The translations under genes were made by a program, and so were the position numbers. 64,000 nt of DNA from Streptomyces coryli (GTDB taxonomy: Bacteria; Actinomycetota; Actinomycetes; Streptomycetales; Streptomycetaceae): assembly GCF_011044975.1 (NCBI RefSeq), contig NZ_JAAKZV010000018.1, positions 1-64,000 on the forward strand, written 5' to 3'. Shown here in pieces: positions 1 through 64,000 of this stretch (its first letter is position 1; every line of letters begins with the position of its first letter). The notes under the pieces are model-generated. The model saw only the letters and a program-made list of their open reading frames with translations, did no database searches and was not told the origin of the DNA.

Positions 1-1
1 G

Positions 2-763
2 GGTATTGCGGGCGCTGCGGGTGTTGGGGGTCCTGCGGGCGCACCGGGCGCCCGGAGCGCGCCGGGCGCGACGACCATCCCGCCCGTGCCGTCCGCCCCG
101 CCCGTGATCGGCTTCCTTCAGGGCCCGGCCGGCGACGCCAGCCCCCGTTCGCTGCGCCGTGCGCGGGACTTCGCCGAGGTGGCGCGGTTCGGCGCGGTGC
201 TGGCCGGGCCGATCCTGCGCGCCCTGCACGACGACGCCCGGCCGCTGCCGCCCGGGGCGGCTCCGCAGGTGCTGCGCGACACCGTCGAACTGCCCGTGCG
301 CCCTCGTCCCACCGCCGCCGACGCCGCGCGCGAACTCGCCACCGCCGAGGCCGGGTTCCAGCCCCTGGCCGACACTCCCCAGACGCCGGCCGCACGGATC
401 GCGGCCACCCGGCTGGACGGCGCCCGCCGCCAGGTCCGCATGGCGGAGGCGGAGCTGCCGGACACGCTTGAGCTGCCGATCAGCGTGGTCACCTTCGGCG
501 GCCTCGCCTGGGTGCACCTGCCGGTGGAGCTGACCGCCGCCCTCGCCGAACGCATCCTCAAGGCCGGCGACCCGGCCGCCGGCACGCGCGTGGTGGGCTA
601 CAGCGACGGCTATTTCGGTTACGTGACCGAGCCGGAAGCGCACGAGCTGGATACGTACGAGGCCCTGAGCAGTCTCTTCACCCCCGAGGCCGGCGAGCGG
701 CTGGTCGCCGCCGCGACGGCGCTGCTGGAGCGAGCGGTCCGCGACCGGCCGCGGCTAGGATGA
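2..763 (+). CDS. Neutral ceramidase-like protein, C-terminal part (cut by window edge)
   Basis: The frame is open from the left edge, so the N-terminus lies outside the window; a GTG at 86 is unlikely to be the true start because the frame and codon bias continue upstream. The visible part has a GDASP motif shortly after the edge, resembling the GDVSP nucleophile motif of neutral/alkaline ceramidases, and a later stretch (VVGYSDGYFGYV) typical of the same family, followed by the usual alpha-helical tail. Family members hydrolyse amide bonds in ceramide-like lipids, but many bacterial relatives sit beside sugar-utilisation genes and have unknown substrates. The next gene, a regulator, starts 40 bases downstream. 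The family assignment rests on the motifs only; the substrate is unknown. Confidence 0.6.
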   Translation, partial: GIAGAAGVGGPAGAPGARSAPGATTIPPVPSAPPVIGFLQGPAGDASPRSLRRARDFAEVARFGAVLAGPILRALHDDARPLPPGAAPQVLRDTVELPVRPRPTAADAARELATAEAGFQPLADTPQTPAARIAATRLDGARRQVRMAEAELPDTLELPISVVTFGGLAWVHLPVELTAALAERILKAGDPAAGTRVVGYSDGYFGYVTEPEAHELDTYEALSSLFTPEAGERLVAAATALLERAVRDRPRLG

Positions 764-803
764 TCCGCTGCAAGGTCATCGTCGTCCGCTGGAGAGATTC
801 CGC

Positions 804-2021
804 ATGGTCACCGTGGGTGTCGTCGGGCCGCACGACCTGACGGCGTCGACCTGCAAGGTTGTGGAGGCCACGCCCGGCGTCACGCCCGTCGCCCTCCCGT
901 ACCGCGCGGAGACGCAGGCCGCGGACGTCGTACGCGATGCACCGGCGGATGTGGACGTGTGGCTGTTCACGGGCGTCATGCCGTACGAGGCGGCAGCGGC
1001 GGCCGGGCTGCTCGACCGGCCGGCCGCTTACGTCGCCTACTCGGGCGCGACCCTCCTCAACGCGGTCATTCAGCTGATGCGGGACGGTCTCGACCCGTCC
1101 TCATTCAGCATCGACATCCTCGAAGCCGCGCAGGTGGAGGAGACCCTGAAGGAGGCGGGCATCGGCACGGCGGGCGTCCGCGTCCTGCCGTATCGCCGCG
1201 GGCTGACCGCCGCCGACATCGTGGCGTTCCACCGGGAGTGCGCGGCGGACGGTGCCGGGGCCGCCATCACGTGTCTGCGGTCCGCCTACGGCACGCTGCG
1301 GAACGAGACCACGGCGATCCGGCTGGCGCCGTCGATCCACTCGGTCCGCTACGCGCTGCAGCAGCTGCTCGTCGCGGTGGGCGAGGCGCGCTCCGGCGAC
1401 GCGCAGGTGGCGGTCGGGCTGTGCGAGGCGCCGGCGGGGGCCGAGGAGGATCTGCGGCGCGAGGCGGCCGGGCTCGGCGGGACCGTGGTGCCCGCGGGGG
1501 ACGGCCGATTCCTGATCTTCACCACCCGGGGGCCGCTGGAGGCCGCGGCCGCGGGCTTCACGGAACTGCCGATGGTCGCGCAACTCGGCGCGGCCCACGG
1601 GCGGATCCGGCTCGGCTTCGGGGTCGGGGCTACGGCAGCCGAGGCCGAGACGCTAGCCCGGCGCGCGCTCGGCCGGGCCGGGAGCCTGGAGAGGTCGGCG
1701 GCGGTGGTCTCGCTGCGCAACGACATCGACCTCACGCTGTCGGGCGCCGCCGCGCGTTCCCAGAAACGGCCCTCCCTGTCGCTGCTGAGTGAGCGCGCGG
1801 GACTGTCGAAGGCCACCCTCGTGCGGCTGCAGGAGATGCTCGCCGCGCAGGACGAACCGACGGTCACCACCCGCTCGGTCGCCGCCGCGCTGGGCGTACA
1901 GCAGCGGACCGCGCGCCGGCTGCTCAATCGCCTGGAGCGGGCGGGTGCCGCCCGTCCGACCGGGCGGCAGGGCCTCGAGGGCAGCGGCCGTCCGCTGGTT
2001 ACGTACCGGCTGCATCTTTAG
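804..2021 (+). CDS. Ligand-sensing winged-helix regulator A of the island
   Basis: A 405-residue protein; ATG preceded by GGAGAG. The first 250 or so residues look like a sensor: a Rossmann-like start (VTVGVVGPHDL), a conserved YSGATLLNAVIQL stretch, and a later GGDEF/cyclase-like alpha-beta segment (GFGVGATAAEAETLARRAL). The last 80 residues carry a winged helix-turn-helix (RSVAAALGVQQRTARRLLNR). It is clearly paralogous to the protein encoded at 18992-20230: same order of blocks and near-identical recognition-helix region. It lies directly upstream of the SIS and kinase genes, with an operator copy between. I infer a repressor or activator responding to a sugar-derived ligand. I do not recognise a named family for the sensor half. 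Confidence 0.75.
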   Translation: MVTVGVVGPHDLTASTCKVVEATPGVTPVALPYRAETQAADVVRDAPADVDVWLFTGVMPYEAAAAAGLLDRPAAYVAYSGATLLNAVIQLMRDGLDPSSFSIDILEAAQVEETLKEAGIGTAGVRVLPYRRGLTAADIVAFHRECAADGAGAAITCLRSAYGTLRNETTAIRLAPSIHSVRYALQQLLVAVGEARSGDAQVAVGLCEAPAGAEEDLRREAAGLGGTVVPAGDGRFLIFTTRGPLEAAAAGFTELPMVAQLGAAHGRIRLGFGVGATAAEAETLARRALGRAGSLERSAAVVSLRNDIDLTLSGAAARSQKRPSLSLLSERAGLSKATLVRLQEMLAAQDEPTVTTRSVAAALGVQQRTARRLLNRLERAGAARPTGRQGLEGSGRPLVTYRLHL

Positions 2022-2054
2022 ATCTTGACTTCACTGCGTGCCGCGTGTTGGCTA

Positions 2055-2074
2055 ATTACGGTCCTAGCCGAAAT
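2055..2074. promoter_or_regulatory. Operator copy 1 (ATTACGG-TCCTAG-CCGAAAT)
   Basis: Imperfect 20-bp palindrome, half sites of seven bases around a six-base centre, 19 bases before the GTG of the SIS gene. It matches five further copies between 11 and 23.4 kb (consensus RTTACGGTCYRGRCCGWAAN). It implies the SIS-kinase pair has its own regulated promoter inside the regulator A unit. Position over the start region suggests repression. Confidence 0.75.
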
Positions 2075-2093
2075 TAAGCGCGAGGGGTGTCGA

Positions 2094-2870
2094 GTGATCG
2101 AAGAGACGACTGCCGCAGCGGACTTGGCCGACACCTATGCCGCGACCGCGCTGGCCCAGCTCGGCCGCGTGGTCGAGCTGCAGCGCGACGCCATCGCCGC
2201 CGGGGGAGCGGCCATCGCCGGGGCCCTTGCCTCGGGCGGCATCCTGCATGCGTACGGGACGGGGCACTCGCGCAGCGTGGCACTTGAGCTGGTCGCGCGG
2301 GCCGGCGGCCTGATCCCCACCAATCTGCTCGCCATCAAGGACCTGGTGCTGTGGGGCGACCGGCCGCCGGAATCGATCCGCGATCCGAAGCTGGAGCGCG
2401 AATCCGGCGTCGCCGAGGCCGTGCTCGGTCTGCACGACGTGCGGGCAGGCGATGTCATGGTCATCGCGTCCAACTCCGGGCTCAACCCCGCCATTGTCGA
2501 GATGGCGCGGCTGGTGCGGGACCGGTCGGTGCCGGTGATCGCCATCGGCTCGGTCGAGCACAGCCGGACGATGGCCAGTCGGGATGCTTCGGGGACGTCG
2601 CTCTTCGACAATGCGGATGTCGTCGTGGACACCCTCACGCCGGCGGGGGACGCGGTCGTCCCTCTGCCGAGCGGCGGGTACGCCTGCGGTACGTCGACGC
2701 TGAGCGCTGTGCTTGCCGCCCAGTTGCTGGTCGCCCGCGCGATCGAGGAGCTCGAGCGGAAGGGCGTGCACATCCCCGTCTACCGCTCGATGAACACCAG
2801 CGGCGCCGACGCCCCGAACGCGGAGGCGGAGCGCGCGTGGGCCGGGCGGCTGCGGCCGGTCGAGGCCTGA
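2094..2870 (+). CDS. SIS-domain phosphosugar isomerase/deaminase-like protein
   Basis: 258 residues. I chose the GTG at 2094 because GAGGGG lies six bases upstream, and the operator sits where an earlier start would put coding sequence. The N-terminal helix is followed by the sugar-isomerase fold: the YGTGHSRSVALE loop binds a phosphate, ASNSGLNPAIVE is the second phosphate/substrate loop, and the C-terminal PLPSGGYACGTSTLS segment is typical of stand-alone bacterial SIS proteins. Such proteins isomerise or deaminate phosphorylated (amino)sugars in the cytoplasm. It is followed after six bases by a sugar kinase, so the pair probably handles phosphorylation and isomerisation of one imported sugar. 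The exact substrate is not readable from the sequence. Confidence 0.85.
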   Translation: MIEETTAAADLADTYAATALAQLGRVVELQRDAIAAGGAAIAGALASGGILHAYGTGHSRSVALELVARAGGLIPTNLLAIKDLVLWGDRPPESIRDPKLERESGVAEAVLGLHDVRAGDVMVIASNSGLNPAIVEMARLVRDRSVPVIAIGSVEHSRTMASRDASGTSLFDNADVVVDTLTPAGDAVVPLPSGGYACGTSTLSAVLAAQLLVARAIEELERKGVHIPVYRSMNTSGADAPNAEAERAWAGRLRPVEA

Positions 2871-2876
2871 GCGCTG

Positions 2877-3809
2877 GTGGACGAAAGGATCGTAGTCGCC
2901 GTCGACCAGGGCAAGTCGGGTACGCGCGCCGCTGCTTGCGCAGGTGACGGCGAGCGTCGCCAGGCTGTTGCCGCCGGCGCTGAGCCCGGCACCACCGGGG
3001 TCCACGGCGTTGTCGCCGCGGTCGCGGGGCTTCGGCTTCCGCGTCGTCCACCCGACGTGGTGGCCGTCGGCACCACTGCGGCACCCGCGGGTCCTGACGA
3101 GCGCGGCGAGCTGGCCCGGCTGCTACGGCACAGGCTGGGCGCGCGCCGGGTCCTCGTCGCCGAGGATTCCGTTACGGCCCATCTCGGCGCCCTCGGCGGG
3201 GCGCCCGGGGTCGTGGTGTCCGCCGGGACGGGCGCCGTTGCGATGTGGTCGGACGGCCAACGGTGCGTCCGCGTGGACGGGTTGGGTCCGATTCTGGGGG
3301 ATCACGGCAGTGGTGCGGACATCGGGCGCGCCGGCCTGCGCGCGGCCTTCTCCGCCGCCGAGGGCCGCGGCCCCGCGACCGCCCTGGTGGAGCCGGCGCG
3401 GCAGCACCTAGGCGGGCTCGGCCTGGACGGCGCCCGGCGGCTGCACGCGTCCTCCAGCCCCACCGAACTCGTCTCGGCCTTCGCGATCGCCGTGCTACGC
3501 GCCGCCGGGGAAGGCGACGCGGTGGCCGCCGAGATCGCCGCCCGCGCCGCCGACGCTCTCGCCACCAGCGCGGCACTGGCCGCGGAGCCCGGCCTGGCCG
3601 CCGACCCCGCACCCGCGCGCCCGCGGTGCTGCGCCGTAGGACGTCTCATGCGCAGCGAGGCGCTCGCCGCCGCCTTCACCCGGCGGGCCACCGAGTTGGG
3701 CCTCACCGTGGCCGCCCCCCACGCCGACGCCCTCGCCGGCGCCATGCTGCTCGCCACGAACGGCCCCGGCCCGGCCTTCGCTGACCTCGTGGGGGCGGCC
3801 GGCCACTGA
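2877..3809 (+). CDS. BadF/BadG-type N-acetylglucosamine kinase-like sugar kinase
   Basis: 310 residues from a GTG start, six bases after the SIS gene. The actin-like ATPase fold is visible: phosphate-1 loop near the start (VAVDQGKSGTRAA), the phosphate-2 region VVSAGTGAVAMW, then the substrate-side GPILGDHGSGADIGRAGL motif that is diagnostic of N-acetylglucosamine/glucosamine kinases of the BadF/BadG/BcrA/BcrD group. It probably phosphorylates an amino or N-acetylated sugar using ATP. It shares an operon with the SIS protein and lies under operator copy 1. Length is normal for the family. Confidence 0.85.
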   Translation: MDERIVVAVDQGKSGTRAAACAGDGERRQAVAAGAEPGTTGVHGVVAAVAGLRLPRRPPDVVAVGTTAAPAGPDERGELARLLRHRLGARRVLVAEDSVTAHLGALGGAPGVVVSAGTGAVAMWSDGQRCVRVDGLGPILGDHGSGADIGRAGLRAAFSAAEGRGPATALVEPARQHLGGLGLDGARRLHASSSPTELVSAFAIAVLRAAGEGDAVAAEIAARAADALATSAALAAEPGLAADPAPARPRCCAVGRLMRSEALAAAFTRRATELGLTVAAPHADALAGAMLLATNGPGPAFADLVGAAGH

Positions 3810-3812
3810 ACT

Positions 3813-3823
3813 CCCCCCCCCCC
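3813..3823. repeat. Eleven-C homopolymer
   Basis: A run of eleven C residues immediately after the kinase stop codon, in a 102-base intergenic spacer. It lies outside any coding frame. It could be a length-variable tract or a sequencing artefact; nothing else is visible in the spacer. Confidence 0.9.
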
Positions 3824-3911
3824 GTCCGGGCGCCGGCGACCCCGGGGTATCGAGGGCTGCCGCGGATGCGCGGGGCCGCCGCCTTCTGCTTCACCGCCGC
3901 CGCAGCGCCAG

Positions 3912-5993
3912 CTAGTACCACTTCACCTCGAGCAGCTTCCCGCCCTGGACGTAGAACTTGTTCGGTCCCGGTGACACGGCCGCGAAGGACGTTTTGTAGT
4001 TCGGGCCCGTGTCGGTGAGGGTGTCCGGATCGATGCGCCTCGTCATCCCGTTGGTCGTGTAGATGGCGTTGTCGCCGGGGTCGTACGCCATGTTCACCGC
4101 TCGCGGCTGGAAGTTGGTCACGGTGTCCCAGGCGTACGGGAACTGCTCCACCGAGCGGAGCAGTTTCCCGGAGGCCGGGTCCAGCTCGAAGACCGTGCCG
4201 TAGGACTGGCCGAAGAGCCGGCCCTGGCCGTCGAAGGTGAGGCCGGCGATGCCCTGCTCCTTCGGGAGTGGCGTGGACCGCCAGCGGACCTCGCCGGATG
4301 CCGCGTCCAGGGCGAAGGCCTGGCCGGGGTGCTTGGAGCCGTCGGCGTTGCAGCAGCCGAGGGTGCCGCCGTAGACGGTGCCGTCGCGGTAGGTCAGCGC
4401 GGAGATCTGGTTCGCGCCCGTGGCCAGGCCCGAGGTCCAGGTGCGCTTCTCGCCCGTCGCCGGGTCGTAGAGGGTGACCGCGCCGTTGGCCTGGCTGTTC
4501 TTGGGGGAGGTGCCCACGGCGACGTAGCGGCCGGCGCTGACGACCGTCCATGGTCGTTCCTGGCCCTCGGACTTGAGGTCAAACAGGAGCTTGGGGTTGG
4601 TGGCCCCGTAAGGCTTGGCCGGGTCGTACTCCCAGAGCTGGGCGTTCGGGTAGACCCCGAAGTACATCTTCCCGTCGTGCGCGCCCATCCCCTCGATCTG
4701 GTGGGCGTACGGGTGGGTCTGCCACTTGGTGGTCGCCGGGTCGTACACGGCCAGGCCGCCCTGGAAGTAGCCGCCCGCGTAGATCCGCCCGTCCGGGCCC
4801 TTCGCGAGGGACCGTGGTGCGGTCGGCGTCCCCCTCAGGCCATCCAGATGGCCGAAGGTGCCGGTCTTCGTCACGGTGTCGTAGCGCCAGAGATCGCCGC
4901 CCGACGTGGCGCCGACGATGGTCTCGTGGCCGGTCGCCGGATCGGTCACCCGGCCCAGGCCCTTTCCGGCGCCGAGGCCGCCCTTGTCGGCCTGTTCGGT
5001 GCCGCCCTTGAAGCCGGTCCCGGTCAGGACACCGCGCTTCGGGTCGTAGCGCTTCAGCTCGCCCGAGTCGACGAGGTATACCTGGCCCTGATCATCCGCG
5101 GAGGTGATCGTCTGGCCGCCGTAGCCCGCGATCTTGTGCTCCCACTCCAGGGTCTTGAGGTTGAGCACCCACCCGACCGAGGCGGAGGTGCCGCCGGAGA
5201 AGAGGACGTAGAGATAGCCGCCCTCGTTCTCGAGCTGGTAGGCGTACTTGTCGGTGGGCATGCCCGGTGGCGGCGGGATCTCGACGCGCTTTCCGCTCTT
5301 CGGGTCGACCTGCCACAGGGCGGTGTTCGGGCCCAGGCCCGCGTAGATCTTGCCCTCCGCGTGTTCCACGGAGCGTACGTAGCCGTACTTCGCGCCCCAG
5401 TCCCCGTAGTCGCGGTACTTCCGGGTGCTCGGGTCCCACGAGAAGAGCTTCCCGCCCGGCAGCGGCGCCGGACCGAAGAACTCGCTGGTCCCGAAGTAGA
5501 AGACGCCCTGTTCGTCGGTGTCGCCCTCCCAGGTGAAGCTGGTCCGCGGGGACGGCCGTCCCAGGTCCTCGATCTTCTCTGCCTGCCAGGGCAGCCGGTA
5601 GACGTGGCCGAAGCCGTACGAGCTGACGAACACCGTGCCCCGCTTGTCGACGGACACGCCCCACGCGCCCTGGGCGCCGGTGTCCGGCGGCTGCTCGGTC
5701 GAGGAGGAGTCGGGGACGTGGAGCGGGATCATGCGCAGGACCTTCGAGGAGAACGTGTCGATCTCCGCGAGATAGGCGGGCTTGCCGCTCACCGTGAGAT
5801 AGGTCCGCACCGAGCCATCCGGCATCCGGGCGGTCTCGCCGCCCGCCGCGGTGGTGGAGGTGAGCGGGATCTCGCCGCGGTCCCACGTTTCGGGCGCCGC
5901 CGCCGAGGCCGGGGGTGGTGCCCCGACGCCGGTGACGGCGAGTGCTGCCACCAGCATCGTCATCACGATGAGCAATCGTCGCCACCGGATCAT
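3912..5993 (-). CDS. Secreted PQQ-like beta-propeller protein 1
   Basis: About 693 residues. I prefer the ATG at 5993 (GGAG six bases upstream) over the ATG four codons earlier. A Sec signal follows (MIRWRRLLIVMTMLVAALA, cleavage after an ASA motif). The mature protein is built of repeated blades with signatures such as GTVFVSSYG, GKLFSWDP, GKIYAGLG and DGRIYAGGYFQGG, typical of PQQ/quinoprotein-like beta-propellers, with no obvious catalytic motif. It is the last gene of a five-gene minus-strand operon read from 11071. It is paralogous along its length to the product of 6998-9040. A binding or scaffolding role outside the cell is more likely than a redox role, since PQQ-binding residues cannot be identified. 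Confidence 0.8.
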   Translation of the reverse strand: MIRWRRLLIVMTMLVAALAVTGVGAPPPASAAAPETWDRGEIPLTSTTAAGGETARMPDGSVRTYLTVSGKPAYLAEIDTFSSKVLRMIPLHVPDSSSTEQPPDTGAQGAWGVSVDKRGTVFVSSYGFGHVYRLPWQAEKIEDLGRPSPRTSFTWEGDTDEQGVFYFGTSEFFGPAPLPGGKLFSWDPSTRKYRDYGDWGAKYGYVRSVEHAEGKIYAGLGPNTALWQVDPKSGKRVEIPPPPGMPTDKYAYQLENEGGYLYVLFSGGTSASVGWVLNLKTLEWEHKIAGYGGQTITSADDQGQVYLVDSGELKRYDPKRGVLTGTGFKGGTEQADKGGLGAGKGLGRVTDPATGHETIVGATSGGDLWRYDTVTKTGTFGHLDGLRGTPTAPRSLAKGPDGRIYAGGYFQGGLAVYDPATTKWQTHPYAHQIEGMGAHDGKMYFGVYPNAQLWEYDPAKPYGATNPKLLFDLKSEGQERPWTVVSAGRYVAVGTSPKNSQANGAVTLYDPATGEKRTWTSGLATGANQISALTYRDGTVYGGTLGCCNADGSKHPGQAFALDAASGEVRWRSTPLPKEQGIAGLTFDGQGRLFGQSYGTVFELDPASGKLLRSVEQFPYAWDTVTNFQPRAVNMAYDPGDNAIYTTNGMTRRIDPDTLTDTGPNYKTSFAAVSPGPNKFYVQGGKLLEVKWY

Positions 5994-6037
5994 CGTTCGC
6001 TCCATCCTGGAATGAGAAGCCGAAGAAGTCGGAAAAC

Positions 6038-6991
6038 TCAGAAGTCGCCGAGCCCGCGCAGGAAATCGATCCGCTCCATGGCGTGGAGCGCCCCGCCGCC
6101 CTCGTGCTCGTTGAAGGGGTAGACCCGGATGTCCGCCGGCCCGGCGTAGTGGTGGTACGCCGCGTACACCGTCGACGGCGGGACCACCGGGTCCATCAGC
6201 GCCACCGAGAACAACGCCGGCGCCGTCGCCCGCGCCGCGAAGTTCATGCCGTCGAAATAGCTCAGCGTCCGGAACGTCTCCTCCGCCAACTCCGGCCGCT
6301 TGCGCAGGAACTGGGCCACCTCAAGGAACGGCACCCGGTCGGAGACCAGCGCCCCGCGCCGGTGGTCGCACAGGAACGGCACATCGGGGAGCACCGCGTC
6401 CAGCCCCGCCACCAGCCCGGACACCGCCAGCGCCAGACCGCCGCCCTGGCTCGGTCCCGCCGCCGCGAGCAGCTCCGCGCCCACCAGGTCGCGGGCCGCG
6501 TCCACCGCCCGTACCGCATCGGTGATCAGACGCCGCAGATAGTGCGCCTCCGGATCGTGCGCGCCCTGCGTCATGAACCCGGGCTCGTGCGGCCCGGAGG
6601 ACACGGGGGAGATGTCCCCCGTGTCCCCGCGGGAGTGCCCGCGCGCGTCGACCACGAAGTGCGCGAGCCCGCAGGCCGCGTACAGCAGATGCTCGTGTAC
6701 GCGGCCGCGGCCCACGCCGTACCCCTGGAACTCCACCACGCACCAGCGGGCCGCCCGCCCCCGCGGCAGCACCAGCCAGCCCCGGACCGGCTCGCCCGCC
6801 CACCCGGCGAAGGTCACGTCGTACGTGTCGACGGCGCGGACGCCTACGTCGACGCGGACGGCCTTCGGCGGGTCGGTGACCGTACGGGCCGCGTCCAGGG
6901 TCTTGGCCCAGAACGCGTCGAAGTCCGGCTCGTGGGTGAGCGCGGGACGGTAGCGTTCCAGCTGGTCCAGGGGCAGGTCGAGCATCGGCAT
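6038..6991 (-). CDS. CE7-family acetyl esterase (acetylxylan esterase/cephalosporin deacetylase type)
   Basis: 317 residues, no signal peptide, hence cytoplasmic unless exported by another route. An alpha/beta-hydrolase with all family landmarks: GYG oxyanion-region motif near residue 91, DARGHSRGD near 115, nucleophile GPSQGG with Ser181, Asp267 in LMDPVVPP, and His296 in NEHEGG. CE7 enzymes remove O-acetyl groups from short xylo- and other oligosaccharides. It sits between the two secreted beta-propeller genes, with six bases to the upstream gene, so it is co-transcribed with them. This suggests that the substrate imported or degraded by the island is O-acetylated. Confidence 0.9.
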   Translation of the reverse strand: MPMLDLPLDQLERYRPALTHEPDFDAFWAKTLDAARTVTDPPKAVRVDVGVRAVDTYDVTFAGWAGEPVRGWLVLPRGRAARWCVVEFQGYGVGRGRVHEHLLYAACGLAHFVVDARGHSRGDTGDISPVSSGPHEPGFMTQGAHDPEAHYLRRLITDAVRAVDAARDLVGAELLAAAGPSQGGGLALAVSGLVAGLDAVLPDVPFLCDHRRGALVSDRVPFLEVAQFLRKRPELAEETFRTLSYFDGMNFAARATAPALFSVALMDPVVPPSTVYAAYHHYAGPADIRVYPFNEHEGGGALHAMERIDFLRGLGDF

Positions 6992-6997
6992 CAGCCG

Positions 6998-9040
6998 CTA
7001 CGCCACCTTCCACGCCAGCAGTTCGGCGTCCTTGGCGAAGAGCAGCTCGCCCGCGTTGTAGACCATCCGCAGGGCGGGCTGGTCGAACAGCGGCTGCCAC
7101 TTGCGGCTGTTGGTGTCCACCTTGATCACGTGCTTCCCGCCGACGTGCGCGTACAGCGTGCTGCCGTCGTCGGCCAGGGCGAGCTGGCCGGCGCCGCCGC
7201 CGTCGCCCTCGGTGGTGTTGAGGGTGTGCAGCGTGCGGCCCGTCTCCGGGTCGAGCCGCAGCACGTCGCCGTCCACGATCGCCCAGAGGCGGCCGGCCTC
7301 GTCCCGGGTGATGGCCGAGATGGTCTTGGCCTTCGCCGACGGGTTGACCTCCCAGAGCTTCTTGCCGGTGGCCACGTCGTAGGCGAAGACGGTGGCCTTG
7401 TCCTGGGTGGGCGGGGTGGTCGAGATGCCGCCGGCGACCGTGGTGGTGCCGTAGACGACGCCGTCGCCCGCGGTGAGGGAGGTGATGCCCTCGTCCTTGA
7501 CGAACTGGTCGAGGACCTTCTCCTGCTTGCCGGTCTTCTCGTCCAGCACGGCGAGGCTGCCGCCCAGGGTGTCGCCGGAGGGGGTGGACCCGGTCACGAT
7601 CTTCCCCGCGGTCACCGCCAGGCCCTGCAGCCGGCTCTGGGTGTGGGAGTGCAGGTCGAGGAGCTTGGCCGGGTTCTCCGTGCCGCTCGGCGGCTCATCG
7701 CTGTACTCCGAGCTGTACCAGGGCTTTGCCGGGTCGTGACGGTAGACCCGGGCGTCGGGGTAGGCGCCGATGAGCAGGCCGTTCGAGGTCGGCAGCAGCG
7801 ACTCGATCTGGCTGAAGCGCTCGTACGTCGCCTTGCCGTCCGCCGTCGATACGGTCGCGAGGCCGCCCTGCAGGAACCCGCCCGCGTAGACCTTGCCCTT
7901 GCCCGCGGAGGCGAGCGCGAGGATCTGGGTCGGCTGCCCTGGCACGCTGCTGCGCACCGTTGCGGACTTCCCGGTCTCTGGGTTGTAGCGGAACATCAGG
8001 CCGCGCCACGTCAGCCCGACGATGCTGTCGCCCGGGAAGCCGTCGCCCTCGACCGGCGCCCAGCCGATGCCGCGGGTGTTCACGATCCGGCCGTACGACT
8101 TCAGGCCGGTGCGCTGCTGGGCCTGCGTCTCGGGGTTGTAGCCGATGAGCTCCGCGGAGCCCGCCTCGAACTGCCGGTAGAACCAGACCCGTCCGTCCGG
8201 GCCCGGCGGGGAGACGTCGAGGCCTGCCGCGCCCTCCACCGTGTCCGTCCAGGCGCCCTTGGTGAGGTCGTAGACCCGCAGCGGTCCTGGGAAGGTGCCT
8301 TCGCGGGCGTAGAGGAAGTTGCCGTGGGCGCGCAGGTCGTTGACGATCTTCCCCTTGGGCTCCGTCATCCCGGGCGGCGCGGGCAGCTGGCGCTTCGCGC
8401 CGGTGGCCGGGTCGAGTTCGGTGACCTTCCAGGAGGAGTACGCGCCCGCGTAGATCTTGCCGTTCGCGTACGCGATGCTCTTCACATAGGTCTCGCCCGC
8501 CGCCATGGCGCCGAAGTCCTTGAACTGCTTCGTCTCCGGGTTCCAGCTGAAGACCTTGCCGCCGGGCGAGGTGCCGCCGTAGACGGTGCCGTCCGGTGCG
8601 ATGACGATGCCCCACACGTAGGTCTCGCCCGCGATCGGGACGCCCAGGTCCTCGGCCTTGGTGGCGCCCGGCGCCAGCCGGAAGAGCTTGCCGTCGCCGT
8701 ACGTGCCCGCGTAGACCGTGCCGTCCTTCGCCTGCTCCACGCCGTACGCCCCGGAGGAGCCGGGGAGCGGCACGTTCAGCAGCGGCTTGCCCGAGGTGGG
8801 GTCGACCGCGCTGAGGGAAGCGGGGGTGCCGGAGGTGGCCGTCCAGATCACCTTCTTGCCGTCGGCCATCGTGCCGACGGTGCCGCCCAGGTGGAGGACG
8901 TCCTTCAGCGGCGTCCCCAGGGAACGCGGGCCTTCGGGGGCCGCGGCGTCGCCGGCGGATGCGGACTGCAGGCCGGTCGCGGCGAGCACGGCGACCAGCG
9001 CCGCGATCACCGCCAGGAGCATCGTTCTCGGTTGCCGCAC
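6998..9040 (-). CDS. Secreted PQQ-like beta-propeller protein 2
   Basis: 680 residues. The start is a GTG at 9040 with GAGGAAG upstream; the frame is open further upstream but with non-coding character. Signal peptide VRQPRTMLLAVIAALVAVL is followed by an Ala-rich cleavage site. Blade repeats recur: DGTVYAGTYGDGKLFR, DGTVYGGTSPGGKVFSW, GKIYAGAYSSWKV, GKVYAGGFLQGGLA. Block order matches the propeller at 3912-5993, so the two are paralogues in one operon, separated by the CE7 esterase gene. The likely role is extracellular glycan or surface binding; no active-site residues can be named. Confidence 0.8.
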   Translation of the reverse strand: MRQPRTMLLAVIAALVAVLAATGLQSASAGDAAAPEGPRSLGTPLKDVLHLGGTVGTMADGKKVIWTATSGTPASLSAVDPTSGKPLLNVPLPGSSGAYGVEQAKDGTVYAGTYGDGKLFRLAPGATKAEDLGVPIAGETYVWGIVIAPDGTVYGGTSPGGKVFSWNPETKQFKDFGAMAAGETYVKSIAYANGKIYAGAYSSWKVTELDPATGAKRQLPAPPGMTEPKGKIVNDLRAHGNFLYAREGTFPGPLRVYDLTKGAWTDTVEGAAGLDVSPPGPDGRVWFYRQFEAGSAELIGYNPETQAQQRTGLKSYGRIVNTRGIGWAPVEGDGFPGDSIVGLTWRGLMFRYNPETGKSATVRSSVPGQPTQILALASAGKGKVYAGGFLQGGLATVSTADGKATYERFSQIESLLPTSNGLLIGAYPDARVYRHDPAKPWYSSEYSDEPPSGTENPAKLLDLHSHTQSRLQGLAVTAGKIVTGSTPSGDTLGGSLAVLDEKTGKQEKVLDQFVKDEGITSLTAGDGVVYGTTTVAGGISTTPPTQDKATVFAYDVATGKKLWEVNPSAKAKTISAITRDEAGRLWAIVDGDVLRLDPETGRTLHTLNTTEGDGGGAGQLALADDGSTLYAHVGGKHVIKVDTNSRKWQPLFDQPALRMVYNAGELLFAKDAELLAWKVA

Positions 9041-9078
9041 AGGGCTTCCTCTCTCAATGGGGGGGGTACTGGCGTGGG

Positions 9079-10086
9079 TCAGCTGGGGACGGCGAAGAGA
9101 TGCGTCATCGCCGAGGTGTGGTTGGGGGTGTCGCCGGACTGGCCGGTGGAGTCGGTGAGCCCGGACGCCGCGCCGCCGACCGAGCCGATGTCGCCGCCGG
9201 TGTGGGTGGTCGTCACCTGGGCGTGCACCTTGTCGCAGCCGGGGGCCAGCGTCACGATCGTGTAGAGCGGGATGGCGGCGTGGTTCACGCCGCGGGGCAC
9301 CGACTCCGTCGTGGTCGCGGCGGGGGCGCTCCCGCAGCCCGTACCGCCCGACGTGGTGGCGGTGAGCGTGAACTTGGCCGCGGAGTAGTTGGCGGTGCAC
9401 GGCTCCGTGCCCGCGCAGCGGTGGTACTCCACGTCGGCGATGACGGCGAGCTTGGAGTAGCCCGGCGGCAGGGTGCGGTCGAGGACCGGCGCGGTGGTGG
9501 TGCCGGTGACCGGGAGGTTGCCCTCGGGGAGGGACTTCTGCAGGGCGAGGCCGCTCGCGTCCTCGCCGACCGAGGTGTCGGCGAAGCGCAGATTGCCCGA
9601 GACGGTCTCCTTGGCCACGTAGGCGGAGGTCGACGCGGTGCGCAGGTAGAGCGTGCAGTTCAGGGTGCCTGAACTGGTCGCGGAGACCAGGAAGCGGGTG
9701 ATGATGTTGATGTCCCGGTGGGCCGGGTCGCCGGTCGACGGGAGTACGTTCTCGCCCATCACGACGTTCGAGCTGCCGGCGCCCGAGCAGCGGACCTCGT
9801 TGTCGACGAGGTTGACCTGGTCGGCGGCGTAGGCGCGCAACTCCGAGTACACGTAGGCCGTCTGGCCCGCGGTCACGGTGGTGCTGATGGTCGCCATCGG
9901 GACGACCTTCTGGGTCGCGGGCGTCCCCACCGGAGGCGCCTTCGGGATGTCCATGATCACGGTCGGGCCGAAGTCCTGCGAGGTGGCGGCGTCGGCCGTG
10001 CCGGTGCCCATCAGGACGCCGGCGAACGCGGCGAGGGCGGCGGTCGAGGCCACCACGAGCCGTCTGAACCGGGCGTGCGTTTTCAT
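9079..10086 (-). CDS. Secreted six-cysteine protein A (unknown family)
   Basis: 335 residues; ATG with GGAGG upstream. Signal peptide with a basic start (MKTHARFRRLVV) and an ADA cleavage motif. The mature part is rich in Thr, Ser and Val like a beta-sandwich protein, and has six Cys (in NEVRCSG, LNCTL, YHRC, TEPC, GTGCGS, APGCDK) that match the number and order of Cys in the neighbouring protein at 10109-11071. I do not recognise a family. Being second in the operon with two propellers and a deacetylase suggests an extracellular binding role for the same substrate. Confidence 0.75.
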   Translation of the reverse strand: MKTHARFRRLVVASTAALAAFAGVLMGTGTADAATSQDFGPTVIMDIPKAPPVGTPATQKVVPMATISTTVTAGQTAYVYSELRAYAADQVNLVDNEVRCSGAGSSNVVMGENVLPSTGDPAHRDINIITRFLVSATSSGTLNCTLYLRTASTSAYVAKETVSGNLRFADTSVGEDASGLALQKSLPEGNLPVTGTTTAPVLDRTLPPGYSKLAVIADVEYHRCAGTEPCTANYSAAKFTLTATTSGGTGCGSAPAATTTESVPRGVNHAAIPLYTIVTLAPGCDKVHAQVTTTHTGGDIGSVGGAASGLTDSTGQSGDTPNHTSAMTHLFAVPS

Positions 10087-10108
10087 GATTCCTCCGGGAG
10101 TCTCCGAT

Positions 10109-11071
10109 TTACGGAACGAACACCGCACCCACGCTCTGGTTATTGGCCTCGATCTTGAAGGAGTTGAAGTCCGCGTTCGCCGTGGTCCGGGTGTACGAGA
10201 CGAAGTCGCGCGAGCCGCAGGACGTGTCGACGGGGACGTCGGTCAGCCAGGTGTTGATGCGGTAGTGATGCACGGTGGTGGTGACGGTGGTCCCGGCCAG
10301 CGGACCGTTGGTGGTGGTGCGGCAGACCGAGCCGTCGGCCTTGAGCTGGTTGAGCACCAGCTGCGTGCCTACGTAGGACCGGGTGCCGTCCATCCGGGCG
10401 CCCAGGGACCGTGAGCAGAGGCCCTTGTCGGGGCCGTAGCAGACGGTGATGCTGACATCCCCGATCGCCTGGACCTTCGTCGCCGAGGTAGGCGCGGTGA
10501 AGGAGACGGGGTTCGCGTTCACCGAGCTGTTGACCAGTTGGCTGGTGCTGAAGGTCTGCTGGACGGCGGCGATGTCGTCGTTGACGTCCTGCAGATACGA
10601 GGCCGCCAGCACCGTGATCGCCCCGGCGGCGTCGGCGGCGTGGTTGACGAACTGCGCGTACACGGAGCAGGTCAGCGCCGTGTCGGCGGGCGCGGTGACG
10701 AAGCCGCGGGTGAGCATGGCGGTGCGGGTGTTCGCGAGCACGTTCTGGCCGCTGACCAGTTGGGCGTGGTTCGTGGTCTCGCCGGGCCGCCGGCAGTAGA
10801 TCATGTGCGAGACCTCGGTGACCTGCGCCGCGTCGTCCACGTGCAGCTTGCTGCTCAGATAGCGGGTCGACCCCGCCGGCACCGTGACCTGGCCGCCCAG
10901 GGAGCGGGTGGTCTTGGCGCCGGACGGGGTGCTGGACGGGTCGCTCGCGTAGCGGCCGGGCGCCGAGATCGGCACGGCGGCTGCGGCCCGGGCGTCGCCC
11001 GGCGCCATCGACATCGATACGGCAAGTGCCAGCGCACCAGCCAGTGAAGCCCTGATCAGTGCCGTCCTCAT
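10109..11071 (-). CDS. Secreted six-cysteine protein B (paralogue of A)
   Basis: 320 residues, first gene of the secreted-protein operon. I chose the ATG at 11071 (GGGAG seven bases upstream) over a GTG at 11095 that would abut the operator. The signal peptide MRTALIRASLAGALALAVS ends in an ARA motif. The mature protein shares with protein A an AGST-YLSSKL block, a GQNVL block, a following TRGFV...LTCSVY block, and six similarly spaced Cys, so three disulfides are likely. Operator copy 2 lies 26 bases upstream and would control all five genes. Function unknown. Confidence 0.75.
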   Translation of the reverse strand: MRTALIRASLAGALALAVSMSMAPGDARAAAAVPISAPGRYASDPSSTPSGAKTTRSLGGQVTVPAGSTRYLSSKLHVDDAAQVTEVSHMIYCRRPGETTNHAQLVSGQNVLANTRTAMLTRGFVTAPADTALTCSVYAQFVNHAADAAGAITVLAASYLQDVNDDIAAVQQTFSTSQLVNSSVNANPVSFTAPTSATKVQAIGDVSITVCYGPDKGLCSRSLGARMDGTRSYVGTQLVLNQLKADGSVCRTTTNGPLAGTTVTTTVHHYRINTWLTDVPVDTSCGSRDFVSYTRTTANADFNSFKIEANNQSVGAVFVP

Positions 11072-11096
11072 GTGGGCGCTCCCAGCGTCTTCCACT

Positions 11097-11116
11097 ATTA
11101 CGGACCGGACCGTAAT
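11097..11116. promoter_or_regulatory. Operator copy 2 (ATTACGG-ACCGGA-CCGTAAT)
   Basis: Twenty-base palindrome with perfect seven-base arms, 26 bases upstream of the first gene of the secreted-protein operon. It belongs to the six-copy set of the island. Confidence 0.85.
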
Positions 11117-11172
11117 TCCGAAAGAAAATAGGGTGGCCGGGGGATCACGTCAAGGGAGGCGGGAGACGGGCT

Positions 11173-12156
11173 TCAGCGCGTGAGGCGCGGGAGCACGTCC
11201 TTGCCGAAGGTCTCGATCGCGCGCAGGGCGTCGGCCTGCGGCATGCCCGGCGGCTGGATGCGCAGGATGACGCCGTCCGCGCCCATGTCCGCGTAGCCGC
11301 CGAGGCGTTCGGCGCACTCGTCCGGCGAGCCGATCACGCCGCGGGCCTCGATGTCGTCCCACTGCTGGGCATAGCGCGCGGCGTCCGCCGACGTGCGCTT
11401 CCAGTCGCCGTACGCGTCGTAGAGCCCGCGCAGCGGCTCCTCCAGGGCCTTACGGGCGTCCTGCGAGGTCGGGGCGGCGTACCCCTCGCGGCAGACGATC
11501 ACCTCGGCGCCGAGGGTGTCGGGGCCGCGCTCGTAGCCGCGGTACTCGGCGATCTTCTCGGGAAGTTCGGCGTCGAGCTCGTTGAACGAGGTCGTCCAGC
11601 CGTCGCACATTCGCGCCGTGCGGGCGAGGGCGGCGGAGACCCGGCCGCCGTTCCAGATCCGCGGGCGCGGGGACTGGGCCGGGCGGGGCGAGAGGAAGGC
11701 GTCGGTGAGCGTGGTGAAGCGGCCTTCGTGGCTGACCGACTCCTCGGTCCACAGCCGCTTGACCAGGTCGAGGCACTCCGTGAAGCGGGCGACGCGGTCG
11801 CGCGGCTCGGTGCCGTACAGCGCGAACTCCTCCGGGCGGTAGCCCAGCACGAAGCCGGCCGTGAGGCGGCCGCCGGAGAGCACGTCGATGTGGGCGAGGG
11901 TCTCGGCCAGCCAGGCCGGGTGGTAGACCGGGGCGATCAGCCCGGCCGTCGCCAGGCCGATGCGGTCGGTGTGGGCCGCCAGCCAGGTGAGCGAGGTCAG
12001 CGCCTCGTGGTAGCCGGGGCGGTGCAGGTGGCGCTCGCCGAGCACCACCCAGTCGAAGCCCGCCTCCTCCGCCAGCCTGGCCTGCTCCACCGCGTCGGCC
12101 AGCTGGGGTCGGTCGGACTGGTCGGCGTAGAGGTTCACATACAGGCCGAGTCGCAT
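11173..12156 (-). CDS. LLM-class (luciferase-like) flavin-dependent oxidoreductase
   Basis: 327 residues, ATG with GAAAGG upstream. A TIM-barrel of the bacterial luciferase family: N-terminal strand MRLGLYVNLYAD, then VVLGERHLHRPGYHE, the SGGRLTAGFVLGYRPEEF flavin/F420-binding block, and the later IWNGGRVSAALARTARMCDGW. Members oxidise or reduce small organic substrates with FMN or F420. It is transcribed away from the lyase gene at 12259, with operator copy 3 in the 102-base gap, so it belongs to the island regulon. Substrate unknown. A second, separate LLM protein lies at 23922-24839. Confidence 0.85.
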   Translation of the reverse strand: MRLGLYVNLYADQSDRPQLADAVEQARLAEEAGFDWVVLGERHLHRPGYHEALTSLTWLAAHTDRIGLATAGLIAPVYHPAWLAETLAHIDVLSGGRLTAGFVLGYRPEEFALYGTEPRDRVARFTECLDLVKRLWTEESVSHEGRFTTLTDAFLSPRPAQSPRPRIWNGGRVSAALARTARMCDGWTTSFNELDAELPEKIAEYRGYERGPDTLGAEVIVCREGYAAPTSQDARKALEEPLRGLYDAYGDWKRTSADAARYAQQWDDIEARGVIGSPDECAERLGGYADMGADGVILRIQPPGMPQADALRAIETFGKDVLPRLTR

Positions 12157-12174
12157 GTGGTGGGCGCCTTTCTC

Positions 12175-12194
12175 TTTACGGTCCGGGCCGAAAA
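12175..12194. promoter_or_regulatory. Operator copy 3 (TTTACGG-TCCGGG-CCGAAAA)
   Basis: Palindromic 20-mer in the divergent gap between the LLM oxidoreductase (19 bases from its start) and the DapA-like lyase (65 bases from its start). It can control both promoters. Confidence 0.75.
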
Positions 12195-12258
12195 GGCTAG
12201 CGTGCGGGGGGCAGTTGAGGAAGAGCCTTTGGGCGGAGATCGGAAAAGGGACGGGCGC

Positions 12259-13236
12259 ATGGCACAGGAACTGATCAGCCGGCTGCGCGGCACGACGCTG
12301 CCCGCGGTGCTCACGCCGATGCGCGCGGACGGCGCCGTCGACTTCGACGCCCTCGACGCGTACGCGGCCGCCCTCGCGGCCAAGCCCATCGGCGGCGTGG
12401 CGGTATGGGCGCACACCGGCCGCGGCCTGTACCTGAGCGAGAGCGACCGGGCCACGGTGTTGCGCGCCTGGCGGGCGGCGACCACCCGCCCGGTGATCGC
12501 CGGCGTCGGGGTGCCGCGGGACGCGCGGCCGTCCGCGGACTCCGCCGAGTCCGCCATCGAGGAGTCGGTCGAGGCCACGGTGCGGATGGCGGTGTCCGCG
12601 GCGGCGCTGGGCGCGGACGCTGTGATGGTCTACCCGCTCGCCTCCTTCACCGCGCTCGCCGACGGCCACGAGCGCGCGGTCGCGCTGCACGAGCGGGTCG
12701 CCGCCGAGAGCGGACTGCCGGTGCTGGGCTTCTATCTGCACGGCGAGGCGGGCGGCTACGCGTACCCGCCCGAGCTCATCCACGACCTGCTCACCCTCCC
12801 GAGCGCCCTCGGCGTCAAACTCGCCACCCTGGACCGGGCCATGGCCTGCCAGGACGCGATCCGCGCCGCGGAGCCCACCGGGCGCCTCGTCGTGACCGGC
12901 GAGGACCGGATGTTCGGCCCGTCGCTGATGTGGGGCGCCGACACCGCGCTGGTCGGCATCGCGGCGGCGCAGGTGGAGCTGACGACGGCGGTGCTGGACG
13001 CCTGGACGGCACGCGACGACACCGGCTTCGCACGAGCGTCGAACCGCCTGGACCGCTTCGCGGAGGCCACCTTCTACGCCCCGATCGAGGGCTATGTGCA
13101 GCGGATGCTGTGGGCGGCGGTGTGGGAGGGCCTGATCCCGGAGGCGGCGGCGCACGACCCGTACGGCCCGCGCCCCGCGGCGGGGGAGCGGCAGCGGGTG
13201 GTGGACGTACTGGAGGAGCTGGCGAAGGAGGCGTGA
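12259..13236 (+). CDS. DapA/NanA-family class I aldolase/lyase with altered substrate loop
   Basis: 325 residues. A (beta/alpha)8 barrel of the dihydrodipicolinate synthase/N-acetylneuraminate lyase superfamily. The Schiff-base Lys is K187 in GVKLATLD and the catalytic Tyr is probably Y159 in LGFYLHG. The usual GTTGE loop for the substrate carboxylate is replaced by AHTGRGLYLSE, so the substrate is unlikely to be a standard pyruvate-derived acid as in DapA. It is divergent from the LLM oxidoreductase and shares operator copy 3. A cleaving role late in the island's pathway is plausible. It is distinct from the hydroxyproline-pathway lyase at 43854-44774. Confidence 0.8.
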   Translation: MAQELISRLRGTTLPAVLTPMRADGAVDFDALDAYAAALAAKPIGGVAVWAHTGRGLYLSESDRATVLRAWRAATTRPVIAGVGVPRDARPSADSAESAIEESVEATVRMAVSAAALGADAVMVYPLASFTALADGHERAVALHERVAAESGLPVLGFYLHGEAGGYAYPPELIHDLLTLPSALGVKLATLDRAMACQDAIRAAEPTGRLVVTGEDRMFGPSLMWGADTALVGIAAAQVELTTAVLDAWTARDDTGFARASNRLDRFAEATFYAPIEGYVQRMLWAAVWEGLIPEAAAHDPYGPRPAAGERQRVVDVLEELAKEA

Positions 13237-13253
13237 GGGGTGGCCTCCCGGGG

Positions 13254-13715
13254 TCAGTCCAGGCAGAATTCGTTGCCCTCGGGGTCGGTCATCCAGATGT
13301 GCCCCGCGCCCAGCGGCGGCTCCGGCTCGTAGCGCCGGACCCGCTTCGCGCCCAGGGCGACGAGGCGGTCGCACTCGGCCTCCAGCGCCGCCATCCGCTC
13401 CTCGCCCTGCAGGCCGGGGGCGGCGCGGACGTCGAGGTGTACGCGGTTCTTGGCGGTCTTGTCCTCCGGGACCTGCTGGAAGAACAGCCGCGGGCCCTGG
13501 CCTTCCGGGTCCTCGACGGCCGAGCGGGTGTTGCGCCGGCCCTCGGGGACGCCCATCTTGGCGAGGAAGTCGTTCCAGGCGGCCAGCGGGTCGGCGCCCT
13601 CGGGCAGGTCGACGCCGGGCGGCCCTGGGATGACGTAATCCAGCGCATCGCGCCAGAATCTCGACAGGGCCGCCGGGTCGTGGGCGTCGAAGGTGATCTG
13701 GACGTGGCGGCTCAT
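13254..13715 (-). CDS. VOC (glyoxalase/bleomycin-resistance fold) family protein
   Basis: 153 residues. Two beta-alpha-beta-beta-beta units: first HVQITFDAHDPAALSRFW, second ending in GAGHIWMTDPEGNEFCLD, which matches the common C-terminal metal-site segment of actinobacterial VOC proteins. Typical of small cytoplasmic proteins often annotated glyoxalase. It is convergent with the lyase gene (17 bases) and has no operator copy upstream, so it is probably not part of the island regulon. No substrate can be inferred. Confidence 0.85.
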   Translation of the reverse strand: MSRHVQITFDAHDPAALSRFWRDALDYVIPGPPGVDLPEGADPLAAWNDFLAKMGVPEGRRNTRSAVEDPEGQGPRLFFQQVPEDKTAKNRVHLDVRAAPGLQGEERMAALEAECDRLVALGAKRVRRYEPEPPLGAGHIWMTDPEGNEFCLD

Positions 13716-13789
13716 CGGATGCTCCGTTCGCAGCGGGTTTCTGGCCTGGTCTCAGCCTGCCACCGTTTGCGGACAGTCCCGGTCCTCGT

Positions 13790-14530
13790 TCACTCCGACA
13801 CGGGCAGCCCGAACAACTCCGCCGCGTTCCGCCACAGCACCCGCTCCAGCTCCGCCGGCGTGAAGTCCGCGTCCCGGACCACGCCCAGCGCCACGCACGG
13901 GTCGACCAGCGTCGAGTCCGTGCCGAAGAGCAGCCGCTCCACCGGGACTCCGGCCTTACGGGCGTACGCCACCCGCCCGGCGTCAGCGACCGTGCGGCAG
14001 TGCTCCAGATACAGCTGATCGCAGTCCGCCGCCGCGTGCGCCGCCTCCTGCCAGGCGTCGCCGCCCGCGTGGCCGACGATGATCCGCAGCCGCGGCAGGT
14101 CCGCGAGCAGGCCTGGCAGCAGCGCCACATCGGTGCCCCACGTGTGCAGCAGCAGCGGCACCCCCGCCTCGTCGAGCATGGCGAAGGCCTCGCGCATCTG
14201 CGGTGAGCCGATCGCCCGGCCCGGGTAGGTGGTGTGGATCTTCGCCCCGACGAAGCGTCCCGTGTCCAGGCAGCGCCGCAGGTCCGCCGCGCTCTCCTCG
14301 ATCCGGTTCGGGTTGACCACCGCGTAGCCACGCAGCCGCGGCTCGCCGGCCAGCACCTCGCGCAGCGCCGCGTTGCCGCCCACCGCGTCGTACGTCACCG
14401 CCTCCGAGGCCGACACCACCTGCAGGTCGATGCCGTAGCGGTCCATCAGCTCGAGATTCAGCCGGGCCCCGGCCACGTCCATGTGGAACGGCCACGGGCC
14501 CCAGTGCGCGTGCACATCGATGATCGGCAT
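13790..14530 (-). CDS. Amidohydrolase family 2 (TIM-barrel metal hydrolase)
   Basis: 246 residues. The start (MPIIDVHAHWGPW) carries the HxH metal motif at residues 7-9; a His lies in LLLHTWG, another in IIVGHAGG, and the terminal Asp in LLFGTDS, completing the mononuclear metal site of the Amidohydro_2 family (gamma-resorcylate/ACMS decarboxylase and lactonase relatives). Members hydrolyse or decarboxylate small cyclic substrates. Its ATG overlaps the stop of the upstream gene (TGATG), so it is translationally coupled as third gene of the 16397-to-13790 operon behind the DegT aminotransferase. The C-terminal VLWRNAAELFGL is the usual end of the family. Confidence 0.88.
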   Translation of the reverse strand: MPIIDVHAHWGPWPFHMDVAGARLNLELMDRYGIDLQVVSASEAVTYDAVGGNAALREVLAGEPRLRGYAVVNPNRIEESAADLRRCLDTGRFVGAKIHTTYPGRAIGSPQMREAFAMLDEAGVPLLLHTWGTDVALLPGLLADLPRLRIIVGHAGGDAWQEAAHAAADCDQLYLEHCRTVADAGRVAYARKAGVPVERLLFGTDSTLVDPCVALGVVRDADFTPAELERVLWRNAAELFGLPVSE

Positions 14531-15276
14531 CAGGCGAGCAGCTCCTCGACGTTGCCGCCCGCGATCGCCGCGCGGTCGGCCGCGGAGATACGGGCGTAGC
14601 GCAGCCGCAGCGTCTGCGGCGAGATGTCCATGAAGGGCGTACGGGATCCGAAGACCAGGTGCCGCGCGCCCACGCTCTCCACCACGCGCTCCACCGAGTC
14701 GGGTGCGGAGAGCATCCGCGTCGTCGCGCGGAAGCCCGGCTCGCGGCGGGCGAGCAGCAGGAAGTCGGCGAGGAAGTAGGCGTGCAGGTCGAGGAAGACC
14801 ACCTGCGCGCCGCGGTCCGCCAGCGCCGGGCCGTAACGGCGCACATCGCCGTCGTGCAGCAGCACCAGGCCGCGCGCGACGGCCAGCTCGACGACGTGCC
14901 GGTAGCCGGGGGAGTCGGGCTCCGGAGCGCCCTGTTCCGCCGTGAACAGCCGCAGGAAGCGCACCCCCGCGGCCGCGAGCGCGTCGAGCTGCGGCTCGGC
15001 GGCGAGGGCGTCGCGCAGGTCGACGGTGCCGACGGGGAGCAGGTCCGGGTGGCCGGCGAGGTCCTTGAGCGTCTGCGCGTTGCCCGCGGCCGCGTCGAAG
15101 AGGGCGCCGCGGGTGGAGAGGGCGAGGCCGCGCTCGACGGGGGAGTGGGCCAGGCGGTCGCGGACGGCAGCGAGGTCCAGGTCGTACGGGTGGCGGGGCC
15201 AGGGGCCGTAGAGGACGTCGACGTCGAAGCGGACGTGCTCCTCGGGGCTCGGTGTGAGCCACGGGTAGGCGGTCAT
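14530..15276 (-). CDS. Amidohydrolase-fold protein, possibly catalytically altered
   Basis: 248 residues, starting at an ATG that overlaps the DegT stop codon (ATGA). Overall it resembles an Amidohydro_2 protein (VRFDVDVLYGPWPRHPYDLD start, a VLLHDGD strand, VVFLDLHAYF, HLVFGSRTPFMD and a C-terminal AAIAGGNVEELLA). However, the N-terminal HxH motif is replaced by DVDVLYGP, and the terminal Asp motif reads FGSRTPF instead of FGTD. The metal site therefore seems degenerate. It may be a regulatory or structural partner of the intact paralogue encoded immediately downstream, or an enzyme with different chemistry. Confidence 0.75.
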   Translation of the reverse strand: MTAYPWLTPSPEEHVRFDVDVLYGPWPRHPYDLDLAAVRDRLAHSPVERGLALSTRGALFDAAAGNAQTLKDLAGHPDLLPVGTVDLRDALAAEPQLDALAAAGVRFLRLFTAEQGAPEPDSPGYRHVVELAVARGLVLLHDGDVRRYGPALADRGAQVVFLDLHAYFLADFLLLARREPGFRATTRMLSAPDSVERVVESVGARHLVFGSRTPFMDISPQTLRLRYARISAADRAAIAGGNVEELLA

Positions 15277-16397
15277 GCGGCGTGCACCCGGCGGATCGCC
15301 TCGGCGATGTCCGCCACGTCGTCGGGGGTGTAGGCCTCGTTCCAGGGCAGGACCAGCAGCGTCCGGTCGATCAGCCGCTCGGCCTGCGGGCAGAGCCCGT
15401 CCGGGTAGCCGCTGAAGACCGGGTTCGCGTACAGCGGCCGCTCCAGATAGCCCGGCATGGCGGGTACGCCCTCGGCGGCGAGGCCCTTCGCCCAGCGGGC
15501 GTTGTCGTCGACCAGGAGCGGGAAGAGCCACCACGCGTGGCCGTCGGGGCGCGGCGGCAGGGTCACGCCGTCCAGGTCGGCCAGGGCGGCGGCGAGCTGT
15601 TCGGCGCGCTCACGCCGCACCCGGACCACCTCGGCGACCTTGCCGAGCTGCGCCCGCGCCACCGCCGCGGCGAGCTCGGTGATCCGGTAGTTCAGGCCGG
15701 GCTCGCGGTGGATACGGCCCTCGGTGCGGTCCCAGCCCTTGTCGGCGAAGAGCCGCATCCGGCGGGCGAGTTCGGGGTCGTCCGTGATGGCGAGGCCGCC
15801 GTCGCCCGCGGTGATGTGCTTGTACTGCTGCAGCGAGAAGCAGGCGATGTCGCCCGTGGTGCCGAGGAGCCGGCCGTCCCCGTCCTCGCCCAGCCACGCC
15901 TGCGCGCAGTCCTCGATGAGCAGCAGCCCATGCGCGTCGCAGATCTGCCGCAGCCGGGCGGTGTCCGCGGCGCCGCCGAAGAGGTGCACGGCGATGACGG
16001 CGCGGGTGCGTGGGGTGATCGCCGCCTCGACGGCCTCCGGGTCGAGATTGCCGTCCTCCGCCCGTACGTCGGCGAAGACCACCCGGCCACCCTGAGCCAG
16101 CACCGGGCCGACCGTGCCGAAGTCCGAGATGGGGGTGGTGATGACCTCGTCGCCGGGGCCGATCCGGGCGGCGGCGACGGCCAGGTGCAGCGCGGCGGTG
16201 CCGGAGCTGCACGCCACCGCGGCCTGCCGCCCGTAGAGCTGCGCCATCTCCTCCTCCAGCGCCCGGCCCTCCCCGCCGAACGTGCTGCACAGCACGCCGG
16301 AGTCGAGCACCCGGAGCACGGCCGCGCGCTCCTCGGCGCCGATCGTCCGGCCTCCGGGTTCGAGCACCGTGGGCAGTGGCGTGTCCCGTACGGGCAT
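15273..16397 (-). CDS. DegT/DnrJ/EryC1/StrS-family PLP sugar aminotransferase
   Basis: 374 residues, ATG with AGAGG upstream. Fold type I PLP enzyme: cofactor phosphate site ACSSGTAALH (63-71), Asp in LLIEDCAQAW (163), and Schiff-base Lys193 in SLQQYKHITAGDGG, the family signature. Members transaminate keto-sugars or keto-cyclitols with Glu or Gln; some act in the reverse, catabolic direction. As first gene of a three-gene operon with two amidohydrolase-fold proteins, and under operator copy 4, a catabolic role on an amino sugar or aminocyclitol is plausible. No nucleotide-sugar synthesis genes lie nearby, which argues against antibiotic or LPS sugar biosynthesis. Confidence 0.88.
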   Translation of the reverse strand: MPVRDTPLPTVLEPGGRTIGAEERAAVLRVLDSGVLCSTFGGEGRALEEEMAQLYGRQAAVACSSGTAALHLAVAAARIGPGDEVITTPISDFGTVGPVLAQGGRVVFADVRAEDGNLDPEAVEAAITPRTRAVIAVHLFGGAADTARLRQICDAHGLLLIEDCAQAWLGEDGDGRLLGTTGDIACFSLQQYKHITAGDGGLAITDDPELARRMRLFADKGWDRTEGRIHREPGLNYRITELAAAVARAQLGKVAEVVRVRRERAEQLAAALADLDGVTLPPRPDGHAWWLFPLLVDDNARWAKGLAAEGVPAMPGYLERPLYANPVFSGYPDGLCPQAERLIDRTLLVLPWNEAYTPDDVADIAEAIRRVHAA

Positions 16398-16424
16398 GGC
16401 GGCAGGTCCTCTCGACGCGGCGCG

Positions 16425-16444
16425 ATTATGGCCTGGACCGAAAA
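16425..16444. promoter_or_regulatory. Operator copy 4 (ATTATGG-CCTGGA-CCGAAAA)
   Basis: Weaker member of the 20-bp palindrome set, 28 bases upstream of the DegT gene in the 241-base divergent region shared with the enolase-superfamily gene. Confidence 0.7.
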
Positions 16445-16566
16445 GTAAGCGCCGTGGTTGCGGACCGTCAAGGTCTCGATCGCCCGTCTCTCGCGTCTCA
16501 GCTGCCCAAACCCCGCTTCTTCGCGCCGAGATGAGCATCCGGCCCTTGTTACCGCAGGTTCCGCCA

Positions 16567-16586
16567 GTTACGGTCTAGGCCGTAAC
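16567..16586. promoter_or_regulatory. Operator copy 5 (GTTACGG-TCTAGG-CCGTAAC)
   Basis: Perfect seven-base arms (GTTACGG/CCGTAAC), 52 bases upstream of the TTG of the enolase-superfamily gene. Together with copy 4 it gives each divergent promoter its own site; centres are about 142 bases apart. Confidence 0.85.
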
Positions 16587-16638
16587 TAGGTCATCGGGCC
16601 GGGCTATGCACCCCCGGCCGCAGTGTCAGGAGCCGCGC

Positions 16639-17715
16639 TTGAGAATCGCCTCGGTCCGTACGCGCGTCGTTTCGGCGCCGTATCTGCGTCCCTTTGTCAT
16701 CAGCAGCGGCACCAGTCCGCAACTCGTCAGCCTCGTCGTCGAGGTGGAGAGCGCGGACGGCCTCTCGGGTTTCGGCGAGGCCTCGCCGATGACCGCGTTC
16801 ACCGGCGACACCATGGCCGGGCTGCGGGCGGCCATCGACGACCATCTGGCCCCCGCGCTGACCGGCCTCGACCCCCGCGATCTGGCGGGCGCGCATGCCG
16901 CGATGGACGCGGCGATACGCGGCCAGCACCTGGCCAAATCCGCGCTCGACATGGCGCTGCACGACCTGGCCGGACGCAGCACGGGGTGGCCGGTGCACCT
17001 GCTGCTCGGCGGACGGGTCAGGGAGAGCGTGCCGACCGCGTGGGTGGTGGGCCTCGGGACGCTGGAGGAGATGACGGCGGAGGCCGTCGAGTACGCGGGC
17101 AAGGGCTTCACGCACATCAAGGTGAAGGGCGGTGTGGACCCGGCGCTGGACGTGGAGTTGGTACGGGCCGTACGCGACGGGCTGCCCGCGGGCGTGGAGC
17201 TCTCCCTCGACGCCAACGAGGGCTATGACTACGGCACCGCCGCCCGCACCCTTCGGGCGATGGCGGACGCGGGCCTCGACCTGATCGAGCAGCCGCTGCC
17301 GCACTGGGACGTGGCCGGCCTCGCCCGGCTGCGCGGCCAGACCGGGGTGCGGGTGATGGCGGACGAGAGCATGCAGTCGCCGCACGACGCGCTGGAGCTC
17401 ATCCGCCGGGACGCGGTGGACGTCCTGAACATCAAGATCCTCAAGGTCGGCGGCCTCTACCGGGCCCGCCAGATCGCCGCCCTGGCCGAAGCCGCAGGCC
17501 TGGCCGTGAAGATCGGCACCATGCCGGAACTGGGCATCGCCACCCTCGCCGCGGTGCACCTCGCGGCCGCCCTCCCGCACGCGACCGTCCCCGCCGACCT
17601 GGTGGGCCCGCTGCTGGTGGACCAGGAGCCGCTCGCCCCGACCGCGTTCGCCGCCGCGACCGGCGGGTGGGTGAAGGTGCCGACGGGGGCCGGGCTCGGG
17701 CACGAGCTGGGCTAG
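16639..17715 (+). CDS. Enolase-superfamily enzyme (mandelate racemase/muconate lactonizing type)
   Basis: 358 residues. I chose TTG at 16639 because AGGAG precedes it by six bases; an upstream ATG at 16606 has no ribosome site. Capping domain in the first 130 residues, then the barrel with the KxK motif (K161, K163 in THIKVKGG), metal ligands D191 (SLDAN), E217 (LIEQP) and D242 (MADES), and the opposite-face Lys266 in NIKILKVGG. This is the muconate-lactonizing/dipeptide-epimerase subgroup layout. Such enzymes abstract a proton alpha to a carboxylate. It is divergent from the DegT operon and carries operator copy 5, so it is part of the island regulon. The substrate may be a sugar acid or a cyclic acid. 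Confidence 0.88.
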   Translation: MRIASVRTRVVSAPYLRPFVISSGTSPQLVSLVVEVESADGLSGFGEASPMTAFTGDTMAGLRAAIDDHLAPALTGLDPRDLAGAHAAMDAAIRGQHLAKSALDMALHDLAGRSTGWPVHLLLGGRVRESVPTAWVVGLGTLEEMTAEAVEYAGKGFTHIKVKGGVDPALDVELVRAVRDGLPAGVELSLDANEGYDYGTAARTLRAMADAGLDLIEQPLPHWDVAGLARLRGQTGVRVMADESMQSPHDALELIRRDAVDVLNIKILKVGGLYRARQIAALAEAAGLAVKIGTMPELGIATLAAVHLAAALPHATVPADLVGPLLVDQEPLAPTAFAAATGGWVKVPTGAGLGHELG

Positions 17716-17730
17716 GGCACGAGCTGGGCT
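17698..17730. repeat. Tandem duplication of 16 bases across the enolase stop codon
   Basis: The 16-mer GGGCACGAGCTGGGCT occurs at 17698-17713 and again at 17715-17730 (period 17). The first copy encodes the last residues before the TAG; the second is untranslated. The remaining 17731-17972 shows no further gene. Confidence 0.9.
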
Positions 17731-17972
17731 GGGGAGCGATGGCTTTCAGCCACGCGGGTCCGCGGGGGAGCGGTGCCGGCCGCCGCTTCCGGCGCGGGCC
17801 GTGCGCTGCTGCCTCCACCTCGCGGTGACGCGGTGGTCGCCGGGCCCTCACCGGCCCCGCCCGGACCGTTCACAAGCCACGTGGCGCAACACCCCATCGA
17901 CCTGTGCGAGTTCCGCTTGTTTCCATGGTGATCACCGGCGCAGTGATCAGACGAGACAGGGGGAAATTTCGT

Positions 17973-18968
17973 ATGCCCGTGATGAAGCGTGCCCTGGCCA
18001 CCACCGCGAGCGCGGCGGTGCTGCTGGGCTGGGCAGGGACGGCACCGGCCCAGGCCGACGGCGGCGATACGGACGGGGTGGAGCGCATCGCCGAGCGGAT
18101 CGAGCGGGTCGCGCCCGAGGCCGGCCAGGACCTCCTCGGGGCCCGTACGGAAGCGGGCCGGGGGCTGGCGGCGCGCGGCGACGGCCTGAACATCGATCTG
18201 CCCGACCACAGCCGGGGCACCCTCACGCTCGCCCGCCCGGGGACCGGTGGCGCGAAGCTGGCGCTCGGCATGCCCCAGGAGGCGGAGCAGCGTCCCGCGC
18301 AGGTCGCGGACGACGGCACCGTCGCCTACCCCGACGCGCTGCCGCACACCGACCTGGCCGTGCAGCCGATGGAGCGCAGCGCGCGGGTGCAGACGGTGCT
18401 CAAGAGCGCTGGGGCGCCCGAGGAGTTCACCTTCCCGGTGGACGTGCCGGACGGCGGCCGGCTCGCCCCCGGCAAGGACGGCAGCGTCGCGGTGCTGGAC
18501 GCCCGCGGCAAGCCGGTGGGCGGGATCGAGGCGCCGTGGGCCAAGGACGCCGACGGCAAGGCGGTGCCCACCGAATACCGCGTCGAGGGCGACCGGCTGA
18601 TCCAGACCGTACGGCACCGGGGCGCCGCCTATCCCGTGGTCGCCGACCCGTGGATGGGCCAGGATCTGATCCAGGACGCCAAGCTGGTGTGGGTGCACGC
18701 CGTGCAGAAGTTCACGCTGCAGATCACGCCCACCAACTTCATGCGGGCGCAGCAGTCCGACTACTTCATCGCCCAGGCCGCCTGGGAGGAGCTGCTGGCG
18801 AAGTACCAGCAGCCGCTCGGCATCCACCGCAACCACGGCGGCCTGTGGGACCAGTTCCTCTGCCACCACCAGTTCGCCGCCTTCGCGGGCAACACCTGGA
18901 ACATCGAGGACTGGCGCCCCGACATCAGCTACCCGGGCACGATCCTGGCCCAGTGCAACCCGGAGTAG
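17973..18968 (+). CDS. Secreted DUF2599-domain protein
   Basis: 331 residues from the ATG at 17973 (AGGGGGA upstream). Signal peptide MPVMKRALATTASAAVLLG with cleavage near AQA. The middle is acidic and low in hydrophobicity. The C-terminal 90 residues (from about AQQSDYFIAQAAW to TILAQCNPE) contain the GLWDQFLCHHQFA and WNIEDWRP blocks of the DUF2599 family, with conserved Trp and two Cys. Function unknown; family members are exported actinobacterial proteins. There is no island operator upstream and it is convergent with the regulator at 18992, so it is probably independent. Confidence 0.8.
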   Translation: MPVMKRALATTASAAVLLGWAGTAPAQADGGDTDGVERIAERIERVAPEAGQDLLGARTEAGRGLAARGDGLNIDLPDHSRGTLTLARPGTGGAKLALGMPQEAEQRPAQVADDGTVAYPDALPHTDLAVQPMERSARVQTVLKSAGAPEEFTFPVDVPDGGRLAPGKDGSVAVLDARGKPVGGIEAPWAKDADGKAVPTEYRVEGDRLIQTVRHRGAAYPVVADPWMGQDLIQDAKLVWVHAVQKFTLQITPTNFMRAQQSDYFIAQAAWEELLAKYQQPLGIHRNHGGLWDQFLCHHQFAAFAGNTWNIEDWRPDISYPGTILAQCNPE

Positions 18969-18991
18969 TCAGCCGTCGACCAGCCGCCCGC

Positions 18992-20230
18992 TCACAGCTG
19001 CACGCGATACACCGTCCGCGGGCGGCCGACCGGCTCCTGGCGGGCGCTGCCCACGGGGACGGCGACGCCCGCCCGTTCCAGCCGCTTGAGGATGCGGCGG
19101 GCGGTGCGTTGCTGCACCGACAGGTGCTCGGCTACGGCCTGGGCCGTGACTCCGTCCTCGGAGCCGGTGTCCTCGACCAGTTCGCGCAGGCGGCCGAGGG
19201 TCTGGGCGTTCAGGCCGACGCGGCGGGCGAGCATCGCGAGGCTTTCGGGGCCCGGCGCCGGGCGGTCGCCCGGGCCGCCGCTCTCCGCCTCGATGACGAT
19301 GTCGACGTCGTCCTGCATCGACACCACGCCGGCGACGGCGCCGACCGAGCGGGCCCGGTTCACCGCCCGTCGGGCGAGGGACTCGGCCTCCGCGGCCGTA
19401 CGTCCCAGGCCGAAGCCCACATGCGCGGTGTCGTGCCGGGCGGCGAGCGCGTCGAGCAGCGGCAGCCGGGTGAAGCGTTCGCTGGCGTTCTCCAGCACGC
19501 CGCGGGTGGTGACGACCAGCCGCTGGCCGTCCGGGAGGTCGGCGAGGCTGCCGCCCAGCACCGCCAGGTCCGCGGCGAGTTCGGTATCGGCGGCCGGGAT
19601 GTCGATGATGCCCAGCGCCACCTGCGCGTCGCCGCTGTGCGCGGCCGACGCGGCGAGCACCAGCGCCTGCAGGGTGGCGCGGATGGAGTGCCGGGAGGGC
19701 GCGAGGCGCACCGTGTGCATCTCGCTGTCGAGGGTGTGGAAGGCCGAGCCGAGGCAGGTGACCGCCACCTGGGTGCGCTTCTTCTCCCGGGCGCCGCGGT
19801 GGAATTCGACCAGATCGTCCCCGGTGAGACCGGGACGGTACGGCTGCACGTGCACATGCTCCGTCGGCAGCTTGGCCTCGGTCAGCGTCTCCATCACCTC
19901 GGACCGCAGCAGCGTGTCGATGGAGATGCGGGAGACGTCGTGGCCGAGCCGCAGCAGCTCCACCAGCGCGCGCAGCAAGGTGGCGCCGCTGTACGGGACA
20001 TACATCGCGGGGCGGTCCAGCAGCCCCTCCGCCGCCGCGCGGGAGTGCGGCACGACGCCGGTGAACAGCAGCGCGTCGGCGTCCGACCTGGCCTTGCGCA
20101 CCACCTCGACGGCGTCGTCCTCATGCCGGTACGGCCACGGCACCAGCCGCTCCGTGCCGGCGGCCCCGACGGCCAGGACCTTCTGCACGAGGTCCTCGGG
20201 ACCGACCACCCCCACCGTGAGCACGCTCAC
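18992..20230 (-). CDS. Ligand-sensing winged-helix regulator B of the island
   Basis: 412 residues from a GTG that overlaps the permease stop (GTGA). It shares its layout with regulator A at 804-2021: Rossmann-like start (VLTVGVVGPEDL), LLFTGVVPHSRAAAEGLLDRP, YSGATLLRALVELL, a cyclase/GGDEF-like block (VGFGLGRTAAEAESLARRAV), and a C-terminal winged helix (AQAVAEHLSVQQRTARRILK). It is the fourth gene of the ABC importer operon, so its level rises with transporter expression. I infer that it or its paralogue binds the 20-bp palindromes; which one does what cannot be read from sequence. Confidence 0.78.
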   Translation of the reverse strand: MSVLTVGVVGPEDLVQKVLAVGAAGTERLVPWPYRHEDDAVEVVRKARSDADALLFTGVVPHSRAAAEGLLDRPAMYVPYSGATLLRALVELLRLGHDVSRISIDTLLRSEVMETLTEAKLPTEHVHVQPYRPGLTGDDLVEFHRGAREKKRTQVAVTCLGSAFHTLDSEMHTVRLAPSRHSIRATLQALVLAASAAHSGDAQVALGIIDIPAADTELAADLAVLGGSLADLPDGQRLVVTTRGVLENASERFTRLPLLDALAARHDTAHVGFGLGRTAAEAESLARRAVNRARSVGAVAGVVSMQDDVDIVIEAESGGPGDRPAPGPESLAMLARRVGLNAQTLGRLRELVEDTGSEDGVTAQAVAEHLSVQQRTARRILKRLERAGVAVPVGSARQEPVGRPRTVYRVQL

Positions 20231-21126
20231 CCCTTGATCCCAGACATGACGACGCCTTCCTGAACGTACCGCTGACCGACCAGATAGGCGAAGAAGATGG
20301 GCACAAGCGCGACCACGGATCCGGCCAACAGCTGGTTGAGTGGCACCTGTTGCTGGTTCAGCGAGGCGATGCCGGTGGTCAGCGTACGCATGTCCGTGCC
20401 CTGCGCGATGACCAGCGGCCACAGGAAGTCGTTCCAGTGCCACAGGAAGACGAAGATCCCGAGGGTGGCGAGGATCGGCTTGGTGAGCGGCAGCACGATG
20501 GACACGTAGACCCGCCACTCCGAGCAGCCGTCGAGGCGGGCTGCCTCGAAGAGCTCGTCCGGCAGCGCCTGGATGAACTGCCGCATCAGGAAAACGGCCT
20601 GGGCGTTGGCGAGGGTCGGCACGATCAGACCCCAGTACGTGTCCACGCCGCCGGCCTCGGCGATCAGGATGAAGGTGGGCACCAGCGTGACGTGGTACGG
20701 CACCATCACCATCGCGATGAAGGACCAGAAGAGCGGCTCCTTGCCGGGGAAGCGCTTCTTGGCGAAGGCATAGCCGGCCATCGAGGCGAGCAGCAGCACC
20801 AGCACCACGGAGACCACCGAGTACACGGCGGTGTTCAGCGTCCAGCGCAGGATGTCCTGGGCGCCGAGGATGTCGGAGTACGCGCCGCCGTCCAGGTCCC
20901 AGGGGGTGAGGCTGCCCGGGAAGCTGATCGCCTGCGCCGGCTTCAGCGACAGCACGACCATCGCGTAGAAAGGGAAGACGGCGACCAGCGAGCCGAGGGT
21001 GAGCAGCACGCCGCGGCCGGTCGTGCGCAGTCGCTTCCCGCGCCGGGCCCGGCGGCGGTCGGCGTCGGCGGAGCTGTCCACGCCCTGCCCGACCGTCGTG
21101 GGGCGGGATGCGGTGGTCACGGTCAT
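20227..21126 (-). CDS. Sugar ABC transporter permease, MalG type
   Basis: 299 residues. Six predicted membrane helices, the first at about 40-60 (LLTLGSLVAVFPFYAMVVLS). The EAA loop (LFEAARLDGCSEWRVYVSIVLPLTKP) that contacts the ATPase is intact. It imports an oligosaccharide or sugar derivative with the neighbouring permease and lipoprotein. Its ATG overlaps the stop of the other permease (ATGA). No ATPase gene is present in the window, so a shared ATPase such as MsiK, encoded elsewhere, is expected. Confidence 0.92.
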   Translation of the reverse strand: MTVTTASRPTTVGQGVDSSADADRRRARRGKRLRTTGRGVLLTLGSLVAVFPFYAMVVLSLKPAQAISFPGSLTPWDLDGGAYSDILGAQDILRWTLNTAVYSVVSVVLVLLLASMAGYAFAKKRFPGKEPLFWSFIAMVMVPYHVTLVPTFILIAEAGGVDTYWGLIVPTLANAQAVFLMRQFIQALPDELFEAARLDGCSEWRVYVSIVLPLTKPILATLGIFVFLWHWNDFLWPLVIAQGTDMRTLTTGIASLNQQQVPLNQLLAGSVVALVPIFFAYLVGQRYVQEGVVMSGIKG

Positions 21127-22043
21127 TTGTCCCTCCCCAGGAGCAGCCGCTGGATGAGCGCCACCACCAGCGTCATGATGAACAGCGCGACGCCGATGGC
21201 ACCGGCATAGCCGAGGTCGAAGTACTTGAACCCCTGCTCGTAGAGGTCGAATACGAGGGTGAAGCTGGCGTGCGCGGGACCGCCGCCGGTCATCGTGTAG
21301 ATGGCGTCGAAGGCCTGGAAGGACATCGTCGTCTCGATCACAGCGAGGAAGAACAGCGCCGGGCGCAGCTGCGGCAGCACCACGTGGCGGAAGCGCTGCC
21401 AGGCGCCGGCCCCGTCGACGGTGGCGGCCTCCTCCAGCTCGCGCGGCACGTTCTGCAGCGCGGCGAGCAGGATCAGCATGCCGTAGCCGAACCGGGACCA
21501 GACCCCGACCAGCGCCAGTGCCGGGATGACCATGGTGGAGCTCTCCAGCCAGGGCGTGCCGCCCAGGCCGATCCAGCCGAGCATGGTGGTCCACGGCCCC
21601 TCGGCCGAGAACAGCCAGCGGAAGATCGCGCCGGCCAGCACCAGGCTGGTGATCACCGGCAGGAAGAACACGGACCGGAAGAACCGCACCCCGCGGAAGG
21701 CGCGCCGCGTCAGCAGCGCCATGCCGAGCGCGGCGGCGACGGTGACCGGCACCGCGATCAGCGAGTAGACCAGGGTGACCCGGAGGGCCGACCAGAAGAC
21801 CGGGTCCTCCCACAGCCGGCGGAAGTTGTCGAGGCCCTTCCACTCGGCGGTGCCGCCGATGGTGTAGTCGAAGAACCCGAGCACCCCGCCGGCCACCGCG
21901 GGGCCGAAGCGGAAGACGAGGAAGAGCACGAGACACGGCAGTACGAACAGCAGGCCCGCCATGGCGTCGTGGCGGGCGAGCACGGACCGGCGCCGGCGGG
22001 GCGGCGCCGATCCGTGCTTGCGTGCGGTGAGCTGGGTGGCCAT
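21123..22043 (-). CDS. Sugar ABC transporter permease, MalF type
   Basis: 306 residues. A basic cytoplasmic N-terminus, then six membrane helices starting with AGLLFVLPCLVLFLVFRF. The EAA loop reads ELEEAATVDGAGAWQRFRHV. It is the first permease after the binding protein and shares a one-base TGATG junction with it, so synthesis is coupled. Typical length for carbohydrate uptake family 1 permeases. Confidence 0.92.
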   Translation of the reverse strand: MATQLTARKHGSAPPRRRRSVLARHDAMAGLLFVLPCLVLFLVFRFGPAVAGGVLGFFDYTIGGTAEWKGLDNFRRLWEDPVFWSALRVTLVYSLIAVPVTVAAALGMALLTRRAFRGVRFFRSVFFLPVITSLVLAGAIFRWLFSAEGPWTTMLGWIGLGGTPWLESSTMVIPALALVGVWSRFGYGMLILLAALQNVPRELEEAATVDGAGAWQRFRHVVLPQLRPALFFLAVIETTMSFQAFDAIYTMTGGGPAHASFTLVFDLYEQGFKYFDLGYAGAIGVALFIMTLVVALIQRLLLGRDK

Positions 22044-23278
22044 CAGCCGGTGATCCCCTTCGCGGCCTTCTCCGCGTCCTCGAGGGCCTTCGCCGGCGAC
22101 TTCTTGCCGGTGAGCGCTGCCTGGATCTCCGGGGAGAGCACGCCCATCACGTCCCGGGCCTTCTCGTACAGCGGGCCGACATTGACCTTGTTCAGGGACT
22201 TCTCCATCTGCCCGTTCACCGGGTCGCCGGCGTACAGCTCATTGCCGTCGAGCGGGGAGAAGAAGCCGGACTTCTTGTCGTAGTCGTCCATGGTCTTCTT
22301 GGCCGTGACGAAGTTGATCCACTTCGCCGCCGCGTCCTTGTCCCCGGCCTTCTTGAACATCGACAGCGAGCCCACGGTGCCGTACGCCACCTGCTGGTCG
22401 TCCTTCAGCGGTCCGACGACGTGAATGTTCTCCTTGCCCCAGAACTTCTCCACCTCGATGGGGACGTGCTGCCAGGTGCAGCCGACCTTGTTCCGGCCGA
22501 TCCTGGTCTGCTCGATGTTGAGGTTGGCCTTGGTCAGCGCCGACTTCTCGGTGTAGCCGTCGTCGGCGAGCGTGCGCAGGAACTTCAGGGCCTTGACGCC
22601 CTGCGGGCTGTTGAACGCGACGGACTTGCCGTCCTTGCTGAAGACGTCCCCGCCCGCCTGCCACAGCAGCGGGTAGTAGGTCATGTTCAGGGTGGCGGTG
22701 GCGTCGCCGTTGTACGTGATGATGTCGAAGCCCTTGGCCTTGAACTTCGGCGCCAGCTTCAGCAGGTCGTCCCAGGTGGCGGGGAAGTCCTTCTCGCCCA
22801 CCGCGTCGAAGACCTTCTTGTTGCAGATCAGCGGGTTGCTGCTCATCAGCAGCGGGGCGCCCATGAGCTGGTCGTCCACGGTGGCCGCCTTGAGGGCGGC
22901 GGGGCGGTACGCCTGCTTCGCCTCGGGGGAGATGTGCTCGTCGTACGGCTCGATGTTCGGCGCGTACTTGGGGAGCTGGTCGGGGATCAGATAGCCGACG
23001 TCGGGGCCCTTGCCGCCCGCCATCGCGGTGGTCAGCTTCTCATCGCGGTTGGCCCAGGGCAGGATCTCGACCTTGACGTCGACCTTGGGGTTCTCCTTCT
23101 CGAACTCCTTCTCCGCCGCGTCCCAGAAGGCGCGGTGCTGCTTCTCGTCGATGATCACCGGATACGTCCACATGGTCACCGTGGACTTGCCCCCGGCTCC
23201 TCCGGAGCCACCACACCCGGCCAGCAGGGTGCCCGCAACCGCCAGCGCACCGACGGCTATCACCTTTCTGTGCCACAT
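22043..23278 (-). CDS. Extracellular sugar-binding lipoprotein of the ABC importer
   Basis: 411 residues, ATG with GAGGAAG upstream. Signal peptide with a lipobox LLAGC, so it is anchored to the outer face of the membrane. Solute-binding family 1 features: VTMWTYPVIIDEKQHRAFW start, FEKENPKVDVKVEILPW, GPDVGYLIPDQLPKY, and a Trp/Tyr-rich C-lobe. It captures the substrate for the two downstream permeases. Operator copy 6 lies 54 bases upstream and a further half site beyond that. Aromatic residues suggest a carbohydrate ligand; the specific sugar is unknown. Confidence 0.92.
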   Translation of the reverse strand: MWHRKVIAVGALAVAGTLLAGCGGSGGAGGKSTVTMWTYPVIIDEKQHRAFWDAAEKEFEKENPKVDVKVEILPWANRDEKLTTAMAGGKGPDVGYLIPDQLPKYAPNIEPYDEHISPEAKQAYRPAALKAATVDDQLMGAPLLMSSNPLICNKKVFDAVGEKDFPATWDDLLKLAPKFKAKGFDIITYNGDATATLNMTYYPLLWQAGGDVFSKDGKSVAFNSPQGVKALKFLRTLADDGYTEKSALTKANLNIEQTRIGRNKVGCTWQHVPIEVEKFWGKENIHVVGPLKDDQQVAYGTVGSLSMFKKAGDKDAAAKWINFVTAKKTMDDYDKKSGFFSPLDGNELYAGDPVNGQMEKSLNKVNVGPLYEKARDVMGVLSPEIQAALTGKKSPAKALEDAEKAAKGITG

Positions 23279-23331
23279 GTCTGCTTCCTCGCCCTCTCGC
23301 GCCGCGACGACCCCGGCGTCCACCGTCCAAC

Positions 23332-23351
23332 GTTTCGGTCTGGACCTTAAT
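23332..23351. promoter_or_regulatory. Operator copy 6 (GTTTCGG-TCTGGA-CCTTAAT) plus half site
   Basis: Sixth member of the 20-bp palindrome set, 54 bases upstream of the binding-protein gene. An extra right half CCGTAAC lies at 23374-23380, between this site and the divergent SRPBCC gene, with no recognisable left partner. Confidence 0.72.
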
Positions 23352-23481
23352 TGGCAAGGAGTCTGATGCTGGTCCGTAACTACTGTCAATGGCCTACTTC
23401 AATCTGACGGGTCGTCAGTCTTGTAAGTTGCCGGCGCCCCGGTTACGTTCCGCAGCGTCCCGTCGAGAGAGGTGGTCGGTC

Positions 23482-23910
23482 ATGGCCGAAGTCAGTGCCG
23501 AAGCACGCATCGAGGCGCCCGCCGAGAAGGTCTGGAGCACGATCACGGACTTCTCCGTGTACGCCGACTGGAGCGTGACGCACACGGGGTTCCCGAAGGG
23601 CGTGCCCGCCGACCTGGCGGAGGGCGACACATACGCGGAGAGCATGAAGCTGATGGGCTTCCCCGCGGACGTCGTCTGGACCGTGGCGGAGCTGGTGGAG
23701 GGCCGCACCTTCGCGACCACGGGGAAGGGCCCCATGGGCGTCAAGATCAAGAACCGCTACACGCTCACGCCCGACGGCGAGGCCACCACGGTCCGCATCG
23801 ACGGCGAGTTCAGCGGCGGCACGGTGGCGATGATGGCGGGCAAGCTCAAGGAGTCCGCGACCGCGGCCATGAACGAGTCGCTGACCAAACTGAACGGCCT
23901 GGTGGCCTGA
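23482..23910 (+). CDS. SRPBCC (START-like) family protein
   Basis: 142 residues. I chose ATG 23482 (GAGAGAGG upstream); the open frame continues upstream to 23389 through the promoter of the binding-protein gene. The family pattern is clear: EARIEAPAEKVWSTITDFSVYADW at the start, a central beta-sheet, and a long C-terminal helix (KESATAAMNESLTKL). Such proteins have a hydrophobic pocket for lipids or polyketides and are common in Streptomyces as unassigned small proteins. Eleven bases separate it from the LLM oxidoreductase gene, so the two are probably co-transcribed. Confidence 0.85.
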   Translation: MAEVSAEARIEAPAEKVWSTITDFSVYADWSVTHTGFPKGVPADLAEGDTYAESMKLMGFPADVVWTVAELVEGRTFATTGKGPMGVKIKNRYTLTPDGEATTVRIDGEFSGGTVAMMAGKLKESATAAMNESLTKLNGLVA

Positions 23911-23921
23911 CGGCCCGAGCC

Positions 23922-24839
23922 ATGTTCCTTTCGCTGGGGCTCCCCACCCACCTGGTCGACGCCGGCGCCGATCTGATCAGTGCCGAGGCGGTCATGGAGA
24001 TGGCCCGCGCCGCCGAGGCGGCCGGGTTCGACGCGGTGTTCGTCACCGACCACCCCTTCCCCGACGACGGGTGGCTGGCCCACGGCGGGCACCACACCGT
24101 GGACCCGCTGGTGTCGCTGTCCTTCGCGGCCGCCGCGACGTCCACGCTGCGGCTGCACACGAACCTGTTCGTGCCCGCGTACCGGAACCCGTTCGCGGCC
24201 GCGAAGGCGATCTCGTCGCTCGACGCGCTGTCCGGCGGGCGGGTGATCCTGGGTGTGGGAGCGGGCTATCTGGAGGGGGAGTTCGCGGCGCTCGGCGCGG
24301 ACTTCGCGGCCCGTAACGACCGGCTCGACGAGGCGCTGCGGGCCATGCGGGCCGCGTGGACCGGCGAGTCCGTGGTGTTCGAGGGGTCCGGATACGCGGC
24401 GGCCGGGAACACCATGCTGCCGCGGCCGGCGCAGCCCCGTATCCCCGTCTGGATCGGCGGCAACAGCAAGCGCGCGATCCGCCGCGTGGTCGACCTGGGC
24501 GACGGCTGGCTGCCGATGCCGGCGCCCGCCAAGGCGTCCAGGACGCTGAAGACGCCCGGCATCGAGTCGCTGGACGACCTGCGCTCCCGGCTCGACTACC
24601 TGCGGGAATACGCTGAATCGGTGGGCCGGACCGACCCCGTCGACGTCACCTTCATGCCGCGCAGCCTGAACATGTTCTCCGGCGCGAGCATCGACGCCGA
24701 CGCGGTGGTCGAGGACCTCGCGGAGCAGTCCGCCGCCGGCGTCACCGGCGTCACCCTCACGCTCCCCGCCACCACCCGCGCCGCCTTCCTCGACCAGGCC
24801 GCCCTCTTCGGCGAAGGCGTCATCCCGCGGCTGAAGTAG
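23922..24839 (+). CDS. LLM-class F420-type oxidoreductase
   Basis: 305 residues. TIM barrel of the luciferase-like family: LSLGLPTH start, GFDAVFVTDHPFPD with a conserved Asp-His, TNLFVPAYRNPFAAAKAISSLD, and SGGRVILGVGAGYLEGEF, a form often seen in F420-dependent members. The cofactor assignment is by motif only. It probably forms an operon with the SRPBCC protein. The last 20 bases overlap the end of the convergent hydrolase gene. Confidence 0.87.
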   Translation: MFLSLGLPTHLVDAGADLISAEAVMEMARAAEAAGFDAVFVTDHPFPDDGWLAHGGHHTVDPLVSLSFAAAATSTLRLHTNLFVPAYRNPFAAAKAISSLDALSGGRVILGVGAGYLEGEFAALGADFAARNDRLDEALRAMRAAWTGESVVFEGSGYAAAGNTMLPRPAQPRIPVWIGGNSKRAIRRVVDLGDGWLPMPAPAKASRTLKTPGIESLDDLRSRLDYLREYAESVGRTDPVDVTFMPRSLNMFSGASIDADAVVEDLAEQSAAGVTGVTLTLPATTRAAFLDQAALFGEGVIPRLK

Positions 24840-26490
24840 CCCGCACCGGCAGCACCACCGCCGACGGATGCTCCGGGTCGTGGAACACCCGCTGGTCGGC
24901 CGCGCGCAGCGTGACCGCTGTGGCGCGCGGCTCGCCGGTGCCCGGATTGCGGTTGTAACGGGGAAAGGCGCCGCTGGACACCTGGACCCTGATGCGGTGA
25001 CCGCGCTTGAAGACATGGGCCGTCGGCCACAGCCGCAGCGAGGCGCGGGTGATCTCGTCGGCGCCGGACAGGCCGACCAGACCGTCGCACACATTGCGCG
25101 AGCGGCCCTTGGCGTCCACGTCGCACAGCCGGACGAAGACATCGGCGTACGGCAGGCTGGAGCGGAACCACACCTCGGCCTCGACCTCGCCGATCACCTC
25201 CGTGTCCGCATCCAGCACGGCCGTCGTGTACGTCAGCACGTCCGCCCGCGCCTCCAGCCGCGTGTTGACCTTCCGGCCGCCACGGCCCGGGGCGAAGCGC
25301 ACGCCGCCGACGGCGGGCGTGGGGTCCGCCGGGTCGTAGCGATAGCGGTCCGGGCCTGAAGGGCCGGGCTCGGCGGTGGCGAGCCCGCCGCCCTCCTGGA
25401 GGTGGAAGCGCCGCGGGGCGTAACCGGCGGGCGGCCAGCTCTCGAAGCCCCGCCACGCCTCCGCGCCCATCACGTACAGGCGCACCGGCTCGCGCTCCTG
25501 TGGCCGCTCGCCGCGCGCGTGCGGCAGCCCGAACTCCAGGGTCTGGCGCGCACCTTCGGCCTGCACGCCCACGGCGGTGTGCGCCCACGGGCCGACCGTC
25601 AGCCACGCCTCGCGGCCCGCCGCGCGCAGTGCCCGATAGTCGCGCAGCTGACCGGGCAGAAAGATGTCGAACCAGCCCGCCACCGAGCTCACCGGCACGC
25701 TCGCGGCGGCCACCCGCGCCTGCTGGTCGACCCCGTCCCAGTGCGGGTCCTCGGCGCCATGGCTGAGGATGTTCTGGATGTACGGTGAGGGGCTGCCGAT
25801 CGCCGCCCGGTCGGCTTCCTCGAGCGGCGTGGTGAACTGGGCCCGGTGCGCCCGCCGCGCCCCGAGGAGCTGCCGGAGCAGGGCCCCCTTGCGCTCCTGC
25901 CCCGACACCATCACGCCCCAGGCGAACGGCGTTTCCAGCTCGAAGGCGTCCTCGCGCAGGAACGCGAGGGTCAGCGCCGCCTCGGTGACCACCGGGACCA
26001 TGGCCCTCACCTGCGGGGGCAGTTGGTCGGCGACCGCCCACTGGACGTAGCCGAGGTAACTGCTGCCGGTGAGCACGACCGAGTCGCCGCACCAGGGCTG
26101 CTTCACCAGCCAGTCGAGCGTGGCGAGGCCGTCCTCGCGCTCGTTGCGCATCGGCTTGAAGGCGCCGCCGGAGCCGAAGGTGCCGCGGACGCTCTGCACG
26201 ACCACCTGGAAGCCGCGCTCGGCCAGCGGCAGGGCGGCGAGCGTCGACCGGCGCCCGCGGCCGTACGGCGTGCGGATCAGCGCGGTCGGCAGCCCGTCGC
26301 CGCCATGCCGCGGCGCCCACCGCTCGGCGTACAGCACGGTCCCGTCGGGCATCGGCACCGGCAGATGGGGGTGCACCACCACATCCCTGGTCAGCGGCGG
26401 GCCGAGCCGCAGCAGCCGCTGGAACAGCCGGCTGCCCCGGCCCACCCGCCGTACCGCCGGGGGCCGGGCGCTGTCATCGGCATCTGACAT
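24820..26490 (-). CDS. CocE/NonD-family alpha/beta hydrolase (X-Pro dipeptidyl peptidase-like)
   Basis: 556 residues, normal length. Domain 1 alpha/beta hydrolase with RTPYGRG, DVRGTFGSGG-type oxyanion segment and nucleophile Ser in LTGSSYLGYVQW. A cap region follows, then the catalytic Asp/His area (GWFDIFLPGQ; VGPWAH), and a C-terminal jelly-roll (from about residue 360; RYRYDPADPTP). Members cleave esters or amides. No signal peptide. It lies four bases after the FUSC gene and is likely co-transcribed. Substrate unknown. Confidence 0.88.
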   Translation of the reverse strand: MSDADDSARPPAVRRVGRGSRLFQRLLRLGPPLTRDVVVHPHLPVPMPDGTVLYAERWAPRHGGDGLPTALIRTPYGRGRRSTLAALPLAERGFQVVVQSVRGTFGSGGAFKPMRNEREDGLATLDWLVKQPWCGDSVVLTGSSYLGYVQWAVADQLPPQVRAMVPVVTEAALTLAFLREDAFELETPFAWGVMVSGQERKGALLRQLLGARRAHRAQFTTPLEEADRAAIGSPSPYIQNILSHGAEDPHWDGVDQQARVAAASVPVSSVAGWFDIFLPGQLRDYRALRAAGREAWLTVGPWAHTAVGVQAEGARQTLEFGLPHARGERPQEREPVRLYVMGAEAWRGFESWPPAGYAPRRFHLQEGGGLATAEPGPSGPDRYRYDPADPTPAVGGVRFAPGRGGRKVNTRLEARADVLTYTTAVLDADTEVIGEVEAEVWFRSSLPYADVFVRLCDVDAKGRSRNVCDGLVGLSGADEITRASLRLWPTAHVFKRGHRIRVQVSSGAFPRYNRNPGTGEPRATAVTLRAADQRVFHDPEHPSAVVLPVRATSAAG

Positions 26491-26494
26491 ACCG

Positions 26495-27694
26495 TCAGGA
26501 TACCGGTGACAGCTTGCTCGCCACCCCCTTCAGACGGTGGAAGCGTTCCTCGCGCTTCCGGGTCGCCGCGTCCAGGCCGTCCAGCAGGCGCTGGGAGCGG
26601 CGCTCCAGGTCGAGTTCGTCGATGATCCGGTCCACCTCCGTGAGCAGCGCGCCGTACAGCTGCCAGTGCGGCGGATGGTCCCTGGCCTGGTCGAGCAGCA
26701 GTCCGGCGACCCGGGCGCGGCAGGCGTCGGCCGCGGCCAGCTCCTCGGCGAGCCGGGTCTCGGCGGTCTCGGCGCTGTGCGTGGCGGGGGTGGTCACCAG
26801 GAGCGCGAAGTTCTCGATGGCGGCGGCGAGATGCTCGTACAGCTCCCGCTGCTCCGCCGCGAGGTCCGGCGGGAAGAGCGGCTCGGCGCCGCGCTGCCGG
26901 GCCAGGTCGGTCATCGTACGGGCGAGGACCCGCAGCACCACCGTGCAGATCTCCAGGGTGTCCAGGCCGGTGCGCAACACGACGCGGTGCAGCAGGCCCT
27001 CGCGGACCCGGGGGTTGAGCCGCAGGCTGTCCTCCGCGCGGCGCAGGGCCGCGTCCACGTCGGCGACCTCGTGGTCGAGTTGCCGGGCTTCGTGCAGCCG
27101 GGCGGCGGCGTCGGCGACCGGCTGGGGCGCGTCGAGCCCGGCGGCGATCGACCGCAGGAGCGCGCGCATCCGGCCGGCCAGGTCGGTGATGGCGGTGCCG
27201 GCGTCGCGGGTCCATACCGGCGGGGCGATGAGGAAGTTGAAGATCAGGCCGACCACGGCGCCGGTGAGCGTCTCCACCACCCGGTTCCACGCGGTGTTGG
27301 TCACCTGGCTCACGCCGAGCACCAGCATCGCGCTGATCGCCACCTCCGGCACGAACTCGCTGACCCGGACGTAGTGCCCGACGATCAGTGACGCGAGGAT
27401 GATCAGCGCGAGGCTCCACCACGTCAGCCCCACCAGCGCGCTGAAGCCGACGGCCAGCAGGACCCCGGCCACCACGGCGTTGACCCTGCGGATGCCGGTG
27501 GTCAGCGTCGCGTACAGCGTCACCTGGACCACGAGCAGCGCGGTCAGCGGCGCGGTGAGCGGGGCGGGTCCGGTGGTGAGGTGCAGCGCGATCACGTAGG
27601 CGATGACCGCGGCGACGGTGGACCGGAGCGTCTGCACCACCCTCGGCTCGCGACGCCGCAGGAGGACCTCGGCCACCTCCCGTATGCGAGGCAC
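26495..27694 (-). CDS. FUSC/aromatic acid exporter-like membrane protein
   Basis: 399 residues from a GTG with GGAGG upstream. Four to six membrane helices between residues 20 and 165 (VAAVIAYVIALHL; LTALLVVQVTLYATLTT; VVAGVLLAVGFSALVGL; LTGAVVGLIFNFLI), followed by a long cytoplasmic helical region rich in Arg, Glu and Ala. This matches the ArAE_1/FUSC layout of putative aromatic acid exporters. It is the first gene of a two-gene unit with the CocE-type hydrolase. Confidence 0.85.
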   Translation of the reverse strand: MPRIREVAEVLLRRREPRVVQTLRSTVAAVIAYVIALHLTTGPAPLTAPLTALLVVQVTLYATLTTGIRRVNAVVAGVLLAVGFSALVGLTWWSLALIILASLIVGHYVRVSEFVPEVAISAMLVLGVSQVTNTAWNRVVETLTGAVVGLIFNFLIAPPVWTRDAGTAITDLAGRMRALLRSIAAGLDAPQPVADAAARLHEARQLDHEVADVDAALRRAEDSLRLNPRVREGLLHRVVLRTGLDTLEICTVVLRVLARTMTDLARQRGAEPLFPPDLAAEQRELYEHLAAAIENFALLVTTPATHSAETAETRLAEELAAADACRARVAGLLLDQARDHPPHWQLYGALLTEVDRIIDELDLERRSQRLLDGLDAATRKREERFHRLKGVASKLSPVS

Positions 27695-27839
27695 GCACGC
27701 CTCCTTCGCCTCAGACTGCTCCCTTCCGGCTCCCCCGTCGCGGGGGAGTCGAAAAGCGGACTGATCCCCGCATTACCGGGAACCCGTCGCACAGAGAGGC
27801 CGGACACGGCCGCGAGCACAGAATCGAGGCGCAGCAGTC

Positions 27840-28016
27840 ATGGAACGCAGGCTGATCCGCAAGGGACGGCCGCACATCGAGGAGAGCGACGGCTGGATCC
27901 GCTTCCAGCCCGAGGCGGAGCGGGTGTCGGACACCGACGGTCCGATGGGTTACGACCCGCAGATCCCGCACGACGCCACGGATGCGGAGGCGCACATCAT
28001 CCGCAGCGTCAACTGA
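27840..28016 (+). CDS. Small conserved-looking 58-residue protein
   Basis: ATG at 27840, stop at 28014-28016. The product is hydrophilic and charged (MERRLIRKGRPHIEESDGWI to HDATDAEAHIIRSVN), without a signal peptide or membrane helix. Third-codon-position GC is strongly biased, as in true genes here, and a strong hairpin follows 14 bases after the stop. Ribosome site is weak. It lies in the divergent space between the FUSC gene and the betaine synthase. I do not recognise the family. Confidence 0.6.
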   Translation: MERRLIRKGRPHIEESDGWIRFQPEAERVSDTDGPMGYDPQIPHDATDAEAHIIRSVN

Positions 28017-28030
28017 GTCCCCGCAGCCGG

Positions 28031-28067
28031 GCCGCGACCCGTCACCCCGGGGGCGACGGGCCGCGGC
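28031..28067. terminator. Hairpin between the small gene and the betaine synthase gene
   Basis: Arms GCCGCGACCCGTC (28031-28043) and GACGGGCCGCGGC (28055-28067) pair with one mismatch. It lies between convergent genes and probably ends transcription from both sides. Confidence 0.7.
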
Positions 28068-28075
28068 ACCGTCCG

Positions 28076-29692
28076 CTACCCGGCCCGGGTGCAGTGGAAG
28101 ACGCCCCAGGTCAGATGCCCGTTGCGGCCCCCTTCCACCCAGTGTCCGAGGCCCTTCTTCATCTGTGTCAGGTAGTCGGAGCTGACCTTGCGGTTCAGGC
28201 CCTCCGCCTCCTGCCGTTCCGTTTCCTCCAGCACCCGCCCGTAATGCGCGACGAGCTGCTCGCGGTGCTCCTCGAAGCCGGCGCCGACGAGCGTGAAGCC
28301 GAGCTGCGGCAGCAGGCCGAGGTAGAAGCCGGGCGAGCCCATGTCGTCGAGGTGGATGCGGTCGAGGATCGGCTGCAGCACCCCCGGCGGGCAGTCGTCG
28401 GTCGCCATCGGGTCGGTGAAGACCAGGCTGCCGCCGGGCCGCAGCACCCGCGCCGCCTCCCGCAGCACCCGCTCGCGGTCGCCGCTGTGCAGGAAGGCGT
28501 CCTGCGACCAGACGACGTCGACGCTGCCGTCCGGATACGGGATCTCCTCGAAGGCCCCGTCCACCACCTCGATACGGTCGGTCAGGCCGCGCGCCGCGTT
28601 CAGCTCGCGGTGCCGCCGGTTCTCCACCTCGCTGAGGTTGAGTGCCCGCACCTGGCAGCCGTACGTGCCCGCCAGATGCCGCGCCGCGCCGCCGAAGCCG
28701 GCGCCGAGGTCGAGGACCACGCTGTCCTCGGTGAGCTTCAGCCGGGCCGCCATGCGGTCGACGGTGCGCCGGCTGGCGGCGGCGATGGGTTCGTCCGGGC
28801 TCTCGTAGATGCCGATGTGGATGTCCTCGCCGCCCCACACGGTGGCGTAGAACGTGTCGGCGTCCGGGGAGTTGTAGTAGCTGCGGGCCGTCCCGGCCGC
28901 GCCCGCATGCTGCGTCGACTGATCGGCTTCCATGCGGTACTCCTTCTCGGCGACGTGGACGAAGAAGTCCGGCTGGTCGTCCCGGTAGGTGTGCTGGAAG
29001 TCGCCGTACGTGTCGACCCGCTGGAAGCCCACCTCGCGCATCAGCCGGCGGGTGTAGTCCTTGCGCAGCGGATACATGTTGAGGTGGTACACCGACTCGT
29101 CCGGGAACCGGTACCGCATCCGGCACAGCCCGTCGTCGACGTACTCGGGCGCCACCGCGACGTCCTCGCCGCAGTAGTAGTACGTGTGCTTGCTGCTGTA
29201 GCCGTCGTCCAGGATCGCGTCGTAATTGCGCTGGTCGAGGACCAGGATGCCGTCGTGCTTGAGCATCGCGTAGAACTCGGCGAGCGCCTTGCGGCGGTCG
29301 CGTTCGTCGAAGAGGTGCGTGAAGGAGTTGCCGAGGCAGACGATCGCGTCGTACTCGCCGTGCACATCCCGGTTGAGCCAGCGCCAGTCGGCCTGGACGA
29401 CGCGCAGGATGTGGCCGCCGTGCTGCCGCCCGTTCTCGAAGGCCATCGACAGCATGTTGGCGCTGCCGTCGGCGCTGACGGTCTCGAAGCCCGCCTGAAG
29501 TAACTGCACCGAGTGATAGCCGGTGCCGGTCGCGACGTCCAGGACACTGCGGACGCCGCGCTTGCGGAGCAGGTCGATGAAGAAGTTGCCCTCGCTCTCC
29601 GCTCTCTTCTCCCAGTCGATGAGGGAGTCCCACTTCTCCACGAAGCTCGGTATGTACTCGTGTGCGTAGTGGTCGGTCTCCCTGACCTCCAC
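28076..29692 (-). CDS. Fused glycine/sarcosine and sarcosine/dimethylglycine N-methyltransferase
   Basis: 538 residues from the GTG at 29692, which puts the start just before the conserved DHYAHEYIPSF segment. Residues 1-260 form the GSMT half (KWDSLIDWEKRAESEGNFF; SAM motif VLDVATGTGYHS), and about 280-538 the SDMT half (YYNSPDADTFYATVWGGEDI; SAM motif VLDLGAGFGGAARHL). Together they convert glycine to the osmoprotectant betaine using three SAM. Fusion of both halves is known from halophilic actinomycetes. The start is uncertain: a GGAGG at 29747-29751 is placed to serve an ATC or GTC codon near 29740, extending the protein by about 16 residues. Confidence 0.9.
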   Translation of the reverse strand: MEVRETDHYAHEYIPSFVEKWDSLIDWEKRAESEGNFFIDLLRKRGVRSVLDVATGTGYHSVQLLQAGFETVSADGSANMLSMAFENGRQHGGHILRVVQADWRWLNRDVHGEYDAIVCLGNSFTHLFDERDRRKALAEFYAMLKHDGILVLDQRNYDAILDDGYSSKHTYYYCGEDVAVAPEYVDDGLCRMRYRFPDESVYHLNMYPLRKDYTRRLMREVGFQRVDTYGDFQHTYRDDQPDFFVHVAEKEYRMEADQSTQHAGAAGTARSYYNSPDADTFYATVWGGEDIHIGIYESPDEPIAAASRRTVDRMAARLKLTEDSVVLDLGAGFGGAARHLAGTYGCQVRALNLSEVENRRHRELNAARGLTDRIEVVDGAFEEIPYPDGSVDVVWSQDAFLHSGDRERVLREAARVLRPGGSLVFTDPMATDDCPPGVLQPILDRIHLDDMGSPGFYLGLLPQLGFTLVGAGFEEHREQLVAHYGRVLEETERQEAEGLNRKVSSDYLTQMKKGLGHWVEGGRNGHLTWGVFHCTRAG

Positions 29693-29839
29693 GGGGTTGC
29701 CCCCGAACCCTTGAGCTGTCTGCGCTGTCTGCGCTGTGATGACGAGCCTCCGATCTGCCGGTGCCAGTGGGGCAATAGCTCTCCGAAGCGGCGCGATGTA
29801 TGCGTGAACTTCCGTATACAAGTCGTACTGACGGCGATC

Positions 29840-29869
29840 TTGACGTGGTCATGCCCTCGCGGATACGGT
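29840..29869 (+). promoter_or_regulatory. Candidate promoter of the LamG/sugar dehydrogenase operon
   Basis: TTGACG at 29840-29845 and TACGGT at 29864-29869 with an 18-base spacer, fitting a principal-sigma promoter. A LacI-type operator lies directly downstream. Confidence 0.5.
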
Positions 29870-29880
29870 CCGCGGCAGTG

Positions 29881-29900
29881 CAACGTTAGAAAGCGCTTGC
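29881..29900. promoter_or_regulatory. LacI-type operator cluster
   Basis: CAACGTTA (29881-29888) followed by GAAAGCGCTTGC (29889-29900), the latter with the AAGCGCTT core typical of LacI-family sites in Streptomyces sugar genes. Its position just after the -10 box suggests repression of the LamG operon. The same CAACGTTG core recurs at the GH76 promoters. Confidence 0.55.
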
Positions 29901-29940
29901 CGGACGTTCGCCAACCCTCTTGGGACAGAGGAGAGAACGG

Positions 29941-30897
29941 ATGCCGAAGCACACCACCGGCCTGGCCGCGGGCCTGGCACTGCTGGTCACCGCCCTGCTG
30001 GCGGGACCGGTCCAGGCGGCGGACAGCGCGGGCACGCAGCGCGTGCTGCCCGGGCTGAAGCCGGACCTCGTCGCCCACTACGACTTCGGGCATCCCGTAC
30101 CGGGAGCCCCCGCCGAGGAGCAGGACCAGGGCTTCTCCGGTACGGACATCCAACTCGTCGGCGGCGGCCCGGCGATGCGCGTGCCCGACGCCGCCCACCC
30201 GGGCGCGGGGAACGCGCTGCAGACCGCCCAGATCAACCCCGGCGCCGCCGGGAACGACGACTGGAAGGCCGGTCTCTACGCCCCCGGCGGAGTGCCCACC
30301 CTGAACGCCTTCAACGCGGCCAAGGGCACCACCGTCATGGGCTGGTTCAAGATGACCGGCGACAACCCCGCCCCCGACTCCAACACCCCCGACCCCGACG
30401 ACCGCTACGGCGCCATCGGCCTCACCGGCGTCCTGGCCGGCAACTCCGACGGCCACGGCGTCCGCGCGCTGCTGGAGCTGATCGAGGTCGAGGGCGAGCT
30501 CCGTGTGGTGGCCCTCGGCCGCCGCCTCGACGACGGCGCCTCGCAGACCTTCGCCGCCGCCGCCGACTGGCGCAGCGTGCTGCCGCAGGACGAGTGGGTC
30601 CACCTCGCCGCGACCTTCGACTACAGCGACGGCTCGATGGCGCTCTTCCGCAACGGCGAGCGCCTGGACGGCTTCTACGCCACGCCCGGCGACCCGTGGG
30701 AGGTCGAGGGCCCTGGCGACCACCGCGCCTCGCCCACCGACCCCGCCGGCATCAAGATCGGCGGCAGCTTCCCGCAGAACACCCGCGAGCGGAACCCCTG
30801 CAACTGCCGCATGGACGACCTGATGTTCCTGGACCGCGCCGTGTCCGCGGCCGAGGTCCGGCAGCAGCACCGGATGATGACCTCGCAGCAGCCCTGA
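29941..30897 (+). CDS. Secreted LamG/concanavalin-like domain protein
   Basis: 318 residues, ATG with GAGGAGAG upstream. Signal peptide MPKHTTGLAAGLALLVTALL ending in VQA. The mature protein is one LamG-type beta-sandwich: KPDLVAHYDFGHP at the start, TTVMGWFKMTGDN, DEWVHLAATFDYSDGSMALF and the closing MDDLMFLDRAVSAAEV, all classic blocks. Such domains bind carbohydrates or proteins. No catalytic motif. It precedes the sugar dehydrogenase-fold gene by 50 bases and probably shares its promoter and LacI-type control. Confidence 0.88.
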   Translation: MPKHTTGLAAGLALLVTALLAGPVQAADSAGTQRVLPGLKPDLVAHYDFGHPVPGAPAEEQDQGFSGTDIQLVGGGPAMRVPDAAHPGAGNALQTAQINPGAAGNDDWKAGLYAPGGVPTLNAFNAAKGTTVMGWFKMTGDNPAPDSNTPDPDDRYGAIGLTGVLAGNSDGHGVRALLELIEVEGELRVVALGRRLDDGASQTFAAAADWRSVLPQDEWVHLAATFDYSDGSMALFRNGERLDGFYATPGDPWEVEGPGDHRASPTDPAGIKIGGSFPQNTRERNPCNCRMDDLMFLDRAVSAAEVRQQHRMMTSQQP

Positions 30898-30947
30898 CGG
30901 CGGCCCACCCCACCCCCGTCACAGCCCTCGATGAACGGAGTGCCCTC

Positions 30948-33035
30948 GTGCCCTCACGCCTTGGCGGGAGACTGCGTTCTCTCGTCCTCGCGCTCGCCCT
31001 GGCCCTGCCCACGGCCCTGCTGACCGCGCCGCCGGCGCAGGCCGCGGCCGCCGACCCGATCCTGCCGAAGCCCGTCCAGTCGGGCATCGGCCTGGAGGTC
31101 GAGGAGTACGCCCAGTTCCCGAAGTCGGAGCCGACGCCCCCGCCGACCGACCCGCGGCTGATGCGGCACGCCCGTATCAACGCGCTGGACGAGCTGCCGG
31201 ACGGCTCGGGCAGGCTGGCCGTGCCCGATCTGAACGGCAAGCTGTACCTGGTCAAGGACGGCAAGCCGCAACCCTACCTCGACGTCGGCGCGACCTTCGC
31301 CCCGGCGTTCTTCTCCGGGCGTGGGCTGGGCCAGGGCTTCGGATACGCGGCCTTCCACCCGGACTTCAAGCAGAACGGCATCTTCTACACGGTGCACACC
31401 GAGCTCGCCTCGAAGTCCGGCAAGCAGCCCGATCTGACGCCGCAGAAACCGGACGCCGAGTACCAGGGCATCATCACCGAGTGGACCGCGAAGGACCCCG
31501 CCGCGGACACCTTCGACGGCACCCGCCGCGAGCTGCTCAGGATCGGCTTCAACGGCCAGATCCACGGCATCCAGCAGATCGGCTTCAACCCCACCGCCAG
31601 GCCCGGCTCCGCCGACCACGGCAAGCTCTACGCGGCTGTCGGCGACGGCGGCATCGGCTACAAGAACACCGACCCGCAGAATCTCGCCCTCCCGCACGGC
31701 AAGATCCTCCGCATCGACCCGCGCGGCAGCGACAGCTCGAACGGCAAGTACGGCGTTCCGGCGGACAACCCGTTCACGCAGAAGCCCGGCGCGCTCGGCG
31801 AGATCTTCGCGTACGGGATGCGGGACCCGCACCGCTTCAGCTGGGATACGGGCGGGCAGCACCGGATGTTCCTCGGACACATCGGGCAGCACGCGGTGGA
31901 GTCGGTGTACGAGGTGCGGGCCGGGGACAACCTCGGCTGGAGCGAGCGGGAGGGCCCGTTCGTCTACGACAAGGCGCCGGCCGACCCTTGCGACACGTAC
32001 AAGCCGCTGCCGGCCGACGACGAGAAGTACGGCTACACGTATCCGGTCGCCGCGTACGACCACGACCCGCCGCCCGGCTGGGACTGCAAGTCCGACATCG
32101 GCCGGGCGATCTCCGGCGGCTTCGTCTACCGCGGCGACAAGGCGCCGGAGCTGCGCGGCAAATACCTCTTCGGCGACCTCGTCGACGGCCGGGTCTTCTA
32201 CACCGAGTCCGACGAGATGGACCGCGACGCCGCCCCGGAGAAGATGGCGCAGATCCACCAGCTGATGCTCTACGACAAGGCGTCCGGCAAGCGTGTCACC
32301 GCCCAGGACCTGGCCGGGGACAAGCGCGTCGACCTGCGCTTCGGCAAGGACGCCGCGGGCGAGCTCTTTCTGATCGCCAAGGCGAACGGGAAGGTATGGC
32401 GGGTCACCGGCACCCGCGAGTTCGCCGGCTGCGAGACCGGCGGCACCACGGTCACGGATGTCATGGGCGCTGGGAACTGGGCGCCGGTCACCCCGGCCAA
32501 GTGGCAGTTCCCGGGCGACGAGGCCATCCTCGCCGAAGCGGGCGCCGAGCGGCCTGGCCCGCGCCGGCCGTACGAATACGCGGTGCTGACCGCCGGGCCG
32601 CGCTTCGGCGCCATGACATGGCGGGGGCAGGTGCGGCTCGATACGCCGGTGGATGTGTCCAACCGGGATGTGGTGGTGATCTTCGGCTATCGCTCGGACA
32701 CGGAGTTCTATTACGCGCATCTCTCGCAGGACAACACGATCCTGCCGCACAACGGCATCTTCAAGGTCAACAACGCCGACCGGGAGCGCATCGACCACCA
32801 GTGGACCGGCTATCACGGCGCGGACCCGGCCATCGACGATGCCGAGTGGCACGACGTGGCGGTGAAGCACTGCGCCGCCACCGGTGAGATCGGGGTGTAC
32901 GTGGACGGCGCGAAGGATCCGCTGATGACGGCGACGGACACGACGTTCGGGTCCGGCCGGGTGGGCTTCGGCTCGTTCGACAACGTCGGCAGGCTGCGCG
33001 GTCTGTCGGTGACGGGGGAGCCCGCCACGAGCTGA
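30948..33035 (+). CDS. Secreted glucose/sorbosone dehydrogenase-fold protein with C-terminal lectin-like domain
   Basis: 695 residues from a GTG preceded by CGGAG. Signal peptide ends in AQA. Residues about 45-500 form the six-bladed propeller of the PQQ-dependent sugar dehydrogenase/sorbosone dehydrogenase family: GKLYLVKDGKPQPYLDV, GYAAFHPDFKQNGIFYTVHT, GYKNTDPQNLALPHGKILRI, AYGMRDPHRFSWD and SGGFVYRG. The last 190 residues form a concanavalin-like sandwich (MTWRGQVRLDTPVDVSNRD; DDAEWHDVAVKH; GRVGFGSFDN). It probably oxidises or binds an extracellular sugar. Whether PQQ is bound is not provable by eye. A strong terminator follows. Confidence 0.85.
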   Translation: MPSRLGGRLRSLVLALALALPTALLTAPPAQAAAADPILPKPVQSGIGLEVEEYAQFPKSEPTPPPTDPRLMRHARINALDELPDGSGRLAVPDLNGKLYLVKDGKPQPYLDVGATFAPAFFSGRGLGQGFGYAAFHPDFKQNGIFYTVHTELASKSGKQPDLTPQKPDAEYQGIITEWTAKDPAADTFDGTRRELLRIGFNGQIHGIQQIGFNPTARPGSADHGKLYAAVGDGGIGYKNTDPQNLALPHGKILRIDPRGSDSSNGKYGVPADNPFTQKPGALGEIFAYGMRDPHRFSWDTGGQHRMFLGHIGQHAVESVYEVRAGDNLGWSEREGPFVYDKAPADPCDTYKPLPADDEKYGYTYPVAAYDHDPPPGWDCKSDIGRAISGGFVYRGDKAPELRGKYLFGDLVDGRVFYTESDEMDRDAAPEKMAQIHQLMLYDKASGKRVTAQDLAGDKRVDLRFGKDAAGELFLIAKANGKVWRVTGTREFAGCETGGTTVTDVMGAGNWAPVTPAKWQFPGDEAILAEAGAERPGPRRPYEYAVLTAGPRFGAMTWRGQVRLDTPVDVSNRDVVVIFGYRSDTEFYYAHLSQDNTILPHNGIFKVNNADRERIDHQWTGYHGADPAIDDAEWHDVAVKHCAATGEIGVYVDGAKDPLMTATDTTFGSGRVGFGSFDNVGRLRGLSVTGEPATS

Positions 33036-33048
33036 CGCACGCATGCGA

Positions 33049-33081
33049 CAGGGCCGGTCCGGGGACAACGGACCGGCCCTG
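33049..33081. terminator. Strong bidirectional hairpin terminator
   Basis: Perfect 12-base arms CAGGGCCGGTCC (33049-33060) and GGACCGGCCCTG (33070-33081) around a nine-base loop, between the convergent sugar dehydrogenase-fold and GH87-type genes. Confidence 0.88.
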
Positions 33082-33098
33082 CCTCGCATCCCCCTGGC

Positions 33099-35570
33099 CT
33101 ACTCCTGGATGATCTTGAAGGTCTCGGTCTTGTTCTCGATGTCCACGGCGTTGTCCGACAGGGTCAGCCCCTTGAAGGTGGCTTCGCCGACCGCCGGGCC
33201 CTGGCCCGCCTCGGGCATCGGGTTGGCCCAGATGCCGAAGCCCGACTTCTCGTCGAACTCGTCACCGGACTTCTTCGCCCCGGAGATCGTGACGTTCGAC
33301 AGGACCGTGTCCTCCACCGGGTTCTCCGGCTGCGAGCCCGTGTACTTCGTCTGGAACATGATCCCGCTGTACGTCGGGTCCTTGATGTCGACGTTGTCCA
33401 CCCGGATGGCCCGGAACGGCTTGGACGCGGAGAACATCCAGATGCCCGGGAAGGTCTGCGCACCCCAGAAGTGGCCGCCCGCCCGGTCGACGGAGATGTC
33501 CGAGAAGTTCGTCTCCCCGGGCCCGAAGCCGTTCATCGGATAGCCGAAGTCCAGCGACGAGATGGTGATGCCCGAGTAGACCAGCGTGTCGGCGATCTTG
33601 ATGTTACGGAAGGTGTTGGTGTTGCCGCCGTACACCGCGAGCCCCGCCGCCCGCCAGGTGAGCTTGCTGGTCAGGTTCTCGTAGACATTGCCGGTCTGGT
33701 CGCCGCCGCCCGAGTCGGTCGCGGAGAAGAGGGCGTACGAGTCGTCGCCGGTGGCGCGGGTCTCGTTGTTGGAGACCAGGTTGTCCGAGGAGCCGTTGGT
33801 CATGTTCAGGCCGTCCGCGAAGGTGTTGCGGATGCGGTTGTCCTTGAGCGTCATCTTGTCCGTGTTGGCGCCCCAGTAGAGGCAGAGCATGTGCTCGGCC
33901 CAGATGTTCTCGATGGTGATGCCCGAGGTGTTCTGGAAGTCGAAGACCTTGCCGGGGCCGTCGATACGGGAGTTGTAGTTGCCGAAGTAGGCGAAGCCGG
34001 AGAAGACCGAGCCGTTGGCGGCCTGGTCGGCGCGGAAGCCGATGTCGGTGTTGGTCTGCCCCGAGGGCGCGTGGAAGCGGGTGAACCACGGGCCCGCGCC
34101 GATCACCTTGACCGGCTTGCCGAAGACCTGGAACTTACTGGAGGTCTCGTAGTCGCCCGGCGGCAGGTAGACGCCCTCGACGCCGGCCTCCATGCGGGCC
34201 TTGTCCAGGGCGTTCTGGACGTCCTGGTGGGTGGTGCCGGCCGGCTCGACGTACTTCGCCGGGTCCGGGTTGTCCTTGGCCGCGGCCTGCTCGAAGTCGA
34301 CGAAGTCGATGGCGTACTTCGCGGCGTTGTCGCCGTCCTTCTGCAGCCGGATCTTCGCGCCCGCCGGGACGGTCTTGCCGAGGGCGACGTGCGCCTCGTC
34401 GTAGATGTGCCGGGGGTCGCCCGCGCCCGGGTCATTGCCGGGGGAGGCCTCCGCGCCGTACAGCCAGGCGTACTTGGAGGTCAGGTCGAGCGCCTTGGTC
34501 TTCTCGCCGTCCACGTAGACATTGAGGGTGGCGTCCGTGCCGTCCGGGATGGAGAACCGGGTCACCAGCGTGTTGGTCTCGACGGGAGTCGTGAACTCCA
34601 CGTACTGCCCGGTCTCATTGAGCGTGACGGCCTTGCGCCCCGACGCCTCACCCGCGAGATCGCCGATCTTGCGGTTCGGGCCGACCACCTCCGCGCCGCC
34701 GCCCGGGTCGCCGGCCTCGGCCTCGACCGTCGTGTACGGCATGGTCGCACCGCGCTCCGCGGCCTTGGTGTCCGCGCTCTTCGCCGCGAGCCGCGCCCCG
34801 CTCTTCTTCGGGGTGAAGGCCGCCTCGCCGGAGCCCGCGTCCCCGGCGCGGACGGTACGGGTGACCGCGTCGCTGTCCGCGGACTGGTTGCCGGCCTTGT
34901 CCCGGGCCCGTACCGCATAGTCGACCTTCGCGGCGTCCGCGCCGGCGGCCGTGGTGTCCTTCCAGGTCCTGGTCTTCGCGGGCAGGCTGGCCCGGAGCTC
35001 GCCGTCGGCGTAGACGTCGTACCCGACGGCGCCCTCGGCGCGGTCCCAGCTGAGCGTGCGGCCCCTGAGCTCCGTGCCGCCCGGTGCCTCGGGCGGGGCG
35101 GCGTCGCCGGTGTCGGCCGCGTAGGCGGACAGCTCGCCCACCTTCTCGGCGCCGTTGACGCGCAGATAGCGCACCGGGGCGCCGTCCAGCGGGAAAGTGG
35201 CCTTGCCCTTGCGGGACTTGAGGTCCGAGAGCTCGCTGAAGTCCTCGCCGTTCGTCGAGCCCTCGAGGCGTACGGTCTGCGCCGCGCCCGGCAGCCGCAC
35301 CTCGGCGCGGTCCAGGCGGCGGGTGGCGCCGAGGTCCGCGGTGACCCAGCCCTGCTTGCTGCTGCCGGTGGCGTACGTGGCGGCGTCGCCGTCGTGGGCG
35401 CGGTCCGCCCCCTCGCCGGTGATCTCCAGCTCCAGCGCGCCCGAGTCCTCGGCGCCCTGGGCCGTCATCACCTGCAGTCCGGTCAGCAGCATGCCCGCCC
35501 CGAGCGTTGCCGCCAGGGCGGGCCGCCACGCCCGGGAGCGGCGGCGATGGGAACGATATGTCGTGCGCAT
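33099..35570 (-). CDS. Secreted GH87-like beta-helix protein with discoidin and CBM-like modules
   Basis: 823 residues, ATG with AAGGGAC upstream and a Sec signal. Modules: discoidin/F5-8-type region (about 45-150), fibronectin-III-like region (155-245), a CBM6-like block typical of mycodextranases (277-430; EASGRKAVTLNETGQYVEF), and a right-handed beta-helix (440-823). The helix holds the paired Asp of ATGDDSYALF near residue 608, preceded by RNTFADGLNMTNG, as in GH87 alpha-1,3-glucanases. It is divergent from a second GH87-type gene. Likely action is on alpha-1,3-glucan; lower similarity in the helix leaves related pectate-lyase-like activities possible. Confidence 0.75.
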   Translation of the reverse strand: MRTTYRSHRRRSRAWRPALAATLGAGMLLTGLQVMTAQGAEDSGALELEITGEGADRAHDGDAATYATGSSKQGWVTADLGATRRLDRAEVRLPGAAQTVRLEGSTNGEDFSELSDLKSRKGKATFPLDGAPVRYLRVNGAEKVGELSAYAADTGDAAPPEAPGGTELRGRTLSWDRAEGAVGYDVYADGELRASLPAKTRTWKDTTAAGADAAKVDYAVRARDKAGNQSADSDAVTRTVRAGDAGSGEAAFTPKKSGARLAAKSADTKAAERGATMPYTTVEAEAGDPGGGAEVVGPNRKIGDLAGEASGRKAVTLNETGQYVEFTTPVETNTLVTRFSIPDGTDATLNVYVDGEKTKALDLTSKYAWLYGAEASPGNDPGAGDPRHIYDEAHVALGKTVPAGAKIRLQKDGDNAAKYAIDFVDFEQAAAKDNPDPAKYVEPAGTTHQDVQNALDKARMEAGVEGVYLPPGDYETSSKFQVFGKPVKVIGAGPWFTRFHAPSGQTNTDIGFRADQAANGSVFSGFAYFGNYNSRIDGPGKVFDFQNTSGITIENIWAEHMLCLYWGANTDKMTLKDNRIRNTFADGLNMTNGSSDNLVSNNETRATGDDSYALFSATDSGGGDQTGNVYENLTSKLTWRAAGLAVYGGNTNTFRNIKIADTLVYSGITISSLDFGYPMNGFGPGETNFSDISVDRAGGHFWGAQTFPGIWMFSASKPFRAIRVDNVDIKDPTYSGIMFQTKYTGSQPENPVEDTVLSNVTISGAKKSGDEFDEKSGFGIWANPMPEAGQGPAVGEATFKGLTLSDNAVDIENKTETFKIIQE

Positions 35571-35883
35571 GACAGTCCCTTCTTCGTGGGGGTGCGGTCC
35601 GGCCGCCGGCCCATGGGGACCTGCAGTCGGACCGCTTTGTCCTGCGGTGGCGGTGCCGCGGGGATGTATACCGCCGGCCGGCAGGAGTCGAGCGGCGCCC
35701 ACTCAACCACCGGCCTCATCTGGCCGCAAGATGTTGAGCATTCATTGCAAAAAATCGATTGCCAGGGTGGTTCAAAGGGGCTCAGCTGTTGACACGGCGG
35801 TCATCTGCCAGAAATATCCAGGCAGCTTCACGCAAGACGCGAATGATCGCTCCCCAACTTCAGATTGCAGCGGAGGGCTCCGC
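35571..35883. promoter_or_regulatory. Divergent promoter region of the two GH87-type genes
   Basis: A 313-base gap without a plausible gene. For the rightward gene, TTGACA (35789-35794) and AAATAT (35812-35817) are separated by 17 bases. An AT-rich patch with TTGCAA and ATTGCC lies at 35744-35763 and could be a regulator site, but it is not a clean palindrome. Nothing else recognised. Confidence 0.45.
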
Positions 35884-38800
35884 ATGAGCCGCATGAGATG
35901 GAAGCAACGCATCAGATCCGGCCTGGTCGGCACCTTGCTGGCCGGCCTGGCGGCGACGGGGCTCACTCCCGGCGTCGCGCAGGCCGCGGCCGAGGATCCG
36001 AACCTGGCCCTGGGCAAGCCGGCGAGCGCCAGCGGCTCGCACCCCGGCTACCCGGCCCCCAACATCACGGACGGCAGCCAGCAGACCTACTGGGAAGGCC
36101 CGGCGGGTGAGTTCCCGCGCTGGGTGCAGACCGACCTGGGCAGCACCGCGACGGTCGACGAGGTGGTCCTCAAGCTGCCCACCACCTGGGAGGCGCGCAC
36201 CCAGACCCTGAGCATCCAGGGCAGCACGGACGGCGACACGTTCACCACGCTCTCCGCCGCCGCGGCCCACGAGTTCCGCCCGGACCGCTCCGGCAGCGTC
36301 ACCATCGGCTTCCCGGCCGCGAAGGCCCGCTATATACGGGTGAACATCACCAAGAACACGGGCTGGAACGCGGCGCAGCTCTCCGAGCTGGAGGTGCGCG
36401 GCGAGGGCGGCGGCCCGGGCGATCCGCCGCTGGAGGGTACGAACCTGGCCCGCGGCAAGCCGATCGAGGCCTCGTCCCACACCCAGAACTATGTGGCGGC
36501 GGGCGCCAACGACGATGACGTGAAGACCTATTGGGAAGCGGCGGGCCAGTCCGCGAGCCTCACGGTGAAGCTGGGCGCGAGCGCCAGTCTCGAGGGCGTC
36601 GTGGTCAAGCTCAACCCCGACCCGGCCTGGTCGGCGCGCACCCAGGAGTTCACGGTCCTCGGCCGCGAGTCGTCCGGCGCCGAGTTCAAGACCATCAAGG
36701 CGCGGCAGTCGTACGCCTTCAGCCCGTCCTCGAACCAGAACACCGTGTCCGTACCGGTCAGCGGCGTGTACGAGGACGTGCGGCTGCAGTTCCACGCCAA
36801 CTCCGGCGCCCCGGGCGGCCAGGTCGCCGAGCTGCAGGTCATCGGCGCCGCGGCGCCCGCGCCCGACCTGACGGTGACCACGCTGGACTGGACGCCGGAG
36901 AAGCCCTCGGCGGAGGACGAGATCACGGTGAAGGCGACCGTCCGTAACTCCGGCAACGCCGCCTCGCAGGCCACCGCCATGGAGGCCAGCCTGGGCGGCA
37001 CGGTCGCCGGCAGCGCCTCCGTACCCGCTCTGGCCGCCGGCGCCACCGCCGACGTCGAGGTGCGCGTCGGCAAACGACCGGCGGGCAGCTACACCGTCTC
37101 CGCGGTCGCCGACCCCAACGACACCATCGACGAATCGGACGACACCAACAACAGCCGCACTGCCGACGCCAAGCTCGTCGTGGAGCGCAGTCCCGGCCCC
37201 GACCTGGAGCCCACCGGCATCACCACCAGCCCGGAGCACCCGGCCACCGGCACCAAGGTCACCTTCAAGGTGTCCGTACGCAACAACGGCACCAGCCAGG
37301 CCGCCGCCGGCACGGTCACCCGCCTCACGGTGAACGGCAGCGCCCTCCAGGGCACCGCCCCGGCCGTCCCCGCCGGCGGGTCCGCCACCGTGGACATCAC
37401 CGGCGACTGGACCGCCACCAGTGGCGGCGCCACGCTCACCGCGAACGCGGACGCGACCGGCGCGCTCGCCGAGACCGACGAGACCAACAACGTCTTCACC
37501 CGCTCCGTCGTCATCGGCCGCGGCGCCGCGGTGCCGTACACCGAGTACGAGGCCGAGGACGGCGACTACAAGGGCACGCTGCTGAAGGCCGACGCCAAGC
37601 GCGAGTTCGGGCACACCAACTTCGACACCGAGTCCTCGGGCCGCTCGTCGGTGCGGCTGAACCAGACCGGCGAATATGTGGAGTTCACCTCCAAGGCGTC
37701 GGCCAACTCCATCGTCGTCCGCAACTCCATCCCGGACGCCCCGGGCGGCGGCGGCCAGGACGCCACCATCAGCCTGTACGCGGACGGCAAGTTCGTACGG
37801 AAGCTGGACCTGTCGTCCAAGCACAGCTGGCTGTACGGCACCACCGACGACCCGGAGGGGCTGACCAACCGGCCCGGCGGCGACGCCCGCCGGCTCTTCG
37901 ACGAGTCGCACGCGCTGCTCGCCCAGTCGTATCCGGCGGGCACCAAGTTCCGGCTGCAGCGGGACAGCGGCGACACGGCCGCGTTCTACGTCCTCGACCT
38001 GGTCGACCTGGAGCAGGTCGCGCCCGCCGCGGCCAAGCCGGACGGCTGCACGTCGATCACCGAGTACGGGGCGGTGCCGAACGACGGCATCGACGACACC
38101 GACGCCATCCAGCGGGCGGTGACCGCCGACCAGAACGGCGACATCGGCTGTGTCTGGATCCCGGCGGGTCAGTGGCGGCAGGAGAGGAAGATCCTCACCC
38201 AGGACCCGAAGTACCCGGCCAACCCGTACAACCAGGTCGGCATCCGCAATGTCACCGTCAAGGGCGCCGGGATGTGGCACTCCCAGCTCTACACCCTCAC
38301 CGAGCCGCAGAACGCGGGCACCATCAACCACCCGCACGAGGGCAACTTCGGCTTCGACATCGACGACAACACCCAGATCTCCGACATCGCCATCTTCGGC
38401 TCCGGCCGGATCCGCGGCGGCGACGGCAACGCGGAGGGCGGCGTCGGCCTCAGCGGCCGGTTCGGCAAGGACACCAAGATCAAGAATGTCTGGATCGAGC
38501 ACGCCAACGTCGGCGCCTGGGTCGGCCGCGACTACGGCAACATCCCGGCGCTGTGGGGCCCGGGCGAGAACCTGGAGTTCAGCGGCATGCGCATCCGCAA
38601 CACATACGCGGACGGCGTGAACTTCACCAACGGCACCCACCACTCGACGGTCTACAACTCGTCGTTCCGCAACACGGGCGACGACGCCCTCGCCGTATGG
38701 GCGAGCAAGCACGTCAAGGACACGTCGACGGACATCGGCCGTAACAACAGCTTCAAGAACAACACCGTCCAGCTGCCGTGGCGGGCGAACGGCATCGCGA

Positions 38801-39273
38801 TCTACGGAGGCAAGGACAACTCGATCGAGAACAACCTGATCTCCGACACGATGACCTACCCCGGCATCATGCTGGCCACGGACCACGACCCGGTCCCGTT
38901 CTCCGGCCAGACGCTGATCTCGGGCAACGGTCTCTACCGGACCGGCGGCGCCTTCTGGGGTGAGGCGCAGGAGTTCGGCGCCATCACGCTCTTCCCGCAG
39001 GGCCCGGACATCCCGGGCGTCACGATCAAGGACACCGAGATCCACGACTCGACGTACGACGGCATCCAGTTCAAGAACGGAGGCGGCGCGGTGCCGGGCG
39101 CCAAGATCGAGAACGTCCGCATCGACAAGTGCAACAACGGCGGCGCGGGCATTCTCGCCATGGGCGGCGCCCGCGGCAGCGCCACGCTGTCGAACGTGGA
39201 CATCACCAACTGCGAGGACGCCGACGGCGTCGTCGTCGAACCCGGTTCGGGCTTCGTGATCAACCGCTCGTAG
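35884..39273 (+). CDS. Secreted GH87-type alpha-1,3-glucanase (mycodextranase) with two discoidin and two CARDB modules
   Basis: 1129 residues, ATG with GGAGG six bases upstream, Sec signal ending in AQA. Modules in order: two discoidin/F5-8 C domains (about 40-175 and 183-320; both begin with NLA-GKP), two CARDB Ig-like domains (327-435, 437-548), a mycodextranase CBM6-like block (550-715; SSGRSSVRLNQTGEYVEF), and the GH87 beta-helix (721-1129; ITEYGAVPNDGIDDTDAI). The active-site region has RNTYADGVNFTNG followed by RNTGDDALAVW near residue 929. It probably depolymerises alpha-1,3-glucan of fungal walls outside the cell. The module string matches known bacterial alpha-1,3-glucanases. Confidence 0.88.
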   Translation: MSRMRWKQRIRSGLVGTLLAGLAATGLTPGVAQAAAEDPNLALGKPASASGSHPGYPAPNITDGSQQTYWEGPAGEFPRWVQTDLGSTATVDEVVLKLPTTWEARTQTLSIQGSTDGDTFTTLSAAAAHEFRPDRSGSVTIGFPAAKARYIRVNITKNTGWNAAQLSELEVRGEGGGPGDPPLEGTNLARGKPIEASSHTQNYVAAGANDDDVKTYWEAAGQSASLTVKLGASASLEGVVVKLNPDPAWSARTQEFTVLGRESSGAEFKTIKARQSYAFSPSSNQNTVSVPVSGVYEDVRLQFHANSGAPGGQVAELQVIGAAAPAPDLTVTTLDWTPEKPSAEDEITVKATVRNSGNAASQATAMEASLGGTVAGSASVPALAAGATADVEVRVGKRPAGSYTVSAVADPNDTIDESDDTNNSRTADAKLVVERSPGPDLEPTGITTSPEHPATGTKVTFKVSVRNNGTSQAAAGTVTRLTVNGSALQGTAPAVPAGGSATVDITGDWTATSGGATLTANADATGALAETDETNNVFTRSVVIGRGAAVPYTEYEAEDGDYKGTLLKADAKREFGHTNFDTESSGRSSVRLNQTGEYVEFTSKASANSIVVRNSIPDAPGGGGQDATISLYADGKFVRKLDLSSKHSWLYGTTDDPEGLTNRPGGDARRLFDESHALLAQSYPAGTKFRLQRDSGDTAAFYVLDLVDLEQVAPAAAKPDGCTSITEYGAVPNDGIDDTDAIQRAVTADQNGDIGCVWIPAGQWRQERKILTQDPKYPANPYNQVGIRNVTVKGAGMWHSQLYTLTEPQNAGTINHPHEGNFGFDIDDNTQISDIAIFGSGRIRGGDGNAEGGVGLSGRFGKDTKIKNVWIEHANVGAWVGRDYGNIPALWGPGENLEFSGMRIRNTYADGVNFTNGTHHSTVYNSSFRNTGDDALAVWASKHVKDTSTDIGRNNSFKNNTVQLPWRANGIAIYGGKDNSIENNLISDTMTYPGIMLATDHDPVPFSGQTLISGNGLYRTGGAFWGEAQEFGAITLFPQGPDIPGVTIKDTEIHDSTYDGIQFKNGGGAVPGAKIENVRIDKCNNGGAGILAMGGARGSATLSNVDITNCEDADGVVVEPGSGFVINRS

Positions 39274-39291
39274 CGGAGTGACACCCGCCCC

Positions 39292-39321
39292 CGCCCGGCG
39301 CCTCCCACGAGGCGCCGGGCG
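39292..39321. terminator. Strong hairpin terminator after the GH87 gene
   Basis: Thirteen-base perfect arms CGCCCGGCGCCTC and GAGGCGCCGGGCG around a CCAC loop, 18 bases after the stop codon. Confidence 0.9.
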
Positions 39322-39345
39322 GGCGCGTACCGCAGACTTGGCGCC

Positions 39346-40041
39346 ATGCATTCCTACGGGCGCCTGCAGGTGCGAACCGACGACCTCAGCCCGGCCAGGT
39401 GGCTGATCCGGAGCAGGACGGAGGACGGGTTCGGCACCGTAGCGGGCGTGAGCGCGCCCGGCTTCGACGCCTACGCGCGCGTGCTGCACCCGGCCGCGCT
39501 GGACGAGCGGCCGGTGCCGTGGGCGGAGGTGGCGGCCGCGTACGGCAAACCGCTGACGGCCCTCAGTAACTGGCACGAGCTGATCGGCATGGGCCGCGAC
39601 TACGTCAACGCCCAGCAGTACGGCCTGCCCGGCGTCTGGGACGAGCATCCGGTGGAGGGCCCCACGCCGCCCGCGCTCGCGCGGCAGCTGATGCCGGTAC
39701 TGGCCCGGCACACCGCTGCCGCCGACCGCTGCTGGTTCGGGGTGTGGCACGGCTACGGCACCTGGGACTTCACCGGCGTGCCCGTCTTCAAGACCCCCGG
39801 CCGGGACGAGGTGCTGCTGTCCGGCCCGCTCGCCGACGCCGACTCGCCGGAGGCGCTGCACGCCTCCGGCTGGGTGGAGCTGCCCGATCTGTGGTGGCCG
39901 GACGACCGCGCCTGGTGCCTCGGCGGCGATGTGGATCTCGTCAGCACCTATATCGGCGGCACCGAGGCGCTGATTGCCGACCTGCTGGAGACTCGCGGCC
40001 TGGAGGCCTTTAAGGTGTGCGCCGACGACCGCGTCGGCTGA
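39346..40041 (+). CDS. Conserved Streptomyces-type hypothetical protein
   Basis: 231 residues, no signal peptide or membrane helix. Rich in Trp (CWFGVWHGYG; ELPDLWWPDDRAWCLGGD), with a C-terminal STYIGGTEALIADLLE block. This pattern is familiar from uncharacterised cytoplasmic Streptomyces proteins, but I cannot name a family or role. It starts after a strong terminator and ends 29 bases before the hydroxyacyl-CoA dehydrogenase gene. Confidence 0.8.
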   Translation: MHSYGRLQVRTDDLSPARWLIRSRTEDGFGTVAGVSAPGFDAYARVLHPAALDERPVPWAEVAAAYGKPLTALSNWHELIGMGRDYVNAQQYGLPGVWDEHPVEGPTPPALARQLMPVLARHTAAADRCWFGVWHGYGTWDFTGVPVFKTPGRDEVLLSGPLADADSPEALHASGWVELPDLWWPDDRAWCLGGDVDLVSTYIGGTEALIADLLETRGLEAFKVCADDRVG

Positions 40042-40070
40042 CAGTCTCCGCAGAAGGGCTGGACCCACCT

Positions 40071-40931
40071 ATGAGCACCCCCAGCGCACCCGCCATCGTC
40101 GGTGTGATCGGTGGCGGCCGGATGGGCGCCGGCATCGTGCAGTCCTTCGCCGCCGCCGGATCGCGGGTCACCGTCGTGGAGAGCGACAAGGACGCCGCGG
40201 CGGCCGCGGTCGAGCGGGTCGCCACCGGCCTTTCGCGAGCCCGGGAGCGGGGGAATCTCGCGGAGCCGGCCGAGGACATCCTCGCCCGCATCGACACCGT
40301 CGACTCCCCGCAGGGCCTGCCCACCGACGCCGACCTGGTCGTCGAGGCCGTGCCCGAGGACGCCGCGCTCAAGGCCCGGGTGCTCGCCGCGGCGGAGGCG
40401 GCCGTCGGCGACGCGACCGTGCTCGCCACCAACACCAGCTCCCTGTCCGTCAGCGACCTCGCCGCCGCACTGCGCCGGCCCGCCCGCTTCGTCGGCATGC
40501 ACTTCTTCAATCCGGTCCCGGTCTCCGAGCTCGTCGAGATCGTCGTCGCGCCGGAGACCGCCGACGAGACCGTACGGGCCGCGCTGGACTACACCCACGC
40601 GCTCGGCAAGAAGGACGTCGTCGTCAAGGACTCCCCGGGCTTCGCCAGCAGCCGGCTCGGCGTCGCGCTCGGACTCGAGGCCATCCGCATGGTCGAGGAG
40701 GGCGTCGCCGAGGCCGAGGCGATCGACGACGCCATGCGGCTCGGGTACAAGCACCCCATGGGCCCGCTGCGCCTGACCGACCTCGTCGGGCTCGATGTGC
40801 GCCTCGCCATCGCCGAGCATCTGCGGGTCACGCTCGGCGAACGCTTCGCCCCGCCGCAGCTGCTGCGCGACAAGGTGGCCAGGGGAGAGCTGGGGCGGAA
40901 GAGCGGGCAGGGGTTCTACGCCTGGGAGTGA
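40071..40931 (+). CDS. 3-hydroxyacyl-CoA (3-hydroxybutyryl-CoA) dehydrogenase
   Basis: 286 residues, the usual length. N-terminal Rossmann fold with IGGGRMGAGIVQSFAAAG; catalytic His in RFVGMHFFNPVPVSELVEIV; Asn in NTSSLSVSDLA; C-terminal dimerisation domain (DSPGFASSRLGVALGLEAI; GYKHPMGPLRLTDLVGLDV; KSGQGFYAWE). It oxidises 3-hydroxyacyl-CoA with NAD(P). The gene is followed by a candidate promoter for the hydroxyproline operon and is probably not part of it. Confidence 0.93.
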   Translation: MSTPSAPAIVGVIGGGRMGAGIVQSFAAAGSRVTVVESDKDAAAAAVERVATGLSRARERGNLAEPAEDILARIDTVDSPQGLPTDADLVVEAVPEDAALKARVLAAAEAAVGDATVLATNTSSLSVSDLAAALRRPARFVGMHFFNPVPVSELVEIVVAPETADETVRAALDYTHALGKKDVVVKDSPGFASSRLGVALGLEAIRMVEEGVAEAEAIDDAMRLGYKHPMGPLRLTDLVGLDVRLAIAEHLRVTLGERFAPPQLLRDKVARGELGRKSGQGFYAWE

Positions 40932-40944
40932 GCGCGCGCGACCG

Positions 40945-40997
40945 TTGACGCGGGCGTGAGCGGCCTCTTACGTTCAACATCATTCCGTGCGGTGAAC
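40945..40997 (+). promoter_or_regulatory. Candidate promoter and operator of the hydroxyproline operon
   Basis: TTGACG (40945-40950) and TACGTT (40969-40974) with an 18-base spacer. An inverted repeat GTTCA (40972-40976)/TGAAC (40993-40997) overlaps the likely start site and may bind a pathway repressor. Confidence 0.45.
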
Positions 40998-41003
40998 GGA
41001 GGG

Positions 41004-42197
41004 GTGTTGAAGGCAGCTTCGGACGTCGTGGTCGTCGGGGCGGGCGTCATCGGCGCCGCCTGCGCCGAGGCGCTCACGGCCGCCGGCGTCTCCGTCACCG
41101 TCCTCGACCGCGGCGCCCCCGCGAGCGGCACCACGGCCGCGGGCGAGGGCAACGTCCTCGTATCCGACAAGGCTCCAGGACCCGAACTGCGGCTCGCCCA
41201 GGCCTCCCGCCGCCGCTGGCCCGAGCTGCTCGACGCGCTGCGCGCGGAGCTCGGCCCGCGCCGCGCCGAGGCGGAGTGGGAGCCGAAGGGCGGCCTCGTG
41301 GTCGTCACCGGCGTGGACGGGATACGTCCGCTCCGGGAGTTCGCCGCCGCCCAGCGCGCCGCCGGCGTCACCGCCCGCGAACTCGGCCCGGCCGCGGCCG
41401 CCGAGCTCGAGCCGCACCTCACCAAGGACGTCGCCGGCGCGGTCCACTACCCCGAGGACGCCCAGCTGCAGCCCGTGCTCGCCGCGACCACGCTGCTGGC
41501 GGCGGTACGGGCCCGTGGTGGGCAAGTGCGGGCCGGTGTCACCGCCCTAGGTGTGACGAGAGGGACCAGTGGCGCCGTCACCGGCGTCCGCACCGACCGC
41601 GGCACCCTGCCCTGCGCCGCCGTCGTCAACGCCTGCGGCCCCTGGTCCGGCGACTTCGCCAGGCGCGCCGGCGCGCCCGTCGCCGTGCAGCCGCGCCGGG
41701 GCATGGTGCTGGTCACCGGCCCGCTGCCGGCCGGGACCGTACGGCACAAGGTCTACGACGGCGACTACGTCGGCGCGGTCGCCGGCGGCGGCGCGGGCCT
41801 GCAGACCTCCGCCGTCGTGGAGTCGACCCGGGCGGGCACCGTGCTCATCGGCTCCAGCCGGGAGCGGGTCGGCTTCGACGAGGCGCTGCGCGTCCGCGTG
41901 CTGCGCGAGCTGGCGCGCAAAGCCGCCGCGCTGTTCCCGGTGTTGACGCACGTCCCCGTGATGCGCGCCTACGGCGGCTTCCGGCCGTACGCGCCCGACC
42001 ACCTCCCGGTGATCGGCGCCGATCCGCGGCTGCCAGGACTGTGGCACGCAACGGGCCACGAGGGCGCCGGAATCGGGCTCGCCGCGGCCACCGGGCGGCT
42101 GCTCGCCGACCTGTACACCGGCCGGGCCCGCGAGGTCGATCCGGAGCCGTTCCGGGTGGACCGGCCCGGCATCGTTCCCGGGGAGGCGGCCGCGTGA
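41004..42197 (+). CDS. FAD-dependent D-hydroxyproline dehydrogenase, catalytic (DadA-like) subunit
   Basis: About 397 residues. Start is GTG 41004 or TTG 41007; GGAGG at 40998-41002 favours the latter slightly. FAD Rossmann motif VVVVGAGVIGAACAEAL at the start, a DAO-type body, and the C-terminal GGFRPYAPDHLPVIGADPRLPGL segment with ATGHEGAGIGLAAATG. In bacterial hydroxyproline catabolism such a subunit oxidises cis-4-hydroxy-D-proline, with a small 2Fe-2S subunit and a second flavoprotein. Both follow here with GTGA overlaps, strongly supporting the assignment. Confidence 0.85.
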   Translation: MLKAASDVVVVGAGVIGAACAEALTAAGVSVTVLDRGAPASGTTAAGEGNVLVSDKAPGPELRLAQASRRRWPELLDALRAELGPRRAEAEWEPKGGLVVVTGVDGIRPLREFAAAQRAAGVTARELGPAAAAELEPHLTKDVAGAVHYPEDAQLQPVLAATTLLAAVRARGGQVRAGVTALGVTRGTSGAVTGVRTDRGTLPCAAVVNACGPWSGDFARRAGAPVAVQPRRGMVLVTGPLPAGTVRHKVYDGDYVGAVAGGGAGLQTSAVVESTRAGTVLIGSSRERVGFDEALRVRVLRELARKAAALFPVLTHVPVMRAYGGFRPYAPDHLPVIGADPRLPGLWHATGHEGAGIGLAAATGRLLADLYTGRAREVDPEPFRVDRPGIVPGEAAA

Positions 42198-42451
42198 GGG
42201 TGCGGATCGACGGCGTCGCCGTGCTGGCGGAGCCGGGGCGGACGGTGGCCGGGCTGCTGCTGGCGCAGGGGCGCAATGCGTGGCGTACGACGCGCGAGGG
42301 CGGGCGTCCGCGCGGGGTGTTCTGCGGGATCGGGGTCTGTTACGACTGCCTCGTGGTGGTCAACGGCGTCCCCGATGTCCGCGCCTGCCAGCGGCTGGTG
42401 TGCGACGGCGACGACATCCGTACCCAGCACGGGGCGGAGCTGCCGTCGTGA
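42194..42451 (+). CDS. Small [2Fe-2S] subunit of the hydroxyproline dehydrogenase
   Basis: 85 residues from a GTG overlapping the previous stop (GTGA). Four Cys fit a plant-type/Fer2_4 ferredoxin: FCGIGVCYDCLVVV and RACQRLV. It would shuttle electrons from the DadA-like subunit to the larger flavoprotein. The TGA stop overlaps the next GTG start. Confidence 0.9.
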   Translation: MRVRIDGVAVLAEPGRTVAGLLLAQGRNAWRTTREGGRPRGVFCGIGVCYDCLVVVNGVPDVRACQRLVCDGDDIRTQHGAELPS

Positions 42452-43857
42452 GCCCGGCCGGCGCGCACCCCGTCGTCGTGGTCGGCGGCGGGCCCGCCGG
42501 CATGGCGGCGGCGCGGGCCGCGGCCGCGGCGGGTGCGGCCGTGCTGCTGGTCGACTCCGGAGCGGCCCTCGGCGGTCAGTACCACCGACAGAACTCCCTC
42601 CACGGCGGCCGGGAGTTCACGCTCCCGGCCGGCGTCGAGCACCTGGCCGAGTCCCAGGTGTGGGCGCTCGAGCCGGTGCCGGGCGGCCACCGGCTGCACA
42701 TCCGCACCGGCCCCGCCGACAGCCCGGAGCGCGCGGGCCGCACCGTCGACACAGCGGCCCTGGTGCTGGCCACCGGGGCCTACGACCGGGCGCTGCCGTT
42801 CCCCGGCTGGGACCTGCCCGGCGTCTTCACCGCGGGGGCCGCGCAGGCGCTCGCCAAGGGGCAGGGCGTGGCGGTGGGGGAGCGGGTGGTGCTGGCCGGG
42901 ACCGGGCCGTTCCTGCTGCCCGTGGCCGAGTCGCTGATCGCGGTCGGCTCCCGGGTCGCCGCCATCCTGGAGGCAGGGGACCCGGTGACCGGCTGGCTCG
43001 CGGCGCCGGGCGGCGTCGTCGCCGGCCGCCGACGGCTCGCCGAACTGGCCCGCTATACCGCGCTGCTCGCCCGCCGGCGCATTCCGTACCACCACCGCAG
43101 CACGGTCATCGAGACGCACGGCACCGGCCGGGTCGAGGCGGTGACCGTCGCGCGGCTCGACGCGCGCTGGCGCGTGCTGCCCGGCAGCGAGCGGCGGGTG
43201 GCTGCCGACGCGGTCTGCGTGGGCTTCGGCTTCACCCCGCAGCTCGAACTCGCGGTCGCGGCCCGGTGCGCGCTCGCCGGGGGCTTCGTCGCCGTCGACA
43301 TCGCCCAGGCCACATCCGTTCCCGGCGTGTACGCCGCCGGCGAGCTCACCGGCATCGGAGGCGCGGAACTCGCCGCCGCCGAGGGCGAGCTCGCGGGTGC
43401 TGCGGCCGCCGCCCGACTGCTCGGCGCGCGCCTCCCGGCGCCGGTCCGGGCGCTGCGGCGGGTGCGCGAGGGGCGGCGGTTCGCGGCGGCGCTCGAGCGG
43501 GCGTATCCCGTACGGGACGGCTGGCGGACCTGGCCGCGCGACGACACCGTCGTGTGCCGCTGCGAGGAGGTCACCTGCGGCGAGCTGCGCCGCGCGGTCG
43601 CCGAGCGGGACGCGGTCGGCGTGCGCTCGGTGAAGCTCGTCAGCCGGGCCGGGCTCGGGCTCTGCCAGGGCCGCGTATGCGGCCGCGCCGTGGCCGAACT
43701 CGCAGGCCTGGACGACCCGGGAGCGGCATTCGCCCGCCGCCCGATCGCCGCCCCCGTACGCCTCGGCGAACTGGCCGAAGCGCCACCGGACGAGCCCGCC
43801 GAGCCCTCGCCCGGTCCGCAGCAACACCCCACCCGTCTCGAGAGGGAGCAGCCATGA
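42448..43857 (+). CDS. NAD(P)/FAD-linked flavoprotein subunit of the hydroxyproline dehydrogenase
   Basis: 469 residues, GTG start overlapping the ferredoxin stop. N-terminal dinucleotide fold PVVVVGGGPAGMAAARAA with GGQYHRQ, a second nucleotide motif (VVLAGTGPFLLPVAESL), YAAGELTGIGG, and a C-terminal BFD-like [2Fe-2S] domain with four Cys (VCRCEEVTCGEL; LGLCQGRVCGR). This is the HcnB/alpha-subunit layout of amine dehydrogenase complexes. The C-terminal tail is Pro/Glu-rich. Translationally coupled to both neighbours. Confidence 0.87.
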   Translation: MSPAGAHPVVVVGGGPAGMAAARAAAAAGAAVLLVDSGAALGGQYHRQNSLHGGREFTLPAGVEHLAESQVWALEPVPGGHRLHIRTGPADSPERAGRTVDTAALVLATGAYDRALPFPGWDLPGVFTAGAAQALAKGQGVAVGERVVLAGTGPFLLPVAESLIAVGSRVAAILEAGDPVTGWLAAPGGVVAGRRRLAELARYTALLARRRIPYHHRSTVIETHGTGRVEAVTVARLDARWRVLPGSERRVAADAVCVGFGFTPQLELAVAARCALAGGFVAVDIAQATSVPGVYAAGELTGIGGAELAAAEGELAGAAAAARLLGARLPAPVRALRRVREGRRFAAALERAYPVRDGWRTWPRDDTVVCRCEEVTCGELRRAVAERDAVGVRSVKLVSRAGLGLCQGRVCGRAVAELAGLDDPGAAFARRPIAAPVRLGELAEAPPDEPAEPSPGPQQHPTRLEREQP

Positions 43858-44774
43858 CGCACCAGAAGCCCGAGGTGCTCGACGGAGTCGTAGTCGCCAC
43901 CGCGCTGCCCTACGCGGAGGACCCGGCCGCGCCCGCCGGGCTGCGCGTCGACCTCGACCGCTATGCCGAGCACTGCCGCTGGCTGATCGACAACGGCTGC
44001 CGCGGCGTCGGCCCCAACGGCTCGCTCGGCGAGTACTCCTCCCTCACCGACGACGAGCGCCGGACCGTGGCCCGTACCGCGATCGAGGCGGTCGGGGACG
44101 ACGGGATCGTCGTCGTCGGCGTGCACGGCGTCGGGGCGCACCAGGCCCGCGCCTGGGCGGAACGGGCGGCGGAGGACGGCGCGGACGGCGTGCTGTGCCT
44201 GCCGCCGACGATGTACCGGGCCAACGCCGCCGAAGTGGTGCACCACTTCGAGCAGGTGGCGGCCGCGGGGCTGCCGGTGATGGCGTACAACAACCCGCTC
44301 GACACGAAGGTCGACCTGACGCCTGAACTGCTCGACGAGATCGCGGAGATCGACAACATCGTGGCGGTGAAGGAGTTCTCCGGGGATGTCCGCCGGGTGA
44401 CCGAGATACGGGAGCGGGCCCCCGGGCTGACCATCGTCGCCGGCGCCGACGACGTCGTGCTGGAGTCGCTGCTGATGGGCGCCATGGGCTGGTTCGCCGG
44501 CTTCCCGAACGTCTTCCCCGCCGCCTCGGTCCGCCTCTTCGAGTTGGCGCGCGCCGGGAAGGTGGACGAGGCGCGGGCCCTGTACGAGCCGCTGGTCGCG
44601 GCCTTCCGCTGGGACTCGCGCACCGAGTTCGTGCAGGCGATCAAGCGCGGCATGGACGCCGTCGGCCGCTACGGCGGGCCCTGCCGCCCGCCGCGCGGCC
44701 CGCTCGGCAGCGAGCAGCTCGCCGCCCTGGACGCCGACCTGCGCCGGGCCGTCGACCACCTGGCGGGTGCCTGA
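43854..44774 (+). CDS. 1-pyrroline-4-hydroxy-2-carboxylate deaminase (DapA family)
   Basis: 306 residues, ATG overlapping the previous stop (ATGA). DapA-fold barrel with GPNGSLGEYSSL substrate loop, Tyr145 in MAYNNP and Schiff-base Lys173 in VAVKEFSG. Within this operon it most likely converts 1-pyrroline-4-hydroxy-2-carboxylate to 2-oxoglutarate semialdehyde and ammonia. The loop is the standard type, unlike that of the island lyase at 12259. Confidence 0.87.
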   Translation: MTHQKPEVLDGVVVATALPYAEDPAAPAGLRVDLDRYAEHCRWLIDNGCRGVGPNGSLGEYSSLTDDERRTVARTAIEAVGDDGIVVVGVHGVGAHQARAWAERAAEDGADGVLCLPPTMYRANAAEVVHHFEQVAAAGLPVMAYNNPLDTKVDLTPELLDEIAEIDNIVAVKEFSGDVRRVTEIRERAPGLTIVAGADDVVLESLLMGAMGWFAGFPNVFPAASVRLFELARAGKVDEARALYEPLVAAFRWDSRTEFVQAIKRGMDAVGRYGGPCRPPRGPLGSEQLAALDADLRRAVDHLAGA

Positions 44775-44775
44775 G

Positions 44776-45786
44776 ATGCGCGCCTCCCGCTACTTCTCCG
44801 CGGTCGACTCGCACACCGAGGGCATGCCGACCCGCGTCATCACCGGCGGCATCGGCACCGTCCCCGGGGCGACGATGGCCGAGCGGCGCACCTACTTCGC
44901 CGAACACCTCGACCACATCCGGCAGTTCCTGGTCAACGAACCGCGCGGCCACCCCGCCATGAGCGGCGCGATCCTGCAGCCGCCGACCCGTGCCGACGCC
45001 GACTACGGCGTGCTGTTCATCGAGGTCTCCGGGCTGCTGCCGATGTGCGGACACGGCACCATCGGGGTCGCCACCGTGCTGGTGGAGACCGGCATGGTCG
45101 AGGTGCGCGAGCCGGTCACCGAGGTCCGCCTCGACACCCCGGCCGGGCTGGTGACCGCCGAGGTCGCGGTGGCGGACGGCCGCGCGCGGACGGTGACGAT
45201 CCGCAATGTGCCGTCCTTCGCGCTCGAGCTCGACGCCAAGGTGGACGTCCCCGGCATCGGCACGGTCACGTACGACATGGCCTATGGCGGCAACTTCTAC
45301 GCCATCCTGCCGATCGCAGACCTCGGCATCCCCTTCGACCGTACGGACAAGGCGGCCAAGGAACGGATGATCGGCGAGGGCCTCGCCATCATGGCGGCGA
45401 TCAACGAGCAGCGCCGCCCGGTGCACCCGGCAGACCCCGGCATCGCCGGCTGCAAGCACGTCCAGCTGACCGCCCCGGGCACGGACGGCAGCGACGCCCG
45501 CAACGCGATGGTCATCCACCCCGGCTGGTTCGACCGCTCGCCCTGCGGCACCGGCACCTCCGCCCGGCTGGCGCAGCTGCACGCGCGCGGCGAACTGGCC
45601 CTCGACACGGACTTCGTGCACGAGTCACTGCTGGGGACCCGCTTCACGGGACGACTGGTCGCGGAGACGACGGTCGGCGGCGTCCCGGCCCAGGTGCCGA
45701 CCGTGACCGGCAGCGCCTGGATCACCGGGATGGGGCAGTACCTGCTGGACCCCGCGGACCCGTTCCCGAGTGGGTTCACCCTGTAG
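44776..45786 (+). CDS. 4-hydroxyproline 2-epimerase (proline racemase family)
   Basis: 336 residues; I prefer ATG 44776 over an upstream GTG at 44767. Both catalytic Cys are present: C91 in LPMCGHGTIG and C257 in SPCGTGTSA, so it is an epimerase rather than a dehydratase (which has Thr at the second site). It interconverts trans-4-hydroxy-L-proline and cis-4-hydroxy-D-proline, the first pathway step. Last gene of the operon; its stop abuts the stop of the convergent GH76 gene with no gap. Confidence 0.9.
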   Translation: MRASRYFSAVDSHTEGMPTRVITGGIGTVPGATMAERRTYFAEHLDHIRQFLVNEPRGHPAMSGAILQPPTRADADYGVLFIEVSGLLPMCGHGTIGVATVLVETGMVEVREPVTEVRLDTPAGLVTAEVAVADGRARTVTIRNVPSFALELDAKVDVPGIGTVTYDMAYGGNFYAILPIADLGIPFDRTDKAAKERMIGEGLAIMAAINEQRRPVHPADPGIAGCKHVQLTAPGTDGSDARNAMVIHPGWFDRSPCGTGTSARLAQLHARGELALDTDFVHESLLGTRFTGRLVAETTVGGVPAQVPTVTGSAWITGMGQYLLDPADPFPSGFTL

Positions 45787-46860
45787 TCACTGCGCCGCGT
45801 TCATCAGGTCCAGCGCGCTCTGCTGCCGGGCCGCGTCCGTGCGGTCCAGCGGGCCGTACCAGCGCAGGCCGTAGCGGTCGTTCGCGTCGCGGTCGTCGGC
45901 GTAGGCGCGGTCCGCCTGGCGGCGGAGGTAGTCCGTGTACGGGTGGTCCGGCAGCGCCGCGTTGAGCTTCGCCAGGCCGCGGACGTGGGCGCCCTTGAAC
46001 GACGGGCCGTCGGCGCCGCAGTCGCCGTCCTCGCACGGCTCGCGCAGGATGCCGTCGGCCGTGTGCAGGCCGGGGGCGGTCGTCGCGGCGTCGGCGATCT
46101 CGCGGGCGGTGGCCAGCTGGGCGTCGTCGCCGGTGGCGCGGTGCAGTTCGGTGAGGGCGCCGAGGAGCATGCCCTGGTTGTACGTCCAGGCCGTGTCGCC
46201 GTTGTTGCGGCAGGTGGACAGGTCGATGCCGTCGTTGACCAGGTGATCGCTGTTGATCATGCCGGTGCCCTGGAACCATGACCAGCCGTCCCGCGCCCGC
46301 CCGAGATACGTCTCGTCGCCCTCGATGCGGTTGTGCAGTGCCGCGTTGAGCTGGATGTAGAGCGAGTTGGGGATGGCGTTCTTGTACGTCTTCTCCGTGC
46401 TCCACCACACCCCGCCGCCGCACGTGTCGTCCCAGTAGGCCGCCATGTGGTCGGCGTCCGCGCGGGCCGTGTCCAGGTAGCGCCGGTCGCCGGTCAGGTC
46501 GTACGCGGCGATCCAGGCCAGGCCCCACCAGCCGGTGTCGTCGAGGTACTCGTTGCGGAACTGGCCGTCCTTGGCGTCGAGTTGCTTCTCGTGCGTGGTG
46601 GCGATGGCGTGCCGGTGGTCGTCCTTGCCCGTGGTGCGGATGGTGTCGATCACCGCGGTGAGGGCATTGGCGGAGTTCCACCAGCCGGTGGTGGTGAAGA
46701 GGCCGGTGTCGTTGTCGTAGAACGACATCTGGGCGGTGGCGGCGGCCTCGCTGCGCTCCGGGGCCGCCGCGTGCGGGACGGCCTGCGACGTCGCCGCGGG
46801 GACGGCCAGTTGGCAGGCCGCGAGCGCGGCGGCCGCAAGGAGAATCCGGAAACACCTCAT
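45787..46860 (-). CDS. Exported GH76-family enzyme (alpha-1,6-mannanase type)
   Basis: 357 residues. Signal region [16 protein letters not shown]; the LAAC sequence could be a lipobox, otherwise cleavage is near the SQA-type site. The (alpha/alpha)6 barrel has the paired Asp of GH76 at D107-D108 ([12 protein letters not shown]), plus [16 protein letters not shown] and TWTYNQG-type blocks. Members hydrolyse alpha-1,6-mannan of fungal walls or actinobacterial lipomannan. Divergent from a larger GH76 gene through an 82-base region with several palindromes. Confidence 0.9.
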
Positions 46861-46865
46861 GCTGA

Positions 46866-46913
46866 CAACGTTGCCTACGTGTCATGTAGGCGTCAATATG
46901 CTCTGCAACGTTG
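46866..46913. promoter_or_regulatory. Shared operator region of the divergent GH76 genes
   Basis: Two LacI-type CAACGTTG palindromes (46866-46873 and 46906-46913, 40 bases apart) flank a 17-base near-palindrome CCTACGTGTCATGTAGG (46874-46890). On the minus strand, TTGACG (46896-46891) lies next to it as a possible -35; on the plus strand TATGCT (46897-46902) is a possible -10. Confidence 0.6.
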
Positions 46914-46942
46914 GAAGGCATCAAGGCCCGAAGGGATCCGCG

Positions 46943-48781
46943 ATGATCGCCCGCTCCCTGCGTCTCCTGCTCGCCGCCGCACTCCTGGCCACCGGCCTGG
47001 TCCCGCTGACCGCGGCACCCGCCGCCGCTGCCGACCCGGTGTGCGCGCTGCACTGCGACACCCTCGACCCGTCGCAGGCGCAGCAGGACACCTTCCCGGT
47101 GCCGGAGAAGAACCTCAACGGCCGGGTGATCAGGCTGCACGTATCCCAGCCGGACACCATGGCCTGGGCCTCCATCGACGACGCCACCAGCGGCAACGCG
47201 GTCTGGCTCGACCGCAGCTGGGACGCCGGGGCGACGTGGGAGCCGGTGCTGGGCAAGGCCACCGTCCCGGATTCCCGGACCGGCACCCGCACCCTCATGT
47301 ACAACATCACCGACCCGCGCACCCACCGCCGCGGCTGGATCCGCGCCTGCGGCGACGCGGCCGGGGTGGGCTGCACCGCCTGGTTCCGCCCCGGGGTGTG
47401 CGACGAGCTGTGCGACGGCGCCGATCCGGCGGACGCGGCCGGCGACGACCAACCGGTCCCCGCCACCACGCTCTTCGGCCGCACGATCCGCCTCCACGCC
47501 GACCACGCGAACGCCATGGCATGGGCCTCGATCGAGGACGGCGGACAGGGCGACGAGGTCTGGCTCGACCGCTCCTGGAACAAGGGCTCCTCCTGGCCCG
47601 ACGGTTCGTCGCTCGGCCGTACGTCCGTCGCGGCCGGCGCCACCGCGGCCCGTTCGACCATGCACGCCACCCGTGACCCCGCCGGACTGCTCTACGGCGG
47701 CGCGGTGCGCGCCTGCGGCAAGGAGGCGAGCCACCAGGAGGGCAGCTGCACGGCGTGGGTGCGACCGGTGCCGACCCGGGCGCGGGCCGCGGCGGACGCG
47801 CTGATGTGGTCGTACGACCCCCGCGACGCCTGGTGGCCGCGCAGCTGGTGGAACAGCGCGGCGACGCTGACCGCGCTGACCGAGTTCGCACGGCGCACCG
47901 GCACCCAGGACTATGACTGGGCCATCGCCCGCACCTTCGAGGTCAACCGCGGCACCTTCGCGCCCGGCGAGCGCAGCACGGACGCGGTCGAGGGCCACTT
48001 CCGCAGCCGCGCCATCGACGACACCGCCTGGTGGGGCCTGACCTGGCTGGCGGCGTACGACCACACCGGCGAACGCCGCTACCTGGACGAGGCGGTGACG
48101 ATCGCCGAGTACGTGCACGGGTACTGGGATCCGGGCAGCTGTGGCGGCGGGGTCTGGTGGGACCGCGAGCGGACCTACAAGAACGCCGTCACCAGCGGGC
48201 TCTACCTGCGGCTCACCGCCGAGCTGCACCGGCGGCTCGACGGCGACGCGGTGTGGGGCGAGCGGGCGCGGACGGCGGGGGAGTGGTTCCTGTCCAGCGG
48301 CATGATCAATGCGGCCGGGCTGGTCAATGACGGGCTGACGGGCGACTGCCGCAACAATGGGCAGACCGTCTGGAGCTACAACCAGGGCCTCGCCATCGGC
48401 GGCCTGCTGGAGCTGTGGCGCGGCACCGGCGAGACCCGCATGCTCGACGCCGCGAAGCGGCTCGCGGACGCTGCGCTGGCCCGTCCGGAGCTGACCCGCG
48501 ACGGCGTCCTCACGGAATCCTGCGATACGGGGACCCGCACCTGCGACGACAACCAGAAGCAGTTCAAGGGCGTCTTCATGCGCTACTTCGCCGACCTCGC
48601 CGCGGCCACCGGCTCCACCACGTATCGCGACTACGCCGACCGCCAGGCCGACTCCCTCTGGACCACCGACCGCGACCACCTGAACGACCTCGGCCAGCGC
48701 TGGGCGGGCACCGCGCCCAACCAGCAGGACTGGCGCACCCAGGCCAGCGCGCTGGAGGCGCTAACCGCCGCTGCGCGGTGA
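46943..48781 (+). CDS. Secreted GH76-family enzyme with duplicated N-terminal module
   Basis: 612 residues, ATG with AAGGGA upstream; signal peptide ends in AAA. Two copies of a roughly 105-residue module (33-150 and 152-273) each run VC-x3-C, GR-IRLH, AMAWASIED/TMAWASIDD, VWLDRSW and IRACG/VRACG. The GH76 barrel follows (about 285-612) with D359-D360 in AIDDTAWWGLTW, GGGVWWDRERTYKNAV and WSYNQGLAIGG. It probably cleaves alpha-1,6-mannan, with the repeats binding the substrate or cell wall. The last 21 bases overlap the convergent channel gene. Confidence 0.9.
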   Translation: MIARSLRLLLAAALLATGLVPLTAAPAAAADPVCALHCDTLDPSQAQQDTFPVPEKNLNGRVIRLHVSQPDTMAWASIDDATSGNAVWLDRSWDAGATWEPVLGKATVPDSRTGTRTLMYNITDPRTHRRGWIRACGDAAGVGCTAWFRPGVCDELCDGADPADAAGDDQPVPATTLFGRTIRLHADHANAMAWASIEDGGQGDEVWLDRSWNKGSSWPDGSSLGRTSVAAGATAARSTMHATRDPAGLLYGGAVRACGKEASHQEGSCTAWVRPVPTRARAAADALMWSYDPRDAWWPRSWWNSAATLTALTEFARRTGTQDYDWAIARTFEVNRGTFAPGERSTDAVEGHFRSRAIDDTAWWGLTWLAAYDHTGERRYLDEAVTIAEYVHGYWDPGSCGGGVWWDRERTYKNAVTSGLYLRLTAELHRRLDGDAVWGERARTAGEWFLSSGMINAAGLVNDGLTGDCRNNGQTVWSYNQGLAIGGLLELWRGTGETRMLDAAKRLADAALARPELTRDGVLTESCDTGTRTCDDNQKQFKGVFMRYFADLAAATGSTTYRDYADRQADSLWTTDRDHLNDLGQRWAGTAPNQQDWRTQASALEALTAAAR

Positions 48782-49528
48782 GTCCTGCGCCCGCAGCGCG
48801 GCGACCTCCGCGCGCAGGGCGGCGATCTCGGTGGTGAGCTGCTTGAGGGTCTCCGTCTGCTCCACCTCGTACGTGTTGTCCTCCTCGAACCTGGCGATGA
48901 ACCAGGCCGCGATGTTCGCGGTCACCAGACCGAGGAGGGCGATGCCGGAGATCATCAGCGAGACGGCGAGGAGGCGCCCGAGGCCGGTGGTCGGGGCCAG
49001 ATCCCCGTAGCCGACCGTGGTCATCGTGGTGAACGCCCACCACATCGCGTCGCCCAGGGTGCGGATCGAGGCGCCCTCCGCGTTCCGCTCCACCTCCAGC
49101 ACCGCGAGCGAGCCGAACACGAGGAGCGCCACCACGGCGCCGCCGACGTACGTGGTCACCCGCACCTGCGCGGTGGCGCGCACCCGGCGGCCGGTGAGGA
49201 TCAGCGCGGCGACCAGGCGCAGCAGCCGCAGCGGCTGGATGAGCGGGAGCAGCACCACGATCAGATCGAGCAGATGGCTGCGGATGAACTGCAGCCGCTC
49301 CTCGGCGAGAAAGACGCGGATCGCGTAATCGGCGGCGAAAGTGGCCCATACCGCCCACTCGATGGCATGGCAGGCCGACCGCAGCGACGCGTCGGCGCCC
49401 GGATCGACGATCGGGACCGCGTACGCCACGGCGAAGACGAGGGCAAGCGCGAGCAGCAGGCGCTGGGTGCGCTGCTCCCAGCGGACAAGGCGGGTGGGTA
49501 TCGCGGGCGGCTGGTCCATGGCGCACAT
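48761..49528 (-). CDS. Voltage-gated-like potassium channel
   Basis: Up to 255 residues (ATG 49528, or ATG 49519 three codons later; neither has a clear ribosome site). Several membrane helices, an Arg/Leu-rich S4-like segment (LIQPLRLLRLVAALI), a pore helix and the selectivity filter TTVGYGD (170-176), then a C-terminal coiled coil (LKQLTTEIAALRAEVAALRA) that likely assembles the tetramer. It conducts K+ across the cytoplasmic membrane. It lies just downstream of the Tc-like gene but has no visible link to it. Confidence 0.9.
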   Translation of the reverse strand: MCAMDQPPAIPTRLVRWEQRTQRLLLALALVFAVAYAVPIVDPGADASLRSACHAIEWAVWATFAADYAIRVFLAEERLQFIRSHLLDLIVVLLPLIQPLRLLRLVAALILTGRRVRATAQVRVTTYVGGAVVALLVFGSLAVLEVERNAEGASIRTLGDAMWWAFTTMTTVGYGDLAPTTGLGRLLAVSLMISGIALLGLVTANIAAWFIARFEEDNTYEVEQTETLKQLTTEIAALRAEVAALRAQDSPRSGG

Positions 49529-49634
49529 GCTACGAAGCGTGTGGTCCGAGGTGCGCCCTTAGGTGAGGGCGAACGGTGTCACCTGAGGGCATCGACCAGG
49601 TCGGCGTCCGCCAGGTTGGCGCAACTGATACCAG

Positions 49635-52600
49635 CTAGTCCCTTTTGATGTTAAGGAAGTAGCCATTGCCGGATTCCGGGTACTGGGCGATCCAGGCGGT
49701 CACCTGCCTCTTTCCCTGGAGCCAGTCGAGAACACCGATCTTGGCGACGCCGCTCAGGTCATCGGTCGCCCATCGGTCGGACCCATTCCAGTAGAGCTCC
49801 CCGACCTTCTCCAGGCTGCCGGGCTCCACGCCCTGATCGCCCGCTTCGATCGGGTTCGAGATAACTCGGAAAAGCGGCGATCCTCCGAATTCCTTCGGCT
49901 CGAACATGAAGGCCTGACCGTCGATCCGATTGCCGATCATCACCATCCCGGAGTTGTTGAATCTAGCGTTGGACTCCCACGCCGGGAGATAGGCATCGCC
50001 CAGTGCTTCGCCGGCCGCATCGAGTTCCTGCGCGGCCGCGATCGGCGCGTACAGGGACGCCGCCGCTCCGGCGATCGTTCCGACCGTGCCGACAACCTTG
50101 AGCGTGCTGGCGAGGGACCGACTCGGCATGGGAGGTGGTTCGAACGCGGCACCGGCCTGCTTGATCACCTGGCCGCGACCGAGGCTGGTGCTATGGCGCG
50201 TGGCAAAGAGCGCCGGATCCTCCGCCGCGTGGCTCTTGTTGAGGATGTGGCCCAGCCGCTGGCCGGGTTTCTGCCTGAAGTTCTGTTTCTCGACCTGACG
50301 GGCAACACGGTTAAGGACCTTCTCTTCCTGACTCCGCAGCGCTTCCAATTGCGCGCTGAGACGGGTTCCGCTGCCGGAGGCCTTCACGTTGAGATTGGCC
50401 TTGGTCTCCCACGTTGTGCCTTTCGCATTCAGGTCTTGCATGAGTTCCCACCAGGGGTGTCGCGGCTGAAGGCGACTCTGAAGGTCCACGGCGGAACCGA
50501 TGTAGTGGAAGTCCACGTCATCCACGGGCAATATGAAGTGGTAGACGTACCCGACCGGCTGCGGTGCGCGCCCAGTCGGGTCGTGGGCGATCACGGGATT
50601 GCAACGGCAGTAGAGGTAGAGGGCTAGATCGACGGAAAGCTCCGCCGGGTCACAGCTCACCCAACGGCTGAGCCACGGCGCGTAGTAACGGGCACCGTGA
50701 TAAGTGAACCCGGTTTCCTCGTCGCGTTCCTTGTCGCTGTACCGATAGCGTTTCGGGGCCTCGGTCCGGCCGCTCGACGCCTGGTATGTCGTGCTGCCGT
50801 AGGGGCTGTGCTCCTCGTACGAGATGATCTGGGCGGCCGCGTCCAGTTCGAGGTGGCTTGACCCCAGGTGGTTGCCTATCTGGTACCGGAGCAGCTGGCG
50901 GGGGCTGGTGTCCTTGCCCGCCAGGTCGACGGTGCGGGTTTCCACCAGGGCGATGCGGCGCTCGTCGTCGGAGAGGTGCAGGGTCTCGCGTTCGAAGCGC
51001 AGCGTCCCCTGGCCGTCCCGGCTGCGGAAGACCTCGAACTCACCGGCGTAGATGCGCTCCTCGATCAGTCCGGGCGCCTTCTCCCACACCTTCCGCACGC
51101 GCCGGCCGGCCGAATCGTACGTGTAGTACGCCGTGCCGCCGCCCAGGTCGGCCTGGTGCAGTTGGTCGCTGTGGTCCCAGTGCAGGTTCGCGGACGGGTC
51201 GGAGCCGCCCAGGTGGGGGATGCGGGTGAGGTTGCCGTGGGCGTCGTGGCGGTACCGCTCGACCGGCGGGTTCGTTCCGTTCAGCGTCGTCGTGTCCAGG
51301 CGGTTGGTGCCCGCTTGGCAGGCGTAGGTGCGCTGCCAGCCGGCGTTCGCCGGATCGGAGCCGGAGTGGTGCAGCAGGGAGATGTTGCCGACGGCGTCGT
51401 AGGTGTAGCTCTCCGCGTACGTGCCCATCGCCGGGCCGTCGTTGGGATGCAGGGCGCCGAATCTGGCGGAGTCGTCGCTGGTGTACGGCGTCGGGGCGCC
51501 CGCCTGTCCCAGGTGCTCCCGGCCGGTTGCCCCGATCAGGCGGTAGACGGCGTCGTAGGTGTACCGGGAGCTGGGTTCGACGCGCTTGTTGCGGAAGAAC
51601 ACGGCCTGCTGGGCGGTGTCGACGATGTGGGTGATGTTGCCTGTCGGGTCGTACGTGTACTGCAGGTCCTGTATCCGGCAACCGGGCCAGCCGGCTACCG
51701 GCGGCGCCGGGCAGTCGTTGGGGAACGCGGCCGGGTCGCGGCGGGTGGTGAGCTTCGTCAGGCGGAAGGTGCGGCGGTCGTAGGTGTAGGTGGTGGTGAC
51801 GCCTTCGCGGCCGGCGGTGGCGCCGCTTCCGTAGGCGATCCGGGTGCGCCGGCCCTTGGCGTCGTAGTCGATGTCCGTGACGAAGGGCGACCAGACGGGG
51901 TCACCGGACCCGTCGCGCAGGCCCTGGAGGTTGGCGTCGAGCCGGTCGAGCAGATTCGCCTCGTTGTAGCCGGGCCGGATGACGCTCGCATCGGGCGCCT
52001 CGATCGTCACGGCGCGGTTGAGGGCGTCATACGTGGTGGCGCCGGCGAAGGTCTCGGCCTCGACGAGTGTGGCGAGCGCGGCCGACAGCCGCGCCGGGTC
52101 GAATACCGTGCCGGCGGGCGGAATCGCGGCGTCGACCGCCTCCCATCCCACGGCCTCGCGGTAGCCGGTCGCGACCCGGCGCACCGAGGTCATCGCGTTG
52201 CCCTTGAAGTCGTACTGCTCGGTGGCGATCACGCCGGCCTGATCACACTGGAGGCAGACCCTTCCGCGCAGGTTGCCGGTAGTACGCCCAGGGTGCTGCT
52301 CACCGTAGACGAGGAGGTCGGTCAGCGTCTCCACCGCCGGGTCGCCGGGGTCCAGGCCCGCGGTGAAGGACCGGACGGGACGCCGCAGCGCGTCGTATTC
52401 GGTGCGGAAGCCGTGGCCGCGGCCGTTCCAGGCACGGATCGGTTTGCCGGTGGCGTCGTTCAGTGTCCAGCGCTGTCCGGCGTCGACGCTGTTCTGGTGG
52501 ATCTGATTGCCGAGCAGGTCCTGGTCGTAGGTCATGATCGTGCGGTCGAGCGGGTCGCGTACCGACCGCTGGTTGCCCTCGATGTCGAGCACGATGCAGG

Positions 52601-55600
52601 TGGGGTACGCCTCGTCGACCCTGGCTCCGGCGCGGATGAAGCGATTGCGCGCGACGGTGAGGAACGGGCGTCCCAGCGGGTCCAGGTGGACGGTGGTCGG
52701 CGTGTTGGCGTGGACGACGGCCGCGGTCGCGGCCTCCTGTTCAGTGACGCCGAGCGCAGTGCCCAGCCGCTCTGCGCGCCACGTCTGCCAGGTGGGCGGC
52801 CGGCCGGAGAAGTACGCCGCCACGTACCCGCCGATATCCGGGTCGGTTCGCGGGTCGCCGGTCTCGTCACCGTCTGCAGCGACTGTGTCGTTGACGTCGA
52901 ACGCCACCTGCTGCCAGGCGTCGAAGACGGCCTTCTCGTAGGTGTGGTTGGGGTGCAGCGTGGCGACGACGCGGTCGAGCGGGTCGTAGAAGACAACGGG
53001 GCTGACGCCCACCCGCACCCCGAACTCGAACCGGTGCGTGTCGCTGAAGAAGGGCTCGTACTTCCGCACGGGCTTGCCCTTGTTGTTGAAGACGGTCCAA
53101 CCGGTGCCGACCCACCGGGGTGACACATCGGCAGTCGTCATGACGGGCAGGCCCTCGGCGTCCAGAATTATCTCGCCGGCGGCGTCACGACGTGGCACGG
53201 GGCCGGACTCGGCCCGGCCCTTCAGCTGGATCTGCCGGCCGAATCCGTCGGAGTAGGCGAACGACTGCTGCACGGGCGGCTGCCGGCCGCCGGGGTCGCT
53301 GTGGTGGGTCTCGCGTGCCATGGTGCAGGCCACCGCGGGCCGGGTTCCGGTGCGCTCGAAAGCGGTGAGGTCGTAGAGGAGCCGGGTGCTCGCGCCGCCC
53401 AGGACGGCGAGCGGATCGGCGAGGGGATCGTCGAGGTGGCCGAGCACCGTCGCCTCGGGCAGGTCGGCCACGAAACCCACGAGCGTGTCGCCGCGGGTCT
53501 CCTCGGGCTTGCCGAGCACCGCGGTGCCGACGACCATCCCGAGGGTGTCGAAGGCGACTTGGGCGCGATTGCGGTCGGGGTCCATCACCGCCGCCGGCTG
53601 GAGCACCCGGTAGTCGTTACCCGGCTTGGTGGTGTCGATGTCGCCGGTGGGCGCGCGTTCGCCGACCGTGATCCGGTTGCCGAGAGGGTCGCGGGTCTCC
53701 CGCGTCAGCAGGTCGTGATCGTCGAAGGTGATGGTCGTGGTGCGGCCGAACGGGTCGCGGAACCGCTGGTCGAGGAAGAAGTGCTGCCGGGCGTGGGCGA
53801 GTTCCTGTGCGGCGCTGTCGCCGGTGGCGGGGGAGTGGAAGACGCGGCCGCTCGGGATCCACCAGCGGCCGTCGCCGTCCAGGTCGACGTATCCGCCGTC
53901 CTGGCCGAGCGTCGTCTCCGGGTCGGGGACGAGTTTCTCGGCCGGCCGCCCGGGGCGCGGCCGTTCGTAGACCGTCTCGATCAGGTCGGCGGTGTACGCC
54001 AGCCGGTAGGCCTCGCCGGGCAGCGCCCGCGGCTCGAGCGCGCCGAGGCCGAGCAGCCCAGTGAGGTCGTCGGCCCGGTAGTGCGTGCGGACCTGCTCGA
54101 TGAGGCGACGCTGCCGGCCGGTGCCGGGCGGCTCGGTGTAGCCGCGGTCGCTGTCGAAACGGTGCCGCAACCGCCCGGGGTGGCCGGGGTCGGGGACGAC
54201 GACGAAGTCCGGCGGCCGGAACCTCGGGCCCGACGGCGGGTAACCGGTCAGCTCGTAGGTGCGGATCTCGGCCGGCAGCGGTGTGCGGTGATCGTCACCC
54301 GTCACCGGGTTGGTGAAAGCGTTCTCGGTGTAGGTGACGAGCGTGGTGGTCTGCCGGTCGCGGTCGTCCTTGCGCGCCAGCGGCGACGTGGTGCGCCCGT
54401 ACGCGACGCTCGCCTCTTTGAGGACATTGCCGAACGGGTCGACCTCAAGGGTGAGGGTGTGCGAGACCCGCGGATCTGCGGTGTTCCGCTCGTAGTGGTG
54501 GGCAAGGGTCTCGCACATGTGGGTCAGGAAGACCGCGTGTTGGTTACGGTGCCGGGGCTGCAGCATCCGCACGGTGTAGGCCTGCTCGGTGACGAGGTAC
54601 GGCGTGCCGGCCCGGCTCGTGCCGTCGTCGGCGTATACCTCCTGACGCAGCATCGACCCCTTGAGCGCGCGAAACGCCTCCCGCCGCTCCTGGTCGGTGA
54701 GTCCTGCCGGCAGGTCCGGAACGGCCAGGTCGCCGGCGAACAAGGGCGGCAGCGGGTCGGGGGCGCCGACGTGGAACCACGTCTTCGTATGCACCGGGGG
54801 GACGTGGCTCGCCGCGTCGGCGTTGTCCCCGGCCGGCAGCGCGCCGTCGGTGCTGAACGACGCGAAGCTCTCGGTGTTCCACGACTCCACCATGGCGAAG
54901 CCGCGCGGCTCGCGTTCGACCCCGTCGAAGTAGGGGTGGTGGTAGGCGTACTGGGTGACGAACCGGTTCCGGCTGATGTGGTCATAGGTCTCGACCCGGT
55001 CGATCACGTGAACGGGGAACGGGAGCCGGGTAATCCACGGGTTCCCGTCGTGCTTGTCCTGGAGGTAGAAGCGCGTCGAGGGCGCGTAGGACACGCGCGT
55101 CTCGGCACCGAAGTTGTTGGCCGTGCGAATCAGCAGGTGCGGCTTGGTGCCGCCCATCAGGTCGAGGTAGCGCAGCTGCCGGCCGCTGTCGTGCGGCCGC
55201 GGTGACGACCACACGAGACAGGCGGTGCCGTTCCCGAGCAGATCGGTGACGGCGACACTGGTGAGGTTGTCGACGTCCGGGAACTGGCCGAGCGGGCGGG
55301 CGCCGCTCCACGAGTTGCCCGCTTGGTTGACGTAGAGCCTTACGCCGTCGCGGCCGAGATAGAACAGGTCCACGTGGCCGGACCCGTCGACGTCGCCGCT
55401 GCGTATCCGCTGCGGGTCGAACTGGTCAGGCGTGTCGAACACCGGCGGGTTGTCCATCGCGACCTTGGCTCCGAAGCGGCCGTAACCGAGGTTCGGCCAA
55501 TAGCAGATCTCGCCGCTGCGCACCCGGACAAGATCGGTCAGGCCGTCGCCGCTCATGTCGGCGAGGAGGATCTGCTGCCGGCTGTCGGAGTGCACCAGGC

Positions 55601-57368
55601 GCGGACCGCGCTCCTCGTCGGACGGCTGCGGCACCCGTACGGCCTCGCCGAATCCGTCCTCGCCCAGCGAACGATGCCAGGTCGAGTCGTCGTCGCCCAG
55701 GCGGAACAGGTCGGCGTGACCGTCGCCGTCGAGGTCGATGAAGCTCAGGTCCGGATCGTCCCAGTCGAGATTCGGCAACGACCGGAACGGCCGGAACGGC
55801 GCCCAGTCGCGATCGGCCGTGCGTTCGTGGAATCCGGGCAGCGGGGGAGCGAACTGGACCAAATCCATCGAACCGTCACCGGCCAGGTCGAGGAACTGCC
55901 GGCGGTCGGCACCCAGGTCGGCCGTCGACGGGCGCCGCGCCACGACCTGCACCGGTCCGAGCCGGGCGTCGCCGTCGTTGGCCCAGTAGTACCAGGCGCC
56001 GGCCTGCCGACTGATGACGCCCGGCATGGCCTCGCTGTCCAGATCGACCCAGCTGTACGTGGTGCCGTCGACGCCCACCGGCAGGTTCTCCAGCGTGCCG
56101 GCATCCACCTCGTGGACGCTGTCGTCGATCGTTGCCTCGCTGTAGCTGAACTCCAGCACGGGCAGGGACCGTTTCAGGTAGCCGCCACCGGCACGCCGGT
56201 ACCCGCTCTGCGTGACGGAGGTGACGAACGACGCGACCGCGGTCTCCCGGTACGTCAGGTCCGTCGACCGGACGAGGCAGCCGAGCCCGACGCCGGGCTC
56301 GTCCTCGAAGTGATGGAACATCAGGATGCGTCGGCAGAGGCGGTAGGTGCGGACCTCGAACCCCGGCCGGTAGGACGAGAACGGGTCCAGTCGGCTCGGC
56401 CGGTGGCTGCCCGGAGCCGGCAGCGGAGCGGGCACGTCCTGGTCGTGGTCGCCGTAGTCGAATACCACCTCGAAGCACCAGTCCGCGGCGTCGAACTCGG
56501 CGTCGCTCACGAACCGTGGCCGCCGCCCGGCGCCGACGCCGGAGGTGGTCAGCAGCGGCACCCGGTTGCCGTAGCGGATGTTTCTGAGATAGCCGTTGGT
56601 GCCCCGTATCGCCTCGGTGCGGTTATGTTCGTGGGCGGCACCCACGTCGACACCGGACCCGTCCTCCGGCGTGTAGCCGAAGACGATGGCGTTGCCCTTG
56701 TCGTCGCGCGACTCGCTGATGCGCCAGCTGAAGATGCGGCGCGGGTCGTCCGGGTCGGTGACGCGCGAGGTGGCGTCCCGGCCGTACACGGTCAGCACGT
56801 TGTCACGGGACAGCGATCGCCAATGTACGTCCTCGGGGTGCGGGATGCTGGTCCACCGCTCGATCCGGGCGAACAGGCCCTCGGTCCGCGGCCGGTAGGC
56901 ATGGATGCGGTATCCGGGCGCGGTGTCGGTGTCCTCGACGCGGTCGCCGTCGGCGTCGAGAAGCGGCACCAGGTCCTCGGCCCCGGAGAGCAGGAACACA
57001 TCGGACTCGTCGTCGTGATAGCGCGGCATACCGAGGTCGGCCCTGCGGGTGATGGCGGACGTCGACAGCGCCCAGCCGTATCCGAAGGGGCCGTTGCCGG
57101 CGCCGGAGTCGTACGACAGGGCGAGTTGGGGACCGAAGCCGGACCGCCCCGGGCTGGTGACGACAGGGACGGACAACGTCCCCGTGCCGTTGACGGGGTT
57201 GGCGGCGAACTTTTCCCCGATGCCGCGCACCGCACCGCCGCCCTTGGGCAGCGTCACCGCCGGCGGAACCGAGGGACTGGCCCGGCCACCGACACCGTCA
57301 TCACCGGAGCCGGCACCCCGCACGCCGGTATCTCCCCGCAGCGACGTGCCTTGCTGTAAGTCAGCCAT
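49635..57368 (-). CDS. Giant TcB-TcC-like SpvB/RHS toxin with C-terminal GIY-YIG-like domain
   Basis: 2577 residues from ATG 57368. Order: SpvB-type N-terminus (about 35-290; NPVNGTGTLSVPV, LALSYDSGAGNGPFGYGW); FG-GAP/VCBS-like Asp-rich repeats (490-700; DLAGDGSMDLVQF, IDLDGDGHADLF); TcdB-middle-like region (730-1000; LLIRTANNFGAETRVSYAPS); RHS/YD repeats (1850-2100; YTYDPTGNITHI, YTYDAVGNISLL); RHS core (KERDEETGFTYHGARYY) ending at HDPTG (D2263). In Tc toxins the B and C parts form a cocoon holding the cut C-terminal toxin. That last 315-residue part starts with YVYHF...HYIGSAVDLQSRL, the GIY-YIG nuclease pattern, then a hydrophobic stretch and an unknown tail. No TcA gene is in the window. 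Confidence 0.88.
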   Translation of the reverse strand: MADLQQGTSLRGDTGVRGAGSGDDGVGGRASPSVPPAVTLPKGGGAVRGIGEKFAANPVNGTGTLSVPVVTSPGRSGFGPQLALSYDSGAGNGPFGYGWALSTSAITRRADLGMPRYHDDESDVFLLSGAEDLVPLLDADGDRVEDTDTAPGYRIHAYRPRTEGLFARIERWTSIPHPEDVHWRSLSRDNVLTVYGRDATSRVTDPDDPRRIFSWRISESRDDKGNAIVFGYTPEDGSGVDVGAAHEHNRTEAIRGTNGYLRNIRYGNRVPLLTTSGVGAGRRPRFVSDAEFDAADWCFEVVFDYGDHDQDVPAPLPAPGSHRPSRLDPFSSYRPGFEVRTYRLCRRILMFHHFEDEPGVGLGCLVRSTDLTYRETAVASFVTSVTQSGYRRAGGGYLKRSLPVLEFSYSEATIDDSVHEVDAGTLENLPVGVDGTTYSWVDLDSEAMPGVISRQAGAWYYWANDGDARLGPVQVVARRPSTADLGADRRQFLDLAGDGSMDLVQFAPPLPGFHERTADRDWAPFRPFRSLPNLDWDDPDLSFIDLDGDGHADLFRLGDDDSTWHRSLGEDGFGEAVRVPQPSDEERGPRLVHSDSRQQILLADMSGDGLTDLVRVRSGEICYWPNLGYGRFGAKVAMDNPPVFDTPDQFDPQRIRSGDVDGSGHVDLFYLGRDGVRLYVNQAGNSWSGARPLGQFPDVDNLTSVAVTDLLGNGTACLVWSSPRPHDSGRQLRYLDLMGGTKPHLLIRTANNFGAETRVSYAPSTRFYLQDKHDGNPWITRLPFPVHVIDRVETYDHISRNRFVTQYAYHHPYFDGVEREPRGFAMVESWNTESFASFSTDGALPAGDNADAASHVPPVHTKTWFHVGAPDPLPPLFAGDLAVPDLPAGLTDQERREAFRALKGSMLRQEVYADDGTSRAGTPYLVTEQAYTVRMLQPRHRNQHAVFLTHMCETLAHHYERNTADPRVSHTLTLEVDPFGNVLKEASVAYGRTTSPLARKDDRDRQTTTLVTYTENAFTNPVTGDDHRTPLPAEIRTYELTGYPPSGPRFRPPDFVVVPDPGHPGRLRHRFDSDRGYTEPPGTGRQRRLIEQVRTHYRADDLTGLLGLGALEPRALPGEAYRLAYTADLIETVYERPRPGRPAEKLVPDPETTLGQDGGYVDLDGDGRWWIPSGRVFHSPATGDSAAQELAHARQHFFLDQRFRDPFGRTTTITFDDHDLLTRETRDPLGNRITVGERAPTGDIDTTKPGNDYRVLQPAAVMDPDRNRAQVAFDTLGMVVGTAVLGKPEETRGDTLVGFVADLPEATVLGHLDDPLADPLAVLGGASTRLLYDLTAFERTGTRPAVACTMARETHHSDPGGRQPPVQQSFAYSDGFGRQIQLKGRAESGPVPRRDAAGEIILDAEGLPVMTTADVSPRWVGTGWTVFNNKGKPVRKYEPFFSDTHRFEFGVRVGVSPVVFYDPLDRVVATLHPNHTYEKAVFDAWQQVAFDVNDTVAADGDETGDPRTDPDIGGYVAAYFSGRPPTWQTWRAERLGTALGVTEQEAATAAVVHANTPTTVHLDPLGRPFLTVARNRFIRAGARVDEAYPTCIVLDIEGNQRSVRDPLDRTIMTYDQDLLGNQIHQNSVDAGQRWTLNDATGKPIRAWNGRGHGFRTEYDALRRPVRSFTAGLDPGDPAVETLTDLLVYGEQHPGRTTGNLRGRVCLQCDQAGVIATEQYDFKGNAMTSVRRVATGYREAVGWEAVDAAIPPAGTVFDPARLSAALATLVEAETFAGATTYDALNRAVTIEAPDASVIRPGYNEANLLDRLDANLQGLRDGSGDPVWSPFVTDIDYDAKGRRTRIAYGSGATAGREGVTTTYTYDRRTFRLTKLTTRRDPAAFPNDCPAPPVAGWPGCRIQDLQYTYDPTGNITHIVDTAQQAVFFRNKRVEPSSRYTYDAVYRLIGATGREHLGQAGAPTPYTSDDSARFGALHPNDGPAMGTYAESYTYDAVGNISLLHHSGSDPANAGWQRTYACQAGTNRLDTTTLNGTNPPVERYRHDAHGNLTRIPHLGGSDPSANLHWDHSDQLHQADLGGGTAYYTYDSAGRRVRKVWEKAPGLIEERIYAGEFEVFRSRDGQGTLRFERETLHLSDDERRIALVETRTVDLAGKDTSPRQLLRYQIGNHLGSSHLELDAAAQIISYEEHSPYGSTTYQASSGRTEAPKRYRYSDKERDEETGFTYHGARYYAPWLSRWVSCDPAELSVDLALYLYCRCNPVIAHDPTGRAPQPVGYVYHFILPVDDVDFHYIGSAVDLQSRLQPRHPWWELMQDLNAKGTTWETKANLNVKASGSGTRLSAQLEALRSQEEKVLNRVARQVEKQNFRQKPGQRLGHILNKSHAAEDPALFATRHSTSLGRGQVIKQAGAAFEPPPMPSRSLASTLKVVGTVGTIAGAAASLYAPIAAAQELDAAGEALGDAYLPAWESNARFNNSGMVMIGNRIDGQAFMFEPKEFGGSPLFRVISNPIEAGDQGVEPGSLEKVGELYWNGSDRWATDDLSGVAKIGVLDWLQGKRQVTAWIAQYPESGNGYFLNIKRD

Positions 57369-57472
57369 CACCGGGCCCCCCAAGGTAGGAACAGTATGGC
57401 GGCGGCTCGGTGAATTTGCCCTGATCGCGTCGCTCTTGCCCCAAGACGGCGGTCCTGGGCGTGATGGGCGTG

Positions 57473-57509
57473 GCGCCTGCGGAGCGAGTAGCGTCTTTTC
57501 CGCAGGCGC
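57473..57509. promoter_or_regulatory. Perfect 11-base inverted repeat upstream of the NTF2-like gene
   Basis: Arms GCGCCTGCGGA (57473-57483) and TCCGCAGGCGC (57499-57509) around a 15-base loop, 25 bases before the ATG at 57535. It may be a leader hairpin or an operator; the 166-base divergent region also holds the promoter of the Tc-like gene. Confidence 0.55.
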
Positions 57510-57534
57510 ACCGCAATTGCGAGGGAGGGCGGAC

Positions 57535-58017
57535 ATGTCCCGTACGAGCCGATCCGCAATAGTCGCAGCCGGCCTGGGCGGCCTGGCGCTGCCGGCGCTG
57601 TATGCCGCCGGGGTACGGGCGATGCTGCAGCACAGCGCCCGGCGGCTGCGCGAGGGCGACATCGAGCCGACGCTGCGGGCGTATCACGAGGACGTGGTGA
57701 TGCGCTTCCCGGGCGAGAGCTCATGGAGCGGCGAGTTCCACGGCAAGGACGCCGTCGAGGAGTGGCTGCTGCGGTTCCGGGCCGCCGGCATCCAGATCGT
57801 CTTCGACGACATCCTCGTCTCCGGGCCGCCGTGGCACACCAAGGTGTGCATGCGCTTCACGGACTACGCGACGGACGAGCACGGCGAGACCGTGTACGTG
57901 AACGAGGGCACGATCGTCGCGCATGTGCGGTGGGGGAAGGTCTACGAGTACGAGACCTTCGAGGACACCGAGAAGTCGGCGGCCTTCGACACGTATCTGG
58001 CGGCGCGGGGGATCTGA
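57535..58017 (+). CDS. NTF2/SnoaL-like protein with N-terminal hydrophobic segment
   Basis: 160 residues, ATG with GAGGGAGGG upstream. An Ala/Leu-rich N-terminal segment (IVAAGLGGLALPALYAAGV) may anchor it in the membrane. The rest is the cone-shaped NTF2 fold: HSARRLREGDIEPTLRAYHEDVVMRFPG, HGKDAVEEWLLRF, NEGTIVAHVRWGKVYEYETFEDT. Such folds bind or convert small hydrophobic molecules. It is divergent from the Tc-like gene. Its last codons and stop are tandemly duplicated. Confidence 0.82.
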   Translation: MSRTSRSAIVAAGLGGLALPALYAAGVRAMLQHSARRLREGDIEPTLRAYHEDVVMRFPGESSWSGEFHGKDAVEEWLLRFRAAGIQIVFDDILVSGPPWHTKVCMRFTDYATDEHGETVYVNEGTIVAHVRWGKVYEYETFEDTEKSAAFDTYLAARGI

Positions 58018-58041
58018 GTCTGGCGGCGCGGGGGATCTGAG
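57996..58041. repeat. Perfect 23-base tandem duplication across the NTF2-like stop codon
   Basis: The 23-mer starting TCTGGCGGCGCGGGGGATCT is found at 57996-58018 and again at 58019-58041. The first copy holds the final codons and the TGA; the second is untranslated. Confidence 0.93.
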
Positions 58042-58046
58042 CGGGC

Positions 58047-58446
58047 TCAGACCTTCCGGTAGTCGTACGCCTCCGACGCCGCCGCCTCGACCGCCGCCAG
58101 ATCCGCGCCCGTCGAGGCGGTGACCACCGCTGCCACCGCGCCCTCCACCAGCGGCGCGTCCACCAGCCGCGCGCCCTCCGGCAGCTCGTCGTCCTCCGCG
58201 AGCGCCTTTACGGTGAGCACGGCGCTGCCCAGGTCGACGAGGAGCACCACGCCGGCACCCTCGTCCGCCTCCCGCGCGGCCGCGGCGATCAGGTCCGCGT
58301 CGGTGCCGAAGCCGCCGTCCGGGGTGCCGCCGGCGGCCTTGAGCGGGACCGCGTCCGCCCCGCCGGCGAGCGCCGCGGCCAGCGCCGCGACCGACTCGGC
58401 GACCGCGGCGCTGTGCGAGACGAGGACGACGCCGACATGCTTGCCG

Positions 58447-58454
<8 letters not shown>
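58047..58454 (-). CDS. dhaM: Dihydroxyacetone kinase phosphoryl-donor subunit DhaM (EIIA-like)
   Basis: 135 residues. EIIA-Man fold with the phosphorylated His in GVVLVSHSAAVAESV near residue 14, and VVLLVDLGSAVLTVKAL. It passes phosphate from the PTS to ADP bound on DhaL. Only the EIIA domain is present; the Hpr and EI-like parts found in the longer E. coli DhaM are absent, as is usual in actinobacteria. The gene overlaps dhaL by eight bases. Confidence 0.93.
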
Positions 58455-59067
<613 letters not shown>

Positions 59068-59083
59068 GCCTCTTTCGTACGGC

Positions 59084-60076
59084 TCACATGCCCCAGCGCA
59101 GCGCCGGGGTGCCGACCGGGGCGTCCCACAGCCGCAGCAGCTCCTCGTCGGCCTGGCACAGCGTCACCGAGCAGCCTGCCATGTCGAGGGAGGTGACGTA
59201 GTTACCGACCAGGCTGCGGGCCACCGGGACCTTGCGCTCGGCGAGGACGCGGTGCACCTCGGCGTTGAAGCCGTACAGCTCCAGCAGCGGGGTGGCGCCC
59301 ATGCCGTTGACGAGCAGCAGCACCGGCATCGTGGGCTTCAGGTCCTCCAGTACGGCGTCCACCGCGAAGTCGGCGATCTCGCGGGACGTCATCATCGCCC
59401 GCCGCTCGCGGCCCGGTTCGCCGTGGATGCCGATGCCGAGCTCCAGCTCGCCGGCCGGCAGGTCGAAGGTGGGGCTGCCCTTTGCGGGGGTGGAGCAGGC
59501 CGAGAGCGCGACGCCGAAGCTGCGCGAGGCCTCGTTCACCTGGCGGGCGACCGCCTCGACGCGCTCCAGCGGCGCGCCCTCCTGGGCGGCGGCGCCCGCG
59601 AGCTTCTCGACGAAGAGCGTCGCGCCGGTGCCGCGGCGGCCCGCGGTGTACAGGCTGTCGGTGACCGCGACGTCGTCGTTGACCAGCACCTTCGCGACCT
59701 GGACGCCCTCGTCCTCGGCGAGCTCCATCGCCATGTCGAAGTTCATGACGTCGCCGGTGTAGTTCTTCACGATGAACAGCACGCCCTTGCCCGCGTCCAC
59801 CGCGGCCGCGGCCCGCGCCATCTGGTCGGGCACGGGGGAGGTGAAGACCTCGCCGGGGCAGGCGGCGTCGAGCATGCCGGGGCCGACGAACCCGGCGTGC
59901 AGCGGCTCATGTCCCGAGCCGCCGCCGGAGATCAGCCCGACCTTGTCGGTCACCGGCGCGTCCCGGCGCACCACCACCCGGTTCTCCACGTCCACGGTCA
60001 GCTCCGGATGGGCTGCGGCGATGCCGCGCAGCGCGTCCGCGACGACGGTTTCCGGCACGTTGATGAGCATCTTCAC
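59084..60076 (-). CDS. dhaK: Dihydroxyacetone kinase substrate-binding subunit DhaK
   Basis: 330 residues from a GTG with GGAGG six bases upstream. Binding motifs SGGGSGHEPLHAGFVGPGMLD and FIVKNYTGDVMNFDMA; the covalent substrate His is H218 in GIGIHGEPG, the same number as in the E. coli protein. It binds dihydroxyacetone through a hemiaminal and receives phosphate from DhaL. First gene of the dhaKLM operon, divergent from gltD. Confidence 0.96.
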   Translation of the reverse strand: MKMLINVPETVVADALRGIAAAHPELTVDVENRVVVRRDAPVTDKVGLISGGGSGHEPLHAGFVGPGMLDAACPGEVFTSPVPDQMARAAAAVDAGKGVLFIVKNYTGDVMNFDMAMELAEDEGVQVAKVLVNDDVAVTDSLYTAGRRGTGATLFVEKLAGAAAQEGAPLERVEAVARQVNEASRSFGVALSACSTPAKGSPTFDLPAGELELGIGIHGEPGRERRAMMTSREIADFAVDAVLEDLKPTMPVLLLVNGMGATPLLELYGFNAEVHRVLAERKVPVARSLVGNYVTSLDMAGCSVTLCQADEELLRLWDAPVGTPALRWGM

Positions 60077-60201
60077 GGCGGCCTCCGAGAACTACGACGG
60101 GCTGTGGCTGGGCACACGGCCAGTATCAGCCACGGGAGGCGATCCCGGCAGCCCGGTCGTATCGTGAAAAGAAGCTGGTGCACGACTGATGGGGGCAGCC
60201 C

Positions 60202-61680
60202 ATGGCTGACCCGAAGGGTTTTCTCACCACCCCGGTCCTGCTCTGGGAGCGAAGGCCGGTCGAAGAGCGCGTACGGGACTGGCACGAGGTCTACCGGCCC
60301 GGTGCCCTGCTGCCGGTGATCAGCGCGCAGGCCGGACGCTGCATGGACTGCGGTATTCCCTTCTGCCACAGCGGCTGCCCGCTGGGCAATCTGATCCCGG
60401 AGTGGAACGACTACGCCTACCGCGGCGACTGGGCGGCCGCGAGCGAGCGGCTGCACGCCACGAACAACTTTCCCGAGTTCACCGGCCGCGTCTGCCCCGC
60501 GCCGTGCGAGTCCGCGTGCGTGCTGGCGATCAACTCCGACCCGGTCACCATCAAGAACGTCGAGGTCACCATCGCCGACAAGGCCTGGGCCGAGGGCCAC
60601 GCCCCGCCCCGGCCGCCCGAGCGCCTGTCCGGCCGTACCGTCGCGGTGATCGGCTCCGGACCCGCGGGACTCGCCGCGGCGCAGCAGCTCACCCGGGCCG
60701 GACACACGGTGGTGGTGTACGAGCGCGACGACCGGCTCGGCGGGCTACTGCGGTACGGCATCCCCGAGTTCAAGATGGAGAAGCGGCACATCAACCGGCG
60801 GGTGGCGCAGATGACCGCCGAGGGCACCAAGTTCCGTACGGGCCGCGACGTCGGCCGCGATCTCGACGCGACGAAGCTGCGGCGGCGCTTCGACGCGGTG
60901 GTCGTCGCCACCGGGGCCACGGCGTGCCGGGAACTCGCCGTGCCGGGGCGGGAGCTGGCCGGGATCCACCAGGCGATGGAGTTCCTGCCGCTCGCCAACC
61001 GGGTCCAGGAGGGCGACTTCGGCGCCGACGCCGTCTCGCCCATCGACGCCCGCGGCCGCGACGTCGTCATTGTCGGCGGCGGCGACACCGGCGCCGACTG
61101 CCTCGGCACCGTGCTGCGGCAGGGCGCGCGCTCGGTGGTGCAGCTGGACATCAACCCGCGGCCCGGCGACGACCGGGCGCCGCACGAGCCGTGGCCCGTA
61201 CACCCCAAGGTGCACCGGGTCTCGCCGGCCCACGAGGAGGCGGGGGCGGGCGTCGGCCGCGGTGAGCACGGGCGGGTCTTCGCGACGTCGACGCTGCGCT
61301 TCGCCGGCGACCGGCGCGTACGGGCGCTGCACGTGGCGGAGGTGGAGCCGGCGACCCGCACGCCGCTGCCCGGCACGGACGCCGAGCTGCCCGCCGACCT
61401 GGTGCTGCTGGCGCTCGGCTTCGACGGGCCCGAACTCGGGCCGCTCGCCGACCAGCTGGGCCTGGAGGCCGACGAGCGCGGCACCTTCCTCCGCGGCGAG
61501 GGCTACGAGACCGGCCGGGACGGGGTCTTCGTGGCGGGCGACGCGGGGCGCGGACAGTCCCTGGTGGTGTGGGCGATCGCGGAAGGGCGGTCGTGCGCGG
61601 CGGCGGTGGACCGGTACCTCACCGGCGAGACGACACTGCACGCACCCGTCGCGCCCGTGGACCGGCCGCTGGGCGTCTGA
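60202..61680 (+). CDS. gltD: Glutamate synthase small (beta) subunit
   Basis: 492 residues. N-terminal Cys-rich 4Fe-4S region (CMDCGIPFCHSGCPLGNLIP; CPAPCESACV), FAD motif VAVIGSGPAGLAAAQQL, GGLLRYGIPEFKMEK, and NADPH motif VVIVGGGDTGADCLGT. It delivers electrons from NADPH to the large subunit GltB for glutamate formation. No gltB is in the window, neither upstream (divergent dhaK) nor downstream. It may pair with a distant gltB or be a stand-alone GltD-like reductase. Confidence 0.92.
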   Translation: MADPKGFLTTPVLLWERRPVEERVRDWHEVYRPGALLPVISAQAGRCMDCGIPFCHSGCPLGNLIPEWNDYAYRGDWAAASERLHATNNFPEFTGRVCPAPCESACVLAINSDPVTIKNVEVTIADKAWAEGHAPPRPPERLSGRTVAVIGSGPAGLAAAQQLTRAGHTVVVYERDDRLGGLLRYGIPEFKMEKRHINRRVAQMTAEGTKFRTGRDVGRDLDATKLRRRFDAVVVATGATACRELAVPGRELAGIHQAMEFLPLANRVQEGDFGADAVSPIDARGRDVVIVGGGDTGADCLGTVLRQGARSVVQLDINPRPGDDRAPHEPWPVHPKVHRVSPAHEEAGAGVGRGEHGRVFATSTLRFAGDRRVRALHVAEVEPATRTPLPGTDAELPADLVLLALGFDGPELGPLADQLGLEADERGTFLRGEGYETGRDGVFVAGDAGRGQSLVVWAIAEGRSCAAAVDRYLTGETTLHAPVAPVDRPLGV

Positions 61681-61682
61681 TC

Positions 61683-61695
61683 TGACGTGCCGTCA
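61683..61695. promoter_or_regulatory. TGACG-TGC-CGTCA palindrome
   Basis: A 13-base inverted repeat just after the gltD stop and 71 bases before the acyl-CoA dehydrogenase start. It resembles sites of TetR-type regulators of acyl-CoA genes; it could equally be part of a terminator. Confidence 0.4.
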
Positions 61696-61715
61696 TGCGA
61701 CCCCTTCCACATTTG

Positions 61716-61729
61716 TGAAACACGTTCTA
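61716..61729. promoter_or_regulatory. KstR-type operator upstream of the acyl-CoA dehydrogenase
   Basis: TGAAACACGTTCTA fits the published KstR consensus TNNAACNNGTTNNA at every fixed position. It lies 37 bases before the GTG start and next to a possible -10 box TACTCT (61728-61733). Confidence 0.65.
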
Positions 61730-61765
61730 CTCTGCCCCCGAATCGCGACCCGCCTGGAGGGGCCC

Positions 61766-62944
61766 GTGGACCTCGAATACACGCCTGAACAGCAGCAACT
61801 CCGCACCGAACTGCGCAGCTACTTCGCGGAACTCGTGCCCGAAGGCGCGTACGCCCGGCACACCGACCCCAAAGCGGCGAAGAAGTTCTACCGCCGCACC
61901 ATCCAGCGCCTCGGCTCCGACGGCTGGCTCGGCGTCGGCTGGCCGAAGGAGTACGGCGGGCGCGGGCTCACGCCCATGGAGCAGTTCATCTTCTTCGACG
62001 AGGCCGCGCAGGCCGGGGTGCCGCTGCCGCTGATGGCGCTCAACACCGTCGGCCCGACGATCATGCAGTTCGGCACGGACGAGCAGAAGGACTACTTCCT
62101 CCCGAAGATCCTCCGCGGCGAGATCGACTTCGCCATCGGCTACAGCGAGCCGGACGCCGGCACGGACCTCGCCTCCCTGAAGACCCGCGCCGTGCGCGAG
62201 GGGGACGAGTACGTCGTCAACGGGCAGAAGATCTGGACCACCAACGGCGACACCGCCGACTGGGTCTGGCTCGCCGTCCGCACCGACCCGGACGCGCCCC
62301 CGCACAAGGGCATTTCGATGCTCCTGGTGCCGACCACCGACCCCGGCTACTCCTGCACCGTCATCAACACCCTGGCCGGACACGACACCACGGCCAGCTA
62401 CTACGAGAACATCCGCGTCCCGGTCTCCCGCCGCGTCGGCGAGGAGAACAAGGGCTGGCGGCTGATCACCAACCAGCTCAACCACGAGCGCGTCACCCTC
62501 GCCGCGCACGGCACGATGGCCACGCGGGCCCTCGCCGACGTACGCGAATGGGCCGCCGCCACCAAGCTGCCCGACGGCCGCCGCGTCGCCGACCTGGGCT
62601 GGGTGCGGGCGCTGATCGCCCGTACGCACACCAGGCTCGAGGCGATGAAGGTGATGAACTGGCAGATGGTCGACGCGCTGCAGCGCGGCACCCTCACCCC
62701 GCAGGACGCCTCCGCCGTCAAGGTCTACAGCTCCGAGGCCCGCCGGGACGCGTACGCCTGGATGATGGAGATCACCGGCGCGGCCGCACCGCTGAAGGAC
62801 GGCTCCGCCGGGCTGATCCTGCACGGCGAGCTGGAGCGCGCCTACCGCTCCGCCGTCATCTTCACCTTCGGCGGCGGCAACAACGAGATCCAGCGCGAAA
62901 TCATCTCCTGGATCGGCCTGGGAATGCCGCGCGTGCGACGCTGA
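61766..62944 (+). CDS. Acyl-CoA dehydrogenase (FadE-like)
   Basis: 392 residues from a GTG with GGAGG six bases upstream. Helical N-domain, then the flavin-binding blocks GYSEPDAGTDLASLKTRAV and YVVNGQKIWTTNG, and the C-terminal FTFGGGNNEIQREIISWIGLGMPRV typical of FadE proteins of steroid and lipid catabolism. No clear catalytic Glu can be assigned by eye. The KstR-like box suggests control by a steroid-catabolism repressor. It is followed by a DUF2236 gene 39 bases downstream. Confidence 0.9.
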   Translation: MDLEYTPEQQQLRTELRSYFAELVPEGAYARHTDPKAAKKFYRRTIQRLGSDGWLGVGWPKEYGGRGLTPMEQFIFFDEAAQAGVPLPLMALNTVGPTIMQFGTDEQKDYFLPKILRGEIDFAIGYSEPDAGTDLASLKTRAVREGDEYVVNGQKIWTTNGDTADWVWLAVRTDPDAPPHKGISMLLVPTTDPGYSCTVINTLAGHDTTASYYENIRVPVSRRVGEENKGWRLITNQLNHERVTLAAHGTMATRALADVREWAAATKLPDGRRVADLGWVRALIARTHTRLEAMKVMNWQMVDALQRGTLTPQDASAVKVYSSEARRDAYAWMMEITGAAAPLKDGSAGLILHGELERAYRSAVIFTFGGGNNEIQREIISWIGLGMPRVRR

Positions 62945-62983
62945 AGGCCGGCAGAGCGGTCGACCTCCGGGAGGCGGGGCCAG

Positions 62984-63862
62984 ATGGCGGTGCAGGAGCG
63001 GGATCCCGGTCTCTTCGGCCCGGCGTCGGTCACCTGGCAGCTGCACTGCGACCCGGTGATGTGGATCGCGGGGGTGCGGGCGCTGTATCTGCAGGCGCTG
63101 CACCCGCGCGCGGTCCGCGGGGTGATGGCCAACTCCGACTTCCGGCGGGACGCGTGGGGGCGGCTGATGCGGACGGCGAACTTCGTCGGCACGCTCACGT
63201 ACGGCACCACGGAGGCCGCCGACCGGGTGGGCGCGCGGATCCGGGGCATCCACCGGCGGCTCACCGCCACCGACCCGGCCACCGGGGAGGTCTTCCGCAT
63301 CGACGATCCGGACCTGCTGCTGTGGGTGCACTGCGCGGAGATCGACTCGTATCTGCACATCGCCCGCCGCTCCGGGCTGCCGGTCTCCGACGCGCAGGCG
63401 GACCGGTACGTGGACGAACAGCGGGTGGCCGCACAGCAGGTGGGTCTCGATCCCCAGGACGTGCCCGCCGACTGCGCGGCGCTGGCGGCGTATTTCGAAA
63501 AGGTCCGCCCCGAGCTGGCCGCGACCCCCGACTCCACCGCCGTGGACGACTTCCTGCGCCGGCCGCCGACCCCGCTCCCGCTCGTTCCCGCGCGCAAAGT
63601 GCTCTGGTCGCGGGTCTCCGGACTCGCGTACGGCACGCTGCCCCCGTACGCACACGAGCTCTACGGCCGTCCGGCCCCACCCGCGGCCACGGTCACCCGC
63701 CGCCTCGTCGCCACCGCGAACATCCTCCGCGCCATCCCGCCCCGGGTGCGCTGGCAGCTGCCGCCCAAGCACATCCTGCGCGCGATGGACCGGCTGGGCC
63801 CCGGCTCCCGGCCCTCCCCCTATAAGCTCCGCAGGCACCCGGCCATACTGGACGAGCAGTAG
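62984..63862 (+). CDS. DUF2236/MpaB-family oxygenase-like protein
   Basis: 292 residues. Conserved blocks of the DUF2236 (MpaB, latex-clearing-like) family: LHPRAVRGVMANSDFRRDAWGRLMRT near 38-62, RIRGIHRRL, DPDLLLWVHCAEIDSYL, and a C-terminal RVRWQLPPKHILRAM. Family members include haem-type oxygenases acting on hydrophobic substrates. It probably shares a transcript with the acyl-CoA dehydrogenase, consistent with lipid or isoprenoid catabolism. Confidence 0.87.
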   Translation: MAVQERDPGLFGPASVTWQLHCDPVMWIAGVRALYLQALHPRAVRGVMANSDFRRDAWGRLMRTANFVGTLTYGTTEAADRVGARIRGIHRRLTATDPATGEVFRIDDPDLLLWVHCAEIDSYLHIARRSGLPVSDAQADRYVDEQRVAAQQVGLDPQDVPADCAALAAYFEKVRPELAATPDSTAVDDFLRRPPTPLPLVPARKVLWSRVSGLAYGTLPPYAHELYGRPAPPAATVTRRLVATANILRAIPPRVRWQLPPKHILRAMDRLGPGSRPSPYKLRRHPAILDEQ

Positions 63863-63902
63863 GGCGGGAGTTCGAAGTCGACGGGGTGGGGCAGACAGGC
63901 GG

Positions 63903-64000
63903 ATGGCGGACGCGGCGGATACGACGGAGGCGTCGGAGGGGACGGCCACCAGGCCGGTCCAGGGGCGCTACCGGCTGCTGGAGATGATCGGGCGTGGCGG
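63903..64000 (+). CDS. Ser/Thr protein kinase, N-terminal fragment (cut by window edge)
   Basis: An ATG opens a frame that runs off the right edge. Thirty-two residues are visible; after an Asp/Thr/Glu-rich lead the sequence QGRYRLLEMIGRGG is the classic start of a Hanks-type kinase, ending inside the glycine-rich ATP loop. Nothing can be said about sensor domains. Confidence 0.8.
   Translation, partial: MADAADTTEASEGTATRPVQGRYRLLEMIGRG

Follow-up and report, generated by a model that had tools for sequence, protein, structure and literature searches.

What reads the six copies of a 20-bp palindrome that are spread over one gene island of Streptomyces coryli, and do the genes behind them form a single regulon? 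A preliminary description of the 64-kb stretch of DNA analysed here (the window) had proposed one repressor for all six copies. We find that the island encodes two paralogous regulators with 49% identity, REGA (804–2021, + strand, 405 aa) and REGB (18992–20227, − strand, 411 aa), and that the six sites divide into two classes, each linked to one of the two. We consider it quite likely that the palindromes are operators of REGA and REGB, two repressors that belong to an unnamed actinobacterial family and carry a winged helix at the C-terminus.

Four copies match TTACGG-N6-CCGWAA exactly (core starts 2056, 11098, 12176 and 16568), while those at 16426 and 23333 carry one mismatch each on the better strand. 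All six lie where they had been reported, and the window holds no further place with zero or one mismatch, as had also been claimed. At two mismatches four more places appear (15770, 19132, 55770 and 60073), and at three the 64 matches against 37.5 expected amount to a mild enrichment, so this loose form is not convincing on its own. The six central bases had been described as free. This did not hold, as TTACGGTCYRGACCGTAA with up to three mismatches occurs 5 times in the window against 0.01 expected, site 1 being the one left outside. Ranked with a matrix of 34 distinct sites from REGB-only genomes, the six palindromes take the first six places in the window (scores 31.1 to 20.4), a ranking that is not fully independent because the 34 sites were gathered with a window-derived matrix. 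The seventh site, at 13.9, falls within the coding sequence of REGB, and the best of 200 Markov surrogates of the window reaches 18.2, below all six. The pattern searches, including those for the strict motif in genomes without the regulator and for the one-mismatch form in 20 genomes, make no use of a matrix.

Each predicted operator precedes genes of the island. Operator 1 (2055–2074) stands before a SIS-domain protein (PRK02947; 2094–2870, +) and a BadF-type sugar kinase-like protein (2877–3809, +). Operator 2 (11097–11116) precedes the secreted-protein operon, with SEC2 (10109–11095, −; alternative ATG at 11071) and SEC1 (9079–10128, −; start approximate), both probably secreted and without a Pfam family. 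On the same strand lie the propeller protein PROP (6998–9016; start approximate), an AXE1-type acetyl esterase (6038–6991) and the PQQ/kelch-type propeller protein PQQ1 (3912–6005), which has its own operator in two relatives, G003 and G002. Operator 3 (12175–12194) sits between the divergent genes for a luciferase-like monooxygenase (LLM; 11173–12156, −) and a DHDPS-family lyase/aldolase-like protein (12259–13236, +). Operator 4 (16425–16444) precedes the operon of a DegT-type aminotransferase (15273–16397, −), near the amidohydrolases AMH2 (14530–15276, −) and AMH1 (13790–14530, −; both PF04909), and operator 5 (16567–16586) precedes the enolase-superfamily (MR/MLE) gene ENOL (16606–17715, +; true start possibly a TTG at 16639). 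Operator 6 (23332–23351) stands before the importer operon, which encodes a carbohydrate-type solute-binding protein (22043–23278, −), ABC permease 1 (BPD_transp_1; 21123–22043, −), ABC permease 2 (20227–21126, −; named by position and conservation beside permease 1) and, as its last gene, REGB. The distances to start codons, given earlier as 19–65 bases, come to 18 to 64, except at SEC2 (1 or 25) and ENOL (19 or 52), where the start codons are uncertain.

An importer and several enzymes are thus present, and together they may form the complete uptake-and-degradation system for one substrate that had been envisaged. The SIS protein matches PDB 9eol at E 1e-30, has a closer match in 3cvj, a putative phosphoheptose isomerase, and is a sequence relative of NagS (SCO4393), which is described as a GlcNAc-6-phosphate dehydratase (PMC12680351); here it is paired with a kinase gene. 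Judged by the relatives of the SIS protein, kinase and esterase, an amino or acetylated sugar is suggested as the substrate. ENOL is nearest to chloromuconate cycloisomerase and dipeptide epimerases, and these predicted relationships do not fit a plain sugar-acid pathway.

The motif is tied to the regulators across relatives. In our survey of 392 Streptomyces genomes, 16 carry the island regulator and 376 do not. The strict motif occurs in all 16 regulator-bearing genomes, with 38/38 sites at island genes. Among the genomes without REGA or REGB it occurs in 11 of 376, solely as TTTCGG..CCGAAA, and its TTACGG half in none of the 376. With one mismatch allowed, 64 of 65 sites in 20 regulator-bearing genomes lie at regulon loci (reversed control, 1), so the random genome-wide scatter that would have spoken against a regulon is absent. 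The sites are also conserved in orthologous islands, recurring before the same genes where islands are rearranged; in G050, where the module is split by about 1.3 Mb, the distant half has kept its sites. On a Prescottella plasmid of 431,692 bp, a single record, a regulator with 44% identity has mostly unrelated enzymes around it, and the only site lies where the regulator's operon has its divergent promoter. Within Streptomyces the presence of the LLM gene follows that of the regulator no less closely than the motif does, so that co-occurrence in this genus does not single out the regulator. Overall, motif and regulator family are found together in Streptomycetaceae, Pseudonocardiaceae, Streptosporangiaceae and Nocardiaceae. 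Present ahead of several operons more often than chance predicts, and retained in relatives, the motif supports the proposed local regulon of about 17 genes, with a repressor-like arrangement.

Judging from their sequences, REGA and REGB are the likely binders of the palindromes. HTH matches in this family lie at the C-terminus (about residues 345–395), and those of REGA are weak only. IclR regulators carry an N-terminal HTH_IclR and an IclR effector domain; REGA departs from this layout, with its HTH_IclR match at the C-terminus (residues 345–384; 21.1 bits, under the cut-off of 22) and no match to the effector domain. GntR/HutC regulators such as DasR have a GntR winged helix at the N-terminus and a UTRA sensor domain, an arrangement that neither REGA nor REGB has: GntR matches are weak, found in 6 of 20 family members and none reaching Pfam's cut-off, and UTRA is absent among the families listed for REGA and REGB members. 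LacI and ROK proteins join a family-specific HTH to a periplasmic-binding-type or ROK kinase-type domain. REGA and REGB share neither layout, and in Pfam and NCBIfam neither protein matched a LacI, ROK or periplasmic-binding-type sensor domain. The N-terminal part matched no recognised ligand-binding family in PDB or Pfam searches; a profile search of the PDB yielded five hits with E up to 5, the best of which (0.036) lies in an HTH. A structure model of REGB based on six sequences reached a mean pLDDT of 51.5 and is moderately confident only in the C-terminal winged helix. No relatives of REGA were found in viral contigs.

By computation, sites 1 and 2 are REGA-linked and sites 3–6 REGB-linked. 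A YCYRGR centre was found in 0/12 REGA-linked sites, in 12/12 REGB-linked sites of two-regulator genomes and in 48/55 sites of REGB-only genomes, these groups having been defined after the sites were seen and comprising related sequences. G815 and G818 were kept out of the REGA-type group in these counts. Their regulators had been placed with REGA (support 83/100), a placement dropped after a tree that included Nonomuraea and Prescottella and omitted G613 put them in a third lineage, whose position that tree leaves unresolved (69/49). This third lineage (G815, G818, Nonomuraea and Prescottella) has the centre in 6/17 sites, a mixture that the class rule does not fit cleanly. The omitted G613 regulator is a relative with 32% identity and an altered HTH, and no site scoring at least 13 lies near it (two score below 12), which, as a single case, fits the proposed reading of the palindrome by this regulator family.

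The operators also lie close to predicted promoters. Operators touch the strict pattern TTGAC-N16-19-TANNNT at DegT (18/19), the importer (17/21), SEC (4/4) and PQQ1 (2/2), and at DHDPS the operator's own TTTACG pairs with TAGCGT (16/17). The −10 box begins 2 or 3 bases ahead of the operator at DegT (18/19 cases) and 2 bases ahead at the importer (14/21); in the window, the DegT −10 box, TACTTT, overlaps operator 4 by its last bases. The strict pattern was found at none of the starts of LLM (0/17), ENOL (0/9), PROP (0/11), SIS (0/3) or REGB (0/12), nor was it seen before the importer of G001, G003 or the window itself. Operator and promoter thus overlap or adjoin at DegT, SEC, PQQ1, DHDPS and, in other genomes, the importer, and this overlap favours repression.

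Could a single regulator, or an entirely different one, account for the palindromes? REGB alone might bind all six, with REGA redundant or regulating something else and the classes reflecting separate promoter descent. The HTH cores of the paralogs are nearly identical (VQQRTARRxLxRLERAG), most Streptomyces islands manage with REGB as sole regulator, sites at the same promoter share a common origin and both kinds of centre occur in the third lineage. We nevertheless regard this as unlikely, because REGA has been retained at 76–80% identity next to class A sites in G001, G002 and G003, because the centre splits 0/7 against 12/12 within the three two-regulator genomes alone, and because G002, in which only REGA was found, has class A sites; G002 is the sole REGA-only genome and a MAG, so the absence of REGB may reflect incompleteness. 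DasR, or a different GntR/HutC regulator with its gene elsewhere, is a far weaker candidate, and we think its involvement very improbable. The published dre consensus of DasR is A(G/C)TGGTCTAGACCA(G/C)T, and its regulon resembles the present one in its palindromic operator, its GGTCTAGACC-type core and its sugar transport and breakdown genes (PMC4398421); the genes around our palindromes look sugar-related too. The sites nevertheless differ from dre in their outer bases, TTACGG rather than A(G/C)TGG. DasR is described as widely present in Streptomyces (PMC9404778), yet the TTACGG half is missing from every surveyed genome without REGA or REGB. The present regulon is local (16/392 Streptomyces genomes), the HTH of its regulators is C-terminal, and REGA/REGB is the only regulator family found across all islands with a fetched regulator.

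The mode of action can be questioned as well. Palindromes close to promoters can be activator sites as well, and the geometry at the LLM, ENOL, PROP and SIS starts is not set by any strict promoter, but a protein on the DegT or importer operators would block the start region, which makes activation rather improbable. That these short intergenic inverted repeats serve as terminators or represent mobile repeats can be practically dismissed, as 83/90 sites lie upstream of island genes, many touch −10 boxes and a single one of the 65 sites in 20 genomes falls outside regulon loci.

With REGA and REGB as paired repressors, a regulator dimer would occupy the 18-bp palindrome without inducer, adjoining the −10 box and start region or covering the −35, and so keep RNA polymerase out. 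Once its N-terminal part held a saccharide or a breakdown intermediate, the regulator would come off the DNA, and import, secreted and catabolic genes would come on together. We infer that REGB would control sites 3–6 (YCYRGR centre), and with them LLM and lyase, DegT and the amidohydrolases, the enolase, the importer and REGB itself, and that REGA would control sites 1 and 2 (ATTACGG flanks, other centre) with the SIS–kinase pair, secreted proteins and esterase. Actinobacterial carbohydrate repressors of the LacI, ROK and similar types are typically encoded within the importer operon or next to it, with operators at importer and enzyme promoters. The island resembles them in the arrangement of regulator gene and operators and differs in having two paralogs and two operator classes. 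Limited literature checks by motif strings gave, among the papers listed, none that looked on topic by title and abstract start, and those by gene set gave no paper.

It seems to us an even chance that REGA and REGB represent a new transcription-factor family that reads DNA by a C-terminal winged helix, and that the two paralogs, with almost identical HTH cores, use one palindrome but have diverged in how they read its centre and flanks. The island would then run two programmes, an outer one under REGA (secreted proteins, esterase and kinase) and an inner one under REGB (importer and catabolism), each perhaps with its own ligand. A regulator family unnamed in the searched libraries gains a predicted base-by-base DNA target in four actinobacterial families, and about 17 genes of unassigned biochemistry are tied into one or two programmes. 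Searches with the operator could reveal more genes of the pathway, and a pair of paralogs whose operators are divided within a single island offers a natural case for how sister repressors may divide their binding sites.

All six 20-bp palindromes claimed by the preliminary description were found in place, and every other position in the window carries at least two mismatches to TTACGG-N6-CCGWAA, consistent with its statement that no further copies occur there. Conservation extends to the palindrome centre: a search of the window with TTACGGTCYRGACCGTAA, allowing up to three mismatches, returned five matches against 0.01 expected, missing only site 1, before the SIS-kinase pair. With a matrix built from 34 distinct sites of genomes encoding only the regulator REGB, the six sites take the top six scores in the window (31.1 to 20.4; best of 200 Markov surrogates of the window, 18.2), though these 34 sites were gathered with a window-derived matrix, so the ranking is not fully independent. 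The seventh-best match, GCTACGGCCTGGGCCGTGAC (19131-19150, score 13.9 to 14.5), falls within the REGB coding sequence near its helix-turn-helix (HTH) codons and is probably a chance match.

Seventeen genes, REGB included, lie behind the six sites, in line with the roughly 17 coordinated genes first proposed. They comprise the gene pair at 2094-3809, for a SIS protein and a kinase of BadF type; an operon encoding two secreted-type proteins, an AXE1 esterase and propellers; the LLM and DHDPS-family genes, divergent, with one site between them; the DegT-amidohydrolase operon; a single gene of the enolase superfamily; and the operon of a carbohydrate-type ABC importer, whose last gene is REGB (18992-20227). 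Genes at 13254-13715 and 17973-18968 sit inside the island stretch without a site of their own. Outside the regulon, a minus-strand frame of 2675 codons is open at 49635-57662.

REGA (804-2021) and REGB are 49% identical, and both show weak HTH matches close to the C-terminus. Neither matched a family in an NCBIfam search, and PDB searches with REGA and with the family profile gave no convincing relative; the regulator family is without a name in the libraries searched. It is also rare, being present in 16/392 Streptomyces genomes (E 1e-40), one of 35 Actinacidiphila genomes (G003 itself), three of six genomes of Actinophytocola (the genus to which G002 belongs), and 2/396 genomes of a phylum-wide draw, one of which (G613) encodes a distant form. 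In the regulator tree, REGA and REGB each form a solid clade (support 100/100), regulators of G815, G818 and Nonomuraea form a third, and that of Prescottella sits on a long branch. REGB relatives at loci L073 (G362, 16231-17715) and L069 (G009, 17186-18790) match in two pieces, separated by DNA gaps of about 240 and 400 bases, respectively, possibly insertions in an open frame. The regulator search also matched a second place in NZ_LT559118.1 of Nonomuraea gerenzanensis, a record catalogued as a plasmid despite its 11.85 Mb length.

Conservation in orthologous islands argues that the proposed regulon is real. Island gene order varies among relatives, and sites recur before the same genes: LLM/DHDPS, DegT/REGB, enolase and importer. 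Among sites scoring at least 18, 83/90 were assigned upstream of island genes; four of the remaining seven run into the 5' end of the enolase alignment, and the last three are flanked by a second DegT gene on one side and by LLM or the regulator on the other. The importer binding protein encoded by REGB-only islands shares just 38-44% identity with the window's protein, and a palindrome scoring at least 18 still precedes its gene in 15 of the REGB-only loci; in G343, only weak sites were found near this gene. Strong sites (at least 27.0) not directly upstream of a queried gene occur in G050 (L105, 9075), G815 (L115, 8048), G818 (L113, 17316) and N. gerenzanensis (L129, 21395), and their neighbors may be further regulon members.

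Random matches at promoters across the genome would have spoken against the regulon. The strict pattern occurs in 27/392 Streptomyces genomes, namely 16/16 with the regulator and 11/376 without. In the former, all 38 strict sites lie at island genes. Two are away from the main locus. The G050 site belongs to a region that carries the LLM, DHDPS-family, importer and propeller genes at ~1.3 Mb from REGB; the G323 site precedes the importer on a separate contig. The 11 genomes without the regulator hold 12 strict sites, every one TTTCGG..CCGAAA, and 3-kb loci around 11 of these (one per genome) contained no island-gene relative at E 1e-6. With one mismatch, 64 of 65 sites in 20 genomes fall at regulon loci (the exception is on contig 17 of G818), and a reversed control pattern matched once. 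The metagenome-assembled, REGA-only genome G002 gave no match to this REGB-type pattern with one mismatch, versus five sites by matrix. Searched on both strands of G001, G002 and G003, TTACGG-N6-CCGWAA with one mismatch matched 16 to 23 times per genome, versus 8 to 11 times for the control, so this loose form also matches elsewhere.

The motif could follow the enzymes rather than the regulator. Because the LLM gene is found in 15/16 regulator-bearing Streptomyces genomes and 0/376 others, distribution in this genus cannot separate the two. A better test is p1-WH99, a plasmid of a Prescottella equi soil strain. Its regulator, 44% identical to REGA, is encoded after an L-serine ammonia-lyase gene, facing an oxidoreductase-MFS transporter operon; besides the regulator, only the DHDPS-family protein of the window has relatives there at the cut-off (38% and 31%). 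Between these divergent operons lies ATTTCGGTCAGGACCGTAAT (matrix score 30.2); even when one mismatch is permitted, nothing else in the 431,692-bp record matches. The further lineage, from N. gerenzanensis and two Actinophytocola genomes (G815 and G818), is accompanied by sites at genes for DegT, the importer or propellers. In G613, where the HTH is changed, no site scored 13 or more. Its distant regulator relative lies near DegT, DHDPS-family and enolase-type genes (L103, L104), with a GntR-type regulator bearing a periplasmic-binding domain also nearby and no palindrome of this kind; perhaps this is a related pathway using another operator.

The preliminary description assigned the regulon to one repressor; the regulon stands, and the single regulator probably gives way to two paralogs. 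We defined REGA-linked sites as those of the SIS, PQQ1 (propeller), SEC (secreted-protein) and REGA genes of the window, G001 and G003, plus all sites of G002. The centre YCYRGR occurs in 0/12 of these, and 21/24 of their half-sites carry an outer A/T, ending in ATT. Among REGB-linked sites in the window, G001 and G003, the centre is present at 12/12 and the outer A/T in 7/24 half-sites; the corresponding figures for REGB-only genomes are 48/55 and 17/110. Within the two-regulator genomes (window, G001, G003) the centre splits 0/7 versus 12/12 (nominal p 2e-5), although class p-values are not to be trusted as printed, since groups were chosen post hoc and the sequences are related. The third group, Prescottella included, is mixed (3/11, 3/5 and 0/1 sites; total 6/17), and the class rule holds for REGA and REGB only. 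Pooling G815 and G818 sites with REGA (centre 3/23) was rejected as a grouping unsupported by the regulator tree. The palindromes probably represent two overlapping regulons with predicted operators; that these operators divide between the paralogs is, on sequence evidence, an evenly balanced proposition, marked down slightly because the third lineage is mixed.

Promoter positions suit a repressor, as judged from predicted elements. We defined strict promoters as TTGAC-N16-19-TANNNT on the gene's strand throughout, with the -10 located between -16 and +6 relative to where the operator begins. They occur at 18/19 DegT operators (each of the 18 with its -10 at -2 or -3), 17/21 importer operators (-2 in 14), 4/4 SEC and 2/2 PQQ1 operators, and at none for LLM (0/17), ENOL (enolase, 0/9), PROP (propeller, 0/11), SIS (0/3) or REGB (0/12). 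At DHDPS, TTTACG within the operator is paired with TAGCGT in 16/17 cases. The window itself has operator-promoter geometry at DegT, SEC2 and DHDPS; before the importer operon, the search gave no strict promoter in the window, G001 or G003. For a subset of segments, 28/18,800 Markov surrogates contained a promoter, as did 13/94 reverse strands. The latter figure probably reflects the REGB segments, which are DegT promoters in reverse orientation.

The SIS protein is related by PDB match to NagS, which PMC12680351 describes as a GlcNAc-6-phosphate dehydratase, and the BadF-type kinase resembles hexokinase and MurNAc/GlcNAc kinases. We tentatively infer that the substrate is an amino or acetylated saccharide. 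In the NagS-related SIS protein and BadF-type kinase at 2094-3809, a kinase plus dehydratase/lyase pair would make a small, testable pathway.
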